Shown piece by piece: positions 1 through 64,000 of a stretch of DNA of 64,000 nucleotides (positions are counted from its first letter, which is position 1; each line of letters begins with the position of its first letter). The stretch spans positions 1 through 64,000 of the forward strand of contig NZ_LAQL01000010.1 in NCBI RefSeq assembly GCF_001026905.1. Direction: 5' to 3'. The DNA comes from Kiloniella spongiae. GTDB lineage: Bacteria > Pseudomonadota > Alphaproteobacteria > Kiloniellales > Kiloniellaceae. The position numbers were made by a program, and so were the translations under genes. Under the pieces are notes generated by a model, which saw only the letters and a program-made list of their open reading frames with translations, had not been told where the DNA came from and did not search any database.

Positions 1-44
1 TTCCCGAACTGGCGACATGGTTGCCAAAAGTTATCTTTGGCTAG
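1..44 (+). CDS. C-terminal tail of a TRAP transporter large permease (DctM type), truncated by window edge
   Basis: Reading from base 3, the only frame that closes before the terminator at 71 encodes PELATWLPKVIFG and then a TAG stop. This resembles the last residues of DctM-family TRAP permeases. The complete DctM elsewhere in this window ends FPTLSLWLPALLMD, with the same spacing of Pro, Leu, Trp-Leu-Pro. The terminator that follows agrees with a plus-strand gene ending here. Only 13 residues are visible, so the family call rests on this one short resemblance. Confidence 0.5.
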   Translation, partial: PELATWLPKVIFG

Positions 45-70
45 TACAACACACCAAAGATCTAATAAGA

Positions 71-110
71 AAGCCGCTGAGTTTTATTCTCAGCGGCTTT
101 TTGGTTTTTT
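71..110 (+). terminator. Rho-independent terminator after the truncated permease gene
   Basis: An 11-bp perfect stem, AAGCCGCTGAG at 71-81 pairing with CTCAGCGGCTT at 89-99, has a 7-base loop and is followed by a T-rich run to about 110. It lies 27 bases after the stop codon of the truncated plus-strand gene. Confidence 0.85.
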
Positions 111-229
111 GTTAGCGGGTTTTGAATTTACACTTTATTTATTATCTATAATATTCAATAATTATTTATTCTCTTTTTGTTATTAATTCGAGTATGGTTG
201 TATAAAGCAACTATATTGTAGGCTAAATC

Positions 230-1192
230 ATGTCAAACATGCCCTCGGAAATAGTACAGGATATCCGTGAATATTCGCGTAATCTTGTCCGTGAACTTGG
301 ATTTTTAAATAAGACAATTGCAGGAACAGATCTAACTGCATCTCAAGTGCATGCGCTCGTGGAAATTGAGAAAGCAGGTATAATACATGCGAAAGAACTG
401 TCTGATGTACTCGTATTAGAAAAATCAACAATTAGTCGTTTAATCCAGAAGTTAATCGCGAGAGGAGAGCTTTATGAATCTCCTTCTCCCTCAGATATTC
501 GTAAAAAAATTATTCAACTAACACCTCAAGGCAAAGAAACTGTACAGGAAATAACAAAATTTGCCGAGCATCAGGTCATAGCAGCTATTTTAGATTTACC
601 ACAAGCAAGAAGAATAGAAATAGTACAGGGATTACAGACGTATAGTAATGCACTTAAAGAAAGTCGTTTAGAAGGCGATTTTAAAATACATCAACAAGAA
701 AAAGACCCCATAGAAATTGTGAAAGGTCATAAAGTTGGGTTGATTGGCCGTATCATAGAAATGCACGCACATTATTATTCAAACTTTGCTGGCTTTGATA
801 GTTTCTTTGAAACCACTGTAACCCAAGGTCTTGGTGATTTTTTCCCTCGGTTGGATCACGAGCAAAATGCAATATGGTCGGTTTCTCATTCTAATAAAAT
901 AATTGGATCTATTGCTATTGATGGACAGGATCTGGGCGAAAACGTCGCTCATCTTAGGTGGTTTATCGTTGAGAAGACTGGAAAACACAAAGGCTTGGGG
1001 AAAGCTTTACTGACACATGCTTTAAATTTTTGTGACGAAAAAGGTTTTCGAGAAGTGCATCTCTGGACTTTTAAAGGGTTGGATGCAGCTCGCAGTCTTT
1101 ACGAAAAAAATAACTTTATTTTGGTCGAAGAATATTCGGGTAATCAGTGGGGAAAAAGTGTTATGGAACAAAAATTTATACGACAACGATGA
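230..1192 (+). CDS. MarR-family HTH regulator fused to a GNAT acetyltransferase
   Basis: The 320-residue protein has two parts. Residues about 1-150 form a MarR-type winged helix, with a recognition region reading VLEKSTISRLIQKL followed by a wing near IRKKIIQLTPQGKE. Residues about 165-320 form a GNAT fold with the acetyl-CoA loop around GKHKGLGKALLTHAL and a C-terminal LYEKNNF motif. HTH-GNAT fusions are a known family, but their acetyl acceptor and ligand are mostly unknown. The gene runs in the same direction as the BenE-like permease 40 bases downstream, so it may control that transporter or modify its substrate. That link is inference. The upstream region (111-229) is AT-rich and holds no other gene. 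Confidence 0.85.
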   Translation: MSNMPSEIVQDIREYSRNLVRELGFLNKTIAGTDLTASQVHALVEIEKAGIIHAKELSDVLVLEKSTISRLIQKLIARGELYESPSPSDIRKKIIQLTPQGKETVQEITKFAEHQVIAAILDLPQARRIEIVQGLQTYSNALKESRLEGDFKIHQQEKDPIEIVKGHKVGLIGRIIEMHAHYYSNFAGFDSFFETTVTQGLGDFFPRLDHEQNAIWSVSHSNKIIGSIAIDGQDLGENVAHLRWFIVEKTGKHKGLGKALLTHALNFCDEKGFREVHLWTFKGLDAARSLYEKNNFILVEEYSGNQWGKSVMEQKFIRQR

Positions 1193-1232
1193 TAAACCTT
1201 CTTCCCCATAGTACGTGCAAAGGCAAAGAAAA

Positions 1233-2423
1233 ATGAATTTTTTAAAGGATTTATCATTACAAAGTACATTTATGGGATTGCTGGTCGCCTTTGTGGGATT
1301 TGCCAGTTCCTTTGTTGTTGTGCTTCAGGGAATAAGAGCAGTTGGAGCTTCGGAAGAACAGGCTGCGACCGCTTTAATGATTTTATCTATCGCAATGGGC
1401 TTGTGTGCCATTGTCCTTAGCCTTTATAGCAAGCTTCCTATTAGCGTGGCTTGGTCAACACCCGGCGCGGCACTTTTAGCCAGTACAAGTACAGTACCTG
1501 GCGGTTTTTCGGTTGCGGCTGGATCATTTATTCTCTGTGCTATTTTATTTGTCATTGCCGGCCTCTGGAAACCATTAGGGAAAGCGGTCAATAAAATCCC
1601 GGGAGCTCTTGCCAATGCTATGCTTGCCGGTATTTTGCTCGGTTTATGTTTAGCACCCGTAAAAGCAATTGCTGAAAAACCGTTATTCGGATTATGTATC
1701 CTTTTAACTTGGATTATAGCTGGTCGTATAAATAAATTACTGGCAGTTCCCGCTGCACTTATGGCTTTAATTCTTATTATGATTTTTGGTGTCGATTTTA
1801 CCGCAGCGAGTAAAACCGAGCTGTTCAGCAATATCGTACCTTCATTTACCATGGTTTACCCGGAATTCAGTCTGGCCGGATTAATTGGAATAACCATTCC
1901 TCTTTTTATTGTAACGATGGCTTCGCAAAATGTACCTGGCATTGCGGTCCTCAAAATCCATGACTATACACCAAGTTCTGGGCCTTTGATTGCTTTTACA
2001 GGGGTATTTTCAGGTATCAGCGCTCTTTTTGGCGGTCATGCCGTTAACCTTGCTGCGATTACAGCAGCAATGTGTGCAAGTGAAGATGCGCACCCTGACC
2101 CTACGAAACGCTATTGGTCTGCGGTCATCAGTGGTGTTGGTTATATTGTATTTGGCTTACTTTCTGGCCTCGTGACAACATTCGCGGTTATTGCGCCAAG
2201 TATTTTGATTGCCGCCGTTGCGGGGCTTGCTTTGATTAGCGCCTTTTCCAATGCAGCTCTGGCAGCCTTTAATGATCCTGATAGCAGAGAAGCTTCGGCT
2301 GTTACTTTTCTGATCACAGCGTCCGGCGTCACTTTTTTTGGTATTTCAGGTGCTTTTTGGGGGCTGTTAGCAGGAGGCTTAATTCTCTACATAACTCATG
2401 TATTTTCCTTAAAGAAAAAATAA
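1233..2423 (+). CDS. benE: BenE-family permease (benzoate/H+ symporter type)
   Basis: This inner-membrane protein of about 396 residues has roughly 11-12 hydrophobic segments. It opens with MNFLKDLSLQSTFMGLLVAF, the BenE-family N-terminus, and carries the conserved MASQNVPGIAVL segment and the FGGHAVNLAAITAA motif. BenE proteins are predicted aromatic-acid/proton symporters of the nucleobase-transporter-like superfamily. Substrate specificity varies and cannot be read here. The ATG at 1233 is preferred to an in-frame GTG at 1215 because the family N-terminus begins there. The gene is probably cotranscribed with the MarR-GNAT gene. No benzoate catabolic genes adjoin it, so the substrate may be something else. 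Confidence 0.85.
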   Translation: MNFLKDLSLQSTFMGLLVAFVGFASSFVVVLQGIRAVGASEEQAATALMILSIAMGLCAIVLSLYSKLPISVAWSTPGAALLASTSTVPGGFSVAAGSFILCAILFVIAGLWKPLGKAVNKIPGALANAMLAGILLGLCLAPVKAIAEKPLFGLCILLTWIIAGRINKLLAVPAALMALILIMIFGVDFTAASKTELFSNIVPSFTMVYPEFSLAGLIGITIPLFIVTMASQNVPGIAVLKIHDYTPSSGPLIAFTGVFSGISALFGGHAVNLAAITAAMCASEDAHPDPTKRYWSAVISGVGYIVFGLLSGLVTTFAVIAPSILIAAVAGLALISAFSNAALAAFNDPDSREASAVTFLITASGVTFFGISGAFWGLLAGGLILYITHVFSLKKK

Positions 2424-2457
2424 GAATCCTAAACTTAGATAGGTTATGTAAAACGAT

Positions 2458-2489
2458 AAAGGCGACATCAATATATGATATCGCCTTTA
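2458..2489. terminator. Bidirectional terminator between convergent benE and parC
   Basis: AAAGGCGA at 2458-2465 pairs with TCGCCTTT at 2481-2488, with further partial pairing in the loop. A-rich flank on the left and a T-rich flank on the right would allow it to work for both converging genes. Confidence 0.75.
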
Positions 2490-2492
2490 AAT

Positions 2493-4745
2493 TTAACTGA
2501 ACTTGTTTGTTCGTGGAAAGCCAGTTGGCGGTAAGCGTCCGGCACTTGCTCTACGTCCGTGCCAATCAATGATTTCATTGCGGGTCCACGTGCGCCCAGA
2601 GGTATCACACCAGGTCAGTCCCTCGCCTTTTTCTATACCATTTTTAAAGGTCTTGATGTCCGAGATGCCGCCATCACGGTATTTTTGAAGGATAACACCG
2701 CGTCCTCTGGCCATTTCGGGTAATTCTTCAAGCTTGAAAACGAGCAGCTTTCTGTTCTCACCAATAACTGCCACCATATCATCGTGTTCCCTAATTTGGT
2801 AACAGATGAAAGCACTTGCCCCATCGGCAACATTCAGGACCTGTTTGCCTGTTCGCGTTTGGGCTATGACATCATTTTCGTTAATCTGGAAACCTCTGCC
2901 ATCGGTTGATGCCAATAGCAATTGCTGATCAGGGCGATAAACAAGAATATCGACAATTTCCTGATCATTAGGTAGATCCAGAATAAGGCTTAGCGGTTCA
3001 CCAAAACCACGGCCACCGGGTAGTTTATCGGCGCCCAATGTGTAGAAGCGCCCGTTGCTCGCGAACACGAGAAGTTTGTCAGTTGTTTGAGCAAGGATAG
3101 AGAAACGTCCTGTGTCACCTTCTTTATATTTGGCGTCACTTGTATCTTCCTGATGACCTTTAAGTGCCCGGATCCAGCCCTTTTCTGAACAGAGGATCGT
3201 CAGCGGTTCTTTTTCAATAACGGCTTCAAGTGGAACAATTACGTCGGTTGGTGCATCTGTTACTTCTGTACGGCGCTTTCCAAGTTCCGTTTTCTGGCCA
3301 TAAGCTTTTCGTAAATCTTTGATTTGATTGCCAACAATTTCCCATCGTCGCTCTTCACGAGCCAAAATGTCTTCCAAATCAGCTTTTTCAGCCGTCAGAT
3401 CAGCGTGTTCGTCCTTTATGGCAATCTCTTCGAGTTTTCTCAAAGCACGTAACCGCATATTGAGGATGGCTTCAGCTTGCACTTCAGAAAGAGAGAAACG
3501 CTTCATAAGAGCCTGTTTCGGCTTATCTTCTTCACGGATGATTTTGATAACTTCATCCAGATTAAGATAGGCAATCAAATAACCTTCAAGTACTTCAAGT
3601 CGGAGCGCAATTTTACCTAAACGGAAGTTACTCGCCCGAACAAGGATGACATGCCGATGATCAAGAAACGCCTGTAAAACTTCGCGCAAGTTCATAACGC
3701 GTGGAACTTGATCAGCATCGAGAACGTTCATGTTTAAACTTGCCCGACTTTCCAGTTCGGTCAGCTTAAACAGTGATTCCATTAAAACGACGGGGTCAAC
3801 GTTTCGGCTTTTAGGTTCAAGAACAACGCGAATATCTTCGGCAGACTCATCGCGCACATCATTGAGCAAGAAGAGCTTTTTATTATTAATAAGCTCGGCA
3901 ATTTTCTCAATCAGTTTGGATTTTTGTACCTGAAACGGAATTTCAGTGATAACAATTTGATATTGACCGGCTTTCAGGTCTTCGGTTTCCCATTTAGCCC
4001 GTACCCGGAAAGATCCCCGACCCGTGGTGTAAGCTTGTAAAACGGCATCCCGCCCCTCAACCATTACACCACCCGTTGGGAAATCAGGCCCTGGGATAAA
4101 ATCAATAAGCTTATCAAAACCAACATTCGGGGTTTTGATCATGTAGAGAAGTGCATCACATATTTCGCCAACATTATGTGGCGGTATCGATGTTGCCATG
4201 CCTACGGCAATTCCCTGTGCCCCATTTGCCAGAAGATTGGGAAAGGCAGATGGCAGAATACAAGGTTCGTCAGATTCACCATCGTATGTCGGGCGCATAT
4301 CAACAGTGTCTTGATCAATGTCTCTAAGAAGCTCGCCAGCTATGGCAGTTAGGCGTGCTTCTGTATACCGCATTGCCGCGGCATTATCCCCATCAATATT
4401 ACCAAAGTTGCCCTGGCCATCGATAAGAGGAAACCTAAGCGAAAATTCCTGCGCTAACCTGACAAGGGCATCATAAATTGACTGATCGCCATGAGGATGG
4501 AATTTACCCATGACATCCCCGACAACACGAGCAGACTTTTTAAAACCTGAACCAGGATCAAGTTTTAGCTGTCGCATTGCATAAAGAAGACGTCTATGGA
4601 CAGGTTTCAAACCATCGCGGACATCCGGCAAAGATCTGGACATAATAGTTGATAGTGCATAACTGAGATACCGATCAGAAAGTGCATCAACGAAACGAAT
4701 ATCCCGAATTTCCTGGGACGGAACTCTATCTGAAGAACTGCTCAT
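2493..4745 (-). CDS. parC: DNA topoisomerase IV subunit A
   Basis: ParC is the DNA-breaking subunit of topoisomerase IV, which decatenates daughter chromosomes together with ParE. The 750-residue length suits alphaproteobacterial ParC. The winged-helix region holds the catalytic tyrosine in [11 protein letters not shown] (Tyr127), the tower follows, and the C-terminal part from about residue 500 is the beta-pinwheel. The quinolone-determining loop reads [11 protein letters not shown], so the position equivalent to GyrA Ser83 (Gln88 here) is not serine. The [15 protein letters not shown] string and the C-terminus favour ParC over GyrA. It is the last gene of a long minus-strand housekeeping block, 104 bases after the solute-binding-protein gene. 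Confidence 0.95.
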
Positions 4746-4849
4746 ATACCCCTCACAAACTCTTGTCTTATTCTACCCAACAGTTCTGTTGAAGCAACTG
4801 TTTGAATGAATAATGAAACGAATAAATGGCTGTTAAGATAAAGAAATCA

Positions 4850-5638
4850 TCATTTTGTGACAGAAGGAGGCGACGTTATAAGTCTTTCCCATAAACCCTC
4901 GTTTTTAATATGGACAAGAGTCTGATCAAAACTATCAATAAACGCCTGCCCAAAGGGTGATTTTTTTGACACTAAAAGGGGGAATTCGGGGCTTGAATCC
5001 ATTATAATAGGTAAAACTTTTAGCTCTTTTTTTAAATGTAGCTTTTCTATAAAACTCGTCGCAACAGGTTCGGCGTGAATGATAATGTCTATTTGTCCCT
5101 GAGCGAGATGTTTCAAGCAGACATCTAGTGTTGGCACGACGAGGTATTTCAGTTTTTTTTTACGATAGAAGACTTTGGCCCATCCGTTTCCCAAGACATC
5201 ACAATATCGCTTTGATTTCAGCGTAGTTGTTATATCTATCTCTGATTTAAATCCGAACTCTTCTTCTGAATTTTTACGAACGATGGGCTGAAAACGTAAA
5301 GGAAATACAACGCTTTGTGAGGCGTGTGAAAATTCCAATCGTTCAGCTGTTGGTGTGGTAATGAAAGCATCAACTTCACCGGATATAACAGCCTGTTGAG
5401 CCCGAGCCCAGGGGAAACCGTGATGTTCAACAGGAATACCCATTCGTTCTTGAATAATACTTTCCATGAGTTGCGGCAGTATACCGGTTACATTATCAGC
5501 TGCGCCAACGGAAATTGGTGCCCATGATTCTGCATAAGCGATTTTGAATGACCGTTGTTTTTTCTCATCAGCCTGCACTGAAAAAGAAAAGCCGGAAAAA
5601 CACCATACAAGGATAAAAAGCACAAAGCTGCGTGCCAA
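4850..5638 (-). CDS. Secreted family 3 solute-binding protein (amino-acid-type periplasmic sensor/binding domain)
   Basis: The protein of about 262 residues has a signal peptide (MARSFVLFILVWCFSGFSF, cleavage near VQA-DE) and one SBP_bac_3-type domain. Recognisable features are the start FKIAYAESWAPIS, the first lobe segment GFPWARAQQAVISGEVDAFI, and QGQIDIIIHAEPVA in the second lobe. A TTG start at 5638 is chosen because a strong GGAGG lies 5 bases before it; an upstream in-frame TTG (5650) has no such site. There are no ABC permease or ATPase genes nearby. It is therefore an orphan binding protein wedged between recO and parC and could be periplasmic or a sensory partner. The ligand is unknown. 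Confidence 0.75.
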   Translation of the reverse strand: MARSFVLFILVWCFSGFSFSVQADEKKQRSFKIAYAESWAPISVGAADNVTGILPQLMESIIQERMGIPVEHHGFPWARAQQAVISGEVDAFITTPTAERLEFSHASQSVVFPLRFQPIVRKNSEEEFGFKSEIDITTTLKSKRYCDVLGNGWAKVFYRKKKLKYLVVPTLDVCLKHLAQGQIDIIIHAEPVATSFIEKLHLKKELKVLPIIMDSSPEFPLLVSKKSPFGQAFIDSFDQTLVHIKNEGLWERLITSPPSVTK

Positions 5639-5706
5639 AATCGCCTCCAATTATCATTAGTGTTACGCATACTATAGTATGCAGGCGTTTTTCACAAATT
5701 ATTAAA

Positions 5707-6420
5707 TTATATAAAGTTCTCTATAAGACGATCACGCACAGAGGGTAGAGATTTATCATGAGGATGAAACAAATGGCGTTCTAAAAAATGTCCTGAGATT
5801 TTTAACCCTTGAGAAATTTCATTTATTCCGCCACCACCTTGTCCTAGTAGAAATAAAGGAAGTGGGAAGAGTTTGTCTTTGTATGGTTCTCCGGCTGCCA
5901 AAGATACTGCTCGGCCTGATTTGGGACTTATGTATGCGAGTTGATCATTATTTCCACCGCCAGCACAAGCACTGAGGTCGATACCAAAGCCAAGAGCGGA
6001 TAATTGAGCCAATTCCCAACGGACGTAAATTTCACCCCAAAAATCACTCTCCAGATGTTCAAGAAGAACCAAAAATCCTTCAAAAAAGGAAGAATTATCT
6101 TCGCGTTCAGGAACTGATTGTTCGCAAATTGCCGCAGCTGATAACAATGCGGCAAGACGTCCTGGCTCATCAAAGAGACGACCAGATATATTATCCAGAA
6201 CTTCGGCATCGTAATGGCCTAAGTGTTCGGATAATCGTCCGCCCCATCGTACATGCAAACGATTGCCCGGTTCGTAAGTGGAACGTTTTTTTATGCTTTG
6301 GCCGCCTCGGACCAAGCCAGCATGACGACCGTGTTCCCGGGTTAATACTTGTGCAACAAGGTCATTTTCGCCAAATGTCCGCGCAGAAAGAAGTATCCCT
6401 TCATCTTCCCAATGTATCAT
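5707..6420 (-). CDS. recO: DNA repair protein RecO
   Basis: RecO helps load RecA onto SSB-coated single-stranded DNA in the RecFOR recombination pathway. The 237-residue protein has the N-terminal OB fold (MIHWEDEGILLSARTFGEND, then EHGRHAGLVRGGQS) and the helical C-terminal domain. The family's zinc-finger region is degenerate here. Only one cysteine survives in LSACAGGGNNDQLAYISPKSG, as in many alphaproteobacterial RecO proteins. The ATG at 6420 is preferred over a GTG one codon upstream because AAGG sits 7 bases before it. It lies 122 bases downstream of era in the rnc-era-recO order usual for Proteobacteria. Confidence 0.93.
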   Translation of the reverse strand: MIHWEDEGILLSARTFGENDLVAQVLTREHGRHAGLVRGGQSIKKRSTYEPGNRLHVRWGGRLSEHLGHYDAEVLDNISGRLFDEPGRLAALLSAAAICEQSVPEREDNSSFFEGFLVLLEHLESDFWGEIYVRWELAQLSALGFGIDLSACAGGGNNDQLAYISPKSGRAVSLAAGEPYKDKLFPLPLFLLGQGGGGINEISQGLKISGHFLERHLFHPHDKSLPSVRDRLIENFI

Positions 6421-6545
6421 CACCCAACCTTAAAAGAACAACAGGTGAACATAGTAGCCACTTCCAAGTTTGAGATCTAGAAAAGAATGCCAGAAGGTAT
6501 TATTGGAAATTATTATCGAAAAATATCAAAAGTGTAGTTTGGCGT

Positions 6546-7502
6546 TTAACTGTTAAAATCCAGCCCCATTTCGCGATATCTTTCGGGGTCGTCAGCCCAT
6601 TTTTCACGCACTTTGACATAGAGAAATAGGTGGACTTTTCGTTCAATCGTTTTTTGTAAATCCTGTTGGGATTTTGATCGGATCAACTTGATTGTTCTGC
6701 CGCCCTTACCTAGACACATTGCTTTGTGTTGTTCTCGTTGAACATAAATAGTCTGTGATATCTTGACACTGCCGTCGTCAAAGTCTTCCCAACTTTCGGT
6801 TTCTACTGTCAGGTTATAGGGAAGTTCGTCATGAAGGTTCAAGAACAGCTTTTCGCGTGTAATTTCTGCTGCAATAGACCTCATAGGGTGATCTGAGAGT
6901 TGATCTTCCGGGTACAGCCACATGCCTTCGGGCACAACGTTGGCTAAATGATCCAATAGGTCGTTTACCCCGTCTCCCTCTTGTGCAGAAATCATGAAAA
7001 TTTCTGAAAAAACACCCATTGCCATGAACTCTTGCGCCAAGGCCAAGAGTTTCTCCGGCTTTATGGAATCAATTTTGTTCAACGCCAAGATTGCTTTGCG
7101 ATCCTGCTTTTCCAACCCGGCTATAATTGCGCGGGTATCTTCGCCGATTTTCTTCTTGGATGCATCGTGCAGGACAACAACAATTTCTGCGTCTCCCGCG
7201 CCCTGCCAGGCTGACGAGACCATGGCGCGTTCAAGACGTTTTTTTGGGGCAAAAATTCCCGGTGTATCGACAAAGATAAGCTGAGCATTCTTGTGCATCG
7301 CGATTCCGCGAATTTGGGACCTGGTGGTTTGCACCTTATGGGTCACAATAGAAACCTTGCCCCCGACCATCCGGTTCATCAAGGTGGACTTTCCGGCATT
7401 CGGTGCACCGATTAGTGCAATAAATCCGCAACTCATATCGGTTGGTAATTCAGCGCCAAGCCCATCATTCACTTCGGAAGGTGTTTCTTTTTTATTCGTC
7501 AT
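6546..7502 (-). CDS. era: GTPase Era (16S rRNA maturation / 30S assembly)
   Basis: Era binds the 3' end of 16S rRNA and couples GTP hydrolysis to small-subunit assembly. The 318-residue protein has a G1 P-loop GAPNAGKST (32-40), a G3 DTPG (79-82) and a G4 NKID (142-145). The C-terminal KH RNA-binding domain has its GKGGRTIK loop. An N-terminal extension of about 22 residues precedes the usual start of the G domain. The gene begins 2 bases after the rnc stop codon, so the two are certainly cotranscribed and probably translationally linked. Confidence 0.96.
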   Translation of the reverse strand: MTNKKETPSEVNDGLGAELPTDMSCGFIALIGAPNAGKSTLMNRMVGGKVSIVTHKVQTTRSQIRGIAMHKNAQLIFVDTPGIFAPKKRLERAMVSSAWQGAGDAEIVVVLHDASKKKIGEDTRAIIAGLEKQDRKAILALNKIDSIKPEKLLALAQEFMAMGVFSEIFMISAQEGDGVNDLLDHLANVVPEGMWLYPEDQLSDHPMRSIAAEITREKLFLNLHDELPYNLTVETESWEDFDDGSVKISQTIYVQREQHKAMCLGKGGRTIKLIRSKSQQDLQKTIERKVHLFLYVKVREKWADDPERYREMGLDFNS

Positions 7503-7504
7503 CG

Positions 7505-8218
7505 TTACATGCCATTTTCACTGATAAACCGTAGGAGTTCTATTGCAGCTTCCTGCTCGCCTTTGCGTTTCGAATTCCCTTGTTTAATGATAGGATCAAG
7601 ACCTTTTACAGAAACCTGAATGTTAAAAATAGGCGCGTGTGGCGGGCCTGAGCGTGAAACTTCTTGGTAGGTTGGTAGCGGTAAACCTCTTCCCTGTGCC
7701 CATTCCTGCAGGGTTGACTTGGCATCCTGTGGAGGCGACAAATCTTGGCTTAAAAGTGGTTTCCAGTTTTTTTCAATAAATCTTTGAACTGTATTATAAC
7801 CAGCATCGAGATAGAGCGCACCTATCAATGCCTCACAGACATCAGCCTGAAGAGCAGGGTTCTCACGTTCGCCGCTTTCCTCTTCACCTTTTGCAAGGAC
7901 AATCAGTTTATCAAAGCCGAGTTTCTGTGCGACAAGCGCAAGTGCTTCACGGCGGACCAAAGCCGTAAAGCGTTTGGCCAAAGAACCTTCGCTCTCTTTT
8001 GGGAAATGGCGCAACAGCATATCGGCAATCACAAGCCCGAGAACACGATCGCCTAAAAACTCCAAGCGTTCATAGCTATCCGCAACAATCAGGTTTCGAC
8101 CGCAGGCACTGGGATGCGTCAACGCCTGCTTCACGAGTTGTGGCTTATCAAATTTATGTTCGAGCTTTCCCGTTACCGCATTTAGATTACGGGAGAGTTT
8201 TTCCTCAGTTGATGCCAT
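7505..8218 (-). CDS. rnc: Ribonuclease III
   Basis: RNase III cleaves double-stranded RNA and starts rRNA precursor processing. The protein of about 237 residues carries the signature ERLEFLGDRVLG with the metal-binding acidic residues. A second acidic site lies in QADVCEALIGALYLDAG. The C-terminal double-stranded RNA-binding domain begins near residue 157 (SPPQDAKSTLQEWAQ). The ATG at 8218 (MASTEEKL) is preferred over an in-frame TTG at 8233. With it, the start overlaps the end of lepB by 14 bases, and the stop is followed immediately by era. This is the conserved lepB-rnc-era-recO order. Confidence 0.95.
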   Translation of the reverse strand: MASTEEKLSRNLNAVTGKLEHKFDKPQLVKQALTHPSACGRNLIVADSYERLEFLGDRVLGLVIADMLLRHFPKESEGSLAKRFTALVRREALALVAQKLGFDKLIVLAKGEEESGERENPALQADVCEALIGALYLDAGYNTVQRFIEKNWKPLLSQDLSPPQDAKSTLQEWAQGRGLPLPTYQEVSRSGPPHAPIFNIQVSVKGLDPIIKQGNSKRKGEQEAAIELLRFISENGM

Positions 8219-8984
8219 TAAAAATGCGTCCAAACCTGATCATTGAAGGCCATTTCCAAATTTCCCACCAATCACCATAATCTTCACCACCATCGTCTCC
8301 ACGATGAGAGAAAAATAGCATATCAGCCCGACCAATAAAGTTTTCGTAAGGTACAGGGCCGACTTCATTTAATACTCGACTATCAGTACTATTATCGCGG
8401 TTATCTCCCATAAAGAAATAATACCCGTTTGGCACGAGATAAGGTCCAAAATTGTCTAAATACCAAGTATCACTTCTTTCCCAAATTAAATGCTTAACAC
8501 CATTGGGTAATGTTTCTTCATATTCTTTAACGTTCAGCGGAGTACCATCTCGACCATCGCCAATTCTGACAAGCTTTCTTGGAACGATTTCATTATTAAT
8601 ATAGAGTTGCCCCTCTTTCACCTGAATTGTATCTCCGGGCAGACCAATCAGACGTTTAATAAAGTCAATGTTAATATCAGTGGGTTTTCTGAAAACAATA
8701 ACATCACCTCGCTCAGGCTCATTGCCAAGAATACGACCTTCGAAAGTATCGCCAAAGATTTTAGCCCCGAACGGGAAAGAGTATTTACTGATCCCGTAAG
8801 AATATTTGGAAACAAAAAGATAATCACCGATCAAGAGTGTCGGCTTCATTGAGCTTGATGGAATATTGAACGGTTCAAACAGAAATGTCCGTACCGTTAA
8901 AGCGATTAACAGTGCATAGACAACTGTTTTGACAACGCCTTCATCTTCTTTTGCTTTTTCCACGTCTTCTGACCCAGTCGTCAT
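8205..8984 (-). CDS. lepB: Signal peptidase I
   Basis: This membrane serine protease removes signal peptides from Sec and Tat substrates on the periplasmic face. The 259-residue protein has one N-terminal membrane segment (about 19-37). The catalytic serine is in IPSSSMKPTL (Ser45), the catalytic lysine in DFIKRLIGLPGD (Lys110), and the late box GDNRDNSTDSR is present. It uses a single membrane anchor with a cytoplasmic N-terminus, the common form outside the two-anchor E. coli type. Its end overlaps the start of rnc, and it follows acpS by 51 bases. Confidence 0.95.
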   Translation of the reverse strand: MTTGSEDVEKAKEDEGVVKTVVYALLIALTVRTFLFEPFNIPSSSMKPTLLIGDYLFVSKYSYGISKYSFPFGAKIFGDTFEGRILGNEPERGDVIVFRKPTDINIDFIKRLIGLPGDTIQVKEGQLYINNEIVPRKLVRIGDGRDGTPLNVKEYEETLPNGVKHLIWERSDTWYLDNFGPYLVPNGYYFFMGDNRDNSTDSRVLNEVGPVPYENFIGRADMLFFSHRGDDGGEDYGDWWEIWKWPSMIRFGRIFNGIN

Positions 8985-9035
8985 TTTGTTAATTCCATCA
9001 TTATATCGATAAGATAAAAATTGTTACCCAGTATC

Positions 9036-9443
9036 TTAACTTTGTTCCGGTACGGCAGAAATAATTACAAAGGCCTGCGCATGCGGATAATCGTCAGATA
9101 TAGTCACATGTAGCTGCGCTGTCATCCCCTGAGGGGTAATATTCTTCAAATGCTCCTGGGCGGCACCTGTGAGTTCAAGAACAGGTTGTCCATTTGTATT
9201 GTTGGTGACGCCAATATCCGTAAAGAGCACACCCTGCCGCCACAAACCTGTACCGAGAGCTTTTGCACAGGCCTCTTTTACGGCAAAACGCTTGGCATAG
9301 GTTGCTGCGGGATTTGGACGAGAAACTGCCCTCTTCTTTTCCGTATCGGTGAAAATGCGTCCAACAAATCGATCTCCGTACGTTTCAAGAGACTTCTCAA
9401 TACGTCTGATATCCACGAGATCATTTCCAATCCCCAATATCAT
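9036..9443 (-). CDS. acpS: Holo-[acyl-carrier-protein] synthase
   Basis: AcpS transfers 4'-phosphopantetheine from CoA to apo-ACP, activating fatty acid synthesis. The 135-residue protein starts MILGIGNDLVDIRRIE, with the conserved Asp of the Mg/CoA site. It contains the FAVKEACAKALGTG motif, with the conserved Glu and Lys, at about residues 53-66. In many Alphaproteobacteria pdxJ lies just upstream of acpS. Here that gene is absent and acpS follows the stringent-response gene directly, 43 bases away. Confidence 0.95.
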   Translation of the reverse strand: MILGIGNDLVDIRRIEKSLETYGDRFVGRIFTDTEKKRAVSRPNPAATYAKRFAVKEACAKALGTGLWRQGVLFTDIGVTNNTNGQPVLELTGAAQEHLKNITPQGMTAQLHVTISDDYPHAQAFVIISAVPEQS

Positions 9444-9486
9444 CTTGATGTCTCAATCCGAGCATTATGATATGTAGAGAGGATGA

Positions 9487-11634
9487 TCAATTTCGCGCCC
9501 GTTCAACAGAGTTAACAACAGACATAGCCCGAAGTGCGGCCGTAATGTCAGCAAGGTGTTTAACATCTGTTACTTCGACATCAACCATCATTTCAAAGAA
9601 ATCCATCGAACGATGAACGATTTTCAAGTTACTGATATTGCCCTGATTTTTACCAATAACGACGGATAGACCACCCAGACACCCGGGTTCATTCGCAACA
9701 ATCAATTTGAGGCGACCTGTATGCTGTGGACCTTCAACTTCCATGGAATCCCATGACACATCAATCCATCGTTCTGGTGTGTCTTGATAGTTCACCAGGT
9801 TATCACAATCAATGGTATGGATCGTAACGCCCTTACCTGTGGTAACAATCCCGACAATGCGGTCCCCTGGCAATGGATGGCAGCAACGAGCATAATGCAC
9901 AGCCATTCCTGGAATAAGTCCCTTAATGGGAAGTGCGTTATCTTTTGTACCTGATCCTTTTTGCTTCTTACGCTGTGTGCCCGGGCTTGGAGATTTGGGC
10001 AGAACACGTGCGCCGGGGTAAACAGCGACCAATACTTCTCTTGCCGAGTGATGCCCCTGTCCGACGCTCACATAAAGATCTTCAGATTGATCCATATGGA
10101 ACTTACCAAGAATTCCTTCGATGCCCTTTTCCGTAAACTCATACCCTTCCTGGCGGAAGATTTTTTGGACCATTTGATGCCCGAGAGAACTGTATTGGTC
10201 GCGCTCTTGAAGTCTTATGTAACGACGGATACAGGCTTTGGCTTTGCCCGAAACAACAAACTTTTCCCAATCCGGCGAGGGCTTTTGGTTTTTTGATGTT
10301 AGAATTTGAACCTGATCACCATTATGCAGGATAGATCTAAAAGGAACCATTCGCCCGTTTACTTTGGCCCCAACACAAGTATTGCCGACTTCAGTATGGA
10401 CGGCATAGGCAAAATCAATCGGGGTCGAACCACTTGGAAGGGAGAGCAATGCTCCTTTTGGCGTAAAACAGAAAACCTGATCCTGGAACATCTCCATCTT
10501 GGTATGTTCGAGAAACTCTTCCGGATTTGAAGCATGATCAAGAATATCTAGGAGTTCACGGAGCCAGCGATATTGACGCCCTTCCATATGCTCGCCGCCC
10601 TGTTTGTAAGACCAGTGAGCAGCAACACCCATTTCGGCAATGTCATGCATTTCCGCAGTGCGAATTTGGATTTCAATCTTGTGTTTTTCAGGACCAATCA
10701 CACAGGTGTGGATCGACTTGTATCCGTTGGGTTTTGGTGTCGAGATATAGTCTTTGAAACGGCCGGGAACGACGGGATAACTACCATGGATTACCCCCAG
10801 AGCTTGGTAGCAGTTGGCCATGTCCTTGACGATAAGACGAAAAGCCATGATATCTGAAAGTTGCTCAAAGGTGACAGCTTTGCGCTGCATTTTTTTCCAA
10901 ATAGAAAATGGTGCTTTGAGACGACCAAAAACTTCACCCTCAATTCCTTCGGCTTTAAGGACGTTATTCAGTTCATCGATGATTTTTTTTGCAAGATTAT
11001 CGTTATCCTCACCTTTGAGGAATTCCAGACGCTTAACAATAGATTCTCGAGCTTCTGGGTTAAGTTCAGCAAAAGAAAGATCTTCAAGTTTGTCCTTGAA
11101 CCTATGCATACCGATACGCTCAGCCAAAGGAGCATAGATATCCATGGTTTCACGGGCAATACGGCGACGTTTTTCTTCTTTTTTGATATATTTAAGCGTC
11201 TGCATGTTATGCAAACGGTCCGCCAATTTTACCAGCAAGACACGGATGTCGTCGGACATGGCGAGAACGAGTTTACGGAAGTTCTCGGCGTATTTACTTT
11301 CTTCTGATTGAAGTTCGAGGCGTGTAAGTTTGGTTACGCCGTCAACAAGTCTGGCAATGTGGGGACCAAATGCTTTTTCAACCGTTTCTAGGCTAGCCTC
11401 AGTGTCTTCGACCACATCGTGCAACAGGGCTGTAATAATGGAATTATGATCCAGCTTCAGGTCCGTCAGGATACCTGCGACTTCAACCGGGTGTGAGAAA
11501 TAAGGATCACCAGATGCCCGTTTTTGTGACCCATGATACTTGGTCGCAAAAACGTACGCTCTGTTTATAGCATCTTCATCTGCGTCATGATCATACGACT
11601 TAACGCGCTCAACCAACTCAAACTGACGGATCAT
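9487..11634 (-). CDS. rsh: Bifunctional (p)ppGpp synthetase/hydrolase (RSH, SpoT/Rel type)
   Basis: This enzyme makes and degrades (p)ppGpp, the stringent-response signal. The 715-residue protein has all the long-RSH parts. The HD hydrolase has HDVVEDT (72-78) and RLADRLHNM. The synthetase region has GRFKDYISTPKPNGYKSIHT. A TGS domain (CFTPKGALLSLPSGSTPIDF) and a C-terminal ACT domain follow. Intact HD and synthetase motifs indicate a bifunctional enzyme, the single RSH usual in Alphaproteobacteria. It lies directly downstream of rpoZ, an old and widespread pairing, but a strong hairpin terminator between them suggests partly separate expression. Confidence 0.94.
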   Translation of the reverse strand: MIRQFELVERVKSYDHDADEDAINRAYVFATKYHGSQKRASGDPYFSHPVEVAGILTDLKLDHNSIITALLHDVVEDTEASLETVEKAFGPHIARLVDGVTKLTRLELQSEESKYAENFRKLVLAMSDDIRVLLVKLADRLHNMQTLKYIKKEEKRRRIARETMDIYAPLAERIGMHRFKDKLEDLSFAELNPEARESIVKRLEFLKGEDNDNLAKKIIDELNNVLKAEGIEGEVFGRLKAPFSIWKKMQRKAVTFEQLSDIMAFRLIVKDMANCYQALGVIHGSYPVVPGRFKDYISTPKPNGYKSIHTCVIGPEKHKIEIQIRTAEMHDIAEMGVAAHWSYKQGGEHMEGRQYRWLRELLDILDHASNPEEFLEHTKMEMFQDQVFCFTPKGALLSLPSGSTPIDFAYAVHTEVGNTCVGAKVNGRMVPFRSILHNGDQVQILTSKNQKPSPDWEKFVVSGKAKACIRRYIRLQERDQYSSLGHQMVQKIFRQEGYEFTEKGIEGILGKFHMDQSEDLYVSVGQGHHSAREVLVAVYPGARVLPKSPSPGTQRKKQKGSGTKDNALPIKGLIPGMAVHYARCCHPLPGDRIVGIVTTGKGVTIHTIDCDNLVNYQDTPERWIDVSWDSMEVEGPQHTGRLKLIVANEPGCLGGLSVVIGKNQGNISNLKIVHRSMDFFEMMVDVEVTDVKHLADITAALRAMSVVNSVERARN

Positions 11635-11661
11635 GGTGGATCAAACAGCCCTTATACAAAA

Positions 11662-11726
11662 AATATAGCCTTCCAGAAAATGATACGCCGTGAAAAGGCG
11701 TAGGCCAAGCTCTGGAAGGCTATATT
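11662..11726 (-). terminator. Long nested hairpin between rpoZ and the RSH gene, terminator-like on the minus strand
   Basis: A perfect 16-bp inverted repeat, AATATAGCCTTCCAGA at 11662-11677 and its complement at 11711-11726, encloses a second 6-bp hairpin (TACGCC 11684-11689 / GGCGTA 11697-11702). Read on the minus strand, the outer stem runs straight into a T run (ATATTTTTTG). It lies about 30 bases after the rpoZ stop and about 27 bases before the RSH start. It is probably an intrinsic terminator or attenuator. Confidence 0.75.
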
Positions 11727-11755
11727 CTTAGAATTATTTGCTAAACTGGGTTTAT

Positions 11756-12130
11756 TTATTCAGAATCTTTAGCAAGTTCAGTTGGCGTATCTTCAACAGA
11801 CATACCATCAGCGTTTGCAAACTGTTCGCCAGCATCAGCAGCGATAAGTGCTTCTGGACCAATTGCATCAAACTCAGGCTCATCTTCGTCAACCTCAGAA
11901 AACGCTGCCTGTTTTTGGAGACCTTGCACCAATGAAGATTTCACAGCGTCAAGGCTGATTGTTTCTTCAGCGATTTCGCGAAGAGAAACAACAGCATTTT
12001 TATCGTTATCCCGCTCTACAGTAAGCGGAGCGCCAGATACGATTTCCCGTGCGCGTTGGGCTGAAAGCATAACAAGTTCAAAGCGATTAGGAACTTTTTC
12101 TACACAATCTTCGACGGTAACGCGTGCCAT
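11756..12130 (-). CDS. rpoZ: RNA polymerase omega subunit
   Basis: Omega is the small assembly and stability subunit of RNA polymerase and takes part in the ppGpp-binding site. The N-terminal 60 residues ([20 protein letters not shown], then [11 protein letters not shown]) are the conserved omega fold. The remaining half is an acidic, low-complexity tail ending [13 protein letters not shown], common in Alphaproteobacteria. The ATG at 12130 is preferred to an in-frame TTG at 12145. The family sequence starts there, and GGAG, which would be inside the longer reading frame, fits as its ribosome binding site. The product has about 124 residues. Confidence 0.93.
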
Positions 12131-12261
12131 AGATGATAACTCCAATAGTCGTAGTTCACCCGTAAGGGGGTATTGAATCGGTGCAATATATGAACCAGAT
12201 CAAGAGAACGCAAGGAGAATCCACATTATCCAGTTAAAAAAACTTCGTTTTATCAAACTGT

Positions 12262-12774
12262 TTAATTTTCAGAGGAATGATCTGAATATTCAATCGTTTC
12301 CTGATCCACAGGTATGGACAAAGAAAGTTCTTTTGCTGTTTTGCCTATAACTGGATGAAACCAGTCTTCATCAATATCCAACAAAGGCATAAGAACAAAA
12401 GCGCGCTCATGCATGCGCGGGTGGGGAACAACCAGATGATCACCCTTGGAGCTTATAAAATCATTATAGGAAATTAGGTCAAGATCAAGTATACGGGGAG
12501 CATTAACAAAAGGCCTGACACGACCGAACTCATCTTCGATGCGATGCAGCAACTCCAAGAGTTCATTGGGTGTTAAATCGGTTTTAATTTGCGCAACCGC
12601 ATTTACATACCATGGAGCGTCTGAAATAGGTACCGGTGCTGTTTTCAACCACCTTGATTGTTTTACGATTTCAACCCCAAGCTCTTCCAGTCTTGAAAGG
12701 GCTTTCTTGCATGTTTGCAAAGGAAGACCGTATTTTGGACTCTCGAGATTGGCACCAATTGCAATAATGATCAC
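12262..12774 (-). CDS. folK: 2-amino-4-hydroxy-6-hydroxymethyldihydropteridine pyrophosphokinase (HPPK)
   Basis: FolK transfers pyrophosphate from ATP to 6-hydroxymethyl-7,8-dihydropterin in folate synthesis. The 170-residue protein begins MIIIAIGANLESP. It holds the pterin-binding region with W and N (APWYVNAVAQIKT), the RVRPFVNAPRILDLDLISY block with the two metal-binding aspartates, and the HPRMHERAFVLMPL motif. The start codon is GTG. It lies 131 bases upstream of rpoZ on the same strand. Confidence 0.94.
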   Translation of the reverse strand: MIIIAIGANLESPKYGLPLQTCKKALSRLEELGVEIVKQSRWLKTAPVPISDAPWYVNAVAQIKTDLTPNELLELLHRIEDEFGRVRPFVNAPRILDLDLISYNDFISSKGDHLVVPHPRMHERAFVLMPLLDIDEDWFHPVIGKTAKELSLSIPVDQETIEYSDHSSEN

Positions 12775-13235
12775 TTGGTTACTGCCTTAGAATAATATTT
12801 TCTGTTTCGTTTGATAGTTAAGTATCACATCCCGGCAAAACTTAAAGGCATCTAACAAAGTCAATATAAATCTTGATCATTTAATTTCGTAATTAACCAG
12901 TAGTTCAAAATAGTGCGATTCATGCTCTGTAAAAACTCATCTTTGAAAATCATATTACCCACAAGTGAAAAGTGTATGCCCGAAGGTAATTCCTGTTAAA
13001 TTAGAACGTCGTATTTATAACTTCCAAAAATCGGTTAAATTATAATTTTAATTACCTTTTAATGTATTTTTACTTTAATTTGATTATTGATAGGTAATCA
13101 AAAAAGAGTAAGCTTAGAGCAATAACAAAAGAATGTATTTTTACGGGATCTGTTACTTTTAAAATATCTCGGTAATAACCATCGTTGATTTATATTCTGA
13201 ACATTATTTAAAAATATTTTTTTAAGGATTTAAAA
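12775..13235. other. AT-rich intergenic region between divergent folK and the NYN-domain gene
   Basis: This stretch of about 460 bases has no convincing reading frame, repeat or RNA gene. It is strongly AT-rich in its second half (13010-13230). It must contain the promoters of folK (leftward) and of the NYN gene (rightward). I could not pick a promoter with confidence. Confidence 0.6.
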
Positions 13236-13892
13236 ATGCAATTTTATCCTCAGGAACGCGTAGCCCTTTTTATTGACGGATCTAATTTATACGCCACTGC
13301 GCGAGCGCTAGGATTTGATATTGATTACAAACGACTTTTATCGTTATTTGCCGAACAATGCAGTCTCGTCCGTGCCTTTTACTATACGGCATTAATCGAA
13401 GATCAGGAATATTCCCCTATTCGTCCACTCGTTGATTGGTTGGATTATAATGGCTACACAATGGTGACCAAGCCAGCCAAAGAGTTTACCGATGCGTCAG
13501 GGCGCAAAAAAATAAAAGGAAATATGGACATTGAACTGGCAATTGATGTCATGGAAATGTCCGAACATATTGAACACATTGTTCTTTTCTCTGGTGATGG
13601 TGATTTTCGCCGTCTTATTGAGGCGGTTCAACGCAAAGGCGTTAAGGTGACCGTTGTCTCAACAGTCCGAAGCCAACCCTCCATGATTGCTGATGAGTTG
13701 AGACGTCAGGCCGATATCTTTCTCGATCTAATCGAGCTCAAAGGCGAAGTCGGCCGTAAAGTTTCTGATAACCGTCCGGCTACGCCAAATCCTATTCAGG
13801 CTCTGGATAATCAACCAGCTGATGAAGATGATTATGATGACGAGTATTATGACGATGACGACGATTATGATGATGTAGATGACAGGGATTGA
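13236..13892 (+). CDS. NYN-domain (LabA/DUF88-like, PIN-fold) putative ribonuclease with acidic tail
   Basis: The first 165 residues are a NYN domain, a PIN-like nuclease fold. It shows the acidic active-site positions in ALFIDGSNLYA (Asp14), KGNMDIELAIDVMEM and LFSGDGDFRRLIEA. Homologues such as LabA and the NicB family are thought to be metal-dependent RNases, but their substrates are mostly unknown. Residues from about 190 form an extreme Asp/Glu/Tyr-rich tail (DEDDYDDEYYDDDDD and so on). AAGGA precedes the ATG by 7 bases. The gene is alone on the plus strand between folK and smpB, a location seen in other Alphaproteobacteria. Confidence 0.85.
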   Translation: MQFYPQERVALFIDGSNLYATARALGFDIDYKRLLSLFAEQCSLVRAFYYTALIEDQEYSPIRPLVDWLDYNGYTMVTKPAKEFTDASGRKKIKGNMDIELAIDVMEMSEHIEHIVLFSGDGDFRRLIEAVQRKGVKVTVVSTVRSQPSMIADELRRQADIFLDLIELKGEVGRKVSDNRPATPNPIQALDNQPADEDDYDDEYYDDDDDYDDVDDRD

Positions 13893-13923
13893 TACCCTTT
13901 TTTCTGCGTTCAAGCTAAAACCC

Positions 13924-13960
13924 AAAAGGCCACCAGATTAATATCCGGTGGCCTTTTTTT
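13924..13960. terminator. Bidirectional terminator between the NYN gene and smpB
   Basis: AAAAGGCCACC at 13924-13934 pairs perfectly with GGTGGCCTTTT at 13947-13957 and is followed by further Ts. It serves the convergent NYN gene (plus) and smpB (minus). Confidence 0.9.
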
Positions 13961-13985
13961 ATATTCAATAGAATCTGGAAAGTGC

Positions 13986-14474
13986 TTATCCACGATCCTT
14001 AAGAATTCGGGATTGTTGGCGCTTCCAGTCTCTCTCCTTTTCCGTGTGACGTTTATCAACGGCCTTTTTACCACGGGCGAACCCAAGACTGATTTTTGCA
14101 ATACCCCTATCATTAAAATAGAGAGACATGGGCACAATCGTGTATCCATCCCTGCGACAAAGGCCAATCAGCTTTGCCAGCTCTTTCCGGTGTACAAGCA
14201 GTTTTCTGTGGCGTTTAGGTTCGTGATTAAAGCGATTTGCAGCTTCATAAACAGGTATATTGGCATTAATCAAAAAGAACTCACCTTCTTCTTCACTGGC
14301 ATAAGCTTCTTGTATTGATGCCTTACCAGTACGAAGAGATTTAACCTCTGTTCCAGTAAGAACAAGGCCAGCTTCCAGAGTATCTTCGATATTATAATCG
14401 TAACGGGCGCGGCGGTTGACCGCGACCGTATTTCCTTTTCCAGAAGAATCTTTTTTCTTTTTTGACTTGCCCAT
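13986..14474 (-). CDS. smpB: SsrA-binding protein SmpB
   Basis: SmpB binds tmRNA and delivers it to stalled ribosomes for trans-translation. The 162-residue protein has the family N-terminus after a Lys-rich leader ([32 protein letters not shown]) and the INANIPVYE segment. Its C-terminal tail includes [16 protein letters not shown], which is helical in the ribosomal A site. The start lies 4 bases after the dapA stop codon, a conserved dapA-smpB operon of Alphaproteobacteria. Confidence 0.96.
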
Positions 14475-14478
14475 AAAA

Positions 14479-15372
14479 TTAACCGTCGATCAGACCTGCA
14501 TGCACCATAGCTGCACGAACACGATTTTCCGTTTCCTTGCTGACAGGAAGTAAAGGCAAGCGAAGCATATTTGCACCCCAATCAAGAAGATTCATACCGT
14601 ATTTGACTGGTCCAGGACTGGACTCAACGAAAAGAACTTCGTGCAGTGGCGTAAGCAGGTCATTAATCTTGCTTACCTTCTCAAAGTCACTTGCCCACCA
14701 TGCTTCATGTAATTCTGAACAAAGTTTTGGTGCAATGTTTGCTGTTACAGAAATACATCCGTGGCCGCCAAGAGAGAGGAAAGGTACGATTGTCGCATCT
14801 TCCCCACTTAAAAGCGTGAAATCATCACCACAAGCTAACCGTGTTCGAACAGGCAATGCCAAATCAGCCGTCGCATCTTTGATACCTTGGATACGCGGTA
14901 ATTCTGAAAGTCTTTTAACTGTATCAACATCTATATTAACGATACTGCGCCCAGGGACGTCATACAGAATGATTGGAATATCAGTATTGTCGTGAATAGC
15001 TTTGAAATGCTGATAGAGCCCTTCTTGAGACGGCTTGTTGTAATAAGGTGTTACAACAAGCGCTGCGTCAGCACCAACGTCCTGCGCGTGTCGGGTGAAA
15101 TCAATGGCTTCACGTGTCGAGTTTGAACCGGCACCAGCAATTACAGGTACTTTGCCCTTAGCAACTTCAATACAGAGTTCAGTTACACGTTTATGTTCGT
15201 CGTGACCTAGGGTTGGCGATTCCCCCGTAGTTCCGACGGGGCATACCGCGTGGCTCCCTTGATCGATCTGCCACTGTACGAAGTTCTGAAACCGTTTCTC
15301 GTCAACGTCGCCATTTTCTAGCATGGGCGTTGCGAGAGCAGGAAAAGAGCCTCTAAAGAGCGGGCCGGTCAT
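14479..15372 (-). CDS. dapA: 4-hydroxy-tetrahydrodipicolinate synthase
   Basis: DapA condenses pyruvate with aspartate semialdehyde, the first committed step to diaminopimelate and lysine. The 297-residue TIM barrel has GTTGESPTL for pyruvate binding and the catalytic tyrosine in [10 protein letters not shown] (Tyr137). The Schiff-base lysine is in [10 protein letters not shown] (Lys165). Its start is supported by GAGGT 6 bases upstream. It leads the dapA-smpB operon, divergent from the lytic transglycosylase gene. Confidence 0.95.
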
Positions 15373-15622
15373 AGCTATACCTCAAAATATCATCGTTTCG
15401 TTGTCAAAAGGGCCGAATGCCTTAATGAAAGGCGGAGAATAGCGACAGATTTGCATCGCGAAAAGGCTAAATAAAGAGTTCGGTGTTATTTCTTTAATAG
15501 TTAAGGGTTATTCTTGGAAATATATGGGGAAATATACGTAGGTTTAATGATAGAATCGCTGTTGTCTATTTTGTGATCATCCTTATGTGGTCAGGACTGC
15601 GAGTGACTGCTAAGGTTTGAAC

Positions 15623-17692
15623 ATGTTTGAAATTACGCGCCAGCTTCGGAAAACCAACTCTCTAAAAGTAATCGGGATAATCGGAATTCTTGGAAGTATT
15701 CATTTACTTCAGGAAAGATCGTCTTCTCTGTCTTTTTCCTCTTTAATAGGACAAGCCGAGGCAAATACGGTCATAGAAACAAAAGATTTCATGACCGATA
15801 AGGCCATTTTTAAATCTGTTGCGCAGCATGTTTCCCAAAAACAATATACCCGCGCTCTCGCTCAAGCAAAAAAGATCCAGGCACCTCTTATGCAAGATAT
15901 TGCACTTTGGATGATTTATTCCAACGATGGATCAACGAACGATTTTCAAGAGCTGTCTAAATTTACAGATGATCCGCTGAGTTGGCCAAGACAGGCAAAG
16001 CTTACCAGAAACGCTGAAAAGGTTCTTCCTGGTTCGTTATCCAACCAAGAAATTCTGGCATGGTTTAGAAATAGAGGCCCCAGAAGCTATAATGGTTTAG
16101 CCAGGTATATTTCTGCGCTTAATGCCATGGGACAAAACGAAAAAGCTGAAACAACAGTAAAAAAATTCTGGATCGAGCAGTATTTAGGAAAAACGGACGA
16201 AAAGAAATTTATCAGTAAATATAAATCTACTATTACATCACAGGATCATATTGATCGTCTTGATGTTCTGATTTGGAACAAACATTTTGTAGCCGCCCAA
16301 CGACAGCTGCCCCGAGTTCCTAAGGATTACCAGGATTTAGGGAAAGCGAGAATTGCCTTACTGACTGGGAAAGGGAATGTGGATGGCTTGATCAACAAAG
16401 TCTCGGCAAAATTACAAAACGATCCAGCCTTGATCTATGCCCGTGCACGGTGGCGGTTACGAGCTGATAAAAACAAAGAAACCATTGAGCTTCTTGATCC
16501 CCCGTTACCCTCTGCAAGACAAGCTGATAAATGGTGGCCAATTCGGCATTGGGCAGCCAGAAAAGTGCTTGTGCAGAAAGACTACGAAAAATCCTACCGT
16601 ATTGCATCCGGTCATGGTCTGACACAGGGTGTTGGCTTTGCCGAGGGAGAATTCCTGGCTGGTTGGATCGCCCTTAGAAAGTTATCAATGCCTCGCCGGG
16701 CTTATACACATTTTCACCAACTTTATAACGGCGTAAAATCTCCAATCAGTAAAGCAAGGGCATCTTACTGGGCTGGTCGTGCGGCCAAAGATATAGGACA
16801 TGACGATTGGGCAACACGCTGGTATAATGTTGCCGCCACTCACCAAACAACTTTTTACGGGCAACAGGCCAGTTATGAACTTGGGCAAGAGCCCGCAGTA
16901 AATATTACGCACAAAAAAATTGATGCCATTCAAAAAGCAGCATTTAATAATAAAAAAATTGTTCGTATCATACAGCTTCTCAGCCAACTTGGTGAGGATA
17001 AACTGGTTATTACCTTTTTAACCCGCCTAAGACTTGATGCAGAAACCTACGAAGATCATATCTTGGCGGCAGAACTTGCTAATGAGGTCTCTCACCCCAA
17101 CATTGCTCTAAGAACGGCAAAATCAGCGCGCCAAAAAGGTATTTTGTTACCGGATCTCCTTTATCCAGAAATGCAGATAGACGCGATAAAGGATTCCAAT
17201 GCGGAACCGGCTCTTGTGCTTGCTTTAATACGTCAAGAGAGTGAGTTTAATCACAAGGCAGTCAGTCATGCTGGTGCACGGGGCTTGATGCAGTTGATGC
17301 CTGCGACGGCCAAATCAGTCGCGAAGAAAGAAAAGCTGTCTTACAAAAAGCGGCAGTTAACGGATGATCCTACTTATAATATTCAACTTGGTACGGCTTA
17401 TTTATCCGATCTCATCGGCTCTTTTAATGGATCATATGTAATGGCTCTGGCGGGCTATAATGCAGGCCCTCACCGTGTTCGAAAATGGGTTAAAGATTAC
17501 GGAGACCCCAGGCATCAAAATGTGAATATTATCGATTGGATGGAACAAATCCCCTTTAACGAAACCAGAAACTACGTACAGCGGATATTGGAAAGCCACG
17601 TCATCTATCGCAGCAAGCTAAAGCAGACAAACACAGCGATTACAGGTAACCTGCCCTTTTCTTTATGGGGACATACAAATTCTGGAGGGTGA
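15623..17692 (+). CDS. slt: Soluble lytic murein transglycosylase (Slt70 type)
   Basis: This periplasmic muramidase cleaves peptidoglycan glycan strands to give 1,6-anhydromuramyl products. The protein of about 689 residues has an N-terminal membrane segment or signal (residues about 14-30), a long alpha-superhelical U-shaped region, and a C-terminal SLT domain. That domain carries LALIRQESEF (catalytic glutamate, about residue 539), SHAGARGLMQLMPATA and ALAGYNAGPHRV. The final motif NYVQRILESHVIYR is typical of Slt70. The ATG at 15623 has AAGG 7 bases upstream and is favoured over a TTG two codons before it. It lies divergent from dapA. Confidence 0.93.
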   Translation: MFEITRQLRKTNSLKVIGIIGILGSIHLLQERSSSLSFSSLIGQAEANTVIETKDFMTDKAIFKSVAQHVSQKQYTRALAQAKKIQAPLMQDIALWMIYSNDGSTNDFQELSKFTDDPLSWPRQAKLTRNAEKVLPGSLSNQEILAWFRNRGPRSYNGLARYISALNAMGQNEKAETTVKKFWIEQYLGKTDEKKFISKYKSTITSQDHIDRLDVLIWNKHFVAAQRQLPRVPKDYQDLGKARIALLTGKGNVDGLINKVSAKLQNDPALIYARARWRLRADKNKETIELLDPPLPSARQADKWWPIRHWAARKVLVQKDYEKSYRIASGHGLTQGVGFAEGEFLAGWIALRKLSMPRRAYTHFHQLYNGVKSPISKARASYWAGRAAKDIGHDDWATRWYNVAATHQTTFYGQQASYELGQEPAVNITHKKIDAIQKAAFNNKKIVRIIQLLSQLGEDKLVITFLTRLRLDAETYEDHILAAELANEVSHPNIALRTAKSARQKGILLPDLLYPEMQIDAIKDSNAEPALVLALIRQESEFNHKAVSHAGARGLMQLMPATAKSVAKKEKLSYKKRQLTDDPTYNIQLGTAYLSDLIGSFNGSYVMALAGYNAGPHRVRKWVKDYGDPRHQNVNIIDWMEQIPFNETRNYVQRILESHVIYRSKLKQTNTAITGNLPFSLWGHTNSGG

Positions 17693-17810
17693 TTGTTTTA
17701 AGCTTTGCTTATTTCGCTTAATTCTTGTGACAGGAAAAAATATTTCTATGTAATGATAAATCGCTCTCTTTAGCACATCCTCGTGCGACCTTTACCTATG
17801 GTAATCAAAC

Positions 17811-18494
17811 ATGACGCAACGTAGTATTAAAGCATTTGTATTCGATGCTTATGGCACTCTTTTGGATGTGCATTCAGCCGTTTATAAACTATCAGAAGAA
17901 CTTGGACCTGATGCACAAAGCATTTCGGATATCTGGCGCACTAAACAGCTGGAATATACATGGCTCAGAAGCTTGATGGGGGCACACAGTAATTTTTGGA
18001 ATGTGACGTCAGATGCCCTCACCTATGCTTTAAAGTATCATGCTATCGAAGATCAGGATCTGCACGCCAGACTAATGTCGTTGTATCTTCAGCTAACCGC
18101 TTATCAAGATGCCTTAAGTACGTTGAAAGAAATTAAAAATAAGGAATACGTCACTCTTGTTTTAAGTAACGGGTCTCAAGAAATGCTGGATAAGTCATTG
18201 GGAAATTCAGGTCTTCAATCACTTCTCGATAAAGCAATATCAATTGATGACATCGGTATCTATAAACCGAGCCCACAGGTATATAAACTGGCAACTGATT
18301 ACGTTAAATGTCTGCCTGAAGAAATTTTGTTTGTTTCGGCAAATGCCTGGGATGTTGCTGGCGCAAATTATTTCGGCTTTAGAGTCGCTTGGATCAATCG
18401 TTTTAAGCGTCCACCTGAAGTTCTGCCTGGCAGACCTGAACTAATAATTGATAGCCTTTCCGAACTTAAACAGCTCTACCAACCCAACATCTAG
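17811..18494 (+). CDS. Haloacid dehalogenase, type II ((S)-2-haloacid dehalogenase family)
   Basis: This HAD-superfamily hydrolase has 227 residues, the right length for L-2-haloacid dehalogenases. All catalytic positions of that family appear to be kept. They are Asp12 and Thr16 in FDAYGTLLD, Arg43 in WRTKQLEYTWLRSLMG, Ser119-Asn120, Lys152 and Tyr158 in YKPSPQVY, and Ser176, Asn178 and Asp181 in SANAWDVAGA. It therefore probably removes halogen from 2-haloalkanoic acids with inversion, a plausible trait in a marine bacterium. The actual substrate is not provable from sequence. It is followed after 24 bases by a PLP-dependent lyase gene on the same strand, likely one transcript. Confidence 0.88.
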   Translation: MTQRSIKAFVFDAYGTLLDVHSAVYKLSEELGPDAQSISDIWRTKQLEYTWLRSLMGAHSNFWNVTSDALTYALKYHAIEDQDLHARLMSLYLQLTAYQDALSTLKEIKNKEYVTLVLSNGSQEMLDKSLGNSGLQSLLDKAISIDDIGIYKPSPQVYKLATDYVKCLPEEILFVSANAWDVAGANYFGFRVAWINRFKRPPEVLPGRPELIIDSLSELKQLYQPNI

Positions 18495-18518
18495 TACTTA
18501 TTGGAATTACAATCTATT

Positions 18519-19502
18519 ATGTCCCCCATGACACCTCTCGCTTACGATGATATTTGCAAGGCCCGGCAACAGCTTAAAGAAAACGCGATCTATACGCCGC
18601 TTGTAGAAAACGCAGAACTCAATCGCATTACAGGTGGGCGTATATTTCTTAAGGCTGAAATTCTCCAGCACACTGGCTCTTTTAAATTCAGAGGAGCATA
18701 TAATTTTATTAGTACCTTATCCATGGAGCAGAAAAAGCGCGGCCTACTAACATTCTCTTCGGGGAACCATGCACAAGGTGTTGCCTATGCGTCAAAACTA
18801 CTTGATGCAAACGCAACAATAATAATGCCCAGTGATGCCCCTAAAATCAAAATAGAGAACACCCGCTTGTATGGCGCCCAAGTTATTCTCTACGATCGCT
18901 TCAATGAAGATCGGGAAGCTATTGGTGCAGATATTATTAATTCAACAGGTGCTTTGTTAATTCCACCTTATGATCATCCGCTTATTATTGCGGGACAAGG
19001 GACATGCGGTGTAGAGATTATTGAACAGTTGTCAGCCAAAAACGTTACTTTAGATGCGATGGTTTCTTGTTTTGGTGGTGGTGGGTTGACATCGGGCATT
19101 GCCATTGCGATTAAAGAAAAGTCACAAAATACCAAAATCTATTCTGCTGAACCATTCGGGTTTGAAGATATGGCAAGGTCATTGAAAGCAGGAAAGCGTG
19201 TCAGCAATGACCCCAAAGCCAGATCCATCTGTGATGCTGTTTTAACACCAACCCCGGGCAAAATACCTTTTGCACTTTGTACCGAGTTATTGGAACAAGG
19301 TCTTGTTGTTAGCGATGAAGAAGTGAAAACCGCAGTTAAATTTGCCTTTAAAACATTAAAACTGGTTGTAGAACCCGGCGGTGCAGTAGCTCTCGCAGCT
19401 GTACTACATAATAAATTACCTACAAAAAAAAGGGCCACCGCCCTTACCCTGTCCGGGGGGAACGTTGACCCTTCAACTTTTAAAATGTGCTTGGAAAGCT
19501 AG
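18519..19502 (+). CDS. PLP-dependent fold II ammonia-lyase (threonine/serine dehydratase or racemase family)
   Basis: The 327-residue enzyme has the fold-type II core. The PLP lysine is in HTGSFKFRGA (Lys56), substrate binding in SSGNHAQGVAYA, and the phosphate-gripping loop CFGGGGLTSG follows. It lacks a C-terminal ACT domain, so it resembles catabolic threonine ammonia-lyase, serine racemase or beta-hydroxyaspartate dehydratase. These cannot be separated by eye. ATG 18519 is chosen over TTG 18501, which has no ribosome binding site. The gene ends tail-to-tail with the bactofilin gene, their two stop codons sharing the palindrome CTAG at 19499-19502. Confidence 0.85.
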   Translation: MSPMTPLAYDDICKARQQLKENAIYTPLVENAELNRITGGRIFLKAEILQHTGSFKFRGAYNFISTLSMEQKKRGLLTFSSGNHAQGVAYASKLLDANATIIMPSDAPKIKIENTRLYGAQVILYDRFNEDREAIGADIINSTGALLIPPYDHPLIIAGQGTCGVEIIEQLSAKNVTLDAMVSCFGGGGLTSGIAIAIKEKSQNTKIYSAEPFGFEDMARSLKAGKRVSNDPKARSICDAVLTPTPGKIPFALCTELLEQGLVVSDEEVKTAVKFAFKTLKLVVEPGGAVALAAVLHNKLPTKKRATALTLSGGNVDPSTFKMCLES

Positions 19503-20173
19503 TTAGCGTTATTCCACGAGGAAGAGGCACCATAGATACTGGATTTCTTTTCGTCCGTTTTTTCTTCAGGCTTCACATCTGTGGGCTTAACTTCTGTCAG
19601 AGGTGTTGCTGACGATGCAGAGCCGATCGTACTTGCCTGTGAAGCTGTTGATTGAGCGGCAGTAGAAGGAGCAGAAGACCCTAATGATGCACTCTCAACA
19701 GCATTACTCACGGCAACTGGAGCTGAAATTTTTGCAGTTTCTGTTTCAGGAAGCGCACTGACGGCGGAACTGGCAGACTGTTCTACTTTATCAGAAATAC
19801 GTCTGAACTGACCTTCGACCTGAGCCCCTGCTTCTATAGCTATCGATTTGTGCAAAATATCGCCTACAACCTTAGCCGTGCTTGCCAAGGTAATCGTATC
19901 AGCGTTGAGCTGGCCACTAACCATCCCGCAAACACGAACCTCATCTGCTTTTACCGATCCAGTTACTACAGCTTTTTCCCCAATAGTAACCGTCCGGCAA
20001 ATAACATCGCCCTGCACATTGCCATCTATTTGTAGATCACCAGTAGACGTTAAATCACCAACAAGGTTTAAATCAGGACTCAAAATCGAAGGTATCCCCG
20101 AAGGAATAATTTTTTTAGGAGTATCACTTGTCGTGGCAACTTTTGTGTTTGTTTTACTGGACTTTGAAAACAT
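19499..20173 (-). CDS. bacA: Bactofilin (polymer-forming cytoskeletal protein)
   Basis: Bactofilins polymerise without nucleotides and position cell-wall enzymes and other proteins. Residues about 30-118 form the beta-helical bactofilin core, with short repeats such as LVGDLTSTGDLQIDGNVQGDV and ITLASTAKVVGDI. Residues from about 130 are a Ser/Ala/Thr-rich disordered tail ending in a charged DEKKSSIYG segment. The start overlaps the end of the upstream M23 peptidase gene by 20 bases, so the two are coupled. Bactofilin-M23 pairs (bacA-lmdC) are known in stalked and budding Alphaproteobacteria, where the two proteins act together in shape control. Confidence 0.92.
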   Translation of the reverse strand: MFSKSSKTNTKVATTSDTPKKIIPSGIPSILSPDLNLVGDLTSTGDLQIDGNVQGDVICRTVTIGEKAVVTGSVKADEVRVCGMVSGQLNADTITLASTAKVVGDILHKSIAIEAGAQVEGQFRRISDKVEQSASSAVSALPETETAKISAPVAVSNAVESASLGSSAPSTAAQSTASQASTIGSASSATPLTEVKPTDVKPEEKTDEKKSSIYGASSSWNNAN

Positions 20174-21749
20174 GTCTACCTGCCAAAATAAATTTACGTG
20201 GATCTACGGGCTTATTGTTATAAAGAACTTCATAATGAACGTGAGGCCCTGTACTCCGTCCAGAATTGCCAAGAAGAGCAATTTTTTCTCGATGAGAAAC
20301 TTCCTGACCTTGTTTTACGAGCAATTTTCTTAGGTGACCATAGCGTGTGCGAATACCATTGCCATGATCTATTTCGACCAGACGTCCATAACGTCCTCTC
20401 CAGCCAGCATAAACAATTTTACCTGGTGCAGGTGCATAAACGGAAGATTTCATTGGTGCAGCCATATCAAGACCATTATGCACAGACGTTTTACCCGTTA
20501 CAGGGTCACGACGTTTTCCAAATGAGCTGGTTATACGGTATTGATCTATAGGTGTTGTCAGTGGCAACTTGGCAACAACATCCTGTAGAGTTTCCCAGCG
20601 TGTCAGCTGCATATCTAACATATTGACCGAGGCTTCAAAATCGGCACTTTCCTGAATCTCGTCAACGGGAATGTACGGACCACCTTGCCCCGTATCCAAG
20701 TTTTCTGATCCAAGTAGCGTATCAAGATTGAGACCGGTCATCTCGACAGTTTTCTCAATAACGCCCAAACTGTATTTAGAACGCTCAGTTAAACGATCGA
20801 CAAGTTCGCGTTGAATGTTTGAAACTTCAATCAGAGAATTCTGTAACTGACCAACTTCATCTTCAAGACCTTCGTTATTTGTACGATACATCTCAAGGAT
20901 AGAAGCCTGTTCTATAAATTTATCGTTGGCTTCTTGAGATGATTTATCCGCAACTCTTCTTGCTTCCATTAAAGAAGACATTTGAGCTTGCTGTTCTTCA
21001 AAGAGTTCGTCTTTTTCAACAATCTGCCCTTTGAGATTTATAATTTCTGCTTCTAGATTTTCAACATTAGCAAGAATTATAACCTTATTACTTTCTAGTT
21101 CATCTTTTGCCAGAGTAACGGCCTGAAGCTCTTGTTCAAGCTTTAGAAGTTTACCGCCGAGCATTTTTCCGGCTTCGGCTGTTTTAAATCTTTCCTCTTC
21201 AGATGTTGCCAAAACCTGACGCAGTTGTTTAGCTTGAGTTTCAAGTGCTTCACTCTGCCCAGCGATTGTTTCCAAATCATCTTCAAACTGATCAAGCCTG
21301 TCTTCGAGAACCTGCCGCGCCAAAGCGACACGTGCTCGCTCGTTTTCAGAGCTTTTAAGGTTAACAATTTTGGTGTTTTCATCAGCATCAACTTCGCTGC
21401 CGTCTAGAAGGCTTATAAGCTGATCCTGATTTTCCTGAAGATCTTTTGTAATCTTGGAAAACTGCGTGTGGTATTCACCGACTTGTTGTAACAGGTCAAA
21501 ATAATTGAGCTTTTGCTCTTCAATAATTGTGTCTTTTTGTGCAAGCCTTTGTTCTGTATAGAACATCGTTCCTGATGAAAACGCGATCCATCCAGTTAAA
21601 GCTAGGAAACTTGTTGCGATGGTTTTCTGGAAGCGTGGTGTCAGGCGGATAAACTTTACCTGATCATGAGAACGGATATGGATTTCACGCTGAGCAAATA
21701 CTTGGTCAACTTTAAGCTTTGCTTTTCGCGCGAACTCATGCACGTCCAT
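20154..21749 (-). CDS. lmdC: Membrane-anchored M23 peptidoglycan endopeptidase, LmdC-like, with long coiled coil
   Basis: The 531-residue protein has a short cytoplasmic N-terminus and one membrane segment (about residues 42-65, KTIATSFLALTGWIAFSSG). A periplasmic coiled coil of about 270 residues rich in Glu/Gln/Leu follows, and the C-terminal M23 domain starts near residue 415. The zinc ligands are visible as HNGLDMAAP and HVHYEVLYNN, with RYGHL between them. An intact site points to an active endopeptidase rather than an EnvC-like activator. A cytoplasmic tail next to bactofilin fits recruitment by the bactofilin polymer. The GGGGGGAAGA run before the ATG at 21749 is an unusually strong ribosome binding site. 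Confidence 0.9.
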   Translation of the reverse strand: MDVHEFARKAKLKVDQVFAQREIHIRSHDQVKFIRLTPRFQKTIATSFLALTGWIAFSSGTMFYTEQRLAQKDTIIEEQKLNYFDLLQQVGEYHTQFSKITKDLQENQDQLISLLDGSEVDADENTKIVNLKSSENERARVALARQVLEDRLDQFEDDLETIAGQSEALETQAKQLRQVLATSEEERFKTAEAGKMLGGKLLKLEQELQAVTLAKDELESNKVIILANVENLEAEIINLKGQIVEKDELFEEQQAQMSSLMEARRVADKSSQEANDKFIEQASILEMYRTNNEGLEDEVGQLQNSLIEVSNIQRELVDRLTERSKYSLGVIEKTVEMTGLNLDTLLGSENLDTGQGGPYIPVDEIQESADFEASVNMLDMQLTRWETLQDVVAKLPLTTPIDQYRITSSFGKRRDPVTGKTSVHNGLDMAAPMKSSVYAPAPGKIVYAGWRGRYGRLVEIDHGNGIRTRYGHLRKLLVKQGQEVSHREKIALLGNSGRSTGPHVHYEVLYNNKPVDPRKFILAGRHVFKVQ

Positions 21750-22238
21750 TCTTCCCCCCTCTTACCTTCGTTTCTGTATTACTACAAAATAACCTGTGTC
21801 GGAAATTTTGTATCTGGGATGGCAAATAATTATTGGCGAATTTATACATCATGATTTCACTTCTTTCAAAGAGAAACCGCGAGCACTTTATATTTGTCTG
21901 TACAACAGGAAGCATTCTGATGTTCCTACAGGTTATAAAGGTGGCAAAATCCTTAACCAAACATGTCAAAAAACATTATGATATTAAAAGGTTAACAGAG
22001 AAATAACGTTAAAATTTAACTTAAAAGATAACGTTAAACCTTTATTGAATAATTTTCGATCTAAAAGATGTAAGTGAGCAACATTCACAAGAAATAATTG
22101 TAAAGTATTTATTCTGTCTGACATCAAATAGAGAGAAGGTTGAATAAAAGTAATTTTATTTACGATATAGCAACACTTGTATGAACAAATTTGTTTAAGA
22201 AAAAATCGATTGAGTAACGGTAAATAGGAATAAAAATC
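21750..22238. other. Divergent intergenic region between the M23 gene and the chemoreceptor
   Basis: About 490 AT-rich bases carry no convincing gene. Two copies of ATAACGTTAAA (22003-22013 and 22028-22038), each containing the palindrome TAACGTTA, lie 25 bases apart within a cluster of TTAA tetramers. They could be an operator or part of an extended promoter, but I cannot assign a regulator. Both flanking genes are transcribed away from this region. Confidence 0.5.
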
Positions 22239-24599
22239 ATGTCTGGGTCGGGGGACCATCAAAAGTCCACAATATGGACTTTACGTAAAATTCTTCTTTT
22301 GATTGGTCTCTTGGCCTCTGCCGCAATTGTCGCTGCGCAGTTTTGGTCTTTTGAGAAATATAAGAATTTCTCGCTGGATACATTACAAAAAGAAAGTACC
22401 ACTCAATTTCAACTTATGGTGCTTGAGCGGGTGATCCAAAAGTATGAACCCAAGCTTAACACCCTTGGTTCCGATTGGGCCAGATACGCGCATCTTGTCA
22501 AAGCAATGAAGGCCAATAACCCAGAAGAAATTGCTACTTTTGACAAATGGTATCGTGATAATAAAGAAATTCAAACTGGTGAAATTTCTCTTATTTCTAC
22601 GCATTTTTATAATCCTGATATGGAGCTAATAACCTCGTCTCAGGATGGGCGGATTACTGATAATGAAACGATATTGGAAGAGCTAAAAGCCAGGGATAAA
22701 AAAGCAAAACGCAAACCCGTTTCTTACATTTGGTCCGATCCAAATGGGCGGCCTGTTCATTCTACAGTTTTCCCTATTGGCGGTTTCAGGGTGGCTGGCT
22801 TTGTCGAGCTTGTTACTGATCCGATGCAATATCTTGAAGGCATTAGCGAAACATTGGGGGCAGATGTCACAATCTATGATCCCTCAAGTGAAACCGGCTT
22901 TGCCTTTCAAGAAAATAGTCATAAGGACACGATCGCAACTGAAACAGGTGAAACTGCTGAACAGATAGTGGGAGAAGAAACTCCTCCAACAGAAGGTGAA
23001 GAAGGTGAAGAAGGTGAAGAAGGAAAAAAACCGGAAGAAACGACTGAAGAAACACCAATCGATAACCGAACGTTAGAAGACGGCCTCAGACTTGACGGAT
23101 CGACTGCCTATATCACGGCAACCATTATGGGGACACATGACGCCGTTTGGGCAAAAGCTACGCTGGTGCGGGATGTAAGTGATTTCGCGGAAGGATCACA
23201 ACAATTAACCCAAGATGCTATTAAGGTTCTTGCTGGTGTTTTCCTGACGACTTGGCTTGTTGCCTTCCTTATGCTCCGTTTTGCCGTTTTTGGTAAATTA
23301 AAGGCCTTTGCTAAAGCTATGACACTGATTAGCGAAGGCGAAGTTGACATCACTCCGCCAACTGTAGGACCAGATGAATTCAGAACGATGGCAACCGCAT
23401 TGGATCAACTCAGCAATAGTGTTGCCCAGGTTTTTCAACTGCAAAATATGGTTGAAACAAGCCCTATGTCTACGGTTATGATCGATCTGGAAGGAACGCT
23501 TTCTTTCGCAAACCTCAAAGCAAGAAGCTTTATTCACCCAGAAGACACAGATAGTGATTTAACAGGGACAACAGGTAATTTCTTTCAACTCGATGAAGCA
23601 GAATTTATCGAGTTAACCACGCCGGAAAACCTGCCGATGACTCGTTTGGTTGTCTTCCAAGACCGCCAACTGGAAGTGTCGGCATCTGCAGTGATGGACA
23701 ATATAGGTGAATTCAATGCATGTATGCTGACCTGGCTTGATGTAACTGATCGTGAGAGCAACAAGCAAGCGGCAAGTGAATTGATCAGTAGTGTTCAACG
23801 CGTTGCTGACCGCGTCAGTGCCTTGTCTAAAAACGTTGAAGAGACCTCTACCTCTTTGAACACACAATCACAAACAGTTACAGAACAGGCAGAAAACACA
23901 CAGCAGCTTGCGCAAAGTGGATATGATTCTGCACAAGGCGTTACACAGACAACAGAAACGATGTCCATGGATATCAGAACGATTAATACTGAGTCTGATC
24001 ACGCAAGAAGCACTTCAACAGAAGCCTTAAGTCATTTAACACAAGCATCAGAAACGGTCACACAACTGCGTAGTTCCAGTGACAAAATCAATCAGATTAA
24101 CGAGCTGATTACGACCATAACCAATCAAACCAAAATCCTGGCAATGAATGCGACAATTGAAGCCGCAAGGGCTGGCGAGGCTGGACGTGGGTTTGGTGTT
24201 GTTGCATCTGAGGTGAAAGCACTTGCAGAACAAACTGCCTCTGCGACAGATCAGGTTGCCGCTATGATCAAAGAGTTACAAGTACATGCCCAGGCCACAA
24301 CAGATAAAATGGAATCAATTGATACCGTTATGCATCAGGTTGGGGAAACTCAGAATAAAATATCAGATTCAATCAACGAACAGGATCGTGCTGCTGGCGC
24401 AATTGCCCAGAACATTGAAAGTATGGCACAGGGATCAAGACAGATCGTTGATCTGGTCAATGATGTGCACCAACAGTCAATTAGTACGGGAAGCTCCGCA
24501 CAGAGTCTTCTTGGTACCTCAAAAGAACTTGCCGAAGAAGCTGAAAAATTAAGTGAACGTTTATCTGAGTATCAAAAACATTTGGATCAAGCTGGGTAG
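22239..24599 (+). CDS. Methyl-accepting chemotaxis protein with periplasmic sensor, HAMP, PAS-like and signalling domains
   Basis: The 786-residue chemoreceptor has a first membrane segment at about 17-37, a periplasmic sensor to about 325 and a second membrane segment at about 327-348. A HAMP linker follows, then a PAS-like module (about 400-505, starting [22 protein letters not shown]) and the MCP signalling domain. The cytoplasmic hairpin tip is present near residue 628 ([20 protein letters not shown]). The sensor start ([15 protein letters not shown]) resembles a CHASE4-like domain. An acidic low-complexity insert, (GEE) repeated, lies at about residues 252-264 in the periplasmic part. 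No other che genes are present, so it is an orphan receptor. The ligand is unknown. Confidence 0.92.
22992..23023 (+). repeat. Short 9-bp tandem repeat inside the chemoreceptor gene
   Basis: GAAGGTGAA is repeated three times without change (22992-23018) and then begins a fourth, altered copy. It encodes [11 protein letters not shown] in the periplasmic sensor. Being a multiple of three, copy-number change would alter length without breaking the frame. Confidence 0.85.
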
Positions 24600-24624
24600 A
24601 GTCAAAATAAACATCTTTCGAATT

Positions 24625-24660
24625 AAGAAGGCGATGATTAGATATTATCGCCTTCTTTTA
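24625..24660 (+). terminator. Terminator between the chemoreceptor and the sulfatase gene
   Basis: AAGAAGGCGAT at 24625-24635 pairs with ATCGCCTTCTT at 24647-24657 and is followed by TTT. It lies 26 bases after the chemoreceptor stop and just downstream of the convergent sulfatase gene, so it may serve both. Confidence 0.85.
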
Positions 24661-24667
24661 TGAGCTA

Positions 24668-26230
24668 TCAAATCCGACAGTATTCTCGCTCCAAAACCCC
24701 CTCAGACGTCAACTGAATATGGCTCATACGTCGCGCGGCATAATTCTGACGCCAACTGAGCATTTTCTGAGCATACGATAAGACTATTGCCGTGTAGTCT
24801 GGGTTTTCGGCGAGATTAACAACTTCATTTGGATCATTCTTTAGATCAAACAACAGAGACGGCAAAGTTGTAAAGTGAATATATTTAAAATCATCGTCAC
24901 GTATGATTGTCATCACACACTGGTCACTTGTTAAATCAAACCTCTCTTCCGCTTTGAGTCCTTTTAAGTCTCGAAAATCGACTTCCCAATGAGCTTCTTC
25001 ACGCCACTTGTCCGGTTTCCGGCCTTCGATAAAAGAACGTAGAGAATGCCCATCACATTGCATGGATGGTTTCATTCCCATCAGGTCAAGAATAGTCGGC
25101 ATAATATCGACTGCTTCGCTGAAATGACGATCAATCACCTGACCTCGAGAGGCATCCGCATTTTTCCTCGGGTCCCTGATGATCAAGGGAATATGGCAGC
25201 TCTCATCGAAATAACCGAGCTTCCCCCACAGCCAATGATCGCCAAGTTGCTCTGCATGGTCAGACGTAAATATAATTAGTGTTTTATCGTACTGATCAGC
25301 ATCTTTTAGTGATTGAATAACGCGCCCTATTTGATCATCAACTTCGGAAATCAAACCGTAATAAGCGGCTCTCATTTGCTTGATTTCATGATCAGGAAGA
25401 TCGCGGACATTTTCTTCATGTCCCATATATGCACCGACCTTCGCCATATTATCCAAGGCAAATTCCAGGTATGGATGCTGTGCTTTCTCTGTCTCAACGT
25501 CCCCCGCACGATGTGGCATTTCAATCTCGTCAGGATTATACATTGTATTGTAGGGTTCTGGCGCAAACAACGGAGGATGCGGCCTCAGGAAAACACCATG
25601 AAGAAACCAGGGATCTTTGTGGATTTTTATATAGTTGATAAGCTTGTCAGCAATAAAAGCCGTATCACTACTATCCTTATCATAGGCAGGAGGCGCAAAA
25701 CTCAGGCCCCTCTCCTTTACGCCAGGATAGTCGCTTTTACCGATTGTAATATCAAATTGGTTCTCGGGGAGTTGATGTCCTTTGACTTCTAACTCTCCGA
25801 ACCAGTCAACGGCCATTTCTTCACTCACCAAAGATCCGACTTTAAAACCGGGCATCACCCCGCAATAAGTTTTTAAATCAGGATCGTTTTTATCACGTCC
25901 TCTGGGATCGACAGGGGTGTCAGTATAGCCATAAAGTATTGGCTCATACCCTTTTTTACGTACTTCCAAGGCAATATTGGTAAAGGTTGCATCCAATGGC
26001 GTTCCATTAGACACATGTCGATGGTTCATCGCATACATTGATGTTAAGAGCGACGTTCTGGAAGGACCACAAGGTACACACTGGGTATAGTGTTTTCTAA
26101 ACGCCAAGCCATCCAATGCCAATTTGTCCAGGTTGGGTGTTTGCACCATATGTCCCGCAGATGAAAGGCATTCTCCTCGCCATTGATCAACGGAAATAAG
26201 CAGGATGTTTCTAATTTCTTTATCTGTCAT
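24668..26230 (-). CDS. Sulfatase-superfamily hydrolase, phosphonate monoester hydrolase/arylsulfatase type
   Basis: The 520-residue alkaline-phosphatase-superfamily enzyme carries the sulfatase signature CGPSRTSLLTS (Cys54). That cysteine would be converted to formylglycine as the nucleophile. Metal ligands appear in LISVDQWRGE and IFTSDHAEQLGDH. The segment GVFLRPHPPLFAPEPYN is typical of the phosphonate monoester hydrolase branch, whose members hydrolyse phosphodiesters, phosphonate monoesters and sulfate esters promiscuously. There is no signal peptide, so it is probably cytoplasmic. No formylglycine-generating enzyme gene is seen in the window. It stands alone between two terminators. Confidence 0.85.
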   Translation of the reverse strand: MTDKEIRNILLISVDQWRGECLSSAGHMVQTPNLDKLALDGLAFRKHYTQCVPCGPSRTSLLTSMYAMNHRHVSNGTPLDATFTNIALEVRKKGYEPILYGYTDTPVDPRGRDKNDPDLKTYCGVMPGFKVGSLVSEEMAVDWFGELEVKGHQLPENQFDITIGKSDYPGVKERGLSFAPPAYDKDSSDTAFIADKLINYIKIHKDPWFLHGVFLRPHPPLFAPEPYNTMYNPDEIEMPHRAGDVETEKAQHPYLEFALDNMAKVGAYMGHEENVRDLPDHEIKQMRAAYYGLISEVDDQIGRVIQSLKDADQYDKTLIIFTSDHAEQLGDHWLWGKLGYFDESCHIPLIIRDPRKNADASRGQVIDRHFSEAVDIMPTILDLMGMKPSMQCDGHSLRSFIEGRKPDKWREEAHWEVDFRDLKGLKAEERFDLTSDQCVMTIIRDDDFKYIHFTTLPSLLFDLKNDPNEVVNLAENPDYTAIVLSYAQKMLSWRQNYAARRMSHIQLTSEGVLEREYCRI

Positions 26231-26382
26231 GTTTTCACCGAACTAAACGGATTGGCGACTGTTCTTGTTATTCTTTATTTAAAAACTTGTTCCTTAAACA
26301 AGTATAGATCCACTTTGACTCTATTGACCAAGCCACAACAATGAAATTTTTATAACAGATAGAATGAGAATGTGATCATAAA

Positions 26383-26408
26383 AAAAGCCCTGCATGAACA
26401 GGGCTTTT
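26383..26408 (-). terminator. Terminator after the molybdenum-hydroxylase operon
   Basis: AAAAGCCCTG at 26383-26392 pairs with CAGGGCTTTT at 26399-26408, with a 6-base loop. On the minus strand the stem is followed by a seven-T run. It lies 4 bases after the stop of the cytochrome-like lipoprotein gene. Confidence 0.9.
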
Positions 26409-26412
26409 CGCT

Positions 26413-27420
26413 TTATGGTTTGCCCTCTATAGGATCGAGCATGCAACCTAACTTTGCCAACTCTGTCTTGTCATCGGCTTGATAAGCTTCATGGCAGCTG
26501 AGAATTTCAGCGACTGACTTGGCGTAGATCACATTCCACTGTGCTTCAGAATGGAAATTCCCAACAGGCATAAAATGTGACGCAGGATAGGTTTGCGCCC
26601 ATTCATTGGCGTTTGGAATATCGACCATTCCGACAGCTTCTTCTGTGGCCTGACCACTGGTAAAATCAACACCAAGACGATGACAACCAACACAAGTATT
26701 ATCGCGGGTACTTAATGAAATTGGTTGCCATTTCTGAAAATCCCGTCCCAAGTGTTTATACCATCCTTCAGGGTCTGTTGGAACTTTATCCCAGACTTGC
26801 CCAATAAAGGGGCTATACATAAAGGGATCATTATCATGGCAATTTCCGCAACCGTCGTCTGAAACTTCTTTTGGTGTATTCCAGATCTGTTTGGCTTCTT
26901 CATACTCTTCAAAGGGTGCCTTTTTCATCGGTGATGGCACCAAAGATCCATCAATGGGAAGTCCGTTTGAACCCGTGGCCTGAAACCAGCAGGTACTGCC
27001 ATCTTTTGCTGAATGCGCAACAATGTCGATTTCATCATAATAGATACTGCTCGCCGTTCTGATTTTCTTTTGCCTGCAAAGAACGGCAACCTGATTGTCA
27101 CCTTCGGATAAATCAAGTACCCGGGAATAAGGCACACACTGACCGTCAGAATCCTTTCCCAGAGGCAATAATGAAGGGCGATCACAATCCATATCTTTAT
27201 AATATCTATCTGGTGTTTCGCCGCCATTAATCGTTATTGGAATCATTGTCCCCGCCTGACAATTAAAAGCAGGCAAGTCTCTTATCGCTTCGGCACACAT
27301 ATTACCGTAAGAAGCCAGATCCTGTCCTTCTTTGTGTTGTTTCGGTTGTTCACTAGGGGCGCAACTGAGTAGAAAAAGAACAGAAGCAGAGGAAACACTT
27401 TTAAGAAGTTTTTTCATCAT
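26413..27420 (-). CDS. Predicted outer or inner membrane lipoprotein with two CxxCH haem motifs; partner of the molybdenum hydroxylase
   Basis: The 335-residue protein has a lipoprotein signal peptide with lipobox LLSC (Cys20). Two c-type haem-binding motifs are present, CGNCH (191-195) and CVGCH (243-247). The N-terminal half is rich in other cysteines (42, 54, 79, 95, 115, 144), which suggests disulfides. I do not recognise a named family for the whole protein. Its start overlaps the ferredoxin-subunit stop by ATGA, so it belongs to the operon. Its likely role is to take electrons from the periplasmic molybdenum hydroxylase, in place of the multi-haem cytochrome that accompanies IorAB-type enzymes. 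That role is inference. Confidence 0.7.
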   Translation of the reverse strand: MMKKLLKSVSSASVLFLLSCAPSEQPKQHKEGQDLASYGNMCAEAIRDLPAFNCQAGTMIPITINGGETPDRYYKDMDCDRPSLLPLGKDSDGQCVPYSRVLDLSEGDNQVAVLCRQKKIRTASSIYYDEIDIVAHSAKDGSTCWFQATGSNGLPIDGSLVPSPMKKAPFEEYEEAKQIWNTPKEVSDDGCGNCHDNDPFMYSPFIGQVWDKVPTDPEGWYKHLGRDFQKWQPISLSTRDNTCVGCHRLGVDFTSGQATEEAVGMVDIPNANEWAQTYPASHFMPVGNFHSEAQWNVIYAKSVAEILSCHEAYQADDKTELAKLGCMLDPIEGKP

Positions 27421-27932
27421 GCCACCATCCCCGGCTGTTTGAGAATGGCAGCTTTAACTGCCTCGTAATACCGAATATACCCAGTACATCTGCAGATATG
27501 ATCTTTCAAAGCATCGTCAACGACTTTATCTAACGAAGACCTAGGGATGGGGTTATCCGTTAATCGATCCCATAGCGTCATTGCCGCCATTAAAAAACCA
27601 GGTGTACAGTAGCCACATTGAAAGGAAAAATGATCCAAAAACTCTTGTTGTAGCGGGTGTAATTTACCATCCACCGCAACACCTTCTACCGTATGAACCT
27701 CGACACCAGACAAAGATGATAATGGGGTCGAACAAGTAATCATGGGTTCTGATGGTGCGCCTGGTTGTCGTCTGACGGATACGGTACAGGCGCGACAAAC
27801 ACCAATACCGCAACAAAATTTTGTACCTGTTAGATTTAAATCTTCCTGTAGAAAATCAATGAGCGGCAAGTGAGCCTCTTCTTTTGAGGCATGAACGGTT
27901 TTACCGTTTACGGAAAAAGAGATATCAGCCAT
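27417..27932 (-). CDS. (2Fe-2S)-binding small subunit of a xanthine dehydrogenase-family molybdenum hydroxylase
   Basis: The 171-residue subunit has an N-terminal plant-type ferredoxin domain (CCGIGVCRACTV with a later Cys in MITCST). Its C-terminal helical domain holds the second 2Fe-2S cluster (CGYCTPGF and CRCTGY). It passes electrons from the molybdenum cofactor to an external acceptor. There is no signal peptide, as in IorA-like subunits that are exported folded with their Tat-signal-bearing partner. It overlaps the large subunit by 8 bases and the lipoprotein gene by 4. Confidence 0.93.
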   Translation of the reverse strand: MADISFSVNGKTVHASKEEAHLPLIDFLQEDLNLTGTKFCCGIGVCRACTVSVRRQPGAPSEPMITCSTPLSSLSGVEVHTVEGVAVDGKLHPLQQEFLDHFSFQCGYCTPGFLMAAMTLWDRLTDNPIPRSSLDKVVDDALKDHICRCTGYIRYYEAVKAAILKQPGMVA

Positions 27933-30696
27933 TTTTATCCATCCCCTTACGAATTTTTTCTGCTGTTATGGGAAGATCGCGGAACCGCACCCCGGTTGCG
28001 TCATAGAGGGCATTCGATATTGCCGGTGCCACAGAACACATTACAGCCTCTGCGATACCTTTACCGGTTTTGTCATCTTTGAGGGCATCAAGTGTGATTA
28101 GTTCCTGCCCCTCAAGCGCGACGTCAGCCGCACGGGGAACAAAATATTGATTGAGGTTCCAATCTCCATCCGCAGGTCCCCCCAACCCCGGAGGCATGTC
28201 TTCGAGCAAACTGTAACCGATGGCCATTGCAACGCCGCCCTGACTTTGGCCTGATACCAGCTCTTCCGTAATAATTTTTCCCGCATTAAGAACTGATAAA
28301 GACTTTCGAACAACTGCTTCTCCGGATACGGGATCAACCGTTAATCCGATGATATTCCCGCAAGGAGCAAAGGTTGTTCTGGAATAACGGGACGATGCTG
28401 GTGAAGGATAAATCCCGCTATTGGCTCTGCGTCGAATAATCTCGGGTTTACTTTCTCCTGCTGAATAAACTGCCAGACCATCAATTTCCCAGTTGTGGGT
28501 AATGCCTTTGACATCAAAATCGGCTTTTACCCATATCTCCTGAAAATAAGCATGGACAAGTGCCCCTTTTATACGGCCTGTACGATAAATGACATCTGCG
28601 ATGATATCCATTGGAATTGGGGGTAATTCCCGATCGTTGATGTATAGCCGTTCATCTTTCCAAATAAAATCATCCGCGGGAATATCTGGTAATCCCAGTA
28701 TTTCCCGGGCAACAGGAACTATTGAAGTATCAAACAGGACCTTTGAAGCCTGATTTATGGCATGCACTTGGTGAAATGCGGTTAGGCAGGCACTAGAAGA
28801 TCCAACGCCGTTAGCAGTCCAGTCAGATTCTTTCCAGGATCCTTTTTTGTCCGTACTCATGTTGAGAACAGGGAAAAGATCAGGATTACCCATATCTATT
28901 TTAGATGCATTACGTCCCAAATAATCTGCTGTTGAAACCGCAAGTGTTGTTGCTGATCCATTACCCATATCAACAGCGTTTGTTTTTACAACCAAATGAC
29001 CCGATCGATCAAGCTCAACAAAACCGATTAGACCGTCGCCAGAGGTTCCAAAAGCCTGCATGGACATTGCAAAGCCGACACCGTACAAAAGACCTTCCTT
29101 GCGCCATCTTTCTTTTTCTCTTTTCTGATCCCGCCAAATACCGTGATCTTCTGATTTATCGAGAATTTCGTGCAATCGTAACTTTTCTGTTATAGGCCCA
29201 CCGACAACAGTATTTTCATTTTCATGGAGAATATTTTTGCGTCTGAGTTCTATGGGGTCCCAATGATTGTCTTTTGCGACTTCATCAATAAGGGTTTCAA
29301 TCGCAAAAAAGGCCTGTGGCCCGCCAAATCCTCGTTGAGAGCCGCCAGAGATGTTTTTTGAGTACATAGCATTAGAATTAATAGCGGCACGGGGAATACT
29401 GTACGATCCACCTGCGCATAATCCGGCAAGTTGGGCAACCCACGGGCTCAGGTTTTCACGACCGCCACCATCAAAAGACATCATAACATCCAGAGCTTGA
29501 ATTTTACCTCCATCGTCCACGGATAGGCTTTCAGTCAATTCACAAGCATGACGTTTTAATCCCGCCTGAAATTGTTCAAAGCGATCATAAGCCAACCGTA
29601 TTGGCTTTCCACCTGCATAAGCGGCGGCAATCGCAAGGTTTAAGGTAAAGACAGAGCTGTCTCGTCCACCAAAACCACCACCGGGATAGCAAGAGATAAT
29701 GTTGACAGTCTTAACCTTAACGACAGGGTTATCACCGGTAAACATTTCTAGCACGTCATTCATATCCCCGTCCGGAGATTGCGTACCAACCAATAAATTC
29801 AGTGTTTTGTTCGTGGCATCATACCAACCCAGTCCATTCTCTGGCTCCATAAACATGGGGTCCATTGCTTGCATTGAGCAATTGGCGTTATAGGTTTTCC
29901 ATTTCCCCGAGGCCATTTGTTCTTGAATGCGTGTACGATGCACAAAAGCTTTTTCGGAATAGTTTTTATCATCGCCGTTTTGCGCATAAGAGAAGATATC
30001 TTTTCCCTTTGTATCGGATGCGACGCGGACATAGTTTGTCAGAGGATTAAACGGAAATACAGGTTTGTTGCTCGGCTTTTTGTCATAAATCACGAAATCA
30101 GAGTTAAACTGTATCGCTTTTTTTGCCGCTCTATAATTTTTACTATTTTCAAAAATTAAAAAAGCCACAGGTTGACCGAAAAAGCTTGCTCGTTCACCCT
30201 TAGAGACAATAAAAGGCCAAGTCAGCGCACTCGGTCGTTTAACTTTGACATCCTGTATCAAAGGCTGGTTTTCTGGCTCAGCTTGATCCTGCAACTTATT
30301 TGGTCGCAGAACTTCTTTTGTTATCTTTTCTCCATAAAGTATCTCAACAGGTTGCGACTTATGAGGAATTAACGACAGGTCTAAACCTTCGAATGGATTA
30401 TTAACATCCGTCGCCCGAACAATCATTACAGGGCGCTCTTCTTTGGGCCACCCAGGTAAATTCCAGGCACGATAGTCCCGAGCAAAAACTTTCTGCCCTG
30501 TAACTTTTACCAGTCCATCAACACGGTATCGGGCTTTTCCCGGCGCTTTTGACCAGTCGCCACTATTTAAGGATGTTATCTCGTCCGTTTCGTCCGCAAG
30601 CAGTTCAGTAACGGGGATCATGTTTACAGTAAACGATACCCCTGCCACGGTTTTAATGAAACTTCGACGCGTCATAGAGAACGCGGTATTTTTCAT
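27925..30696 (-). CDS. Molybdopterin-binding large subunit, periplasmic xanthine dehydrogenase family (isoquinoline 1-oxidoreductase/aldehyde dehydrogenase-like)
   Basis: The 923-residue catalytic subunit has a twin-arginine signal (MTRRSFIKTVAGVSFTVN) and is thus expected in the periplasm. Molybdenum cofactor motifs include CYPGGGFGGRDSS, RGFGGPQAFFAIETLIDE and GNGSATTLAVSTADYL. The active-site glutamate is in the C-terminal GIAEAVMCSVAPAISNAL. The length and single-chain layout without FAD or Fe-S domains match IorB-type subunits. The operon order large subunit, ferredoxin subunit, haem lipoprotein supports a respiratory dehydrogenase for an aldehyde or N-heterocycle. The substrate is not predictable here, and no MoCo chaperone gene (XdhC-like) is adjacent. 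Confidence 0.9.
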   Translation of the reverse strand: MKNTAFSMTRRSFIKTVAGVSFTVNMIPVTELLADETDEITSLNSGDWSKAPGKARYRVDGLVKVTGQKVFARDYRAWNLPGWPKEERPVMIVRATDVNNPFEGLDLSLIPHKSQPVEILYGEKITKEVLRPNKLQDQAEPENQPLIQDVKVKRPSALTWPFIVSKGERASFFGQPVAFLIFENSKNYRAAKKAIQFNSDFVIYDKKPSNKPVFPFNPLTNYVRVASDTKGKDIFSYAQNGDDKNYSEKAFVHRTRIQEQMASGKWKTYNANCSMQAMDPMFMEPENGLGWYDATNKTLNLLVGTQSPDGDMNDVLEMFTGDNPVVKVKTVNIISCYPGGGFGGRDSSVFTLNLAIAAAYAGGKPIRLAYDRFEQFQAGLKRHACELTESLSVDDGGKIQALDVMMSFDGGGRENLSPWVAQLAGLCAGGSYSIPRAAINSNAMYSKNISGGSQRGFGGPQAFFAIETLIDEVAKDNHWDPIELRRKNILHENENTVVGGPITEKLRLHEILDKSEDHGIWRDQKREKERWRKEGLLYGVGFAMSMQAFGTSGDGLIGFVELDRSGHLVVKTNAVDMGNGSATTLAVSTADYLGRNASKIDMGNPDLFPVLNMSTDKKGSWKESDWTANGVGSSSACLTAFHQVHAINQASKVLFDTSIVPVAREILGLPDIPADDFIWKDERLYINDRELPPIPMDIIADVIYRTGRIKGALVHAYFQEIWVKADFDVKGITHNWEIDGLAVYSAGESKPEIIRRRANSGIYPSPASSRYSRTTFAPCGNIIGLTVDPVSGEAVVRKSLSVLNAGKIITEELVSGQSQGGVAMAIGYSLLEDMPPGLGGPADGDWNLNQYFVPRAADVALEGQELITLDALKDDKTGKGIAEAVMCSVAPAISNALYDATGVRFRDLPITAEKIRKGMDKNG

Positions 30697-30826
30697 GAAC
30701 TCTCCCCTGAGAAAAGATTACGGGTAATTAAAATTACCTCTCGCTTTCGAGTTCACAGTGAAGCATTCCAATGGTTTATTCTTGGTAAAGTTTTGTAATT
30801 ATTTTTCCCCTATTAAGAGAATAGGT

Positions 30827-30856
30827 AAAGGCGCCACCCATAATAGTAGCGCCTTT
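30827..30856 (-). terminator. Hairpin after the nucleoside hydrolase gene, probable terminator
   Basis: AAAGGCGC at 30827-30834 pairs with GCGCCTTT at 30849-30856. It lies about 45 bases after the nucleoside hydrolase stop on the minus strand. The tail after the stem is only TTTACC, so termination may be weak. Confidence 0.55.
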
Positions 30857-30898
30857 GGTAATTTACGAATGATAGCAAGAATTATTAACTGACAAATT

Positions 30899-31852
30899 TT
30901 AGTCAGCATATTTGGCAATCGTTCCTAAAACTTCATCTTTTGTCTCTGCGTCTTTAACCTGCATTAAGATCTTGTGGTTACGACAACCATCCCATTCTGT
31001 TGATGGTCCAGGATGCCCTTTTGGCTTTATTAAAGTTTGCCCAAAGGCAGGTCCTACGCAACTTACGCGCACAGACGCATCAATTGATCCAAAAAGGTCA
31101 GGATTTACATAATAAGCCGTTGCACAGGGATCATGGAAATAGCATCCATCAATCCCGAATGCACCATTGTAAAATTTGAAATATAGATCCGCTGCATCAA
31201 GTAAGAAACCACCAATTCTAGGAACTTTTTGCGCCAGTTCTTCTGCTTCTTTTCTATGCAGAATAACCTGGTGAGTTACATCTAGCCCAGCCATAACCGT
31301 AGGCCAGTCAGCACGGAATACGATATCAGCAGCATGAGGGTCGTTGAATATATTTGCCTCTGCAACAGCAGAAACATTTCCATATTCTTTAGCTGCGCCG
31401 CCCATAATAATGACTTCTTTGACTAGCGGGGCAATATCTGGTGCCATACGAAGTGCCATTGCGAGGTTTGTCAAAGGTCCAACAGCAATGATTGTGACTT
31501 CACCCGGTTGTTTACGCACAGCATCAATAATGAACTGTGGCGCATATGTTTTTTCAATAGAACCTTTAGGATCTGGTAGGTTAATATCACCAAAGCCGTC
31601 AGCACCGTGAATGAAGTCAGGGAAACCTTTGTGAGGCGCCACAAGCGGTCCTGATGCGCCTTGAAAAACAGGAATGTCCTGACCAGCCATTTCAACAAGA
31701 ATTTTTGCATTCTTGGCGGCAGTTTCAACAGGGACGTTTCCGAAAACAGTTGTCAAACCAATCAGGTTGATTTCAGGATGATAAAGAGCATGATGGATTG
31801 AAAATGCATCATCGATACCCGGATCTGTATCAAAAATTACAGGGTTTTTCAT
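30899..31852 (-). CDS. Inosine/uridine-preferring nucleoside hydrolase
   Basis: The protein of about 317 residues hydrolyses ribonucleosides to base and ribose. It has the calcium-binding signature VIFDTDPGIDDAFS at its N-terminus, TTVFGNV, the VTIAVGPLTNLA motif and a late Asp in GCYFHDPCATAYY. Base specificity (purine, pyrimidine or both, as in the RihC group) cannot be told. The ATG at 31852 is preferred to GTG at 31864, since it follows the ribokinase stop by one base (TAAAATG). This gives a tight ribokinase-nucleoside hydrolase operon in which the freed ribose can be phosphorylated at once. Confidence 0.92.
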   Translation of the reverse strand: MKNPVIFDTDPGIDDAFSIHHALYHPEINLIGLTTVFGNVPVETAAKNAKILVEMAGQDIPVFQGASGPLVAPHKGFPDFIHGADGFGDINLPDPKGSIEKTYAPQFIIDAVRKQPGEVTIIAVGPLTNLAMALRMAPDIAPLVKEVIIMGGAAKEYGNVSAVAEANIFNDPHAADIVFRADWPTVMAGLDVTHQVILHRKEAEELAQKVPRIGGFLLDAADLYFKFYNGAFGIDGCYFHDPCATAYYVNPDLFGSIDASVRVSCVGPAFGQTLIKPKGHPGPSTEWDGCRNHKILMQVKDAETKDEVLGTIAKYAD

Positions 31853-31853
31853 T

Positions 31854-32753
31854 TTATAAATCACTCATCGTATTTAAAAATTGATTCACCTCGGCAGAGG
31901 TAGGAATAGCAACTGAAGCACCTGCTTTTGTTACCGCCAGTGCAGATGCTGCGCTGGCGCGTTGCATGGCTTCTTTTAATGGCAAGTTGTGTGCGATAGA
32001 AGACAGTACGTACCCAACAAAGGTATCTCCGGCACCTGTTGTATCAACAGCCTCAACTTTAAATGCCGGAACTTCGATGGTTTCATTTCCAAAATAGCAA
32101 ATGGCCCCTTTTGTACCTCTGGTTATAATTACAACCGGGCAAAGATCAGCAAGCTTTTCCAGATCTCCGTGGCCCTTTGTTTTGGCGAGCTCTTCAGCCT
32201 CCAGATCATTTACAATCAGCAGGTCAACAAGGGCATAATCAATTAATTTTGCCCTATCATCAAACGGGGCGGGATTAACAGCAATACGAGCACCCATTTC
32301 TTTTGCCAAAGAAATCATTTGATTCAAATGGGGCATTTCATTTTGAAAAAGAACCCATCCACCCTTCTCAATCCCTGATAACTTTTCGGATAAACTGTCC
32401 ATGTTAAGTTCATGATTTGCGCCTGCAAAAAGTAAAATGCAGTTTTCCGCATTATCATCTACCTGAATTAAAGCATGACCGGTTGCAAAAGATCCTACCT
32501 CAATAGATGAGGTATCAACTTTCGAAGATTTTAGTTCGTCGATAATCCATGTGTGATCATCACCGATAACACCGATATGCTTCACTGCCTCACCTGCTCT
32601 GGCGAGGGCAACGGACTGGTTAGCACCCTTCCCGCCCAAAACCCGTTGATAGGACTTGCTTGGCAAGGTCTCGCCCGGTTTCACGAAATAAGGAACACGG
32701 TAGACGTGATCGACGTTTATAGAACCAATGTTGATAATTGTATTGTGCTTCAC
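31854..32753 (-). CDS. rbsK: Ribokinase-like PfkB-family carbohydrate kinase
   Basis: This sugar kinase shows the ribokinase N-terminus (IINIGSINVDHVYRVPYFVKPGETL), the GGKGANQSVALARAG substrate motif and the C-terminal PfkB signature VEAVDTTGAGDTFVGY, with the catalytic aspartate before the anion hole. A GTG at 32753 is taken as start because the fold begins there, giving 299 residues. A longer frame from TTG 32819 would add 22 unlikely residues. Paired with the nucleoside hydrolase, it probably makes ribose 5-phosphate during nucleoside salvage. No ribose transporter is adjacent. Confidence 0.88.
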   Translation of the reverse strand: MKHNTIINIGSINVDHVYRVPYFVKPGETLPSKSYQRVLGGKGANQSVALARAGEAVKHIGVIGDDHTWIIDELKSSKVDTSSIEVGSFATGHALIQVDDNAENCILLFAGANHELNMDSLSEKLSGIEKGGWVLFQNEMPHLNQMISLAKEMGARIAVNPAPFDDRAKLIDYALVDLLIVNDLEAEELAKTKGHGDLEKLADLCPVVIITRGTKGAICYFGNETIEVPAFKVEAVDTTGAGDTFVGYVLSSIAHNLPLKEAMQRASAASALAVTKAGASVAIPTSAEVNQFLNTMSDL

Positions 32754-32934
32754 GAAATTCTTTCTGGCAGATAGGTCTAAAGTTAGCTGATCATACACAG
32801 GTCCATAAAAGTCAGACAATAATTTTCTGATTGGTAAAATTTAGGATCACATAATACTACAAAGCCTATGAATAGTTTTAAAATAGTCTTGCAAACGTCT
32901 TCTGTTATTCTTGACTAATAAGCCACAAAACAAT

Positions 32935-32954
32935 ATAATTTCAAATGAAACTAT
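32935..32954. promoter_or_regulatory. Predicted MarR-type operator upstream of hppD
   Basis: ATAATTTCAAATGAAACTAT matches 18 of 20 positions of the perfect palindromic core upstream of the TRAP transporter operon (38602-38621). It lies 33 bases before a small open frame and about 225 bases before hppD. The shared site suggests common control by the MarR protein at 35025-35522. Confidence 0.6.
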
Positions 32955-32986
32955 TTTCTAATCATTTTAACTAAGGGTTATACGCG

Positions 32987-33145
32987 ATGAAAAAATATCA
33001 CCGTACAAAAACAGCTCTTAGTTATGGTGTTTGTGCTTTTCGCTTGATAACGCGCACAAAGATACTTGCCCCCTACATTGTTTTAACAATCGGGCAAGCT
33101 CTATCCAATGAAAACAGAGGCTTATCCAGAGGGTCCCCACAGTAA
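32987..33145 (+). CDS. Possible 52-residue small protein or leader peptide upstream of hppD
   Basis: An ATG with a good ribosome binding site (AAGGG, 9 bases before it) opens a 52-codon frame. It starts MKKYHRTKTALSYGVCAFR and ends at a TAA 35 bases before hppD. I recognise no family. It is basic, with three Tyr and one Phe in its first 30 residues, and sits just after the predicted operator. It might be a leader peptide, a small protein or chance. Confidence 0.3.
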   Translation: MKKYHRTKTALSYGVCAFRLITRTKILAPYIVLTIGQALSNENRGLSRGSPQ

Positions 33146-33180
33146 CAAAGTTAGAACGCCCCTAATTTTGATAATTTTCT

Positions 33181-34296
33181 ATGGATAAAAAGATGACCAC
33201 AATGAACAAAATGGCTGAACGTTCCGATTTGTTTGATAATCCTATGGGCCTGAATGGCTTTGAATTCGTTGAGTTTGCTGCGCCTGATCCCCAGGTTCTT
33301 ATTGATCTCTTTACAACGATTGGCTTTACGCTGGTCGCAAAGCATCGTTCTAAAGATGTTGATCTCTATCGCCAGGGCAATACGAACTTTATTCTGAACA
33401 AAGAGAAAAATAGCCCTGCTTATTATTTTGCAGAAGAGCATGGTCCCTCCCCTTGTGGTATGGCGTTCAGAGTGAAAAATGCTCACCAAGCCTATAACAG
33501 AGCTCTGGAACTTGGTGCTCAACCGTTGGATATTCCTTGCGGTCCAATGGAACTCAAACTTCCGGCAATTAAAGGTATAGGCGGCGCGCCGGTCTATTTA
33601 ATTGATCGCTATGAAGATGGTTCCAGTATTTACGATATTGATTTTGAGTACTTGCCCGATGTCGAAAAAAATCCTGTTGGTTATGGCATGGATATCATCG
33701 ATCACCTCACGCACAACGTATATCGTGGGCGCATGGCCTATTGGGCTGATTTTTACGAAAAATTCTTCAATTTCAAGGAAATTCGTTTCTTTGACATTAA
33801 AGGCGAATACACAGGTCTGACATCGAAAGCGATGACTGCACCTGACGGGAAAATCCGTATTCCCTTGAACGAAGAATCTTCCGCAGGTAAAGGTCAGATT
33901 GAAGAATATCTGATGAAATTTAATGGCGAAGGCATTCAGCATATCGCCTTAACAACACCGGATATTTATAAAACAATATCAGACATGCGCGCCAATGGCG
34001 TTGAGTTCATGGATGCCCCGCCGGCAACTTATTATGAAATGCTGGATGAACGCCTCCCCGGCCACGGTGAAAACCCCAAAGAACTTAAAAAGCTTGGTAT
34101 TCTCTTGGATGGTGCAACAGAAGCAAGCGATCCGCGCCTTCTGCTTCAGATCTTTACCAAGTGCGTCATCGGTCCTGCTTTTATTGAAATCATTCAGCGT
34201 AAAGGCGACGACGGATTTGGCGAAGGTAATTTCAAAGCCCTGTTTGAATCAATTGAACGCGATCAGGTTAATCGTGGCGTGCTGAAAACAGACTAA
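33181..34296 (+). CDS. hppD: 4-hydroxyphenylpyruvate dioxygenase
   Basis: This Fe(II) enzyme converts 4-hydroxyphenylpyruvate to homogentisate in tyrosine breakdown. The 371-residue protein is close to bacterial HPPD in length and sequence. The iron ligands lie in [14 protein letters not shown] (His175), [11 protein letters not shown], and [17 protein letters not shown] (Glu). The conserved RIPLNEES and LLQIF segments are present. The start may be the first ATG (33181) or the one at 33193. It is followed by a terminator and faces maiA. It carries the same upstream palindrome as the TRAP-marR-maiA operon and the VOC-FAH operon, linking them as one tyrosine regulon. Confidence 0.96.
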
Positions 34297-34317
34297 ACTC
34301 TTTTAACCAAAGATAAA

Positions 34318-34355
34318 AAGAGGGCGCTTGATTTTACGATCAGCGCCCTTTTTTG
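34318..34355. terminator. Terminator between convergent hppD and maiA
   Basis: AGGGCGC at 34321-34327 and TGAT at 34329-34332 pair with ATCA and GCGCCCT ending at 34349. TTTTTT follows on the plus strand and an A-rich flank lies on the other side. Confidence 0.85.
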
Positions 34356-34373
34356 TGGTAAAATGATTAAAAC

Positions 34374-35021
34374 TTATTCTGCATCGACTTGATTTTCCGG
34401 TCGGGCCTTATCAAAAGCCTCTAGCTTCAAGCAGTTTTCTTCAATTCTTCTTATTTCAGAAAAGTTTGCGATAGAGATATCAAAACGGTGCGCGTTATAC
34501 AGTTGGGAAACCAGACAACAATCAGCCATTCCTGGTTCCGAGCCCAAACAGTACCTCCCTCCTCTATTACGGTTTTTCAACCGTTGCTCAAACGCAAGTA
34601 ATCCTTCCAACACCCAATGTTCGTACCATGTGGATTTCTGATCTTGGGAAAGTAACATTTCCCCTGTTAGATACTTAAGAACTCTCAGGTTATTTATCGG
34701 ATGAATGTCGCAGCAGACTAGTTGGGATAAACTTCGGATAAACGCTCTATCAGCTGCATTATCCGGCAATAAATTATGTCCGGGCAGGACTTCATCCAGA
34801 TACTCAATAATTGCCATTGACTGCGTTAGAGTTCCGCTTTCTTTTGTTTTCAAAGCTGGCACAAGTTTTTGTGGATTTATCTCTTTGTACTTTTCCTTTA
34901 GCTGCTCACCGCCATTTTTAACCAAGTGAACAGGAATAATATCGTATTGAGCCTGTTTGAGGTTTAAGGCAATTCGAACACGATAGGCTGCTGTTGATCT
35001 CCAGTAACTGTAGAGCTTCAT
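34374..35021 (-). CDS. maiA: Maleylacetoacetate isomerase (zeta-class glutathione transferase)
   Basis: MaiA isomerises maleylacetoacetate to fumarylacetoacetate with glutathione as cofactor. The 215-residue protein has a thioredoxin-like N-terminal domain starting MKLYSYWRSTAAYRVRIAL. This is the zeta-class motif, with Ser-Thr-Ala where others have Ser-Ser-Cys. LVPAL and the glutathione-binding QSMAIIEYLDE follow, then an all-helical C-terminal domain with GMADCCLVSQLYNA. It begins 3 bases after the marR stop and appears to be the last gene of the dctPQM-marR-maiA operon. Confidence 0.9.
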   Translation of the reverse strand: MKLYSYWRSTAAYRVRIALNLKQAQYDIIPVHLVKNGGEQLKEKYKEINPQKLVPALKTKESGTLTQSMAIIEYLDEVLPGHNLLPDNAADRAFIRSLSQLVCCDIHPINNLRVLKYLTGEMLLSQDQKSTWYEHWVLEGLLAFEQRLKNRNRGGRYCLGSEPGMADCCLVSQLYNAHRFDISIANFSEIRRIEENCLKLEAFDKARPENQVDAE

Positions 35022-35024
35022 CGA

Positions 35025-35522
35025 TTAGATATCCTCGACCAGTTTATCCGCACCAAAGCATTGATCTGCGTTTTTCAAGACGCGTCCCATAAGGTTTTCC
35101 AGAGTTTCTTTTTCATCTTTGCTCAGACCATCAAGAATTTCCTGCTCACGCTTCAAGACAAGAGGAATAAGCTCTTGAAGCGTATCACTCCCCTTCTCGG
35201 TCAACAGTAAATTCACCTTACGCTTATCAATTTCATCGACATGGCGTTCAATAAATTCTCTTTCCAAAAGACCTTTGATCGCTCTGCTTACCTGGACCTT
35301 ATCCAGACTTGAATAATCGACGACCTCGCTGGCGGAAAGAGGTTGGCTATTGCCCAAAACAACCATCACCCGCCATTGATACACGGTAAGCCCTTTGGAC
35401 TTTGTATAGACTTCAGCAACGGACTGGCTCACTGAGCGATAAAAAACACGGACTTTATAAGGGAAGAAGTCTTTTAAATCCAAAACTTCATTATTTGATT
35501 TCGATGAATTTTGTTTAGTCAT
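35025..35522 (-). CDS. MarR-family transcriptional regulator, probable regulator of the tyrosine/homogentisate genes
   Basis: The 165-residue winged-helix protein has a dimerising helical N-terminus, the recognition helix region DYSSLDKVQVSRAIKGLLE and the wing DEIDKRKVNLLLTEKG. MarR proteins usually repress until a phenolic or acidic ligand binds. It sits between the TRAP transporter genes and maiA. The three 20-bp palindromes at 32935, 38602 and 60773 stand upstream of hppD, its own operon and the VOC-FAH pair, so it is the natural candidate to bind them. The ligand could be homogentisate or 4-hydroxyphenylpyruvate. Both binding and ligand are inference. Confidence 0.9.
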   Translation of the reverse strand: MTKQNSSKSNNEVLDLKDFFPYKVRVFYRSVSQSVAEVYTKSKGLTVYQWRVMVVLGNSQPLSASEVVDYSSLDKVQVSRAIKGLLEREFIERHVDEIDKRKVNLLLTEKGSDTLQELIPLVLKREQEILDGLSKDEKETLENLMGRVLKNADQCFGADKLVEDI

Positions 35523-35591
35523 TTTATCTTATATGCCATGTTTTTGTATGAATTAAGTTACTTACACTTTTGCGGGTTTATTCCAAACCAG

Positions 35592-36896
35592 CTAATCCAT
35601 CAATAAAGCTGGAAGCCATAGGGAAAGCGTCGGGAACAGGATCAAAAGGGTCAATCGAACAACGTCCGCCATTAGAAATGCGACAACGCCCCGGCTTATA
35701 GTTTGTAATTTCAATCCCGGTGTTCCGGCCATAATAATAAACAGGTTCATTCCCACAGGTGGGGTAATCAATCCAACCTCGACAACGGAAACCATAATTA
35801 CACCAAACCAGATTGGGTCAAAACCCATGTTGGTAATCAAAGGATAGACAAACGGCAACGTCAGCAAAATCATCGATAGCGCATCCATGAAACACCCAAG
35901 GATGATGTAGAAGACAATTAGCAGTATCAGGATGGTATATTCATTCCATCCTAACTCGCTGACGTAAGCGACCAAAGCTTGCGGAAGGCCTGTTGTCTCA
36001 ACAAAGTAGTTGAATACCGCGGTTCCAATGAGGATCATAAAAATCATTCCCGTCGAACTGGCGGTCTCTTCCAAGCATTCTATAAATGTTTGCCGATCCA
36101 TCTTTCGCTTGAGTAATGCGAGAAAAAAGGCACCAATTGCGCCAATTGCCGCGGCCTCGGTTGGGGAGAACCACCCAGCGTAAATTCCACCTATGACAAC
36201 AGTAAATAACAAAATTACAGGCCAGACATTTAGCATGGAAATAATCCGCCCTGACCAGTCAACAGGTATGTCCGCCGGGGCCAATTCAGGATTTCGAGCT
36301 GTTTTTATGCGCACAGCAAGCATATAGAGTATCGTAGCAAGTAAACCGGGGATCAGGGCTGCCGCAAAAAGACGGCCAATCGATTGTTCGGTCAGAATAG
36401 CATAAATCACCATAATAACACTGGGCGGAATTAAGACCCCAAGCGTTCCACCAGCAGCAATTGTGGCGCTTGCCAAGCCATCATCATAGTTCCGCCGACG
36501 CATTTCAGGCATTGCGACACGACACATGGTTGCCGCGGTTGCCAAGGATGAGCCACATATGGCACCAAAAGCCGCACAGGCACCAACCGTTGCCATTGCC
36601 AAACCACCTCTATAGTGGCCGATAAAGGCGTGCGCAGCATCATAGAGAGCCCTGGACAAGCCAGCTTTTGACGAAAAAACACCCATCAAAATAAATAACG
36701 GAATAACTGATAGCGAATAGGGAAAAATTGATTCGAACGGAACCGACCCCATAATGAAGGCAACGGAATCAAACCCGTTAATGATCAAGCCACCCACCAT
36801 ACCAACAATGCCCATGGCAATAGCAATTGGTACCCTTATGGCAATTAAACCAAAAAGAACAACGAAAGCGATAAGGCCAATTGTTGTGGTTTCCAT
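35592..36896 (-). CDS. dctM: TRAP transporter large permease (DctM type)
   Basis: The 434-residue inner-membrane protein has about 12 hydrophobic segments. Hallmarks of the DctM/ion-transporter fold include PSVIMVIYAILTEQSIG after GGTLGVLIP, the repeated GWFSPTEAAAIGA, and the late GLITPPVGMNLFI. It forms the channel part of a sodium-driven tripartite transporter with DctQ and DctP encoded just upstream. Its ATG overlaps the dctQ stop codon by one base. Coexpression with marR and maiA suggests import of an aromatic or keto acid of the tyrosine pathway. The substrate cannot be read directly. Confidence 0.94.
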   Translation of the reverse strand: METTTIGLIAFVVLFGLIAIRVPIAIAMGIVGMVGGLIINGFDSVAFIMGSVPFESIFPYSLSVIPLFILMGVFSSKAGLSRALYDAAHAFIGHYRGGLAMATVGACAAFGAICGSSLATAATMCRVAMPEMRRRNYDDGLASATIAAGGTLGVLIPPSVIMVIYAILTEQSIGRLFAAALIPGLLATILYMLAVRIKTARNPELAPADIPVDWSGRIISMLNVWPVILLFTVVIGGIYAGWFSPTEAAAIGAIGAFFLALLKRKMDRQTFIECLEETASSTGMIFMILIGTAVFNYFVETTGLPQALVAYVSELGWNEYTILILLIVFYIILGCFMDALSMILLTLPFVYPLITNMGFDPIWFGVIMVSVVEVGLITPPVGMNLFIIMAGTPGLKLQTISRGVVAFLMADVVRLTLLILFPTLSLWLPALLMD

Positions 36897-37423
36897 TAGC
36901 TCTTAACCTGATTTTTAGTGGATGAATGCAGCTCAATACCTAACATTTCCAAAAGACTGTTGATTAATAGACCGATAGAAACCAAACCGGACAAACCAGA
37001 TCCAAGTAAAACAGGTATCCAGTAATAAATCATCGGCAAGCCAAGAGTGATGGAGATATCGCCATACTGATGCTGTTGTTCTGCTTGTTGAAAACCAAAC
37101 CACGCTATTGCACTCATGAATATTGCACAAAATAACATTCCCATTGCTTGACAAAAAACAGCTGCTTTTTCCGGCATGCGTTCTGAGAGAATTGCTACAG
37201 CAACATGGCTTTTTTTCATAAAGGCATAGGGAATAGAAAGATATGCGGCCGAGATAATCATCAACTGCACCAGATCAATGGTGCCATAGATCCCGACATT
37301 ATCAATTTTTCTCAGAATAACATCTGTCGTCGTAATAAGCATTGCGCCTAATAAAAACAGGATAGCTATCCAGGCAACATATTTAATTAGAAGATTGAAA
37401 TATTTTGATATAATTAAAGTCAT
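36896..37423 (-). CDS. dctQ: TRAP transporter small permease (DctQ type)
   Basis: The 175-residue protein has four predicted membrane helices (about 14-35, 50-70, 88-110 and 130-155). The DctQ-family signature lies in LLGAMLITTTDVILRK and YLSIPYAFMKKSHVAV. It pairs with DctM in the membrane. The gene lies 79 bases after dctP, with a hairpin in between that may lower its expression relative to the binding protein. Confidence 0.92.
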   Translation of the reverse strand: MTLIISKYFNLLIKYVAWIAILFLLGAMLITTTDVILRKIDNVGIYGTIDLVQLMIISAAYLSIPYAFMKKSHVAVAILSERMPEKAAVFCQAMGMLFCAIFMSAIAWFGFQQAEQQHQYGDISITLGLPMIYYWIPVLLGSGLSGLVSIGLLINSLLEMLGIELHSSTKNQVKS

Positions 37424-37454
37424 GCTTCACACGAACGCTTCTATGATGTTTTAG

Positions 37455-37494
37455 AAAATGGCCGTTCAAATTAATAGATTAGAACGACCATTTT
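37455..37494 (-). terminator. Intercistronic hairpin between dctP and dctQ
   Basis: AAAATGGCCGTTC at 37455-37467 pairs with GAACGACCATTTT at 37482-37494, with one G-U pair in the RNA. It is followed on the minus strand by TTTTCTAAAA. Such hairpins after binding-protein genes often cause partial termination or protect the upstream mRNA. Confidence 0.6.
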
Positions 37495-37502
37495 AAGTAA
37501 AA

Positions 37503-38528
37503 TTATTGTTCGTATTTCGCGATAGATTTTACCGCAGCATCATAAATTTCTTTTGCATTATCAACACCAGATTCTTCCAAACTTTTTAGATAATTGGCTG
37601 TGGTCGGTTCCAATGCACGACGCCACTCTTCCCTTTGGTTGTCATCAAGAACAACAACAGGACTTCCTTTTTTCTGGATGTCTTCCAATCCGGGTTTATC
37701 CCAATTATTCCACCATGGACCAAACTTAGCGACCAGAGCTGCACCAGACATATCATCGATAATTGTTTTAATGTCTTGCGGTAGCGCGTTATACTTTTTC
37801 TCGTTCATGATGAAATAAAAACTTGTTGTGTAAGCCTTCGCATCAAGATGATAATCCAGAACCTCGGCAAGCTTAAAGCCATGAACCCCGTCATAAGGAA
37901 AAATCGTACCGTCGATTACACCTTTTTGCAGATTTTCATAAACCTGCGTGGGCGGAAGACCAATCGGTGTCGCCCCCAGTTGCTTGAGCATCATGGATGT
38001 TGCTGCCGAAGGCGCACGCACGCGTAATCCGGCAAGATCATCCATGGTTTTAACTTGTTTGCCCCGGGTATGAATAAGGCCGGGATTATGAGCATGTAAA
38101 GCAAGAACCTTTAGCCCTTTATATTCTTCGGCAAGATAGGTCGGATACAAATCCCATAGCGTTCTGGATGCTGCATCTGATGATTTTGCCAAAAAGGGTA
38201 GATCCATAATCAACGTACGTGGCAAACGACCACGAGGGAAACCTGTCAGGCCGTGAGAAATATCAACAACGCCTGCTTTTACTTGATCATATTGCTTTGC
38301 AACATGTCCAAAGGCAGATCCGGCAGGAAAGATTGTTACCTTGACCTGTCCACCACTCCGTTCTTCTAGTTCTTTTGCCCAAGGTTCAAGAAATTGCGTT
38401 TGCGTCGGATGAGACGATGGTAAAAAATGACTAAGTTTTAATTCGATTTCTGCCCCGATAGCATTTGAAAAAATAGCTGTTAATGCAATACTTGCAACTG
38501 TTGTCAGTGCTATGAGAGTACGCTTCAT
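37503..38528 (-). CDS. dctP: TRAP transporter periplasmic substrate-binding protein (DctP type)
   Basis: The 341-residue protein has a Sec signal peptide (MKRTLIALTTVASIALTAIF, cleavage near IGA-EIE) and a DctP fold. It shows LKLSHFLPSSHPTQTQFLEPWAKELEERSGGQV and the substrate-carboxylate region GLRVRAPSAATSMMLKQLGATPIGLPPTQVYENLQKGVIDG, with the conserved arginine that binds a carboxylate. It is first in the dctPQM-marR-maiA operon, 72 bases downstream of a perfect palindrome that is probably its operator. Regulation together with hppD suggests an aromatic or alpha-keto acid ligand. Confidence 0.93.
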   Translation of the reverse strand: MKRTLIALTTVASIALTAIFSNAIGAEIELKLSHFLPSSHPTQTQFLEPWAKELEERSGGQVKVTIFPAGSAFGHVAKQYDQVKAGVVDISHGLTGFPRGRLPRTLIMDLPFLAKSSDAASRTLWDLYPTYLAEEYKGLKVLALHAHNPGLIHTRGKQVKTMDDLAGLRVRAPSAATSMMLKQLGATPIGLPPTQVYENLQKGVIDGTIFPYDGVHGFKLAEVLDYHLDAKAYTTSFYFIMNEKKYNALPQDIKTIIDDMSGAALVAKFGPWWNNWDKPGLEDIQKKGSPVVVLDDNQREEWRRALEPTTANYLKSLEESGVDNAKEIYDAAVKSIAKYEQ

Positions 38529-38599
38529 CCTCTAACCTTCCCGCTCTTTTTTTATTTCTGTTTAGATACAGATCTTAAAATTATTTATGTGCGGAACGA

Positions 38600-38623
38600 G
38601 TATAGTTTCATATGAAACTATAC
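38600..38623. promoter_or_regulatory. Perfect 24-bp palindrome, predicted MarR operator of the dctPQM-marR-maiA operon
   Basis: The sequence reads identically on both strands from 38600 to 38623; its core (38602-38621) is ATAGTTTCATATGAAACTAT. It is 72-95 bases upstream of dctP. Near copies lie upstream of hppD and of the VOC-FAH pair. Confidence 0.75.
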
Positions 38624-38686
38624 TGCAAGCTATTCTTGTAAGTCTTTGATGTTATATTGCCACTTCACTACATATGATCATTGGGT

Positions 38687-40750
38687 TTACATACAGTCTC
38701 TGGGAATAGATTGCTGATAATCGCGAGCAAAAATCTCTTTATCATTTTCGTAAGCAGTCATTTTTCCAAAAAGATCAAAGTTGTCTGCATTTAAAACCAT
38801 CGAAACCTCGGTTTCCAGCTTGATTGACCAATCCTCACGGGACATATAACAACACCACTTTGAGCTCGCTTGTGCCCCCAAAGGCGTATCAGGATTTATT
38901 GACCACTTAACCAAGCTTGTGTGTCTGACTCGTAACGCATGGTTCGGGATTTCTGTCGTCCCTGTATCGTCTTCGGTAATGTAATGGGTTAGGTTACCAG
39001 AAAGATCTTTTTCAACCCGACGTTCCGTTTTAGATGGTGTTATCTCTTTGTAGGCAGGTAACGGGTTTGTATCTTCAGGTTCCGGCATGTGGATTTCATC
39101 ATCGACAACCATCTGATTGCCTGTTGCTCTGACAGGCAAAGAAAGAAAAGCTTTTTTATCTAGAGCAATAGAGGCTGTTACATGATACGGGGATGGTATA
39201 ATCAATGGCCAATAAGCTGTCGATAATGACACTCTGATCCGGTGACCGGGTAAAAAACGATAGCCAATATGATCTAGTGTAATAGTGATATCTTCTGCCA
39301 ACCCCGGAACCATTTCTTCCGGTGTTTCATTACTGTGTCTATGCGCAAGATTTAAAACACCGAAACACACACGGTGAGAAACACCGTCGGGATGAACATC
39401 AATCAGTCGAACGGCCAGATTTCCAAGTGGTGCATCAATTGCCACATTTAATGAAAGTGTAGGTTGGCCCAAAATCTCGATTGCATCATTTAGAAGGTCC
39501 GTCTCGAATACCAATGAGCCACCATCATCAATACGTTGATCTCTCGGCGTTTCCGTATCGGGGGCAAGGGCAAAGACTTCTCCACATGCAATACCTGTAT
39601 CTTCGGGGGAACAGATAGATAATCGACCACCAGCATTGCTGGTTTCAGAAAGGCTGTGGTCGGCATTTAAGTATAGTTTTTGAGGCCTAATGCTATTTGA
39701 TGGCCAAACGTCTTCGGCTACCCATCTCCCCTCTTCATGTTCTCGCCAAAGGGATGGCCTCACATTTTCTGAGATATATGCCCGATAGGCTGGTAATTTT
39801 TCTGCATCATTCATCTCATCACACAACCAACGACCCCACCAACGCAAGGCTTCCTGATGAAAATCCGATCTGGGGTGAGGATAGGCAAAATGCGGATACT
39901 TATGTACCCAGGGACCATTAATCGCCTTGGCAAGACCTGGCATATTTTCTGCGGCTTTTGGGGGGGCATTTTTATAGGCATCCGCCCAACCGGATATTAC
40001 TAAGCTTGGAATTTCCAACGCATCGTAATCCTGCTCAATAGAACCATGCTTCCAAAAATCGTCATAGCGTTGATGAGATAACCATTCATCCAGAATAAGA
40101 TTTGCACCCTCTAACCGTTCAAGCCACATATCCCGCCATCTATCACCAACCAGAGCAGGATCAGGCGGGCGGTTTGCAAAACATTGCATCACTCCAGACC
40201 AAGACAGGTTTGAATTCAGATGACAGCCGCTTTTATAGTGAATATCTGCGTTATAACGATCTACGGTTGAGCCAATTGATATAACGGCCTTTAGAGGCTC
40301 TGGTCGCAGGGTAGCGATTTGCAAGGCATTAAAGCCTCCCCAGGATATTCCCATCATGCCGAGCTTTCCGTTACACCAGGGCTGTTCTGCTATCCAGTTA
40401 ATTGCTTCGACCCCGTCAGAAAGTTCCCGAGGAGAATATTCATCATCAAAAACACCGTCAGATTCACCTGTGCCTGATATATCGACACGCACCCCTGCAT
40501 ATCCTGCGCAGGCAAAAACGGGATAGGTACTCTCATCCCGTTGTGCTGTTCCATCACGCTTTCGATAGGGAAGATACTCAAATATCGCGGGAACAGGTGT
40601 TATTTTCCCTTCTTCGTTCTGAACCATATCAGGCATCCAGATACGTGCAGATAGCTGGCGACCATCCTTAAGCGGTATCCAGATATTCTCCCAAACACAA
40701 AATCCATCATGTTGGGTGATATTTGATTGGGGTTGGAAGTTTGTTGCCAT
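38687..40750 (-). CDS. CocE/NonD family hydrolase (X-Pro dipeptidyl-peptidase/acyl-esterase type)
   Basis: The protein of about 687 residues has an alpha/beta-hydrolase N-terminal half with the nucleophile elbow GISWGG. A general-acid region follows, with a helical cap and a C-terminal jelly-roll domain (from about residue 440). Relatives include cocaine esterase, glutaryl-7-ACA acylase and X-Pro dipeptidyl peptidase, so it should cleave an ester or amide bond. ATG 40750 is chosen, with AGGTG 4 bases upstream, over a longer frame from 40768. There is no signal peptide. A strong terminator separates it from the ABC operon, but proximity hints at processing an imported ester or peptide. Confidence 0.85.
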   Translation of the reverse strand: MATNFQPQSNITQHDGFCVWENIWIPLKDGRQLSARIWMPDMVQNEEGKITPVPAIFEYLPYRKRDGTAQRDESTYPVFACAGYAGVRVDISGTGESDGVFDDEYSPRELSDGVEAINWIAEQPWCNGKLGMMGISWGGFNALQIATLRPEPLKAVISIGSTVDRYNADIHYKSGCHLNSNLSWSGVMQCFANRPPDPALVGDRWRDMWLERLEGANLILDEWLSHQRYDDFWKHGSIEQDYDALEIPSLVISGWADAYKNAPPKAAENMPGLAKAINGPWVHKYPHFAYPHPRSDFHQEALRWWGRWLCDEMNDAEKLPAYRAYISENVRPSLWREHEEGRWVAEDVWPSNSIRPQKLYLNADHSLSETSNAGGRLSICSPEDTGIACGEVFALAPDTETPRDQRIDDGGSLVFETDLLNDAIEILGQPTLSLNVAIDAPLGNLAVRLIDVHPDGVSHRVCFGVLNLAHRHSNETPEEMVPGLAEDITITLDHIGYRFLPGHRIRVSLSTAYWPLIIPSPYHVTASIALDKKAFLSLPVRATGNQMVVDDEIHMPEPEDTNPLPAYKEITPSKTERRVEKDLSGNLTHYITEDDTGTTEIPNHALRVRHTSLVKWSINPDTPLGAQASSKWCCYMSREDWSIKLETEVSMVLNADNFDLFGKMTAYENDKEIFARDYQQSIPRDCM

Positions 40751-40793
40751 ATTACACCTGAAAAGCAATATCTGAAAAATGAACAGCTTAAAA

Positions 40794-40835
40794 AACTGGG
40801 TGCGAAGATCTTATCAAAAGTTTTCGCACCCAGTT
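40794..40835 (-). terminator. Terminator of the Opp/Dpp-type ABC operon
   Basis: AACTGGGTGCGAA at 40794-40806 pairs perfectly over 13 bp with TTCGCACCCAGTT at 40823-40835. On the minus strand the stem is followed by TTTT. It is 30 bases after the phosphodiesterase stop. Confidence 0.9.
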
Positions 40836-40865
40836 ACAAATTAAAAACCTGACACTATGATCGGC

Positions 40866-41705
40866 TTATTTTAAGAAAGGCTCGGCCTTCATTGTATTTG
40901 CAATCGGGGCGCCCATTCTCGAAAGGATCGTTGGGGCAAGTTGCAATTGATCAAGCAGGACACCTTCTTTAGGTCCATCGCCGCCGCCGAACCAATACAG
41001 CGCAACATCTTGTTGATCTTCCCCCCGACCACCGTGGTGTCCGCGGTCGGACTGACCATGATCGGCTGTTACGATGACTTCGTAACCATTTTTTATCCAT
41101 CGTGGCAGGAAATGTGCAAGCATCGCATCAATAGCAAAGCAGGCATTATCCATTTCACCGCAATCATGTCCAAACCTGTGCCCCATGGAATCCAGGGTAC
41201 ATGTATGAAGGATGCCGTAGTCAATTTTGTGACGTTCCGTCAACATTGTCAGGGTGGCAAATAAATCCGCATCTGACGGAGTCATCTGATTTTTGTGTCC
41301 ATAACCCGTCATGGTATGAAAACGACCATGATTGATCGGGCTATCCTCTTCGTCATATTCAATATCACGAACCATATCAAAAGGTGCGCGATTAAAGAAT
41401 TCAGACCAAAACGAATGCGTGACAGCACCTGTTTTTCCACCCGCAGCCCGAACCTGACTAAAAATATCAGCCTGTTTCACACGGAAAATAGACTCATTGG
41501 ACACAACATGATGTTGTTGCGGTGTTACGCCTGTATGAATTGAGGCATAACATGATGCAGATGTTGACGGTAACACTGCACGCATTTTCCAAACACGGGC
41601 TTCGCCGGATTGAACCCAACCTTCCAGGTTCCCCATATAACGACGTGCATCTCTCCAAGGTTGACCATCCAAGATGATCAACAACACTTTATTTTTAAGA
41701 GCCAA
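40866..41705 (-). CDS. Alkaline-phosphatase-superfamily phosphodiesterase (type I PDE/nucleotide pyrophosphatase, NPP-like)
   Basis: The protein of about 279 residues has a metal site LLIILDGQPW near its start, a likely nucleophile Ser/Thr in LPSTSASCYASIHTG, TLDSMGHRFGHD, and TADHGQSDRGHHGG for the second metal. This is the PF01663 pattern, whose members cut phosphodiester or pyrophosphate bonds. TTG 41705 is taken as start, having GGGAG 8 bases upstream; another TTG (41720) is possible. It is the last gene of the ABC operon, so its substrate may be what the transporter imports, for example a phosphodiester-linked choline compound. That is inference. Confidence 0.85.
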   Translation of the reverse strand: MALKNKVLLIILDGQPWRDARRYMGNLEGWVQSGEARVWKMRAVLPSTSASCYASIHTGVTPQQHHVVSNESIFRVKQADIFSQVRAAGGKTGAVTHSFWSEFFNRAPFDMVRDIEYDEEDSPINHGRFHTMTGYGHKNQMTPSDADLFATLTMLTERHKIDYGILHTCTLDSMGHRFGHDCGEMDNACFAIDAMLAHFLPRWIKNGYEVIVTADHGQSDRGHHGGRGEDQQDVALYWFGGGDGPKEGVLLDQLQLAPTILSRMGAPIANTMKAEPFLK

Positions 41706-41764
41706 GAGATAATCTCCCAAACAGCACTGATATTAGCCAATTTTCATGTATTGACAATCGATAC

Positions 41765-41789
41765 AAGTGCCGGCTAGTTGCCGGCACTT
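41765..41789 (-). other. GC-rich hairpin spanning the stop codon of the ABC ATPase gene
   Basis: AAGTGCCGGC at 41765-41774 pairs perfectly with GCCGGCACTT at 41780-41789, with a 5-base loop holding most of the stop codon. No T run follows, so it is not a typical terminator. Confidence 0.6.
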
Positions 41790-43408
41790 TCCATTTTTCG
41801 ATGTGCTAGAACTTCTTCCAACCAACCCAGTTTCATTTCAGGTACAGAGGAAAGCAGAAGGTCTGTGTAATCATCAAACGGTGGCGAAAGAACTTCTGAC
41901 TTGGTTCCGTATCTCACCAATTCCCCAAGGTACATAACAGCAATGGAATCAGATATTGATTTCACTGTCGCAAGATCGTGAGTGATAAAGAGATAAGCAA
42001 CATTTTCAATCTTTTGCAAATCAAGCAAAAGCTTCAAAATGCCATCCGCAACCAACGGATCGAGCGCAGATGTAACCTCGTCACAAATAATCAACTTGGG
42101 TTTTGCCGCTAACGAACGCGCAATACAAACACGTTGTTTCTGACCACCGGAAAGTTCTGCGGGGTAACGGTCGATAAACTTTTCACCCATTTCAATTTCG
42201 TCAAGAAGTTCAATAATCCGTTTGCGCTTTTCAGCTCCCTTCATCCCGAAATAGAGTTCCAGTGGACGACCAATAATTTGCCCGACAGTCTGGCGCGGAT
42301 TCATTGCAACATCAGCCATCTGGTAAATCATCTGAAGTTCACGAAGATCATCAAGACTTCGATTAGGAAGCGCTGGTGTTAGTTCTTTACCATCAAAGAT
42401 GATACGCCCTTCACTCGGCGGCAAAAGCCCCGTTATCACACGCGCCAGTGTTGATTTACCCGAACCGGATTCACCAACAACAGCCAATGTTTGACCTGCA
42501 TGAATATCCACGGAAACGTCTTTTAGAACTTTAATCGTTCCTGCATAAGATGCCGTGATATTCTCCACACGAAGAATAGGGTTGTCAGTTGGTTTCTTCT
42601 CTTCATGGGTGATCGAATGAGCTTTCACCAATTCTTGGGTATAGGCTTCCTTTGGTTCTTCGATAATCTGTTGAACCGTTCCATGTTCCACCATATTACC
42701 GTGACGCAAAACCAAGATTTCATCAGAAACCTGTGCGACAACAGCCAAATCATGGGTAATATACAGCGCAGCAACACCTGTATCTCTTATTGCCTTTTTA
42801 ATCGCGGCCAAAACATCAATCTGTGTTGTCACATCAAGTGCTGTGGTCGGTTCGTCAAAAACAATAAGATCTGGCTTAGGACAGAGAGCCATCGCGGTCA
42901 TGACACGCTGTAATTGCCCACCGGATACCTGGTGCGGGTAGCGATTACCAATGTTTTCCGGATCGGGAAGTCCCAGAGATCTGAAAAGTTCAATCGCGCG
43001 TTCTTCAGCTTGTGTTTTGCTTGAAAGTCCGTGTAACAGCGTGGTTTCAACCACCTGATCCATCAAACGCATGGCTGGATTAAAAGAAGCAGCTGCAGAC
43101 TGGGAAACGTAGGTTACTTCCCTGCCCCGCAGCTCTCTTAAACCATGCGCCTGAATTTTAAGGATATCTCGTCCATTGACGAAAACTTCACCACCGGTAA
43201 TCTCGACACCGCCCCGGCCATAACTCATGGACGAAAGGCCAATAGTCGATTTACCAGCACCACTTTCGCCAATAAGTCCCATAACCTGACCTTTTTTCAG
43301 GTTAAGAGATACATCATGAACAATAGTGATATCCTGAGGTTTTTCGCCCGGAGGATAGACGGTTGCACCGATTTTCAGGTTCTTAATTTCAAGAAGATTA
43401 TCAGACAT
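41774..43408 (-). CDS. Fused double ATP-binding protein of an oligopeptide/dipeptide-type ABC transporter
   Basis: The 544-residue protein joins the two ATPases (DppD and DppF/OppD and OppF) that are separate in E. coli. Walker A motifs are GESGAGKST (47-55) and GESGSGKST in the second half (about residue 317). ABC signatures are VSGGQLQRV and LSGGQKQRV, and both Walker B segments (LIVFDEPT, LIICDEVT) are present. The start overlaps the upstream permease stop by one base. The stop codon lies inside a GC-rich hairpin (41765-41789). Confidence 0.95.
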   Translation of the reverse strand: MSDNLLEIKNLKIGATVYPPGEKPQDITIVHDVSLNLKKGQVMGLIGESGAGKSTIGLSSMSYGRGGVEITGGEVFVNGRDILKIQAHGLRELRGREVTYVSQSAAASFNPAMRLMDQVVETTLLHGLSSKTQAEERAIELFRSLGLPDPENIGNRYPHQVSGGQLQRVMTAMALCPKPDLIVFDEPTTALDVTTQIDVLAAIKKAIRDTGVAALYITHDLAVVAQVSDEILVLRHGNMVEHGTVQQIIEEPKEAYTQELVKAHSITHEEKKPTDNPILRVENITASYAGTIKVLKDVSVDIHAGQTLAVVGESGSGKSTLARVITGLLPPSEGRIIFDGKELTPALPNRSLDDLRELQMIYQMADVAMNPRQTVGQIIGRPLELYFGMKGAEKRKRIIELLDEIEMGEKFIDRYPAELSGGQKQRVCIARSLAAKPKLIICDEVTSALDPLVADGILKLLLDLQKIENVAYLFITHDLATVKSISDSIAVMYLGELVRYGTKSEVLSPPFDDYTDLLLSSVPEMKLGWLEEVLAHRKMESAGN

Positions 43409-44229
43409 TATCCGCGCCCTCCTTTCAGATCACTCGTTCTATTGAGGATCCAATCCGCAACTAGATTTACTGAAATTGCCAGAACAGCAATTGCAAAGGC
43501 AGGAATAAGCGCAGCAGGAATACCAAAGATAATACCTTCTTTATTTTCTTTCACCATGCCACCCCAATCTGCTTCCGGAGGTTGAATACCAAGCCCCAGG
43601 AAGGACAAGGAAGACAGGAAAAGAACCGCAAAGATAAATCTTAGGCCAAATTCGGCAACCAAAGGAGATAAAGCGTTAGGCAGGATTTCCCTAAAGACAA
43701 TCCAACGCGTACCTTCGCCACGTAATCTGGCCGCTTCGACATAATCCATAACATTAATATCAACGGCTACAGCACGAGACAGTCTATAAACACGGGTGCT
43801 ATCCAAAACCCCCATAACGACAATTAATGTCACAAGATTACCAGGCAAGACGGATAGAACAACCAAGGCAAAAATTAAAGTTGGAATTGACATCAAGAGG
43901 TCAACAAAACGCGACAAAATCATATCAAACCAACCACCAGTGACAGCAGCGGTAAAGCCTAAAACAGATCCCATAACAAAGGAAAATATTGTCGCAGCGC
44001 CAGCGATAAAGATTGTAATACGCGCGCCGTACATCATGCGGGTCAGAAGATCGCGACCGACATTATCTGTTCCAAGCAGGAATTTATCTGATGCAGGCTC
44101 CCAGACATCACCAACAATCTCTGCCATACCATAAGGGGCTAGTGCCGGGGCAAAGATCGCTACAAAGAGAAAGCCACCTGTCGCAATAATGCCAACAAGT
44201 GCGCTCAGGGGAATACGTTTAAAGTTCAT
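43408..44229 (-). CDS. ABC transporter permease, DppC/OppC type
   Basis: The 273-residue inner-membrane protein has about six helices. It carries the family motifs LLGTDNVGRDLLTRMMYGAR near the N-terminus and the EAA-loop region DYVEAARLRGEGTRWIVFREILPNALSPLV. It is the second permease of the peptide/nickel-type transporter. It lies 12 bases after the DppB-type gene and overlaps the ATPase start by one base. Confidence 0.94.
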   Translation of the reverse strand: MNFKRIPLSALVGIIATGGFLFVAIFAPALAPYGMAEIVGDVWEPASDKFLLGTDNVGRDLLTRMMYGARITIFIAGAATIFSFVMGSVLGFTAAVTGGWFDMILSRFVDLLMSIPTLIFALVVLSVLPGNLVTLIVVMGVLDSTRVYRLSRAVAVDINVMDYVEAARLRGEGTRWIVFREILPNALSPLVAEFGLRFIFAVLFLSSLSFLGLGIQPPEADWGGMVKENKEGIIFGIPAALIPAFAIAVLAISVNLVADWILNRTSDLKGGRG

Positions 44230-44241
44230 TTATACTATCCC

Positions 44242-45201
44242 CTATTTCGGATGTCTCAAACGTGGGTTTGCCACGATCGATACAATGTCTGCAATGATGT
44301 TTAATGAGATATAAACACTGGCAAAAATCAAGGCACATGCCTGAACAACGGGCACATCACGTTTGGAAACGTGGTCAACCAGATATTGCCCCATCCCTGG
44401 ATAAACAAAGATAACTTCAACAATCACAACCCCGACAACGAGATAGGCAAGATTAATCATCACAACATTAACAATAGGAGCAATAGCATTCGGAAAAGCA
44501 TGCTTTCTGATAACGGTAAAAGGATTAAGGCCTTTTAATTCAGCCGTTTCGATATAAGCAGATTGCATGACATTCAAAATCGCAGCTCGGGTCATGCGCA
44601 TCATGTGCGCAAGAACAACCATTGTCAGAACCACGACAGGCAGGGTAATTGCGTTTAGCTTTTCGCCCAAACTCATTGTTTCGTTTAAAATGGCAACGGA
44701 AGGGAACCAACCCAATTGCACTGAAACGAAATAAATGAGCAGATAACCGATAAAAAATTCTGGTAAAGAAATAGACGCAAGAGATATGCCGGATATCAGT
44801 TTATCAGGCCAACGGTTACGATACTGAACAGCCAATAATCCGAGTACAACAGCTAATGGAACAGATAAAGCCGCGGCCCAGCTCGCTAAAAACAGTGTAT
44901 TTTTAAGTCGTGTGGAAATACCTTCGGCAATAGATTTGCCGTTTGAGAGCGCAGTACCAAGATCTCCCTGTAAAACACCCGACAGCCACTTGAAATAACG
45001 GACATAGGCCGGATCATTCAGGCCAAGTTCTTTACGCAGATTGGCAACAGCTTCCGGTGTTGCAGACTGGCCGAGAATAGATTGTGCGACATCTCCTGGC
45101 AAAATCTGGGTTCCGATAAAAATCAACCCCGATGCCAGAAAGAGGAGAAGGAGGCCCAACGCTATGCGTTGAGCCACCAGGTTCAGAATGGGATGTCCCA
45201 T
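44242..45201 (-). CDS. ABC transporter permease, DppB/OppB type
   Basis: The 319-residue inner-membrane protein has the DppB N-terminus (RIALGLLLLFLASGLIFIGTQILPGDVAQ) and the EAA loop YIETAELKGLNPFTVIRKHAFPNAIAPIV. It forms the heterodimeric channel with the DppC-type protein. It starts 10 bases after the binding-protein stop, so the whole set is one operon. Confidence 0.94.
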   Translation of the reverse strand: MGHPILNLVAQRIALGLLLLFLASGLIFIGTQILPGDVAQSILGQSATPEAVANLRKELGLNDPAYVRYFKWLSGVLQGDLGTALSNGKSIAEGISTRLKNTLFLASWAAALSVPLAVVLGLLAVQYRNRWPDKLISGISLASISLPEFFIGYLLIYFVSVQLGWFPSVAILNETMSLGEKLNAITLPVVVLTMVVLAHMMRMTRAAILNVMQSAYIETAELKGLNPFTVIRKHAFPNAIAPIVNVVMINLAYLVVGVVIVEVIFVYPGMGQYLVDHVSKRDVPVVQACALIFASVYISLNIIADIVSIVANPRLRHPK

Positions 45202-45211
45202 GGGTCGCCGA

Positions 45212-46798
45212 TTACGCTAACCAAGTTTTTGCGAGGGCGAAACCATTCATCATTTCACCGCTAGGATCGTCTTGGTATCCAGCAACTTTATCGCTAACAG
45301 CAGCAATAAAATCATTGAACATAGGTACAATCACACCGCCTTCGTCACGAACCATCACACCCATCTCTCTATAGAGTGCAATACGTTTTGCTTGATCAAG
45401 TTCACCACGTGCTTCAATCAAAAGCTTATCAAAGTCCGGACGGAAGAAACGCGTATCATTCCAGTCTGCAGTTGAAAGATAAGCTGTAGAATACATTTGA
45501 TCTTGGACTGGACGTGCACCACCCCAGTAAGAAGCAGAGAATGGCTGTTGGTTCCAGACTTCAGTCCAGTATCCATCATCCGGCTCGCGCTTAACATCCA
45601 GTGTAATGCCGCATTTCGCAGCAGATTGCTGGAATAGCTGAGCAGCATCGACAGCACCAGCGAACGCAGTACCAGCTGTCCGAAGCAGAACAGGTCCATC
45701 GTGACCTGATTTTTTAAAATGGAACTTTGCCTTATCTGGATCAAAAGTGCGTTGCTCAATATCTTCAGAGAACAGCGGATAGCCACCATTGATTGGCATG
45801 TCGTTACCAACTGAACCGTAGCCGCGAAGGATTTTATCAACCATTTCTTCACGATCAATAGCATATTTCATTGCAAGGCGCAGATCGTTGTTATCGAAAG
45901 GCGCAGTATTACAATGCATCAGGAAGACATAGTGACCACGGCCGGAAACACTTTTGACCTGAAGCCCGGGAACACGTTCCAGAAGATCAGCAACCTTTGG
46001 CTCCACACGATTAATCATGTGAACCTGTCCACCTTGAAGAGCAGCAGTTCTCGCTGTTGCATCATTTAAAACAACAATTTCAATCTGATCAGCATGGCCG
46101 CGAGATGAATCCCAATAATTAGGATTACGCTCACCAACATGACGTACACCAGGTTCATCAACAGCTACTTTATATGGGCCAGAACCAATACCAGCATCCG
46201 GAGCGTCCATACCACCATCAGGTTGAATGATTAAATGGTAATCTGACATCAAATAAGGTAGATCGGCATTGGCTGTTTCCAAGGTAACAGAAAAAACATC
46301 ACCTTCCGCTTTCATGGACTTAATACCGCGCATAACCCCTAAAGCGCCAGACTTTGTATCTTCACCAGAATGGCGTTGCATCGTTTTAAGCACATCTTGG
46401 GCTGTTACTGTTTTGCCATTATGAAATTCGACGCCTTTGCGAATTGTAAAGTGCCATGTTTTTGCATCAGCTGATGGCTCAATGCTTTCTGCAAGTCGGT
46501 ATTCAACCTCACCGATACGAGAAACCTCAACCAGAGTTTCGCCCCAACACTTACCAAAATCGTGAGAAACTTGTGTGAGGAAAGTTGCGGGATCAAGACT
46601 ATTTGTACTTTCACCACCACCAAGACCAGCTATTAGTGTTCCACCTTTTTTAGGACCTTCAGCCATTGCTGCGCTGGATAGCAGGCTTCCCGCAGCAGCC
46701 GTAGAGACACCCACAGCAGCAGCTTTACCCAAAAACTCACGGCGACCTAATTTCCCCTGAGCGGCAAGCTTTGCCAGATAATTAATATGTTGTGTCAT
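45212..46798 (-). CDS. Family 5 extracellular solute-binding protein of the ABC transporter, Tat-exported
   Basis: The 528-residue binding protein carries a twin-arginine-like signal (RREFLGKAAAVGVSTAAAGS, then SSAAMA). It has the SBP_bac_5 fold with TWHFTIRKGVEFHNGKTVTAQDV and the C-terminal hinge AYLSTADWNDTRF. Family 5 proteins bind peptides, opines, nickel or other organic cations and conjugates. Tat export is common for these in Alphaproteobacteria. It leads the operon and is preceded by a 475-base AT-rich region with inverted repeats that may hold its promoter. Confidence 0.92.
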   Translation of the reverse strand: MTQHINYLAKLAAQGKLGRREFLGKAAAVGVSTAAAGSLLSSAAMAEGPKKGGTLIAGLGGGESTNSLDPATFLTQVSHDFGKCWGETLVEVSRIGEVEYRLAESIEPSADAKTWHFTIRKGVEFHNGKTVTAQDVLKTMQRHSGEDTKSGALGVMRGIKSMKAEGDVFSVTLETANADLPYLMSDYHLIIQPDGGMDAPDAGIGSGPYKVAVDEPGVRHVGERNPNYWDSSRGHADQIEIVVLNDATARTAALQGGQVHMINRVEPKVADLLERVPGLQVKSVSGRGHYVFLMHCNTAPFDNNDLRLAMKYAIDREEMVDKILRGYGSVGNDMPINGGYPLFSEDIEQRTFDPDKAKFHFKKSGHDGPVLLRTAGTAFAGAVDAAQLFQQSAAKCGITLDVKREPDDGYWTEVWNQQPFSASYWGGARPVQDQMYSTAYLSTADWNDTRFFRPDFDKLLIEARGELDQAKRIALYREMGVMVRDEGGVIVPMFNDFIAAVSDKVAGYQDDPSGEMMNGFALAKTWLA

Positions 46799-47273
46799 TC
46801 CTATTCTACTCCCTGTTTGTATTTATCTTTATAAGGTGAGAACCATATAAGCGTTTTATCGCTTTTATTTTATCATATGATTCAACTGATTATAAGGTTT
46901 AATTATTTTTAACCTCTGTAATTTGTACCCAAATAGTCTCTTAGAAATTAAATAAAGAGATGAAACCGCGTACTTTTAGGTTAAAAAAATAATTACTTAT
47001 ATGCACCTCCAACTTTGATTCTGTTTTTCAGAATCTTGATTTTGAATAGATTCAACTACTCATAACTTTGTCGCATTAAAGACAACAACATCACCGGCAG
47101 CGACTTTCCATCCAAAAAACGTCAACTTTTAATCAAAAAACCACATCTTAACGTCGGTTTAGGATAAATTTCAATCAAGTTATTTTTACTCACCAATCAA
47201 GAACCACCAATTCACGAAATAAATCCAAGAACCACAACCGAATCAATTAATGTTTTTTGACCATAAAGTTAAA
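46799..47273. other. AT-rich intergenic region upstream of the ABC operon with inverted repeats
   Basis: No convincing gene is seen in this stretch. It contains the palindrome ATCATATGAT (46872-46881). The inverted repeat GATTCTG/CAGAATC with a TTTTT loop (47017-47035) is followed 6 bases later by the 14-base palindrome TTGAATAGATTCAA (47042-47055). A direct repeat CAAGAACCAC occurs at 47198-47207 and 47226-47235. Some of these could be operators of the ABC operon or lie in the 3' region of the aldehyde dehydrogenase gene. Only the sequence symmetry is certain. Confidence 0.5.
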
Positions 47274-48767
47274 TTAAAAGGTCATCGTAATCGCTTTCGT
47301 TGTTACGTAATTACGAAGGGCTTCAACTCCCTTTTCGCGACCTATACCAGATGATTTATTTCCACCAAATGGAACCTCAATGCCGCCAGCCCAATAATCG
47401 TTTACTGTTACCTGTCCGGAATCGATTGCTTTAGACAGCTTAAGTGCATGAGTAATGTTTTGCGTATAGACACCTGCGGCAAGGGCAAAATCAGTACAGT
47501 TTGCCGCCTCAATAGCTTCGTCAATATTATCGACAACCTGGACCGTTAACACCGGACCAAAAATCTCGTCTTGAACCAGTTCGTCATCCATAGGTACATC
47601 ATCCATAATCGTCGGCGCATAGAACCAGCCATCTCCGGCTTCTTCTGTCTTTACACGCTCTCCACCGCAAACAACAGTTATTCCCCGCGTTCTGGCGCGC
47701 TCCACAAAGCCATCTATTTTCTCTAATTGTTCCAGCGAATTGATGGCACCGTAGTTTGGATTAGTGAGTGCGTGACCAGCTTTTAATTGTGAGGTTTTCT
47801 CAACAATCTTATCAATTAATTCACGATGAATTGTTCTTTCTACGACCAATCGAGAGCCTGCCGAACAAATTTGACCGGCATTATAATAGATCGCCCAGAG
47901 AACACCCTCTGCTGTTTTTTCCAGATCGCAATCTGCAAGCGCAACAATTGGTGATTTCCCGCCAAGCTCCAATGTCACACTGTTTATATTCTTGGCAGCA
48001 GCTTCCATTACCAATGTTCCGGTACCTACCGACCCCGTAAAAGTAATATGCTGAACCTTCGGATGATTGACGAGCGGACTTCCAGCTGCTGCCCCCGCTC
48101 CAGTAACAACGTTATAAACTCCTTTGGGAAGACCTGCTTCGACAAAGATATCAGCCAATAGTAATGCGGTTAACGGTGTTTGCTCAGCAGGCTTTACAAC
48201 AGCGGTGCAACCCGCGGCCAAAGCTGGGGCAACACCTCTGATTGTTGTGGCAAGAGGATAGTTCCAGGGAATAATATGTGCAGTAACACCAACAGCCTCC
48301 ACACTTGAAAAAGAGAAAACGCCATCCCCTAGAGGAAAGGTATCACCCTGTATTTTATCTGCGCACCCAGCATAATACCTTAGGGTGCCAACAGAACTTG
48401 CAACGTCCCCCTTCGCTTCATCCAGTGGTTTACCGGAATCAAGAGCTTCGACAACGGCGAAATAATCAGCTTTTTGTTCCAGTATATCAGCAGCTTTGAA
48501 TAGTATGAGACCGCGTTTGCTCGGTTTCATATCCCGCCAGACGTCAAAAAAAGCAGCTCGGGCAGCTTTGACAGCTTTATCAATATCTTCAGCCTGCCCA
48601 GCACTGACCGATGCAAACACCTTCCCATTTCCAGGATCTTTACTTTCAATCGTTTCAGTTGTCGAAGCTGTTACCCACTCGCCATTGATAAACAGCTTAT
48701 TTGGCAAGCCCTGTAATGTACCTGTTTGGAAATATTCACTGACCAGTACGTCTGTTGTCTTTGCCAT
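47274..48767 (-). CDS. NAD(P)-dependent aldehyde dehydrogenase (betaine-aldehyde/gamma-trimethylaminobutyraldehyde type candidate)
   Basis: The 497-residue ALDH has the coenzyme-binding region IIPWNYPLATTIRG, the general base in TLELGGKSP (Glu267) and the nucleophile in NAGQICSAGSR (Cys301). The overall sequence resembles the betaine aldehyde dehydrogenase branch. ATG 48767 is favoured, with AGGTG 5 bases upstream, over a GTG two codons before it. It lies 59 bases downstream of the enolase-superfamily gene on the same strand, with a LysR gene divergent from both. In an island rich in quaternary-amine enzymes it may oxidise a trimethylammonium aldehyde. An acid-sugar role with the enolase-type enzyme is the alternative. 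Confidence 0.88.
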   Translation of the reverse strand: MAKTTDVLVSEYFQTGTLQGLPNKLFINGEWVTASTTETIESKDPGNGKVFASVSAGQAEDIDKAVKAARAAFFDVWRDMKPSKRGLILFKAADILEQKADYFAVVEALDSGKPLDEAKGDVASSVGTLRYYAGCADKIQGDTFPLGDGVFSFSSVEAVGVTAHIIPWNYPLATTIRGVAPALAAGCTAVVKPAEQTPLTALLLADIFVEAGLPKGVYNVVTGAGAAAGSPLVNHPKVQHITFTGSVGTGTLVMEAAAKNINSVTLELGGKSPIVALADCDLEKTAEGVLWAIYYNAGQICSAGSRLVVERTIHRELIDKIVEKTSQLKAGHALTNPNYGAINSLEQLEKIDGFVERARTRGITVVCGGERVKTEEAGDGWFYAPTIMDDVPMDDELVQDEIFGPVLTVQVVDNIDEAIEAANCTDFALAAGVYTQNITHALKLSKAIDSGQVTVNDYWAGGIEVPFGGNKSSGIGREKGVEALRNYVTTKAITMTF

Positions 48768-48826
48768 AATCACACCTAAAGACCTTATCGTTTCTATTTT
48801 CTAATATTTTGTATTGTGAGCATTTA

Positions 48827-49948
48827 TTAAAAACGCGAAGCGTTATAGCTGACATGATAATCAGCATTGGCCAGCCACTGAGGATCAATCTCAATACCCC
48901 ATCCCGGTTTATCCGAAAGTATGAGATCGCCATCCACTATTTCGTATCCAGGCTTAAACAAACCTGCTTGCCATGGATAATAATCCAGCCCCTCAATTGA
49001 AAATTCTAGATATTTGCCCGGATTGTTAATTGCCGCCATAAAATGGGCGGAAAACAAGGTCACGAGGGACAGGTTTGCACAATGTAAGGTGCAAGGAATT
49101 CCTGCCTCTTCAGCCAATTTCGCCACATCCAAACTTCGCGTAATGCCGCCCATATAGCAAATATCAGGCTGTACGATATCAACAACTCTGTTTTGAATTA
49201 TCTGGTTCCAGACAACCATGTTGTTATCTTGTTCACCACCAGACACATCAAGATCAAGGGCATCTTTTACCTGTTTTGTCCAGTCCAGTTCCCAATAAGG
49301 ACACGGTTCTTCAAAGTGGCTAATGCCGTAATCCTGTAACAGATGCCCGACTTCAATGGCTTTTTGCGGTGTGTAAGAGCTGTTTGCATCAACTAAAAGA
49401 GTAACGTCATCACCAAGGGTTTCCCGCACTCTTTTTACGATATCTTCTGTTCTGCCCGGCCATTGATCAACATCGTGACCACATTCGCGTCCTACCCTGA
49501 ATTTAAAAGACTTATAGCCAAATTCTTCTTTAAGGGCGACAAACCTTTCTGCCTCTTCTTCCGGGGTAATATCGCGCCGCATACTTGAGGCATAAACCGG
49601 AAATTTTGTGCGTGTGCTTCCCAACAAACTGGCAACGCTTTTCCCTGCTCTCTTGCCGTGAATATCCCAAAGGGCCGTATCCACGCCGCAAAGGGCGCGA
49701 TAGAGATAACTTCCTGGAAACTTGTGTTCGCGCTCCAACACCGTTTGCGTCAAAGCTCTGAGATCAGAAGCATCCTGCCCAAGGGTATGCGGCGCAATAT
49801 GTCTGTGCACGATTTGGGATGTTATATCGGCATTATAAGTGGAAACTTGCCCCCAACCTTCATCACCTTCAACTGTTCGCACCCGAACAAAGCCGACATA
49901 TTCATTGGTAAAGGTTTCAATGCTCGCTATTTTCAAGGTCGATCTCAC
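48827..49948 (-). CDS. Mandelate racemase/muconate lactonizing enzyme family protein (enolase superfamily)
   Basis: The 373-residue protein has the N-terminal capping domain and a barrel. The acid/base strand reads SFKFRVG (Lys-x-Arg). Metal ligands lie in LLVDANSSY (Asp), SHFEEPCPYW (Glu) and SGGEQDN (Glu). QPDICYMGG and a histidine in TLHCANLS close the active site. These residues allow abstraction of the proton next to a carboxylate, followed by racemisation or dehydration. The Lys-x-Arg pattern is usual among dehydratases. The substrate is unknown. The start is GTG 49948, or possibly TTG 49936. It is in an operon with the aldehyde dehydrogenase and divergent from the LysR gene. Confidence 0.88.
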   Translation of the reverse strand: MRSTLKIASIETFTNEYVGFVRVRTVEGDEGWGQVSTYNADITSQIVHRHIAPHTLGQDASDLRALTQTVLEREHKFPGSYLYRALCGVDTALWDIHGKRAGKSVASLLGSTRTKFPVYASSMRRDITPEEEAERFVALKEEFGYKSFKFRVGRECGHDVDQWPGRTEDIVKRVRETLGDDVTLLVDANSSYTPQKAIEVGHLLQDYGISHFEEPCPYWELDWTKQVKDALDLDVSGGEQDNNMVVWNQIIQNRVVDIVQPDICYMGGITRSLDVAKLAEEAGIPCTLHCANLSLVTLFSAHFMAAINNPGKYLEFSIEGLDYYPWQAGLFKPGYEIVDGDLILSDKPGWGIEIDPQWLANADYHVSYNASRF

Positions 49949-50054
49949 TCAAAAAAATTTATTGCGTACTATTGTCCAAGCTTGCAGATAAAAGCAAACG
50001 AAGTATTATTCGCCTAAGACATCATTTTATTTGAAGCTAATAAGTCGTACTCAT

Positions 50055-50957
50055 ATGGCCTATCAACTCCCCCCTCTAAACTGGTTGCGCGCATTCGAAG
50101 CCGCCGCCCGTTATAATAATTTCACCACAGCAGCCAAAGAACTCAACCTCACTCCAGCAGCCGTTAGCCATCAAGTCAGATCCCTAGAAAAGGAGCTGGA
50201 TTTTCTATTGTTTGAGCGACTTGCCCGGAGTTTAAAATTAACCGACAAAGGGCGAGCCTATCTGCCGGCAGTGCGACGTGCGTTCGAGGATATATCCGTT
50301 TCAACAACCGGGCTTTTTGGCACCAAGGGCAAGCAAACCATCAATATTCTTTGTACCGTTGCCTTTTCTGTTTCCTGGCTCACACCAAGGTTAAAGGATT
50401 TCCTCACCAAGTATCCTGATATCAATATCAGATTACATACAGCGATTTGGACAGAGTCACTCGACCACGACAACATCGATATTGATATTCGCAGCGGACA
50501 CGGCAATTGGCCGGGGTTTCATAGTCAAAAAATCCACACTGAACCTTCAGTTTTGGTGGCCACACCTGAAAACGTCAGGCTTCTCAAACAGTCCATTAAG
50601 ACAGGGGATAAATCACTTATCAACCACCTTAGCTGCGTCAGGATTATGGGCTGTGAAGGACGTTGGCAAAAAATCCTCGACACTCACTTGAAAGGGGCAG
50701 ATCTAGAGGTAAACATTACAGTCGATACCTCTCTCAATTCTGTACAATTGGCATCATCAGGGGCTTGTGTATCCCTCGTATTGAAAGCCCATGCCCAACC
50801 AGATCTGGACAGCGGAAAGTTAATAAGAGTTGTTGAACAAGATTTCGATTACGATGATTCTCACTATCTGCTAACACCTATTAAAGATGAAAGTTCTAAA
50901 CCTGAAAGTTTGTTGTTTCGGAATTGGTTATTGGATCAAGTTCAGATAGAACAGTAA
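50055..50957 (+). CDS. LysR-family transcriptional regulator (GcvA-like)
   Basis: The 300-residue regulator begins MAYQLPPLNWLRAFEAAARYNNFTTAAKELNLTPAAVSHQVRSLE, the GcvA-like branch of LysR winged helix-turn-helix. A periplasmic-binding-protein-like effector domain follows from about residue 95. ATG 50055 is chosen since the family N-terminus starts there. It is divergent from the enolase-superfamily/aldehyde dehydrogenase operon, the classical arrangement for a LysR regulator and its target, and converges on the GMC oxidoreductase gene. Confidence 0.92.
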   Translation: MAYQLPPLNWLRAFEAAARYNNFTTAAKELNLTPAAVSHQVRSLEKELDFLLFERLARSLKLTDKGRAYLPAVRRAFEDISVSTTGLFGTKGKQTINILCTVAFSVSWLTPRLKDFLTKYPDINIRLHTAIWTESLDHDNIDIDIRSGHGNWPGFHSQKIHTEPSVLVATPENVRLLKQSIKTGDKSLINHLSCVRIMGCEGRWQKILDTHLKGADLEVNITVDTSLNSVQLASSGACVSLVLKAHAQPDLDSGKLIRVVEQDFDYDDSHYLLTPIKDESSKPESLLFRNWLLDQVQIEQ

Positions 50958-50983
50958 TAACAGAAGCTCTCCGAAATCAGCAA

Positions 50984-52609
50984 TCAAACATCACTTAGGA
51001 CAAGATCAGCCCCTTTTTCTCCAACCATAATGGCGGCTGCATTGGTGTTTCCAGATGGCACATTCGGAAAGATTGATGCATCAATCACGCGAAGGCCGTC
51101 GATACCGTGAACTTTCAGTTTATGATCAACAACGAATTTTTTCGGATCAGGCCCCATTCTACAGGACCCAGAAGGATGAAAACAGGTCCAGGCATAACCA
51201 CGAATATCGGCGATTAACTCTTCATCCGTTTTACAATCTTTCCCAGGACGAAATTCTTCAATGATAATATCTTTAAAGGCTTTGGTTTCAGCCAGTTTCC
51301 TTAGATACTTTACGCCTTCCAACATCTCAGCGACATCTTCGTCCGTAGAGAGGTAATTGGGCTTTATCATTGGTGGTTCAAAAGGATCGTTCGATTTGAT
51401 TTTGATTTCCCCACGTGACGTTGGACGACAGTTTGTTAAACCCAACTGAAAGGCAGAAAACGGGTCTGGATTAAGCATAGGACGTGTTCCCGCAGGGGCG
51501 CGTGTGTAACTAACGGGCGAAAAGTATAGCTGTATGTTGGGCTGTTCCAAATCCGGGCTGGTTTTAATAAAGCCCCCTCCCTGATTGATACTCAGACTAA
51601 GAGGACCGCGGCGGAACAGGACATATTTCAGCCCGGCAACCAACTTGCCCCACCAAGAGTGCAATTCATCATTCAGGCTCGGAACTGTGCAGGAATAGAG
51701 ATAATCCATTCCGATATGATCTTGTAAGTTCTGCCCCACTGCCGGGTTATCCACGACAACGGGTATATTATGCTCATCAAGCAATTCCTTGGGACCAATC
51801 CCTGACAACTGCAGCAACTGAGGACTATTGATGGAACCACCACTCAAAATCACTTCTTTTATAGCTGTAACAGCGGAAGTTTTCCCTTTGCGGGCATACT
51901 CAACACCGACAGCTTTCTTACCCTTAAAAAGAACTTTTGAAACATGGGCATGAGTGATGAGTTTAAGGTTTTTACGCTTTAAAGCCGGATGTAGAAATGC
52001 TTTGGCTGCAGACTCACGAAAGCCGTTTCGCGTTGTTGTCTGATAAAGACCGATGCCTTCCTGTTCAGCACCATTGAAGTTTTCGTTATAAGCAAGACCT
52101 AGCTCTTGCCCTGATTTGATGAAGTTTTGACAGAGAGGGTGTAAATCCTTTGAGACGTCAGAAATATGCATCGGCCCGTCTGTACCACGATAGCCATCAT
52201 CACCCAATTGATTAACTTCAGATTTCTTAAAATAGGGCAGGACATCCCGATAGCTCCACCCCGGATTTCCAAGCGCGGCCCAATCATCGTAATCCTTTTG
52301 ATGACCTCGGATATATACCATGGCGTTAATAGAGCTTGACCCACCCAGGACCTTTCCGCGCGGCCAATAACTTTGCCTGTTTGCTGTACCTGTATCAGCC
52401 TCGGTCAGGTACATCCAGTTGACGGCTTTTTGATAGTAAGTCTTTCCATAGCCAATTGGGACCTGCACCCAAAAGCGTTTATCGCTTCCCCCGGCCTCAA
52501 GAATCAAAACAGAATATTTGCCGCTTTCACTTAGGCGATTAGCTAAAACACAGCCTGCAGAACCTGCACCAACAATGATATAGTCAAAAGACTGCTTTTC
52601 TTTACCCAT
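50984..52609 (-). CDS. GMC-family FAD oxidoreductase, choline-dehydrogenase-like
   Basis: The 541-residue flavoenzyme has the FAD-binding motif YIIVGAGSAGCVLANRLSE, LILEAGGSDKRFW, the GMC signature PRGKVLGGSSSINAMVYIRG, and the catalytic histidine region WTCFHPSGSCRMGPD. It resembles choline dehydrogenase/BetA in length and layout, and members oxidise alcohols to aldehydes. BetA itself cannot be claimed, because many marine GMC paralogues act on other alcohols. It may share a transcript with the CaiD-like gene 169 bases upstream. Next to carnitine genes, a quaternary-amine alcohol is a plausible substrate. Confidence 0.88.
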   Translation of the reverse strand: MGKEKQSFDYIIVGAGSAGCVLANRLSESGKYSVLILEAGGSDKRFWVQVPIGYGKTYYQKAVNWMYLTEADTGTANRQSYWPRGKVLGGSSSINAMVYIRGHQKDYDDWAALGNPGWSYRDVLPYFKKSEVNQLGDDGYRGTDGPMHISDVSKDLHPLCQNFIKSGQELGLAYNENFNGAEQEGIGLYQTTTRNGFRESAAKAFLHPALKRKNLKLITHAHVSKVLFKGKKAVGVEYARKGKTSAVTAIKEVILSGGSINSPQLLQLSGIGPKELLDEHNIPVVVDNPAVGQNLQDHIGMDYLYSCTVPSLNDELHSWWGKLVAGLKYVLFRRGPLSLSINQGGGFIKTSPDLEQPNIQLYFSPVSYTRAPAGTRPMLNPDPFSAFQLGLTNCRPTSRGEIKIKSNDPFEPPMIKPNYLSTDEDVAEMLEGVKYLRKLAETKAFKDIIIEEFRPGKDCKTDEELIADIRGYAWTCFHPSGSCRMGPDPKKFVVDHKLKVHGIDGLRVIDASIFPNVPSGNTNAAAIMVGEKGADLVLSDV

Positions 52610-52778
52610 GGCTCAAAACCTGAAAAGTACGTTCCAAAATGAATTTGTTTTTCATTTATGAGTAAAATTTCAGGCATTTCAAACTATATTTTGCCTAAAT
52701 CAACAAAGGCATTGTTTTATTTGTCGCTAGAGGCATGGTGATTTGTTAAAAAATAACTATAGTATTGATATAAATAAC

Positions 52779-53561
52779 TTATTCACCTTTCCAGATTGGA
52801 GATCTTTTTTCAACAAAAGCAAGCGATCCCTCTTTAGAGTCTTCGCTGTGCAGCATCTTTTCGTAGTAGTGCCACTTCCCGGAACGCATATCTCTATAAC
52901 AAGATTCATCATCAAGATCTGATGTTTTTTGCAAGACTTCTTTGACAGCCATAACAGACAGAGGCGCCGCTTCTAATATTTGTTCCGCGAATTCTCTGGC
53001 AGCCGACATGAGGTCTTCAGCACCAACAACTTTATTTACCAGCCCCCATTGTGCTGCTTCATTGGCATCCATGCGCCGCCCAGTTAAAAGAAGTTCCATG
53101 GCAACTGCCCTGGGAAGTCTTTTAGGAAGGCGGAATGATGCTGCATCAGCGATAAGTCCAACCTTTGCTTCTGGAAGGAAAAATTGTGCATGATCTGCTG
53201 CAATAATAAAATCAGCAGCGAGAGCAAGCTCAAAACCTCCGCCAACAGCCATTCCATTTACAGCAGCAATAATTGGCTTATAGCAATCATGGAGTTCTGT
53301 TATTCCCGCAAATCCTCCTGGACCATAGTCAGTATCAGGGGCCTCGCCTTCGCTACTGGCAACCAGATCCCATCCGGCAGAAAAAAATCTTTCTCCGCCA
53401 CCAGTTAAAATAGCGACACGAAGGTCGGGGTCATCACGAAAATCGCAAAAAACCCTTCCCATTATCTTACTTGTTTCGGCATCAATAGCGTTTGCTTTTG
53501 GGCGATCCAGTGTCACTTCCAGAATAGCCCCTCGTCTCTCAACTTTTACAACATCTGACAT
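52779..53561 (-). CDS. caiD: Crotonobetainyl-CoA hydratase-like enoyl-CoA hydratase (CaiD family)
   Basis: The 260-residue crotonase is very close to E. coli CaiD. The two catalytic glutamates fall at the same residue numbers, Glu111 in [12 protein letters not shown] and Glu131 in LPEAKVG. The strings [18 protein letters not shown] and GPGGFAG are shared, as is the WKGE-type C-terminus. CaiD hydrates crotonobetainyl-CoA to L-carnitinyl-CoA. One loop differs, [11 protein letters not shown] here against a VPDSGG type. ATG 53561 overlaps the upstream CoA-ligase stop (TGATG). With the ligase and acyl-CoA dehydrogenase it forms a probable gamma-butyrobetaine to carnitinyl-CoA operon. Confidence 0.85.
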
Positions 53562-55639
53562 CAATTCACTCTTTCTTCTGAAGATATACGGATCATGGCA
53601 TCTGCTATAACAACGCCTTTTCCTTTTGGAAGCACCATAACGGGGTTTAAATCCATTTCAGCAAGTTTACTTTCATTATCAAAGGCAAAATCTGCAACCG
53701 ATAAGATCGTATCAATCAACGCATCAATATCACCAGCAGGTTGGCCACGGTAGCCTTCCAATAACTTGTAAAGCTTGAGTTTTTTCAAAGAACTGTGAAT
53801 ATCATCACGGGAAACCGGCAACAGTAATGGTGTTGAATCCTGCAACAGTTCAACCCAGACACCGCCAGAACCGATGACAAGGGACAGCCCGAACTGAGGA
53901 TCTCTTGTCACCCCAATAATAACTTCGGCAACAACATCCGTAATCATGCTTTCAACAAGAACCTTGTCTGACAGGTACGCCATTCTTTCTGCTGCTGATG
54001 TTACCGCCTCAGCATTTTGTAAGTTTAAAGTCACGCCCCCGGCTTCTGTCTTGTGAGCAAGATCGGCACTTACTGCTTTAACGACAACAGGAAACCCAAT
54101 TCGTTCCGCAGTAAAACCAGCTTCTGAAATCGCAACCGTTTCACTTCTGGGTATTGGAAGTCCGTGTTCTTTTAGAATTGACTTTGCCTGGGTTTCATCA
54201 AGTAAAACAATTTCATTTTCGACCTCTGAGAATTTCCTGACAGTAGAAGATACGTTATTATTCGCAAGCTCCTTCCATCTGGCATTTATCCATGCGGCGG
54301 ATGAAATTGCTTTTAGACCATCTTCGACGCCTTGTAGAGGTACGACGTTGTTTCTGATTAGAGTGGATCGTGCTTTTTCCGGAAGGTTTTCCGGAAGTGT
54401 GGCAAGAACAGCCGCTTGATAACCAGAGTTTTTCTGTGCTGCAATCATGGCGTCAAGTGCAATATCCCACTCGTGGGCTTCGCTTAAATCACTCTTGGGA
54501 TAATCCAGAACCAAAAGGCTGATGTCATATTTCCCCTGCATAACACGTGTAAAACAGTTGGTTTTTTCTTCGATATTCCCCCAGATATAGGTGTGGTAAT
54601 CAAAGGGGTTTGATATAGAAACCTTGTCTCCAAGTTGCTTTTGCAACTGCGATGCCTGAACATCGGGGATCGGCTTGAATTTTAATCCGAGTTGACTGCC
54701 AAAATCAGCAATCAAAGCTGCATCCCCCCCGGAACAACTAAGAGAAGATATATTATTACCCGAAAGAGGTCCCGCAACATGAAGTAACTTTAGGGTTTCG
54801 ATCATCTCGCTAAGCGTACGAACGCGAGCGATACCTATACGTTGAAACAAGGCGGAATAAAGTTCATCAGACCCGGCCAAGGTTGACGTATGGCTTAGGG
54901 CAATTTCAGCCCCAATGTCAGACCCACCTGATTTTAAGGCAACTACCGGTATGCCCTTACTTCTGGCCTTATTAACAGCACGACAAAAACCAGAGATATC
55001 ATCAACACCTTCCATATGAAGGCCTATCGCCGTCACTCGATCATCATCACAAAGCGCATCAATGTAATCCGGTATAGATAACACGGACTGGTTTCCGACA
55101 GATATCATGTAAGAGACAGGCAGGGATCTTTCCTGCATCGTTAGACTTATACCGATATTTCCGCTTTGGGTAATGATCGCAACACCCTTATCGACATGCT
55201 GCCCACCATGATGATCCGGCCACAGGGCAGCCCCGTCCAAATAATTTAGGATACCGTAGCAATTCGGACCAACTAAAGCCAAATCGCCAACACTGTTCAT
55301 GAGATCTCGATGATAGCCCTGCCCGTCAGATGTCTCGGAAAAGCCAGAAGCATAGCAAATTACGCCGCCTGCACCCATCTTCTCCAGATCTTTAATCACA
55401 GATATCGCTGGCTCACGAGGGATCGCGACGAAAGCGGCATCAGGTGCAGTTGGCAGATCATTTACCGATGCAACACACTTCACCCCCTCAATTTCGCTTC
55501 TTCGTGCATTAACGGCCCAGATTTCGCCCTTAAAACCCGTTTTACGACTTTGCCGGATGACTTCAGCTGCCTCCGCGCCACCAACAACGGCTATGTTTTG
55601 GGGGCAAAGCAGGCGTTTTATGTTTGTCGTTTTGGACAT
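53561..55639 (-). CDS. ADP-forming acyl-CoA synthetase (acetate-CoA ligase family), candidate trimethylammonium-acid CoA ligase
   Basis: The 692-residue protein fuses the alpha part (CoA-binding [21 protein letters not shown], then the ligase domain) to the beta part, an ATP-grasp domain with [20 protein letters not shown]. The phospho-relay histidine region [11 protein letters not shown] is present. Such single-chain enzymes activate carboxylic acids with ATP, giving ADP and phosphate. ATG 55639 with GGGAAG 7 bases upstream is chosen over GTG 55675, which would overlap the dehydrogenase stop. Its place between acyl-CoA dehydrogenase and CaiD genes suggests gamma-butyrobetaine, crotonobetaine or carnitine as substrate. 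The family alone does not show this. Confidence 0.85.
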
Positions 55640-55671
55640 TGCTAAACTTCCCAGATCAATGACACGCTCAA

Positions 55672-56832
55672 TCACGCACCCAGAGGTCGAAGTAAACCCC
55701 GCGAAATGATATGGCGTTGAATTTCACTGGTTCCGTCCCAAATCCGCTCAACCCGGGCATCTCGCCAAAAGCGTTCAATCGGAAGTTCAGTCATTAAACC
55801 CATGCCGCCAAAGATCTGAAGACTTTCATCGGTTACTCTGGCCAACATTTCTGTCGCATGAACTTTTGCCATGGCAATGTCCTGATCTGCGGAGAGACCC
55901 TTATCAAGTTTCCAGGCGGCCCCCATGGTCAAGTACTCTGCAGCCTGAATATCAGTCGCCATATCAGCCAACTTAAAGGATACACCTTGGAACTTACCAA
56001 TCGCCTGCCCAAACTGTTTTCGCTCTGCAGCCCAATTAACAGCTAAATCAAAACAGCGCTGTGCCCGCCCGACAGACATAGCCGCCACAGTCAACCGTGT
56101 GGCTCCTAACCATGTATTGGCTTCATCAAAGCCTCTGCCTGCTTCCCCTAGGATTTGCGTAGCAGGAATGCGACAGTTATCAAAGTTGAGAATGGAATTA
56201 TTGTATCCCCGATGTGATACACATTTATAGCCTTCTCGAATTTCAAAACCGGGGGTTCCGCGATCAACAAGGAAACAGGTAATTTGTTTCTTTTTCCCCC
56301 GGGGAGTTTCTTCTTCACCCGTTGCGATAAAAACAATGGCAAAGTCAGCTTCATCAGCATGGGTAATAAAATGTTTCGTGCCATTTAAGATCCAGTCGTC
56401 CCCGTCTTTGACAGCCGATGCTTTCATGGATCTTACATCAGACCCTGCATCAGGTTCGGTCATGGCAATACAGTCAATCTTTTCCCCACGGATCGCTGGC
56501 ATAAGATATTTTTCAACCTGCTCGCCTTTACAACCGCAAAGAATATTAGAAGGTCGCCCAAAAATAACACTCAATGCCTGGGAAGCACGCCCCAACTCTC
56601 TTTCAAGTAAGGACATGGTGACATAATCCAGTCCACCGCCTCCGAACTCTTCCGGGATATTTGCGGCATAAAAGCCCAAATTCAGAACTTTTTGACGTAT
56701 TTCCTGGGTTAGTTCAGGAGGAACATACCCCAATTCCTCGACTGTATTTTCATGGGGGTAGAGTTCTTTTTCAACAAAATCCCGAACGGTATCAACAACC
56801 ATTTGCTGTTCTTGCGAAATACCAAAATCCAT
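55672..56832 (-). CDS. Acyl-CoA dehydrogenase, candidate gamma-butyrobetainyl-CoA dehydrogenase
   Basis: The 386-residue flavoprotein has the N-terminal helical domain MDFGISQEQQMVVDTVRDF, then MTEPDAGSDVRSMKASAV and FIT around the flavin. A later segment reads RKQFGQAIGKFQGVSFKLADM. The catalytic glutamate region is RIWDGTSEIQRHII. Length and motifs are those of short-chain acyl-CoA dehydrogenases. It is the first gene of the ligase-CaiD operon. It probably forms the 2,3-double bond of gamma-butyrobetainyl-CoA, the reverse of CaiA. The electron acceptor would be ETF, which is not encoded here. Confidence 0.88.
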   Translation of the reverse strand: MDFGISQEQQMVVDTVRDFVEKELYPHENTVEELGYVPPELTQEIRQKVLNLGFYAANIPEEFGGGGLDYVTMSLLERELGRASQALSVIFGRPSNILCGCKGEQVEKYLMPAIRGEKIDCIAMTEPDAGSDVRSMKASAVKDGDDWILNGTKHFITHADEADFAIVFIATGEEETPRGKKKQITCFLVDRGTPGFEIREGYKCVSHRGYNNSILNFDNCRIPATQILGEAGRGFDEANTWLGATRLTVAAMSVGRAQRCFDLAVNWAAERKQFGQAIGKFQGVSFKLADMATDIQAAEYLTMGAAWKLDKGLSADQDIAMAKVHATEMLARVTDESLQIFGGMGLMTELPIERFWRDARVERIWDGTSEIQRHIISRGLLRPLGA

Positions 56833-56994
56833 ATCACTTCTCCCTAAGACTTAACCGTTCCTGATCTATAGTTTATGAATTTTTTGCCTTTTAAATCAGG
56901 ACGCTAACAGGAATTTCCGCGTTAAAACTCAACACAGAGTAAATGTCATCACTTCCGAGTGTCATGACGACACAGGTATCTGATACTAAAGTGT

Positions 56995-57028
56995 TGGCGG
57001 GTTTTGCAGGCAAAAATAAAACCCGCCA
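56995..57028 (-). terminator. Hairpin after the carnitine dehydrogenase gene
   Basis: TGGCGGGTTTT at 56995-57005 pairs perfectly with AAAACCCGCCA at 57018-57028, 13 bases after the dehydrogenase stop on the minus strand. There is no clear T run after the stem, so termination efficiency is uncertain. The 208-base gap around it suggests that the acyl-CoA dehydrogenase operon has its own promoter. Confidence 0.55.
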
Positions 57029-57040
57029 GCGATATAGCTA

Positions 57041-58534
57041 TTACTTTGGTGGCGGCACCATCATTTGCCTGCTCAGGCGTTCTGGCGCCGGCAATTTTTT
57101 ATGTGCATCCAGTATTTTCCCTAAAACATTCAGTATTTCAGGTTTCGCGGGACAGGCTTTCCCAGCCTTCATATCAACATGCAGGACCATTTGCTCTGCT
57201 GTTGCGAGCAAACTGTTATCTTTTGAGTTGTACATTCGATGGTAAAAATGAAGACGCTTATCATCCAGACCAAGTAATTGCGTTGTCACCCGTAAAGGTT
57301 CATGAGCCGCAACTTCAAGAATGTTATTGATATGCGTTTCGACCGTATAATAAGAATTTCCATTCGCATGGTATTCAGCATTTACACCGACATAACGAAA
57401 CAGAGCATCAGAGGCATCACCAAAAACTTGCAAGTACCGGGATTCAGTCATGTGATTATTATAATCAACCCACTCAGGGTGAACCTTGTCCCCATGAAGA
57501 TCCAGCGGTCGGCTCAAATCATCCCCATCAGCCCATTCTGTAGATCCTGATGTTTGCTCGTATTGCCGTTCGTCATCTTCCTTGAGTACGTTCCCTGACG
57601 CATAGTTAAAACTACGCAAGGACTGCATAATAGAAACAAGACAGTTATCTCGTAGTTGTTCGAGATCCCGGATAGAATAACCATCTGCTTGTTGTTGCGT
57701 ACCTTCTACCATGCGATCGATAAGTTGGTCCGTCAGTTCCGGTGCTTTTAACTTTGTCCAAGGCAATTCCAGTGCTGGACCAAACTGTTCCAGCATATGG
57801 CGCATCCCCTGTTCTCCACCAGCCAGATGGAATGTAAGACAGGTTCCCATAAAAGCCCAGCGCAGGCCTGGCCCATATATTACCGCCTGGTCAATTTCAT
57901 CTGTCGTTGCAACACCATCAGCAACCATGTGCAAGGCTTCGCGCCATAAGGCTTCTTGAAGTCGGTCAGAAATATAACCTTCAATTTCCTTACGAACCTT
58001 CAGGGGCTTCATCCCGATTGAGCTATAAAACGCCATCGCGTCTTCAATAAATTGTGGTCCGGTTTTTTCACCTCCAAGAACCTCAACCAATGGCAAGAGG
58101 TAAACAGGATTGAAAGGATGTCCGATTAGGACACGTTCCGGATGGGTGCAGTCAGCCTGAATGATGGTCGGAAGCAATCCAGAAGAGCTGGAGGCAATAA
58201 TAACATCCGGGGCGGCATGTTTGCTTATTTCCGCTAAAAGATTTCTTTTCAGATCTTCCCGTTCAGGCGCATTTTCCTGAACAAAATCAGCTTTTGAAAC
58301 AGCTTCGGCGAGGCTTGTCGTAAAAGAAAGTGTGCCCTTTTCCTTACGGGGGGCGAGACTAAGCTGGTTCAAAGCTGGTTCGGCATTGGACACAACTTCC
58401 CTCAAGCCGCGTTCAGCATCGGCTGAGACATCCGTCACAACAACATCAATGCCTCGGTGGAGACATCGCGCAGCCCACCCGGCCCCAATAACACCAGCCC
58501 CAACGACAGCAACAGTTCTGATTTCACGTGCCAT
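57041..58534 (-). CDS. L-carnitine 3-dehydrogenase fused to a betainyl-CoA thioesterase
   Basis: The 497-residue protein has two domains. Residues 1 to about 320 are a 3-hydroxyacyl-CoA dehydrogenase-type fold with the NAD motif VVGAGVIGAGW (Gly12, Gly14, Gly17), ASSSSGLLPT and GHPFNPVYLLPLVEVL, typical of L-carnitine dehydrogenase. Residues from about 340 form a hotdog thioesterase with HPEWVDYNNHMTESRY (Asp357). The same fusion is known in rhizobial carnitine catabolism. There the first half oxidises carnitine to 3-dehydrocarnitine and the second hydrolyses betainyl-CoA to glycine betaine after BKACE cleavage. BKACE lies 44 bases upstream here, supporting that pathway. Confidence 0.92.
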   Translation of the reverse strand: MAREIRTVAVVGAGVIGAGWAARCLHRGIDVVVTDVSADAERGLREVVSNAEPALNQLSLAPRKEKGTLSFTTSLAEAVSKADFVQENAPEREDLKRNLLAEISKHAAPDVIIASSSSGLLPTIIQADCTHPERVLIGHPFNPVYLLPLVEVLGGEKTGPQFIEDAMAFYSSIGMKPLKVRKEIEGYISDRLQEALWREALHMVADGVATTDEIDQAVIYGPGLRWAFMGTCLTFHLAGGEQGMRHMLEQFGPALELPWTKLKAPELTDQLIDRMVEGTQQQADGYSIRDLEQLRDNCLVSIMQSLRSFNYASGNVLKEDDERQYEQTSGSTEWADGDDLSRPLDLHGDKVHPEWVDYNNHMTESRYLQVFGDASDALFRYVGVNAEYHANGNSYYTVETHINNILEVAAHEPLRVTTQLLGLDDKRLHFYHRMYNSKDNSLLATAEQMVLHVDMKAGKACPAKPEILNVLGKILDAHKKLPAPERLSRQMMVPPPK

Positions 58535-58578
58535 TTTGCAACACCCTGTTCTAATTTATTTGTCTCGTAATTATTATT

Positions 58579-59472
58579 TTAAGACTGTTTGACGGCATTG
58601 AATTTCTTACGGGCTTCTTCAGCCGTAAGCGTTTTTGCCCCCATCCGCTCAATGATTTCCTTGGCTCTGCACACCAGTTGACCGTTGGTCGCAAGGACAC
58701 CTCGCTCCAGATAGAGGTTATCTTCCAGACCTACGCGAACATGTCCGCCAAAAATTACGGACTGTGCAGCCATTGCCATTTGAGCAGGCCCAACCCCAAA
58801 AGCACCCCAGTTTGCCCCATCGGGAAGCATATTGCGCATCGCAAGCATGGTTTCGCCATTTGCTTCTGCCGCAAAAGGAATCCCTAAGCAAAGCTGAAAC
58901 AGAGGCGGTGCATCAATCAGACCTTCTGACATTAACTGCTTTGCCATCCAGATATGGCCAAATTCAAAAGCTTCGATTTCAGGCTTCACCCCCATCTTTT
59001 GAATAATAGCAGCCATTTCGCGTAACATATCCGGCGTCGAAACGTAGGCATAGTCGCTGAAATTCAATGACCCACAGTCAAAGGTACAAATTTCGGGGCG
59101 TATAGCATCAATATGTTTGAGACGGTCAATAGGACTGAGCATATCCGTTCCCGGTCCACCAACATTGGGGTTTGTTGCGTCTGGCACAAATTCTCCGCCC
59201 ATACCGGCAGTAATATTGATGACAACATCCACGCCTTTTGTCTTCATTTTGTCGCGCAGAAGTCCGACGGTTTCCTGATAGAGTTCCAGATCGTTACTGG
59301 CTTGACCAGTATCGGGGTTTCTAACATGCAAGTGGGCAATCGCAGCCCCAGCTAAAGCGGCCTCAATCGCAGCATCAGAGATTTCTTCCGGTGTTACCGG
59401 TACATTTGTATGCCGATCTTTTTTTATACCTGACCCTGTTACAGGACAGGTGATAATAACTTCACTATTCAT
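58579..59472 (-). CDS. BKACE-family beta-keto acid cleavage enzyme, probable 3-dehydrocarnitine:acetyl-CoA trimethylamine transferase
   Basis: The 297-residue DUF849/BKACE TIM barrel has the N-terminal VIITCPVTGSG, the zinc histidines in IAHLHVRNPDTG (His47 and His49), and VGLEDNLYLERG near the C-terminus. In the carnitine subgroup it cleaves 3-dehydrocarnitine with acetyl-CoA into betainyl-CoA and acetoacetate. ATG 59472 is chosen, with GAGGG 7 bases upstream; a longer frame from 59511 is less likely. It heads the operon with the carnitine dehydrogenase-thioesterase fusion and is divergent from a CdhR-like regulator, which fixes the functional subgroup by context. Confidence 0.92.
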   Translation of the reverse strand: MNSEVIITCPVTGSGIKKDRHTNVPVTPEEISDAAIEAALAGAAIAHLHVRNPDTGQASNDLELYQETVGLLRDKMKTKGVDVVINITAGMGGEFVPDATNPNVGGPGTDMLSPIDRLKHIDAIRPEICTFDCGSLNFSDYAYVSTPDMLREMAAIIQKMGVKPEIEAFEFGHIWMAKQLMSEGLIDAPPLFQLCLGIPFAAEANGETMLAMRNMLPDGANWGAFGVGPAQMAMAAQSVIFGGHVRVGLEDNLYLERGVLATNGQLVCRAKEIIERMGAKTLTAEEARKKFNAVKQS

Positions 59473-59677
59473 AATAATTCCCTCTTTGGGTAACTCCCTT
59501 TTTCGAGCCACCCTATCTATCCCGGTTATGCTATCTCGGTCATGGTTCAGTGATAGCCCAGTGATGGCCTCTTTTCTTTTCCCTCAGTTTAAGTCGGTTT
59601 CTTTTTCCCAATTTACATTTTGCACTAATTATGAAACATTTTACCAAACATCATATCTGAAATATGAGAACTACAAG
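59473..59677. promoter_or_regulatory. Divergent promoter region between BKACE and the GlxA/CdhR-type regulator
   Basis: These 205 bases separate two genes transcribed away from each other and should hold both promoters and the regulator's binding sites. An imperfect symmetric element, CATATCTGAAATATG, lies at about 59652-59666. I could not identify promoters with confidence. Confidence 0.5.
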
Positions 59678-60652
59678 ATGTATCTATTTGGAAAAGAAGC
59701 AGTATCGAAACCTCAAAAAATTGCTTTTTTGCTTGTGCCCGGTTTTTCCATGCTTTGCTTCTCATCAGCATTGGAACCCTTGCGCGCTGCCAATTTTAAA
59801 GTTGGTGAAAAAATATATGAATGGAAACTATATTCCATTCATGGCTCGACCGTACGCGCCAGTAACGGTATGGACATTAATGTTGATGCTGAAATTGCGC
59901 TGGATGACAACATTCCTGTCTTGATCATTTGCGCCAGTTATGATGTGGAAGAGAGCAATACAAAACAACTCGCCGCAATTCTACGAAGACTGCGCTCTAA
60001 AGGCACTGAATTTGGTGGCATGGATGCAGGGAGCGAAATCCTTGCCAAGGCCGGCCTTCTTGATGGCTACAAAGCAACCGTTCACTGGGAAAACTTTGAG
60101 AGCTTTACCGAGACCTACCCTAATATACAGGCTGAATTGGATCTCTATATTGTTGACCGGAACAGATTTACATCAGGCGGCGGCACAACCAGCCTGGACA
60201 TGATGTTACAACTCATCAGGGTTCAACACGGTTTAAAGCTATCTACGGATGTCGCAGATATATTTATTTATCAAAGGTTTCGCGAAGGAAACAACCCACA
60301 ACGACTGATTTCCAACAACCCACAGATCCGGAATAATAAAGTCCTGACCAAAGCAATTGAAACGATGGAAGCAACCATAGAAACGCCATTGCTGATTACA
60401 GAGCTCGCAGAACAGATTGGCTCTACTGTCAGAGAGCTTGAGCGACTTTTCAAGAAGCATCTAAAGACATCGCCAGCAAACTATTACAGGAACCATCGAC
60501 TGGATATAGCACAGAGATTGTTGAAGCAAACCGATCTATCCATCCTCGACATTGCTATTCGATGCGGCTTTAACTCTGCAACATCATTTGCCCGGAGTTA
60601 TCGCAATCGTTTTGGCCAAGCACCTAAAACAAGCCGGCGTATCGTATCTTAA
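59678..60652 (+). CDS. cdhR: GlxA/CdhR-family transcriptional regulator (DJ-1/PfpI domain plus AraC HTH)
   Basis: The 324-residue protein has an N-terminal amidotransferase-like sensory domain (KIAFLLVPGFSMLCFSSALEPLRAAN, later GGMDAGSEILAKAGLLDG). Its C-terminal AraC-type double helix-turn-helix includes ITELAEQIGSTVRELERLF and IAIRCGFNSATSFARSYRNRFG. CdhR-type activators of carnitine genes and GbdR of glycine betaine genes belong to this family. ATG 59678 starts the family sequence; an open frame extends 76 codons upstream without family resemblance. Divergent placement from BKACE supports control of the carnitine operon. Confidence 0.88.
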   Translation: MYLFGKEAVSKPQKIAFLLVPGFSMLCFSSALEPLRAANFKVGEKIYEWKLYSIHGSTVRASNGMDINVDAEIALDDNIPVLIICASYDVEESNTKQLAAILRRLRSKGTEFGGMDAGSEILAKAGLLDGYKATVHWENFESFTETYPNIQAELDLYIVDRNRFTSGGGTTSLDMMLQLIRVQHGLKLSTDVADIFIYQRFREGNNPQRLISNNPQIRNNKVLTKAIETMEATIETPLLITELAEQIGSTVRELERLFKKHLKTSPANYYRNHRLDIAQRLLKQTDLSILDIAIRCGFNSATSFARSYRNRFGQAPKTSRRIVS

Positions 60653-60771
60653 TAACGTGATTAACATAATACATATAAGCATTTGACATTTATATGAATT
60701 ATCTAATCACCAAATAAATTTATTTACTGTTTCTAACGACTAAAATTTCTTCTTCATTCGTTTAAACTTGC

Positions 60772-60793
60772 ATTAGTTTCATTTGCAACTAAT
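60772..60793. promoter_or_regulatory. Third copy of the MarR-type operator, upstream of the VOC-FAH pair
   Basis: TTAGTTTCATTTGCAACTAA (60773-60792) is an imperfect palindrome agreeing with the core upstream of dctP at 16 of 20 positions. It lies about 137 bases before the VOC gene. It joins this pair to the hppD and TRAP-marR-maiA units about 27 kb away. Confidence 0.6.
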
Positions 60794-60929
60794 ATTATAT
60801 ATCATGATACAGGATTGAGAAAATAGAGGTGTTACCCCTCTTATTTTCACAGTGAATTTGCGGGTAAGTTTTCAGAACTATCCAGAAGAATGTCCAGAAA
60901 CAATGCAAAGAATAATGCGAGGCTTAGAC

Positions 60930-61466
60930 ATGAAAATAGAACAAATCCACCACGTCGCCTATCGATGTAAAGATGCGAAAGAAACTGTTGAATGGTATGG
61001 TAAATACCTCAATATGGATTTTATTCTCGCAATCGCTGAAAACGAAGTCCCTTCGACAAAAGCCCCTGATCCTTATATGCATATCTTTCTGGATGCGGGG
61101 AAAGGATCCATTCTGGCCTTTTTCGAAATCCCCAATTCTCCGCCAATGGGCAAAGACCCCAATACACCTGAATGGGTACAGCACTTAGCACTATCCGTAG
61201 CGACAATGGACGAAATGCTGAGCGTTAAAAGCAAACTCGAAGCGGACGGCATTGATGTATTAGGACCAACGGATCACACTCTTTTTCAATCAATATACTT
61301 TTTTGACCCAAGTGGTCATCGCATTGAATTGGCCGTTAATACGGCAACACCGGATATGAGCAAAAAGCTCGACGACGTCAAATGGCAGATGCTTGAAGAA
61401 TGGTCCAAAACCAAAAAAGCCCCAACGCACGCTGATTGGATGCATCAAAAAGAACTTTCCTCATAA
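60930..61466 (+). CDS. VOC-superfamily metalloenzyme, part of the tyrosine/homogentisate regulon
   Basis: The 178-residue protein has two beta-alpha-beta-beta-beta modules. Likely metal ligands are His8 (IHHVAY), Glu66 (AFFEIPN), His85 (WVQHLAL) and Glu133 (GHRIELAV), followed by a C-terminal tail. A His-Glu-His-Glu set is more like glyoxalase I-type isomerases and lyases than ring-cleaving dioxygenases, though the family is broad. ATG 60930 is chosen, with GAGG 8 bases upstream; longer frames exist. It lies 36 bases before fumarylacetoacetase and behind the shared operator, so it acts on some metabolite of the tyrosine route. The reaction is unknown to me. Confidence 0.82.
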   Translation: MKIEQIHHVAYRCKDAKETVEWYGKYLNMDFILAIAENEVPSTKAPDPYMHIFLDAGKGSILAFFEIPNSPPMGKDPNTPEWVQHLALSVATMDEMLSVKSKLEADGIDVLGPTDHTLFQSIYFFDPSGHRIELAVNTATPDMSKKLDDVKWQMLEEWSKTKKAPTHADWMHQKELSS

Positions 61467-61502
61467 GTTACGATTAATAGCTTAAAAACTACGGTTTATA
61501 AA

Positions 61503-62522
61503 ATGAAACTCGCTACCTATAAAAATGGCACCAGAGATGGTGAGCTTGTTGTTGTCAGTCGCGACTTGAAAAAGTGCGTTAAGGCCACGGCAATTGCCCC
61601 AACCTTGCAATCAGCATTGGACGATTGGAACAATACCTACTCTCAATTGGAAGCACTCTATCAATCTCTCAATAGTGGTAATCTGACAGATAGTTTTGAT
61701 TTTGAAGAACCTGCATGCGCATCCCCTCTTCCACGGTCTTACCAGTGGGCAGACGGTTCTGCTTATGTAAATCATGTTGAACTAGTCAGAAAAGCAAGAG
61801 GAGCCGAACTACCGGATAGTTTTTGGACAGATCCCTTGATGTATCAAGGGGGGTCGGACAGCTTTATTGGTCCAAGGGACGATATTGCTTTGGGATCAGA
61901 AAGTTGGGGCATTGATTTTGAAGCAGAGATAGCTGTGATTACAGATGACATGCCCATGGGTACATCCCCTAAAAAAGCAGCAGATCACATCAAGCTTTTG
62001 ATGCTGGTCAACGATGTCTCATTGCGCGGGTTAATTCCGGCAGAACTGGCAAAAGGCTTCGGCTTTTTTCAATCCAAACCGTCCAGTGCCTTTTCCCCTG
62101 TCACCATAACACCTGACGAACTAGGATCAGCATGGAAAAACGGCAAGATTCATCTGCCCCTACTCTCGGCACTAAACGGTGAACTTTTCGGAAAACCAGA
62201 AGCTGGCGAAGATATGACGTTTGATTTTCCAACGATCGTTTCTCATGCGGCAAAAACGCGCCCACTAGGAGCTGGTACAATTGTTGGTTCCGGAACCGTT
62301 TCCAACAAACTGGATGGTGGCCCCGGTAAACATGTGAACGATGGTGGTGTTGGCTATTCCTGTATTGCAGAAGTTCGCATGATTGAAACAATTAATTCAG
62401 GATCTCCTCAAACTCCCTTTATGAAGTTTGGCGATACCATTTCGATTGAAATGCTGGACAAAGAAGGCCAATCAATCTTTGGGAAAATTAATCAAAAAGT
62501 TGTAGAATATTCTATCTCGTAA
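61503..62522 (+). CDS. fahA: Fumarylacetoacetate hydrolase
   Basis: The 339-residue enzyme splits fumarylacetoacetate into fumarate and acetoacetate, the last step of tyrosine breakdown. It has the bacterial N-terminus MKLATYKNGTRDGELVVVSRD. Metal-site acidic residues appear in WGIDFEAEIAVI, followed by LVNDVSLRGLIPAE, FQSKPSSAFSPV and the C-terminal GAGTIVGSGTVSN. Separation from hppD and maiA by about 27 kb is unusual but is bridged by the shared upstream palindrome. It lies 36 bases after the VOC gene and before a terminator. Confidence 0.9.
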   Translation: MKLATYKNGTRDGELVVVSRDLKKCVKATAIAPTLQSALDDWNNTYSQLEALYQSLNSGNLTDSFDFEEPACASPLPRSYQWADGSAYVNHVELVRKARGAELPDSFWTDPLMYQGGSDSFIGPRDDIALGSESWGIDFEAEIAVITDDMPMGTSPKKAADHIKLLMLVNDVSLRGLIPAELAKGFGFFQSKPSSAFSPVTITPDELGSAWKNGKIHLPLLSALNGELFGKPEAGEDMTFDFPTIVSHAAKTRPLGAGTIVGSGTVSNKLDGGPGKHVNDGGVGYSCIAEVRMIETINSGSPQTPFMKFGDTISIEMLDKEGQSIFGKINQKVVEYSIS

Positions 62523-62579
62523 TGAATGCTTTATCATGTCATCAATGATAATTTATTGAAACCTCTTTTCCAAATATCT

Positions 62580-62617
62580 CTAAAACAGCTCTGAAGTAAA
62601 ATTCAGAGCTGTTTTAG
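62580..62617 (+). terminator. Terminator after fumarylacetoacetate hydrolase
   Basis: CTAAAACAGCTCTGAA at 62580-62595 pairs perfectly over 16 bp with its complement at 62602-62617 (loop GTAAAA). The 3' arm carries TTTTAG. Being A/T-rich at the base, it could work in both directions. Confidence 0.85.
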
Positions 62618-63013
62618 TATATCACTACTGAAATAATACATACTTTGCTCTCTCCCAGTGGGTCAAGAAGATCTCACAATCAAAATCCTATCTGTTTTCT
62701 CAAATCATTTAGTAGGATTTGCCTATCAAAATCTGTTATACTCACAAGCAAAACAGCAAGTGGTCGTATTTACCACATTTTGCTGCGCTGATCGGCATAC
62801 CCCTGATTTACAGGGCGTATATACAGCACATGGTATGCAAAATTTTGAAATTTTGTGCTGCAATTGGCTGGTAATTGAACACCAAATTACTTTTTAGGCT
62901 CTGGATTATTCCAATTAAGCCTATTTCTTACGATTGACAACAATCGGCAGATCGTGTGCATTCACCACGCCCAGCAGGCCATCACTATTGAGTAACACAG
63001 GGAATTTAATATC
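62618..63013. other. Intergenic region upstream of the class V aminotransferase gene
   Basis: About 400 bases hold no recognised gene. A 79-codon frame from GTG 62658 to 62897 exists but has no ribosome binding site or family resemblance. Three short inverted repeats occur in a row: CAAAATTT/AAATTTTG near 62838-62855, GTAATT/AATTAC near 62870-62890 followed by TTTTT, and TAGGCT/AGCCTA near 62896-62921. A possible -35 box TTGACA (62934-62939) with a 17-base spacer to TGCATT lies after them. Confidence 0.45.
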
Positions 63014-64000
63014 ATGGTATCGATTGATGACCTAAAGGCACAACGCGATGCGTCCTTGGCAGTCACCGCAAAAGGTGCTCCAACAAGAACGTCTAACCAG
63101 TTCTTTGGCGTAGGCCCAATTACAGATATGACATCTGACGAAGTTGACGGGCGTCGCTTGCGCTTTCAGTTTGATGCATGGCTTGAAGAAAATTATGCCA
63201 AAGTAGATGATCGCGGCAATCGCATCGGTAGCTTTACGACCGCTGAAATTGGCCGCAGCATGCACCGTGGCTATCCGGCTGACAAAGTCCTGCTGGATAT
63301 GGCCCGTGAAATTCATCGTTACTTCGAATTCCCTAAAAAGAATAAAATGGCGATTGGTCTTGGTGGAGGTCACAATGGCTTTACCGTTTCCATTCTTCAT
63401 TTGATGAATGCAAACAACTCAGATCAAAAAATCTACGTAGATACACCAAAACCTGAATCCGCCGAAGGCAAAGCCGGTGGCTTCTTCCGTCAATCTTGGG
63501 GCTCCCAGATTATGGAAATGCAGAAATTTGCTGCAAATGGTGATATTGAACGTATCCATTATTCCGAAGGCGAAGGCGCGATCCCAACCGCAGCCGAGCT
63601 GAGTTCAATGGGCATTAAACTCTTCGTTGGTGTTGGTCATGAAACAACTGGTGCAACGACCTATAAAGAGTCCGAAATTATCGAACTTCTAAAGTGGATC
63701 GACGCTAATCCAGCTGAACACCACGCAATTATTGACAGTACGTCTATGCTGGGTGCGATGCCATGGGCTGAGAATGTTGTTCTTGAGGTCATGGACAAAT
63801 GTTGCATGTTCATGCCATTCCAAAAAGCGATTGGCGGTATTTCAGGTTATTTCATTGCCTCTTATACACCAGAAGCATTAGCCCTGATGAACCAGAACCA
63901 GAAAGACCCTGCCTGGGCGATCCCGCGTCAGCTTAAAATTGCTGTACCTGCGGACCCGAAAGAGCCAATGAGCAGTGAAAAAACCTGGGAACTTGGTCCG
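63014..64000 (+). CDS. Class V (SerC-like) PLP-dependent aminotransferase-like protein, truncated by window end
   Basis: An open frame runs from ATG 63014 (AGGGA about 10 bases upstream) to the window edge without a stop, giving 329 residues so far. It looks like a fold-type I aminotransferase of the class V group. It has GLGGGHNGFTVSILHLM for cofactor-phosphate binding, VGVGHETTGATT, IIDSTSMLGAMPW, with the aspartate under the pyridine ring, and a probable PLP lysine in FMPFQKAIGGISGYF. The N-terminal 60 residues (TSDEVDGRRLRFQFDAWLEENY) do not match classical phosphoserine aminotransferase. The family is therefore clear but the substrate is not. Confidence 0.75.
   Translation, partial: MVSIDDLKAQRDASLAVTAKGAPTRTSNQFFGVGPITDMTSDEVDGRRLRFQFDAWLEENYAKVDDRGNRIGSFTTAEIGRSMHRGYPADKVLLDMAREIHRYFEFPKKNKMAIGLGGGHNGFTVSILHLMNANNSDQKIYVDTPKPESAEGKAGGFFRQSWGSQIMEMQKFAANGDIERIHYSEGEGAIPTAAELSSMGIKLFVGVGHETTGATTYKESEIIELLKWIDANPAEHHAIIDSTSMLGAMPWAENVVLEVMDKCCMFMPFQKAIGGISGYFIASYTPEALALMNQNQKDPAWAIPRQLKIAVPADPKEPMSSEKTWELGP

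Follow-up and report, generated by a model that had tools for sequence, protein, structure and literature searches.

A 64 kb stretch of the Kiloniella spongiae genome (64,000 nucleotides; the window) carries similar palindromes upstream of three distant gene units with predicted roles in the breakdown of tyrosine and homogentisate. Do these sites tie the units into one regulon, which protein would read them, and which enzyme would open the ring of homogentisate? The whole is, with high probability, best explained by a regulon repressed by a MarR-family protein, with a dioxygenase of the VOC family and a TRAP importer of aromatic acids among its members.

Operator sites and gene units

The sites lie before hppD (32935–32954, forward strand), before the dctPQM-marR-maiA operon (38599–38624, reverse strand) and before the VOC-fahA pair (60773–60792, forward strand), where the initial annotation had placed them. 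That annotation located the second site correctly but described it as a perfect palindrome of 24 bp (38600–38623); the symmetry is perfect over 26 bp. Measured against its 20-bp core (38602–38621), the recomputed identities are 18/20 for the hppD site and 16/20 for the VOC-fahA site, as claimed, and the three sites have one, zero and one mismatch, respectively, to the 18-mer TAGTTTCANNTGAAACTA. Profile matches confirm the gene identities. On the forward strand lie hppD, for 4-hydroxyphenylpyruvate dioxygenase (33181–34296; TIGR01263, 404 bits for a cut-off of 277), the VOC gene, proposed to encode a homogentisate 1,2-dioxygenase (60930–61466), and fahA, for fumarylacetoacetate hydrolase (61503–62522; PF01557 and PF18288). 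The reverse strand holds maiA, for maleylacetoacetate isomerase (34374–35021; TIGR01262, 278 bits for a cut-off of 171), marR (35025–35522), dctM for the large TRAP permease (35592–36896; PF06808, with TIGR00786 over its cut-off), dctQ for the small permease (36896–37423; PF04290) and dctP for a TarP-like solute-binding protein (37503–38528; PF03480). The MarR winged-helix domain is present (PF01047 and PF12802 over cut-off), and no NCBIfam equivalog scored over its cut-off for this protein. A search for an RNA element near the sites gave no Rfam match at the gathering score between positions 30000 and 64000 of the window.

In the window, AGTTTCATATGAAACT occurs three times at ≤3 mismatches against 0.46 expected, a count reached in two of 100 shuffles. 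Genome-wide and at ≤2 mismatches, the 16-mer AGTTTCANNTGAAACT barely exceeds its backward control (34 matches versus 30), and TAGTTTCANNTGAAACTA does not exceed its own (5 versus 6, the control being a single total for ≤2 mismatches that is not split by mismatch number). At ≤1 mismatch the scan returned no crowd of unrelated matches, and the motif of the initial annotation holds at this level: TAGTTTCANNTGAAACTA is found in three places in the 4.47-Mb genome, exactly these three units, and all 21 such places in nine Kiloniella genomes belong to the hppD, TRAP or VOC unit. The motif is weak by sequence alone; its positions and conservation, as read from these genomes, are not. The lack of enrichment at ≤2 mismatches and the two shuffles that also gave three matches are what a chance cluster of like sites within an A+T-rich window would produce, yet the site is conserved in eight Kiloniella genomes, and we rejected this reading, whose probability is practically nil, on finding the site in every one of the held-out marR/hppD gaps described below.

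A few weaker matches lie elsewhere in the genome. Those at C33:228188 and C55:309302 have three mismatches each to the 18-mer, and near the latter are copies of TGTTTCACGTGAAACA, which we take to be ParB parS sites. The match at C66:166022 (two mismatches, present in five Kiloniella genomes) lies between ORFs that we take, from their translations only, to be ASCH-like and MBL-fold; a comparison of the MBL-fold ORF with the MBL gene found in VOC clusters was not significant (E 2.9).

Conservation of the site and its association with marR

The site stands upstream in 8/8 Kiloniella VOC loci (L023–L030). In the two K. laminariae genomes no site lies before hppD at ≤2 mismatches, and the hppD target is therefore visible in six of the eight near-complete Kiloniella genomes; in the K. 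laminariae genome that was inspected, hppD is a different gene. In K. laminariae the dctPQM-marR-maiA and fahA-VOC units lie side by side and diverge, and the single gap between them holds both operators. A genome from another family (G234) has the same layout, and its gap holds two copies of the site with two mismatches each.

Across the Alphaproteobacteria, relatives of marR often adjoin hppD with the operator in between. Among the best 30 class-wide marR loci, 19 carry the site within 330 bp upstream, at ≤2 mismatches (backward control 0, shuffles 0.00), including all 13 in which hppD is divergent. The other 11 have no site at this threshold just upstream of marR; in four of them marR lies inside a TRAP operon and the operator stands before dctP. 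We then counted at least 49 marR/hppD neighbours, drawn from the best 84 marR matches and part of the hpd matches. The held-out gaps, from 17 alphaproteobacterial genera, carry the site at ≤2 mismatches in 32/32 cases (backward control 0/32, shuffles 0.01); this set omits G353 (on the same strand) and G276 (seen before, two mismatches) and includes two gaps, G101 and G284, that belong to second copies from genomes already represented in the first 30. Conversely, the region before hppD has no site (best 5–7 mismatches) in five hppD-VOC-fahA operons, from two genera, that have no marR nearby and whose genomes contain no marR relative at E ≤1e-15. The initial annotation's central claim, one operator common to three units with a tyrosine/homogentisate role and a MarR gene in one of them, thus appears well founded, given the footprints in the eight near-complete Kiloniella genomes and in the held-out gaps.

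We propose that the MarR protein encoded at 35025–35522 is the repressor of the regulon and acts through the predicted sites. The palindrome might instead be bound by a paralogous MarR or by the AraC-type protein encoded at 59450–60652, whose gene adjoins the VOC operator, the marR beside maiA being a bystander. The pairing of MarR and site is drawn from genome comparison: the site accompanies relatives of marR at further loci and in further genera, in the first 30 as in the held-out gaps, and is missing before hppD in the five operons without marR, which makes another regulator very improbable.

The hppD promoter region

The best promoter in the scanned region is that of hppD, TTGACT-N17-TATAAT (32911–32939, forward strand, with the −10 box at 32934–32939), which agrees with the consensus at 11 of 12 positions. 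The scan total of 15, versus 14.1 in shuffles, proves nothing by itself; both hexamers and their spacing are invariant in seven aligned sequences (the window and six relatives, two of them identical here). Because the operator overlaps this conserved −10 box, repression of hppD through its operator is likely. At the operator of the TRAP operon, a −10-like TATAGT is absent from three of eight aligned rows, and the promoter scan called no promoter there.

Between the hppD operator and hppD lies an ORF (32987–33145, forward strand) that keeps its 52 codons in 7/7 aligned sequences. Third-position changes are in excess among close sequences; the N-terminal half is variable, and many pairs show more amino-acid changes than silent ones. 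The ORF is present in six of nine Kiloniella genomes and in 0/52 other genomes of the order, and has no Pfam match.

A VOC protein as the probable substitute for HmgA

The VOC protein very probably acts as a homogentisate 1,2-dioxygenase, the ring-opening enzyme that the bacterium would otherwise lack. Its open frame extends up to 60852, with a conserved start near 60930. The nearest solved structure is PDB entry 9U42 (released 2025-07-23), whose title names a homogentisate 1,2-dioxygenase from Acinetobacter; it is 60% identical over nearly the full length (E 1.3e-73, residues 28–203 of the 204-codon open frame against 4–181), and the predicted model of the VOC protein matches it with TM scores of 0.84/0.88. 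Identity of 60% does not prove the substrate. His7, His8, His85 and Glu133 are invariant in 28 aligned VOC sequences (the alignments omit L058, L061, L063, L067 and L069, whose extended frames contain a stop), and following the rule for the VOC family we take His7/His8, His85 and Glu133 to be the 2-His-1-Glu metal ligands.

The Kiloniella genome, 99.5% complete, has no match to TIGR01015 at E ≤0.001 and none to PF04209 at E ≤1; the rest of the pathway is present here, and the VOC protein would take the place of HmgA. Seven other genomes of three genera (L090–L092, L095, L099, L102 and L103) have hppD-VOC-fahA or hppD-VOC-fahA-maiA operons. Among 131 sampled alphaproteobacteria with hppD, the VOC gene is present in 16 of the 22 without an HmgA match and in 6 of the 109 with one (odds ratio 46, p 3e-11, kinship ignored). 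VOC presence here means >200 bits, which leaves uncounted 11 genomes at 133–188 bits, six of them with hppD and an HmgA match; with the weaker matches included the figures become 16/22 versus 12/109 (odds ratio 22, p 9e-9, kinship again ignored). HmgA presence means any TIGR01015 match at E ≤0.001 (137 genomes, 58 of them over the curated cut-off). Of the genomes with hppD, six combine VOC with an HmgA match and six lack both, and five VOC-containing genomes have no hppD over the cut-off; in L089 and L094 the VOC gene adjoins those of FAD_binding_3 proteins. Given these mixed genomes and neighbours, the VOC protein may serve other routes too.

The same mixed genomes with hppD, and a fold common to glyoxalases and fosfomycin thiol transferases, would also suit an accessory protein that detoxifies an intermediate in the manner of these enzymes, homogentisate being cleaved by an unrecognised enzyme encoded elsewhere. 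We consider this quite unlikely in view of the missing HmgA match, the complementarity with HmgA across genomes, the position of the VOC gene between hppD and fahA and the title of 9U42. Moreover, a 3.97-Mb A. baumannii record (filed as a plasmid) with a fahA-maiA-VOC and hppD cluster has no HmgA match. The initial annotation placed the VOC enzyme in the pathway but left its function unassigned; the absent HmgA match, the complementarity, the hppD-VOC-fahA operons and the relationship to 9U42 point to the dioxygenase step.

Likely substrate class of the TRAP transporter

The nearest solved relatives of DctP are TarP_Csal with coumarate, caffeate and ferulate (E 3e-57); the nearest structures (PDB entries 7NRR, 7NSW, 7NTD, 7NRA, 7NR2 and 7NQG) are about 30–32% identical. 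The closest solved relatives include a marine aromatic-acid binder; the fifth is 5IM2, whose shortened title lacks the ligand. The structure model of DctP is of low confidence (pLDDT 60), and its Foldseek list served just for the titles of entries already matched by sequence. Aromatic acids are the likely substrate class. TRAP systems often move dicarboxylates, and fumarate is a product of the pathway, so that the transporter could carry a C4-dicarboxylate such as this end product and owe its place in the operon to product handling; yet among solved binding proteins TarP and the marine aromatic-acid binder come closest, and 9dsy, which binds a C4-dicarboxylate, is a much poorer match (E 8e-24 versus 3e-57), so we regard this as unlikely and retain aromatic-acid uptake.

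Proposed mechanism

From the sites, their conservation, their association with MarR, the absence of an HmgA match and the family identity of the VOC protein, we infer the following course of binding, repression, induction, transport and catalysis in this species. A MarR dimer would bind palindromes resembling TAGTTTCAWWTGAAACTA over the hppD promoter and over those of its own operon dctPQM-marR-maiA and of VOC-fahA, and would be released when an aromatic acid of the pathway accumulates (presumably homogentisate, 4-hydroxyphenylpyruvate or an imported precursor), whereupon all units would be expressed. HppD would produce homogentisate, and the VOC protein, substituting for the missing HmgA, would open its ring to give maleylacetoacetate, which MaiA would isomerise for cleavage by FahA into fumarate and acetoacetate. 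The TRAP transporter would bring in an aromatic acid that feeds the same tyrosine/homogentisate route. With the VOC protein as dioxygenase and the aromatic-acid relatives of the TRAP system, the regulon seems to cover the whole route that leads from 4-hydroxyphenylpyruvate to fumarate and acetoacetate.

If the TRAP importer is under the MarR switch, uptake and breakdown of tyrosine-type aromatics would form one regulatory unit. An unassigned VOC gene becomes the likely homogentisate dioxygenase of the whole genus, and the same gene is indicated in other genomes with hppD and no HmgA match. The analysis also suggests what class of substrate a TRAP transporter is likely to carry and supplies one candidate operator for a MarR regulator often found beside hppD in Alphaproteobacteria. 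On balance, we favour the broader idea that MarR and TAGTTTCAWWTGAAACTA are a widespread, perhaps ancestral, homogentisate switch of this class. The switch would have persisted while a VOC dioxygenase, unrelated to cupin HmgA, replaced that enzyme, and in Kiloniella it would have come to govern an aromatic-acid TRAP importer as well. Literature searches, which do not prove absence, found no paper on 9U42 or on this MarR operator in Alphaproteobacteria.

Comparison with known systems

DctP belongs to the same family as the TarP binding proteins, whose ligands are aromatic acids, at the modest identity given above. Cupin HmgA (TIGR01015, PF04209) and VOC proteins have unrelated folds; the same reaction is proposed for the Kiloniella VOC protein, in a genome without a match to either HmgA profile.

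As outlined in PMC5343134, comparative genomics predicts that HmgS, a member of the MarR family, regulates tyrosine degradation in Alteromonadales/Pseudoalteromonadales through control of hmgAB (three genomes, six sites). The Kiloniella MarR would resemble it in family and in having predicted sites before homogentisate genes; the likeness drawn here is one of family and role. Unlike that of HmgS, the Kiloniella regulon is alphaproteobacterial, and its predicted targets are the proposed VOC dioxygenase, hppD, maiA and a TRAP importer. In Pseudomonas putida, the same text describes homogentisate as the anti-repressor of HmgR. Like HmgR, MarR is proposed as a local repressor of the homogentisate pathway, whereas HmgR is of the IclR family and goes with a classical hmgABC operon (PMC5343134).

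By its title, 9U42 has the function proposed for the Kiloniella VOC protein, with which it shares the fold. An A. baumannii VOC cluster has an adjoining IclR gene, where Kiloniella has MarR and TRAP instead. PMC7646211 (2020) reports that A. baumannii has no HmgA homologue and that an ORF for a type I ring-cleaving dioxygenase, judged 'probably not functional' in a pigmented strain, lies between hmgC and hmgR. The VOC finding bears on this pyomelanin literature, in which a dioxygenase gene in the same place was judged probably inactive. PMC9431530 describes pigment after a transposon insertion in 'hmgA' and its loss on hmgA expression. This 'hmgA' may be the VOC gene, since in L053 and L136 the VOC gene is the only gene of the pathway to contain the nine printed letters of the target duplication (called 11-bp); this is a lead, matched in L053 and L136 rather than in the strain of that paper, with a chance expectation of 0.07 in the VOC gene and 0.58 in the whole cluster and a second copy outside the cluster. 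In PMC11945678, the 'hmgA' reference is 633 bp long and overlaps the 1308-bp hmgB by 14 bp. As maiA and fahA of L053 have the same sizes and overlap, the gene names in the Acinetobacter pigment literature, as far as these texts go, are not safe.

Distribution and specificity of the operator in Kiloniella

The window is part of contig C2 of the host genome (4.47 Mb, 99.5% complete). Re-inspection of the window bore out the positions of the three operator sites in the initial annotation, namely 32935-32954 before hppD, 38600-38623 before dctPQM-marR-maiA (the TRAP unit) and 60773-60792 before VOC-fahA. The palindrome before the TRAP unit is perfectly symmetrical, as had been described, albeit over 26 bp and not 24 bp. 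Genome-wide motif scans are unspecific at ≤2 mismatches: the 16-mer form of the motif occurs at 34 places in the whole genome, scarcely above the 30 places of a backward control, and the 18-mer at five, being no commoner than its backward control (six). At ≤1 mismatch, the 18-mer TAGTTTCANNTGAAACTA hits only three places in the host genome, which are the hppD, TRAP and VOC units, and 21/21 such places in nine Kiloniella genomes precede hppD, dctPQM-marR-maiA or VOC-fahA. A TAGTTTCATTTGATACTT-like site between two ORFs (G000:C66:166022-166039, in the host genome) is present in five Kiloniella genomes and could be either a fourth, weak operator or a chance match.

The operator before VOC is kept in 8/8 Kiloniella loci, that before the TRAP unit in all eight near-complete Kiloniella genomes (with two mismatches in genome G008) and that before hppD in six of these eight. 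The 18-mer scan (≤2 mismatches) found no hppD operator in the two K. laminariae genomes; the hppD of G002 (K. laminariae) is a different gene (57% identity), located inside an hppD-fahA-maiA operon. In K. laminariae, VOC-fahA and dctPQM-marR-maiA adjoin divergently and one common gap holds two operators, which suggests that rearrangement accounts for the distance between these units in the window.

Association of the site with MarR

The close relatives of the window MarR comprise seven named loci, six from Kiloniella and one from an uncultured member of the Rhodospirillales. At E ≤1e-15, relatives are found in 100 of the 387 sampled alphaproteobacterial genomes, and at least 49 of the 84 best marR matches lie within 1.5 kb of hppD. 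In 19 of the 30 best loci, the 330 bp preceding marR contain the motif at ≤2 mismatches (backward control 0, shuffles 0.00), as they do in 13/13 loci of this set in which a divergent hppD lies beside marR. Further marR/hppD gaps, held out from this first set, carry the motif at ≤2 mismatches in 32/32 cases, 23 of them at ≤1 (backward control 0/32, shuffles 0.01), with GTT, C, TG, AAC and the final A of the site as invariant letters. These gaps come from 17 genera according to genus tags, some of which also occur in the first set of 30, and they are therefore not 32 independent cases. Five hppD-VOC-fahA operons of two genera, without a nearby marR and in genomes that hold no marR relative at E ≤1e-15, have no site before hppD (best matches with five to seven mismatches). 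Because the site is present at marR/hppD gaps and absent before hppD in the operons lacking marR, the palindrome follows MarR, which presumably binds it.

Overlap of the operator with the promoter

The hppD operator starts within the −10 box of a promoter upstream of hppD (TTGACT-N17-TATAAT, 11/12 consensus positions), which is unchanged between the window sequence and six relatives, of which two are identical in this stretch. The G-to-A change that breaks the symmetry of this operator creates the canonical TATAAT. At the matching position, the TRAP operator has TATAGT in five of eight sequences, those of K. laminariae and G008 not being among them; promoter prediction at the TRAP operator called none. 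As the operator overlaps the −10 box, this arrangement would suit repression, presumably relieved by an inducer.

A 52-codon ORF lies between the operator and hppD (32987-33145, + strand). Its C-terminal half is well kept (about ILAPYIVMTIGQ-L-NE-RGLSRGSPQ), its N-terminal half is variable and it has no Pfam match. It occurs in 6/9 Kiloniella genomes and in 0/52 other genomes of the order, and may act as a leader, or encode a small protein, on the hppD transcript.

The VOC protein as a probable homogentisate dioxygenase

Profile searches of the host genome for the cupin-type HmgA gave no TIGR01015 or PF04209 match. VOC is present in 8/9 Kiloniella genomes, the ninth being 77% complete. In other alphaproteobacteria it lies in hppD-VOC-fahA-maiA (L090, L092) or hppD-VOC-fahA operons (L091, L095, L099, L102, L103), seven genomes and three genera in all, and in L101 and L056 it adjoins hppD, with fahA not there. 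Plasmids carry fahA-maiA-VOC, an IclR gene and hppD in A. baumannii, and VOC-MFS-fahA-maiA in Enterobacter. In other VOC loci (e.g. L084, L086, L087, L100, L104-L107), no further pathway gene was found nearby.

Among the 387 sampled genomes, 131 have hppD over the cut-off, and VOC occurs in 16/22 of these without an HmgA match versus 6/109 with one (odds ratio 46, Fisher p 3e-11; with weaker VOC matches added, 22 and 9e-9), a statistic that ignores kinship. The 16 genomes represent nine genera. In genus g59, VOC without HmgA occurs in two genomes, HmgA without VOC in two more, and the two together in one. The TIGR01015 matches of the class sample fall into two groups, one full-length (≥574 bits) and a large one at about 58-100 bits, some members of which adjoin hppD (e.g. 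G284:C2:67323-68150); the latter is perhaps a second, short HmgA-like type under the equivalog cut-off.

The VOC AlphaFold model is good (pLDDT 90.9), and the closest solved structure, 60% identical, is PDB entry 9U42. Since this entry, released on 2025-07-23, is titled 'Crystal Structure of Homogentisate 1,2-Dioxygenase from Acinetobacter in Complex with Zn ion', the VOC-type homogentisate dioxygenase is a kind of enzyme known since 2025 at the latest. In L089 and L094, VOC relatives adjoin FAD_binding_3 proteins and may cleave homogentisate derived from hydroxyphenylacetates, or another hydroquinone, which counts against exclusiveness.

Transport and neighbouring genes

The four solved relatives closest to DctP (E 3e-57 to 6e-56) are TarP_Csal (two sequences), with coumarate, ferulate and caffeate as ligands according to the structure titles, and a marine binding protein (two versions) titled 'specific for aromatic acid ligands'; the more distant 7NQG (E 8e-42) holds 4-hydroxyphenylacetate. 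The TRAP cargo is likely to be an aromatic acid draining into homogentisate. The fahA-VOC / dctPQM-marR-maiA layout is found again in another family (G234, L098).

An MBL-fold hydrolase (PF00753; L055:4913-5872) is recurrent in loci with VOC, fahA or hmgA (relatives in L070/L097, L098, L114, L108, L088, L115, L089, L093 and L116). Among the nine Kiloniella genomes it is found at E ≤1e-20 in G008 only, where TTGTTTCAAATGAAACTT lies about 60 bp upstream of its gene; it may be an additional enzyme of the pathway and a member of the regulon. Between the two parts of the regulon lie a metabolic cluster (50984-59511) and an AraC regulator (59450-60652; GbdR-like, below the NCBIfam cut-off). The cluster encodes a GMC oxidoreductase, an enoyl-CoA hydratase, a succinyl-CoA-ligase-like protein, an acyl-CoA dehydrogenase, a 3-hydroxyacyl-CoA dehydrogenase fused to a thioesterase, and BKACE; together with the AraC gene it resembles a carnitine-breakdown cluster.

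Comparison with known systems

The reference coordinates of 'hmgA' in PMC11945678 match maiA of locus L053 in size and overlap, so the gene names used in work on A. baumannii pyomelanin should be verified. The placement of a VOC dioxygenase in the Kiloniella regulon is apparently new. An earlier prediction, for three genomes of Alteromonadales, placed homogentisate genes under a MarR-type regulator, HmgS (PMC5343134). The Kiloniella regulon shares this predicted mode of control with HmgS, but differs from it in lineage, in targets and in the ring-cleaving enzyme.
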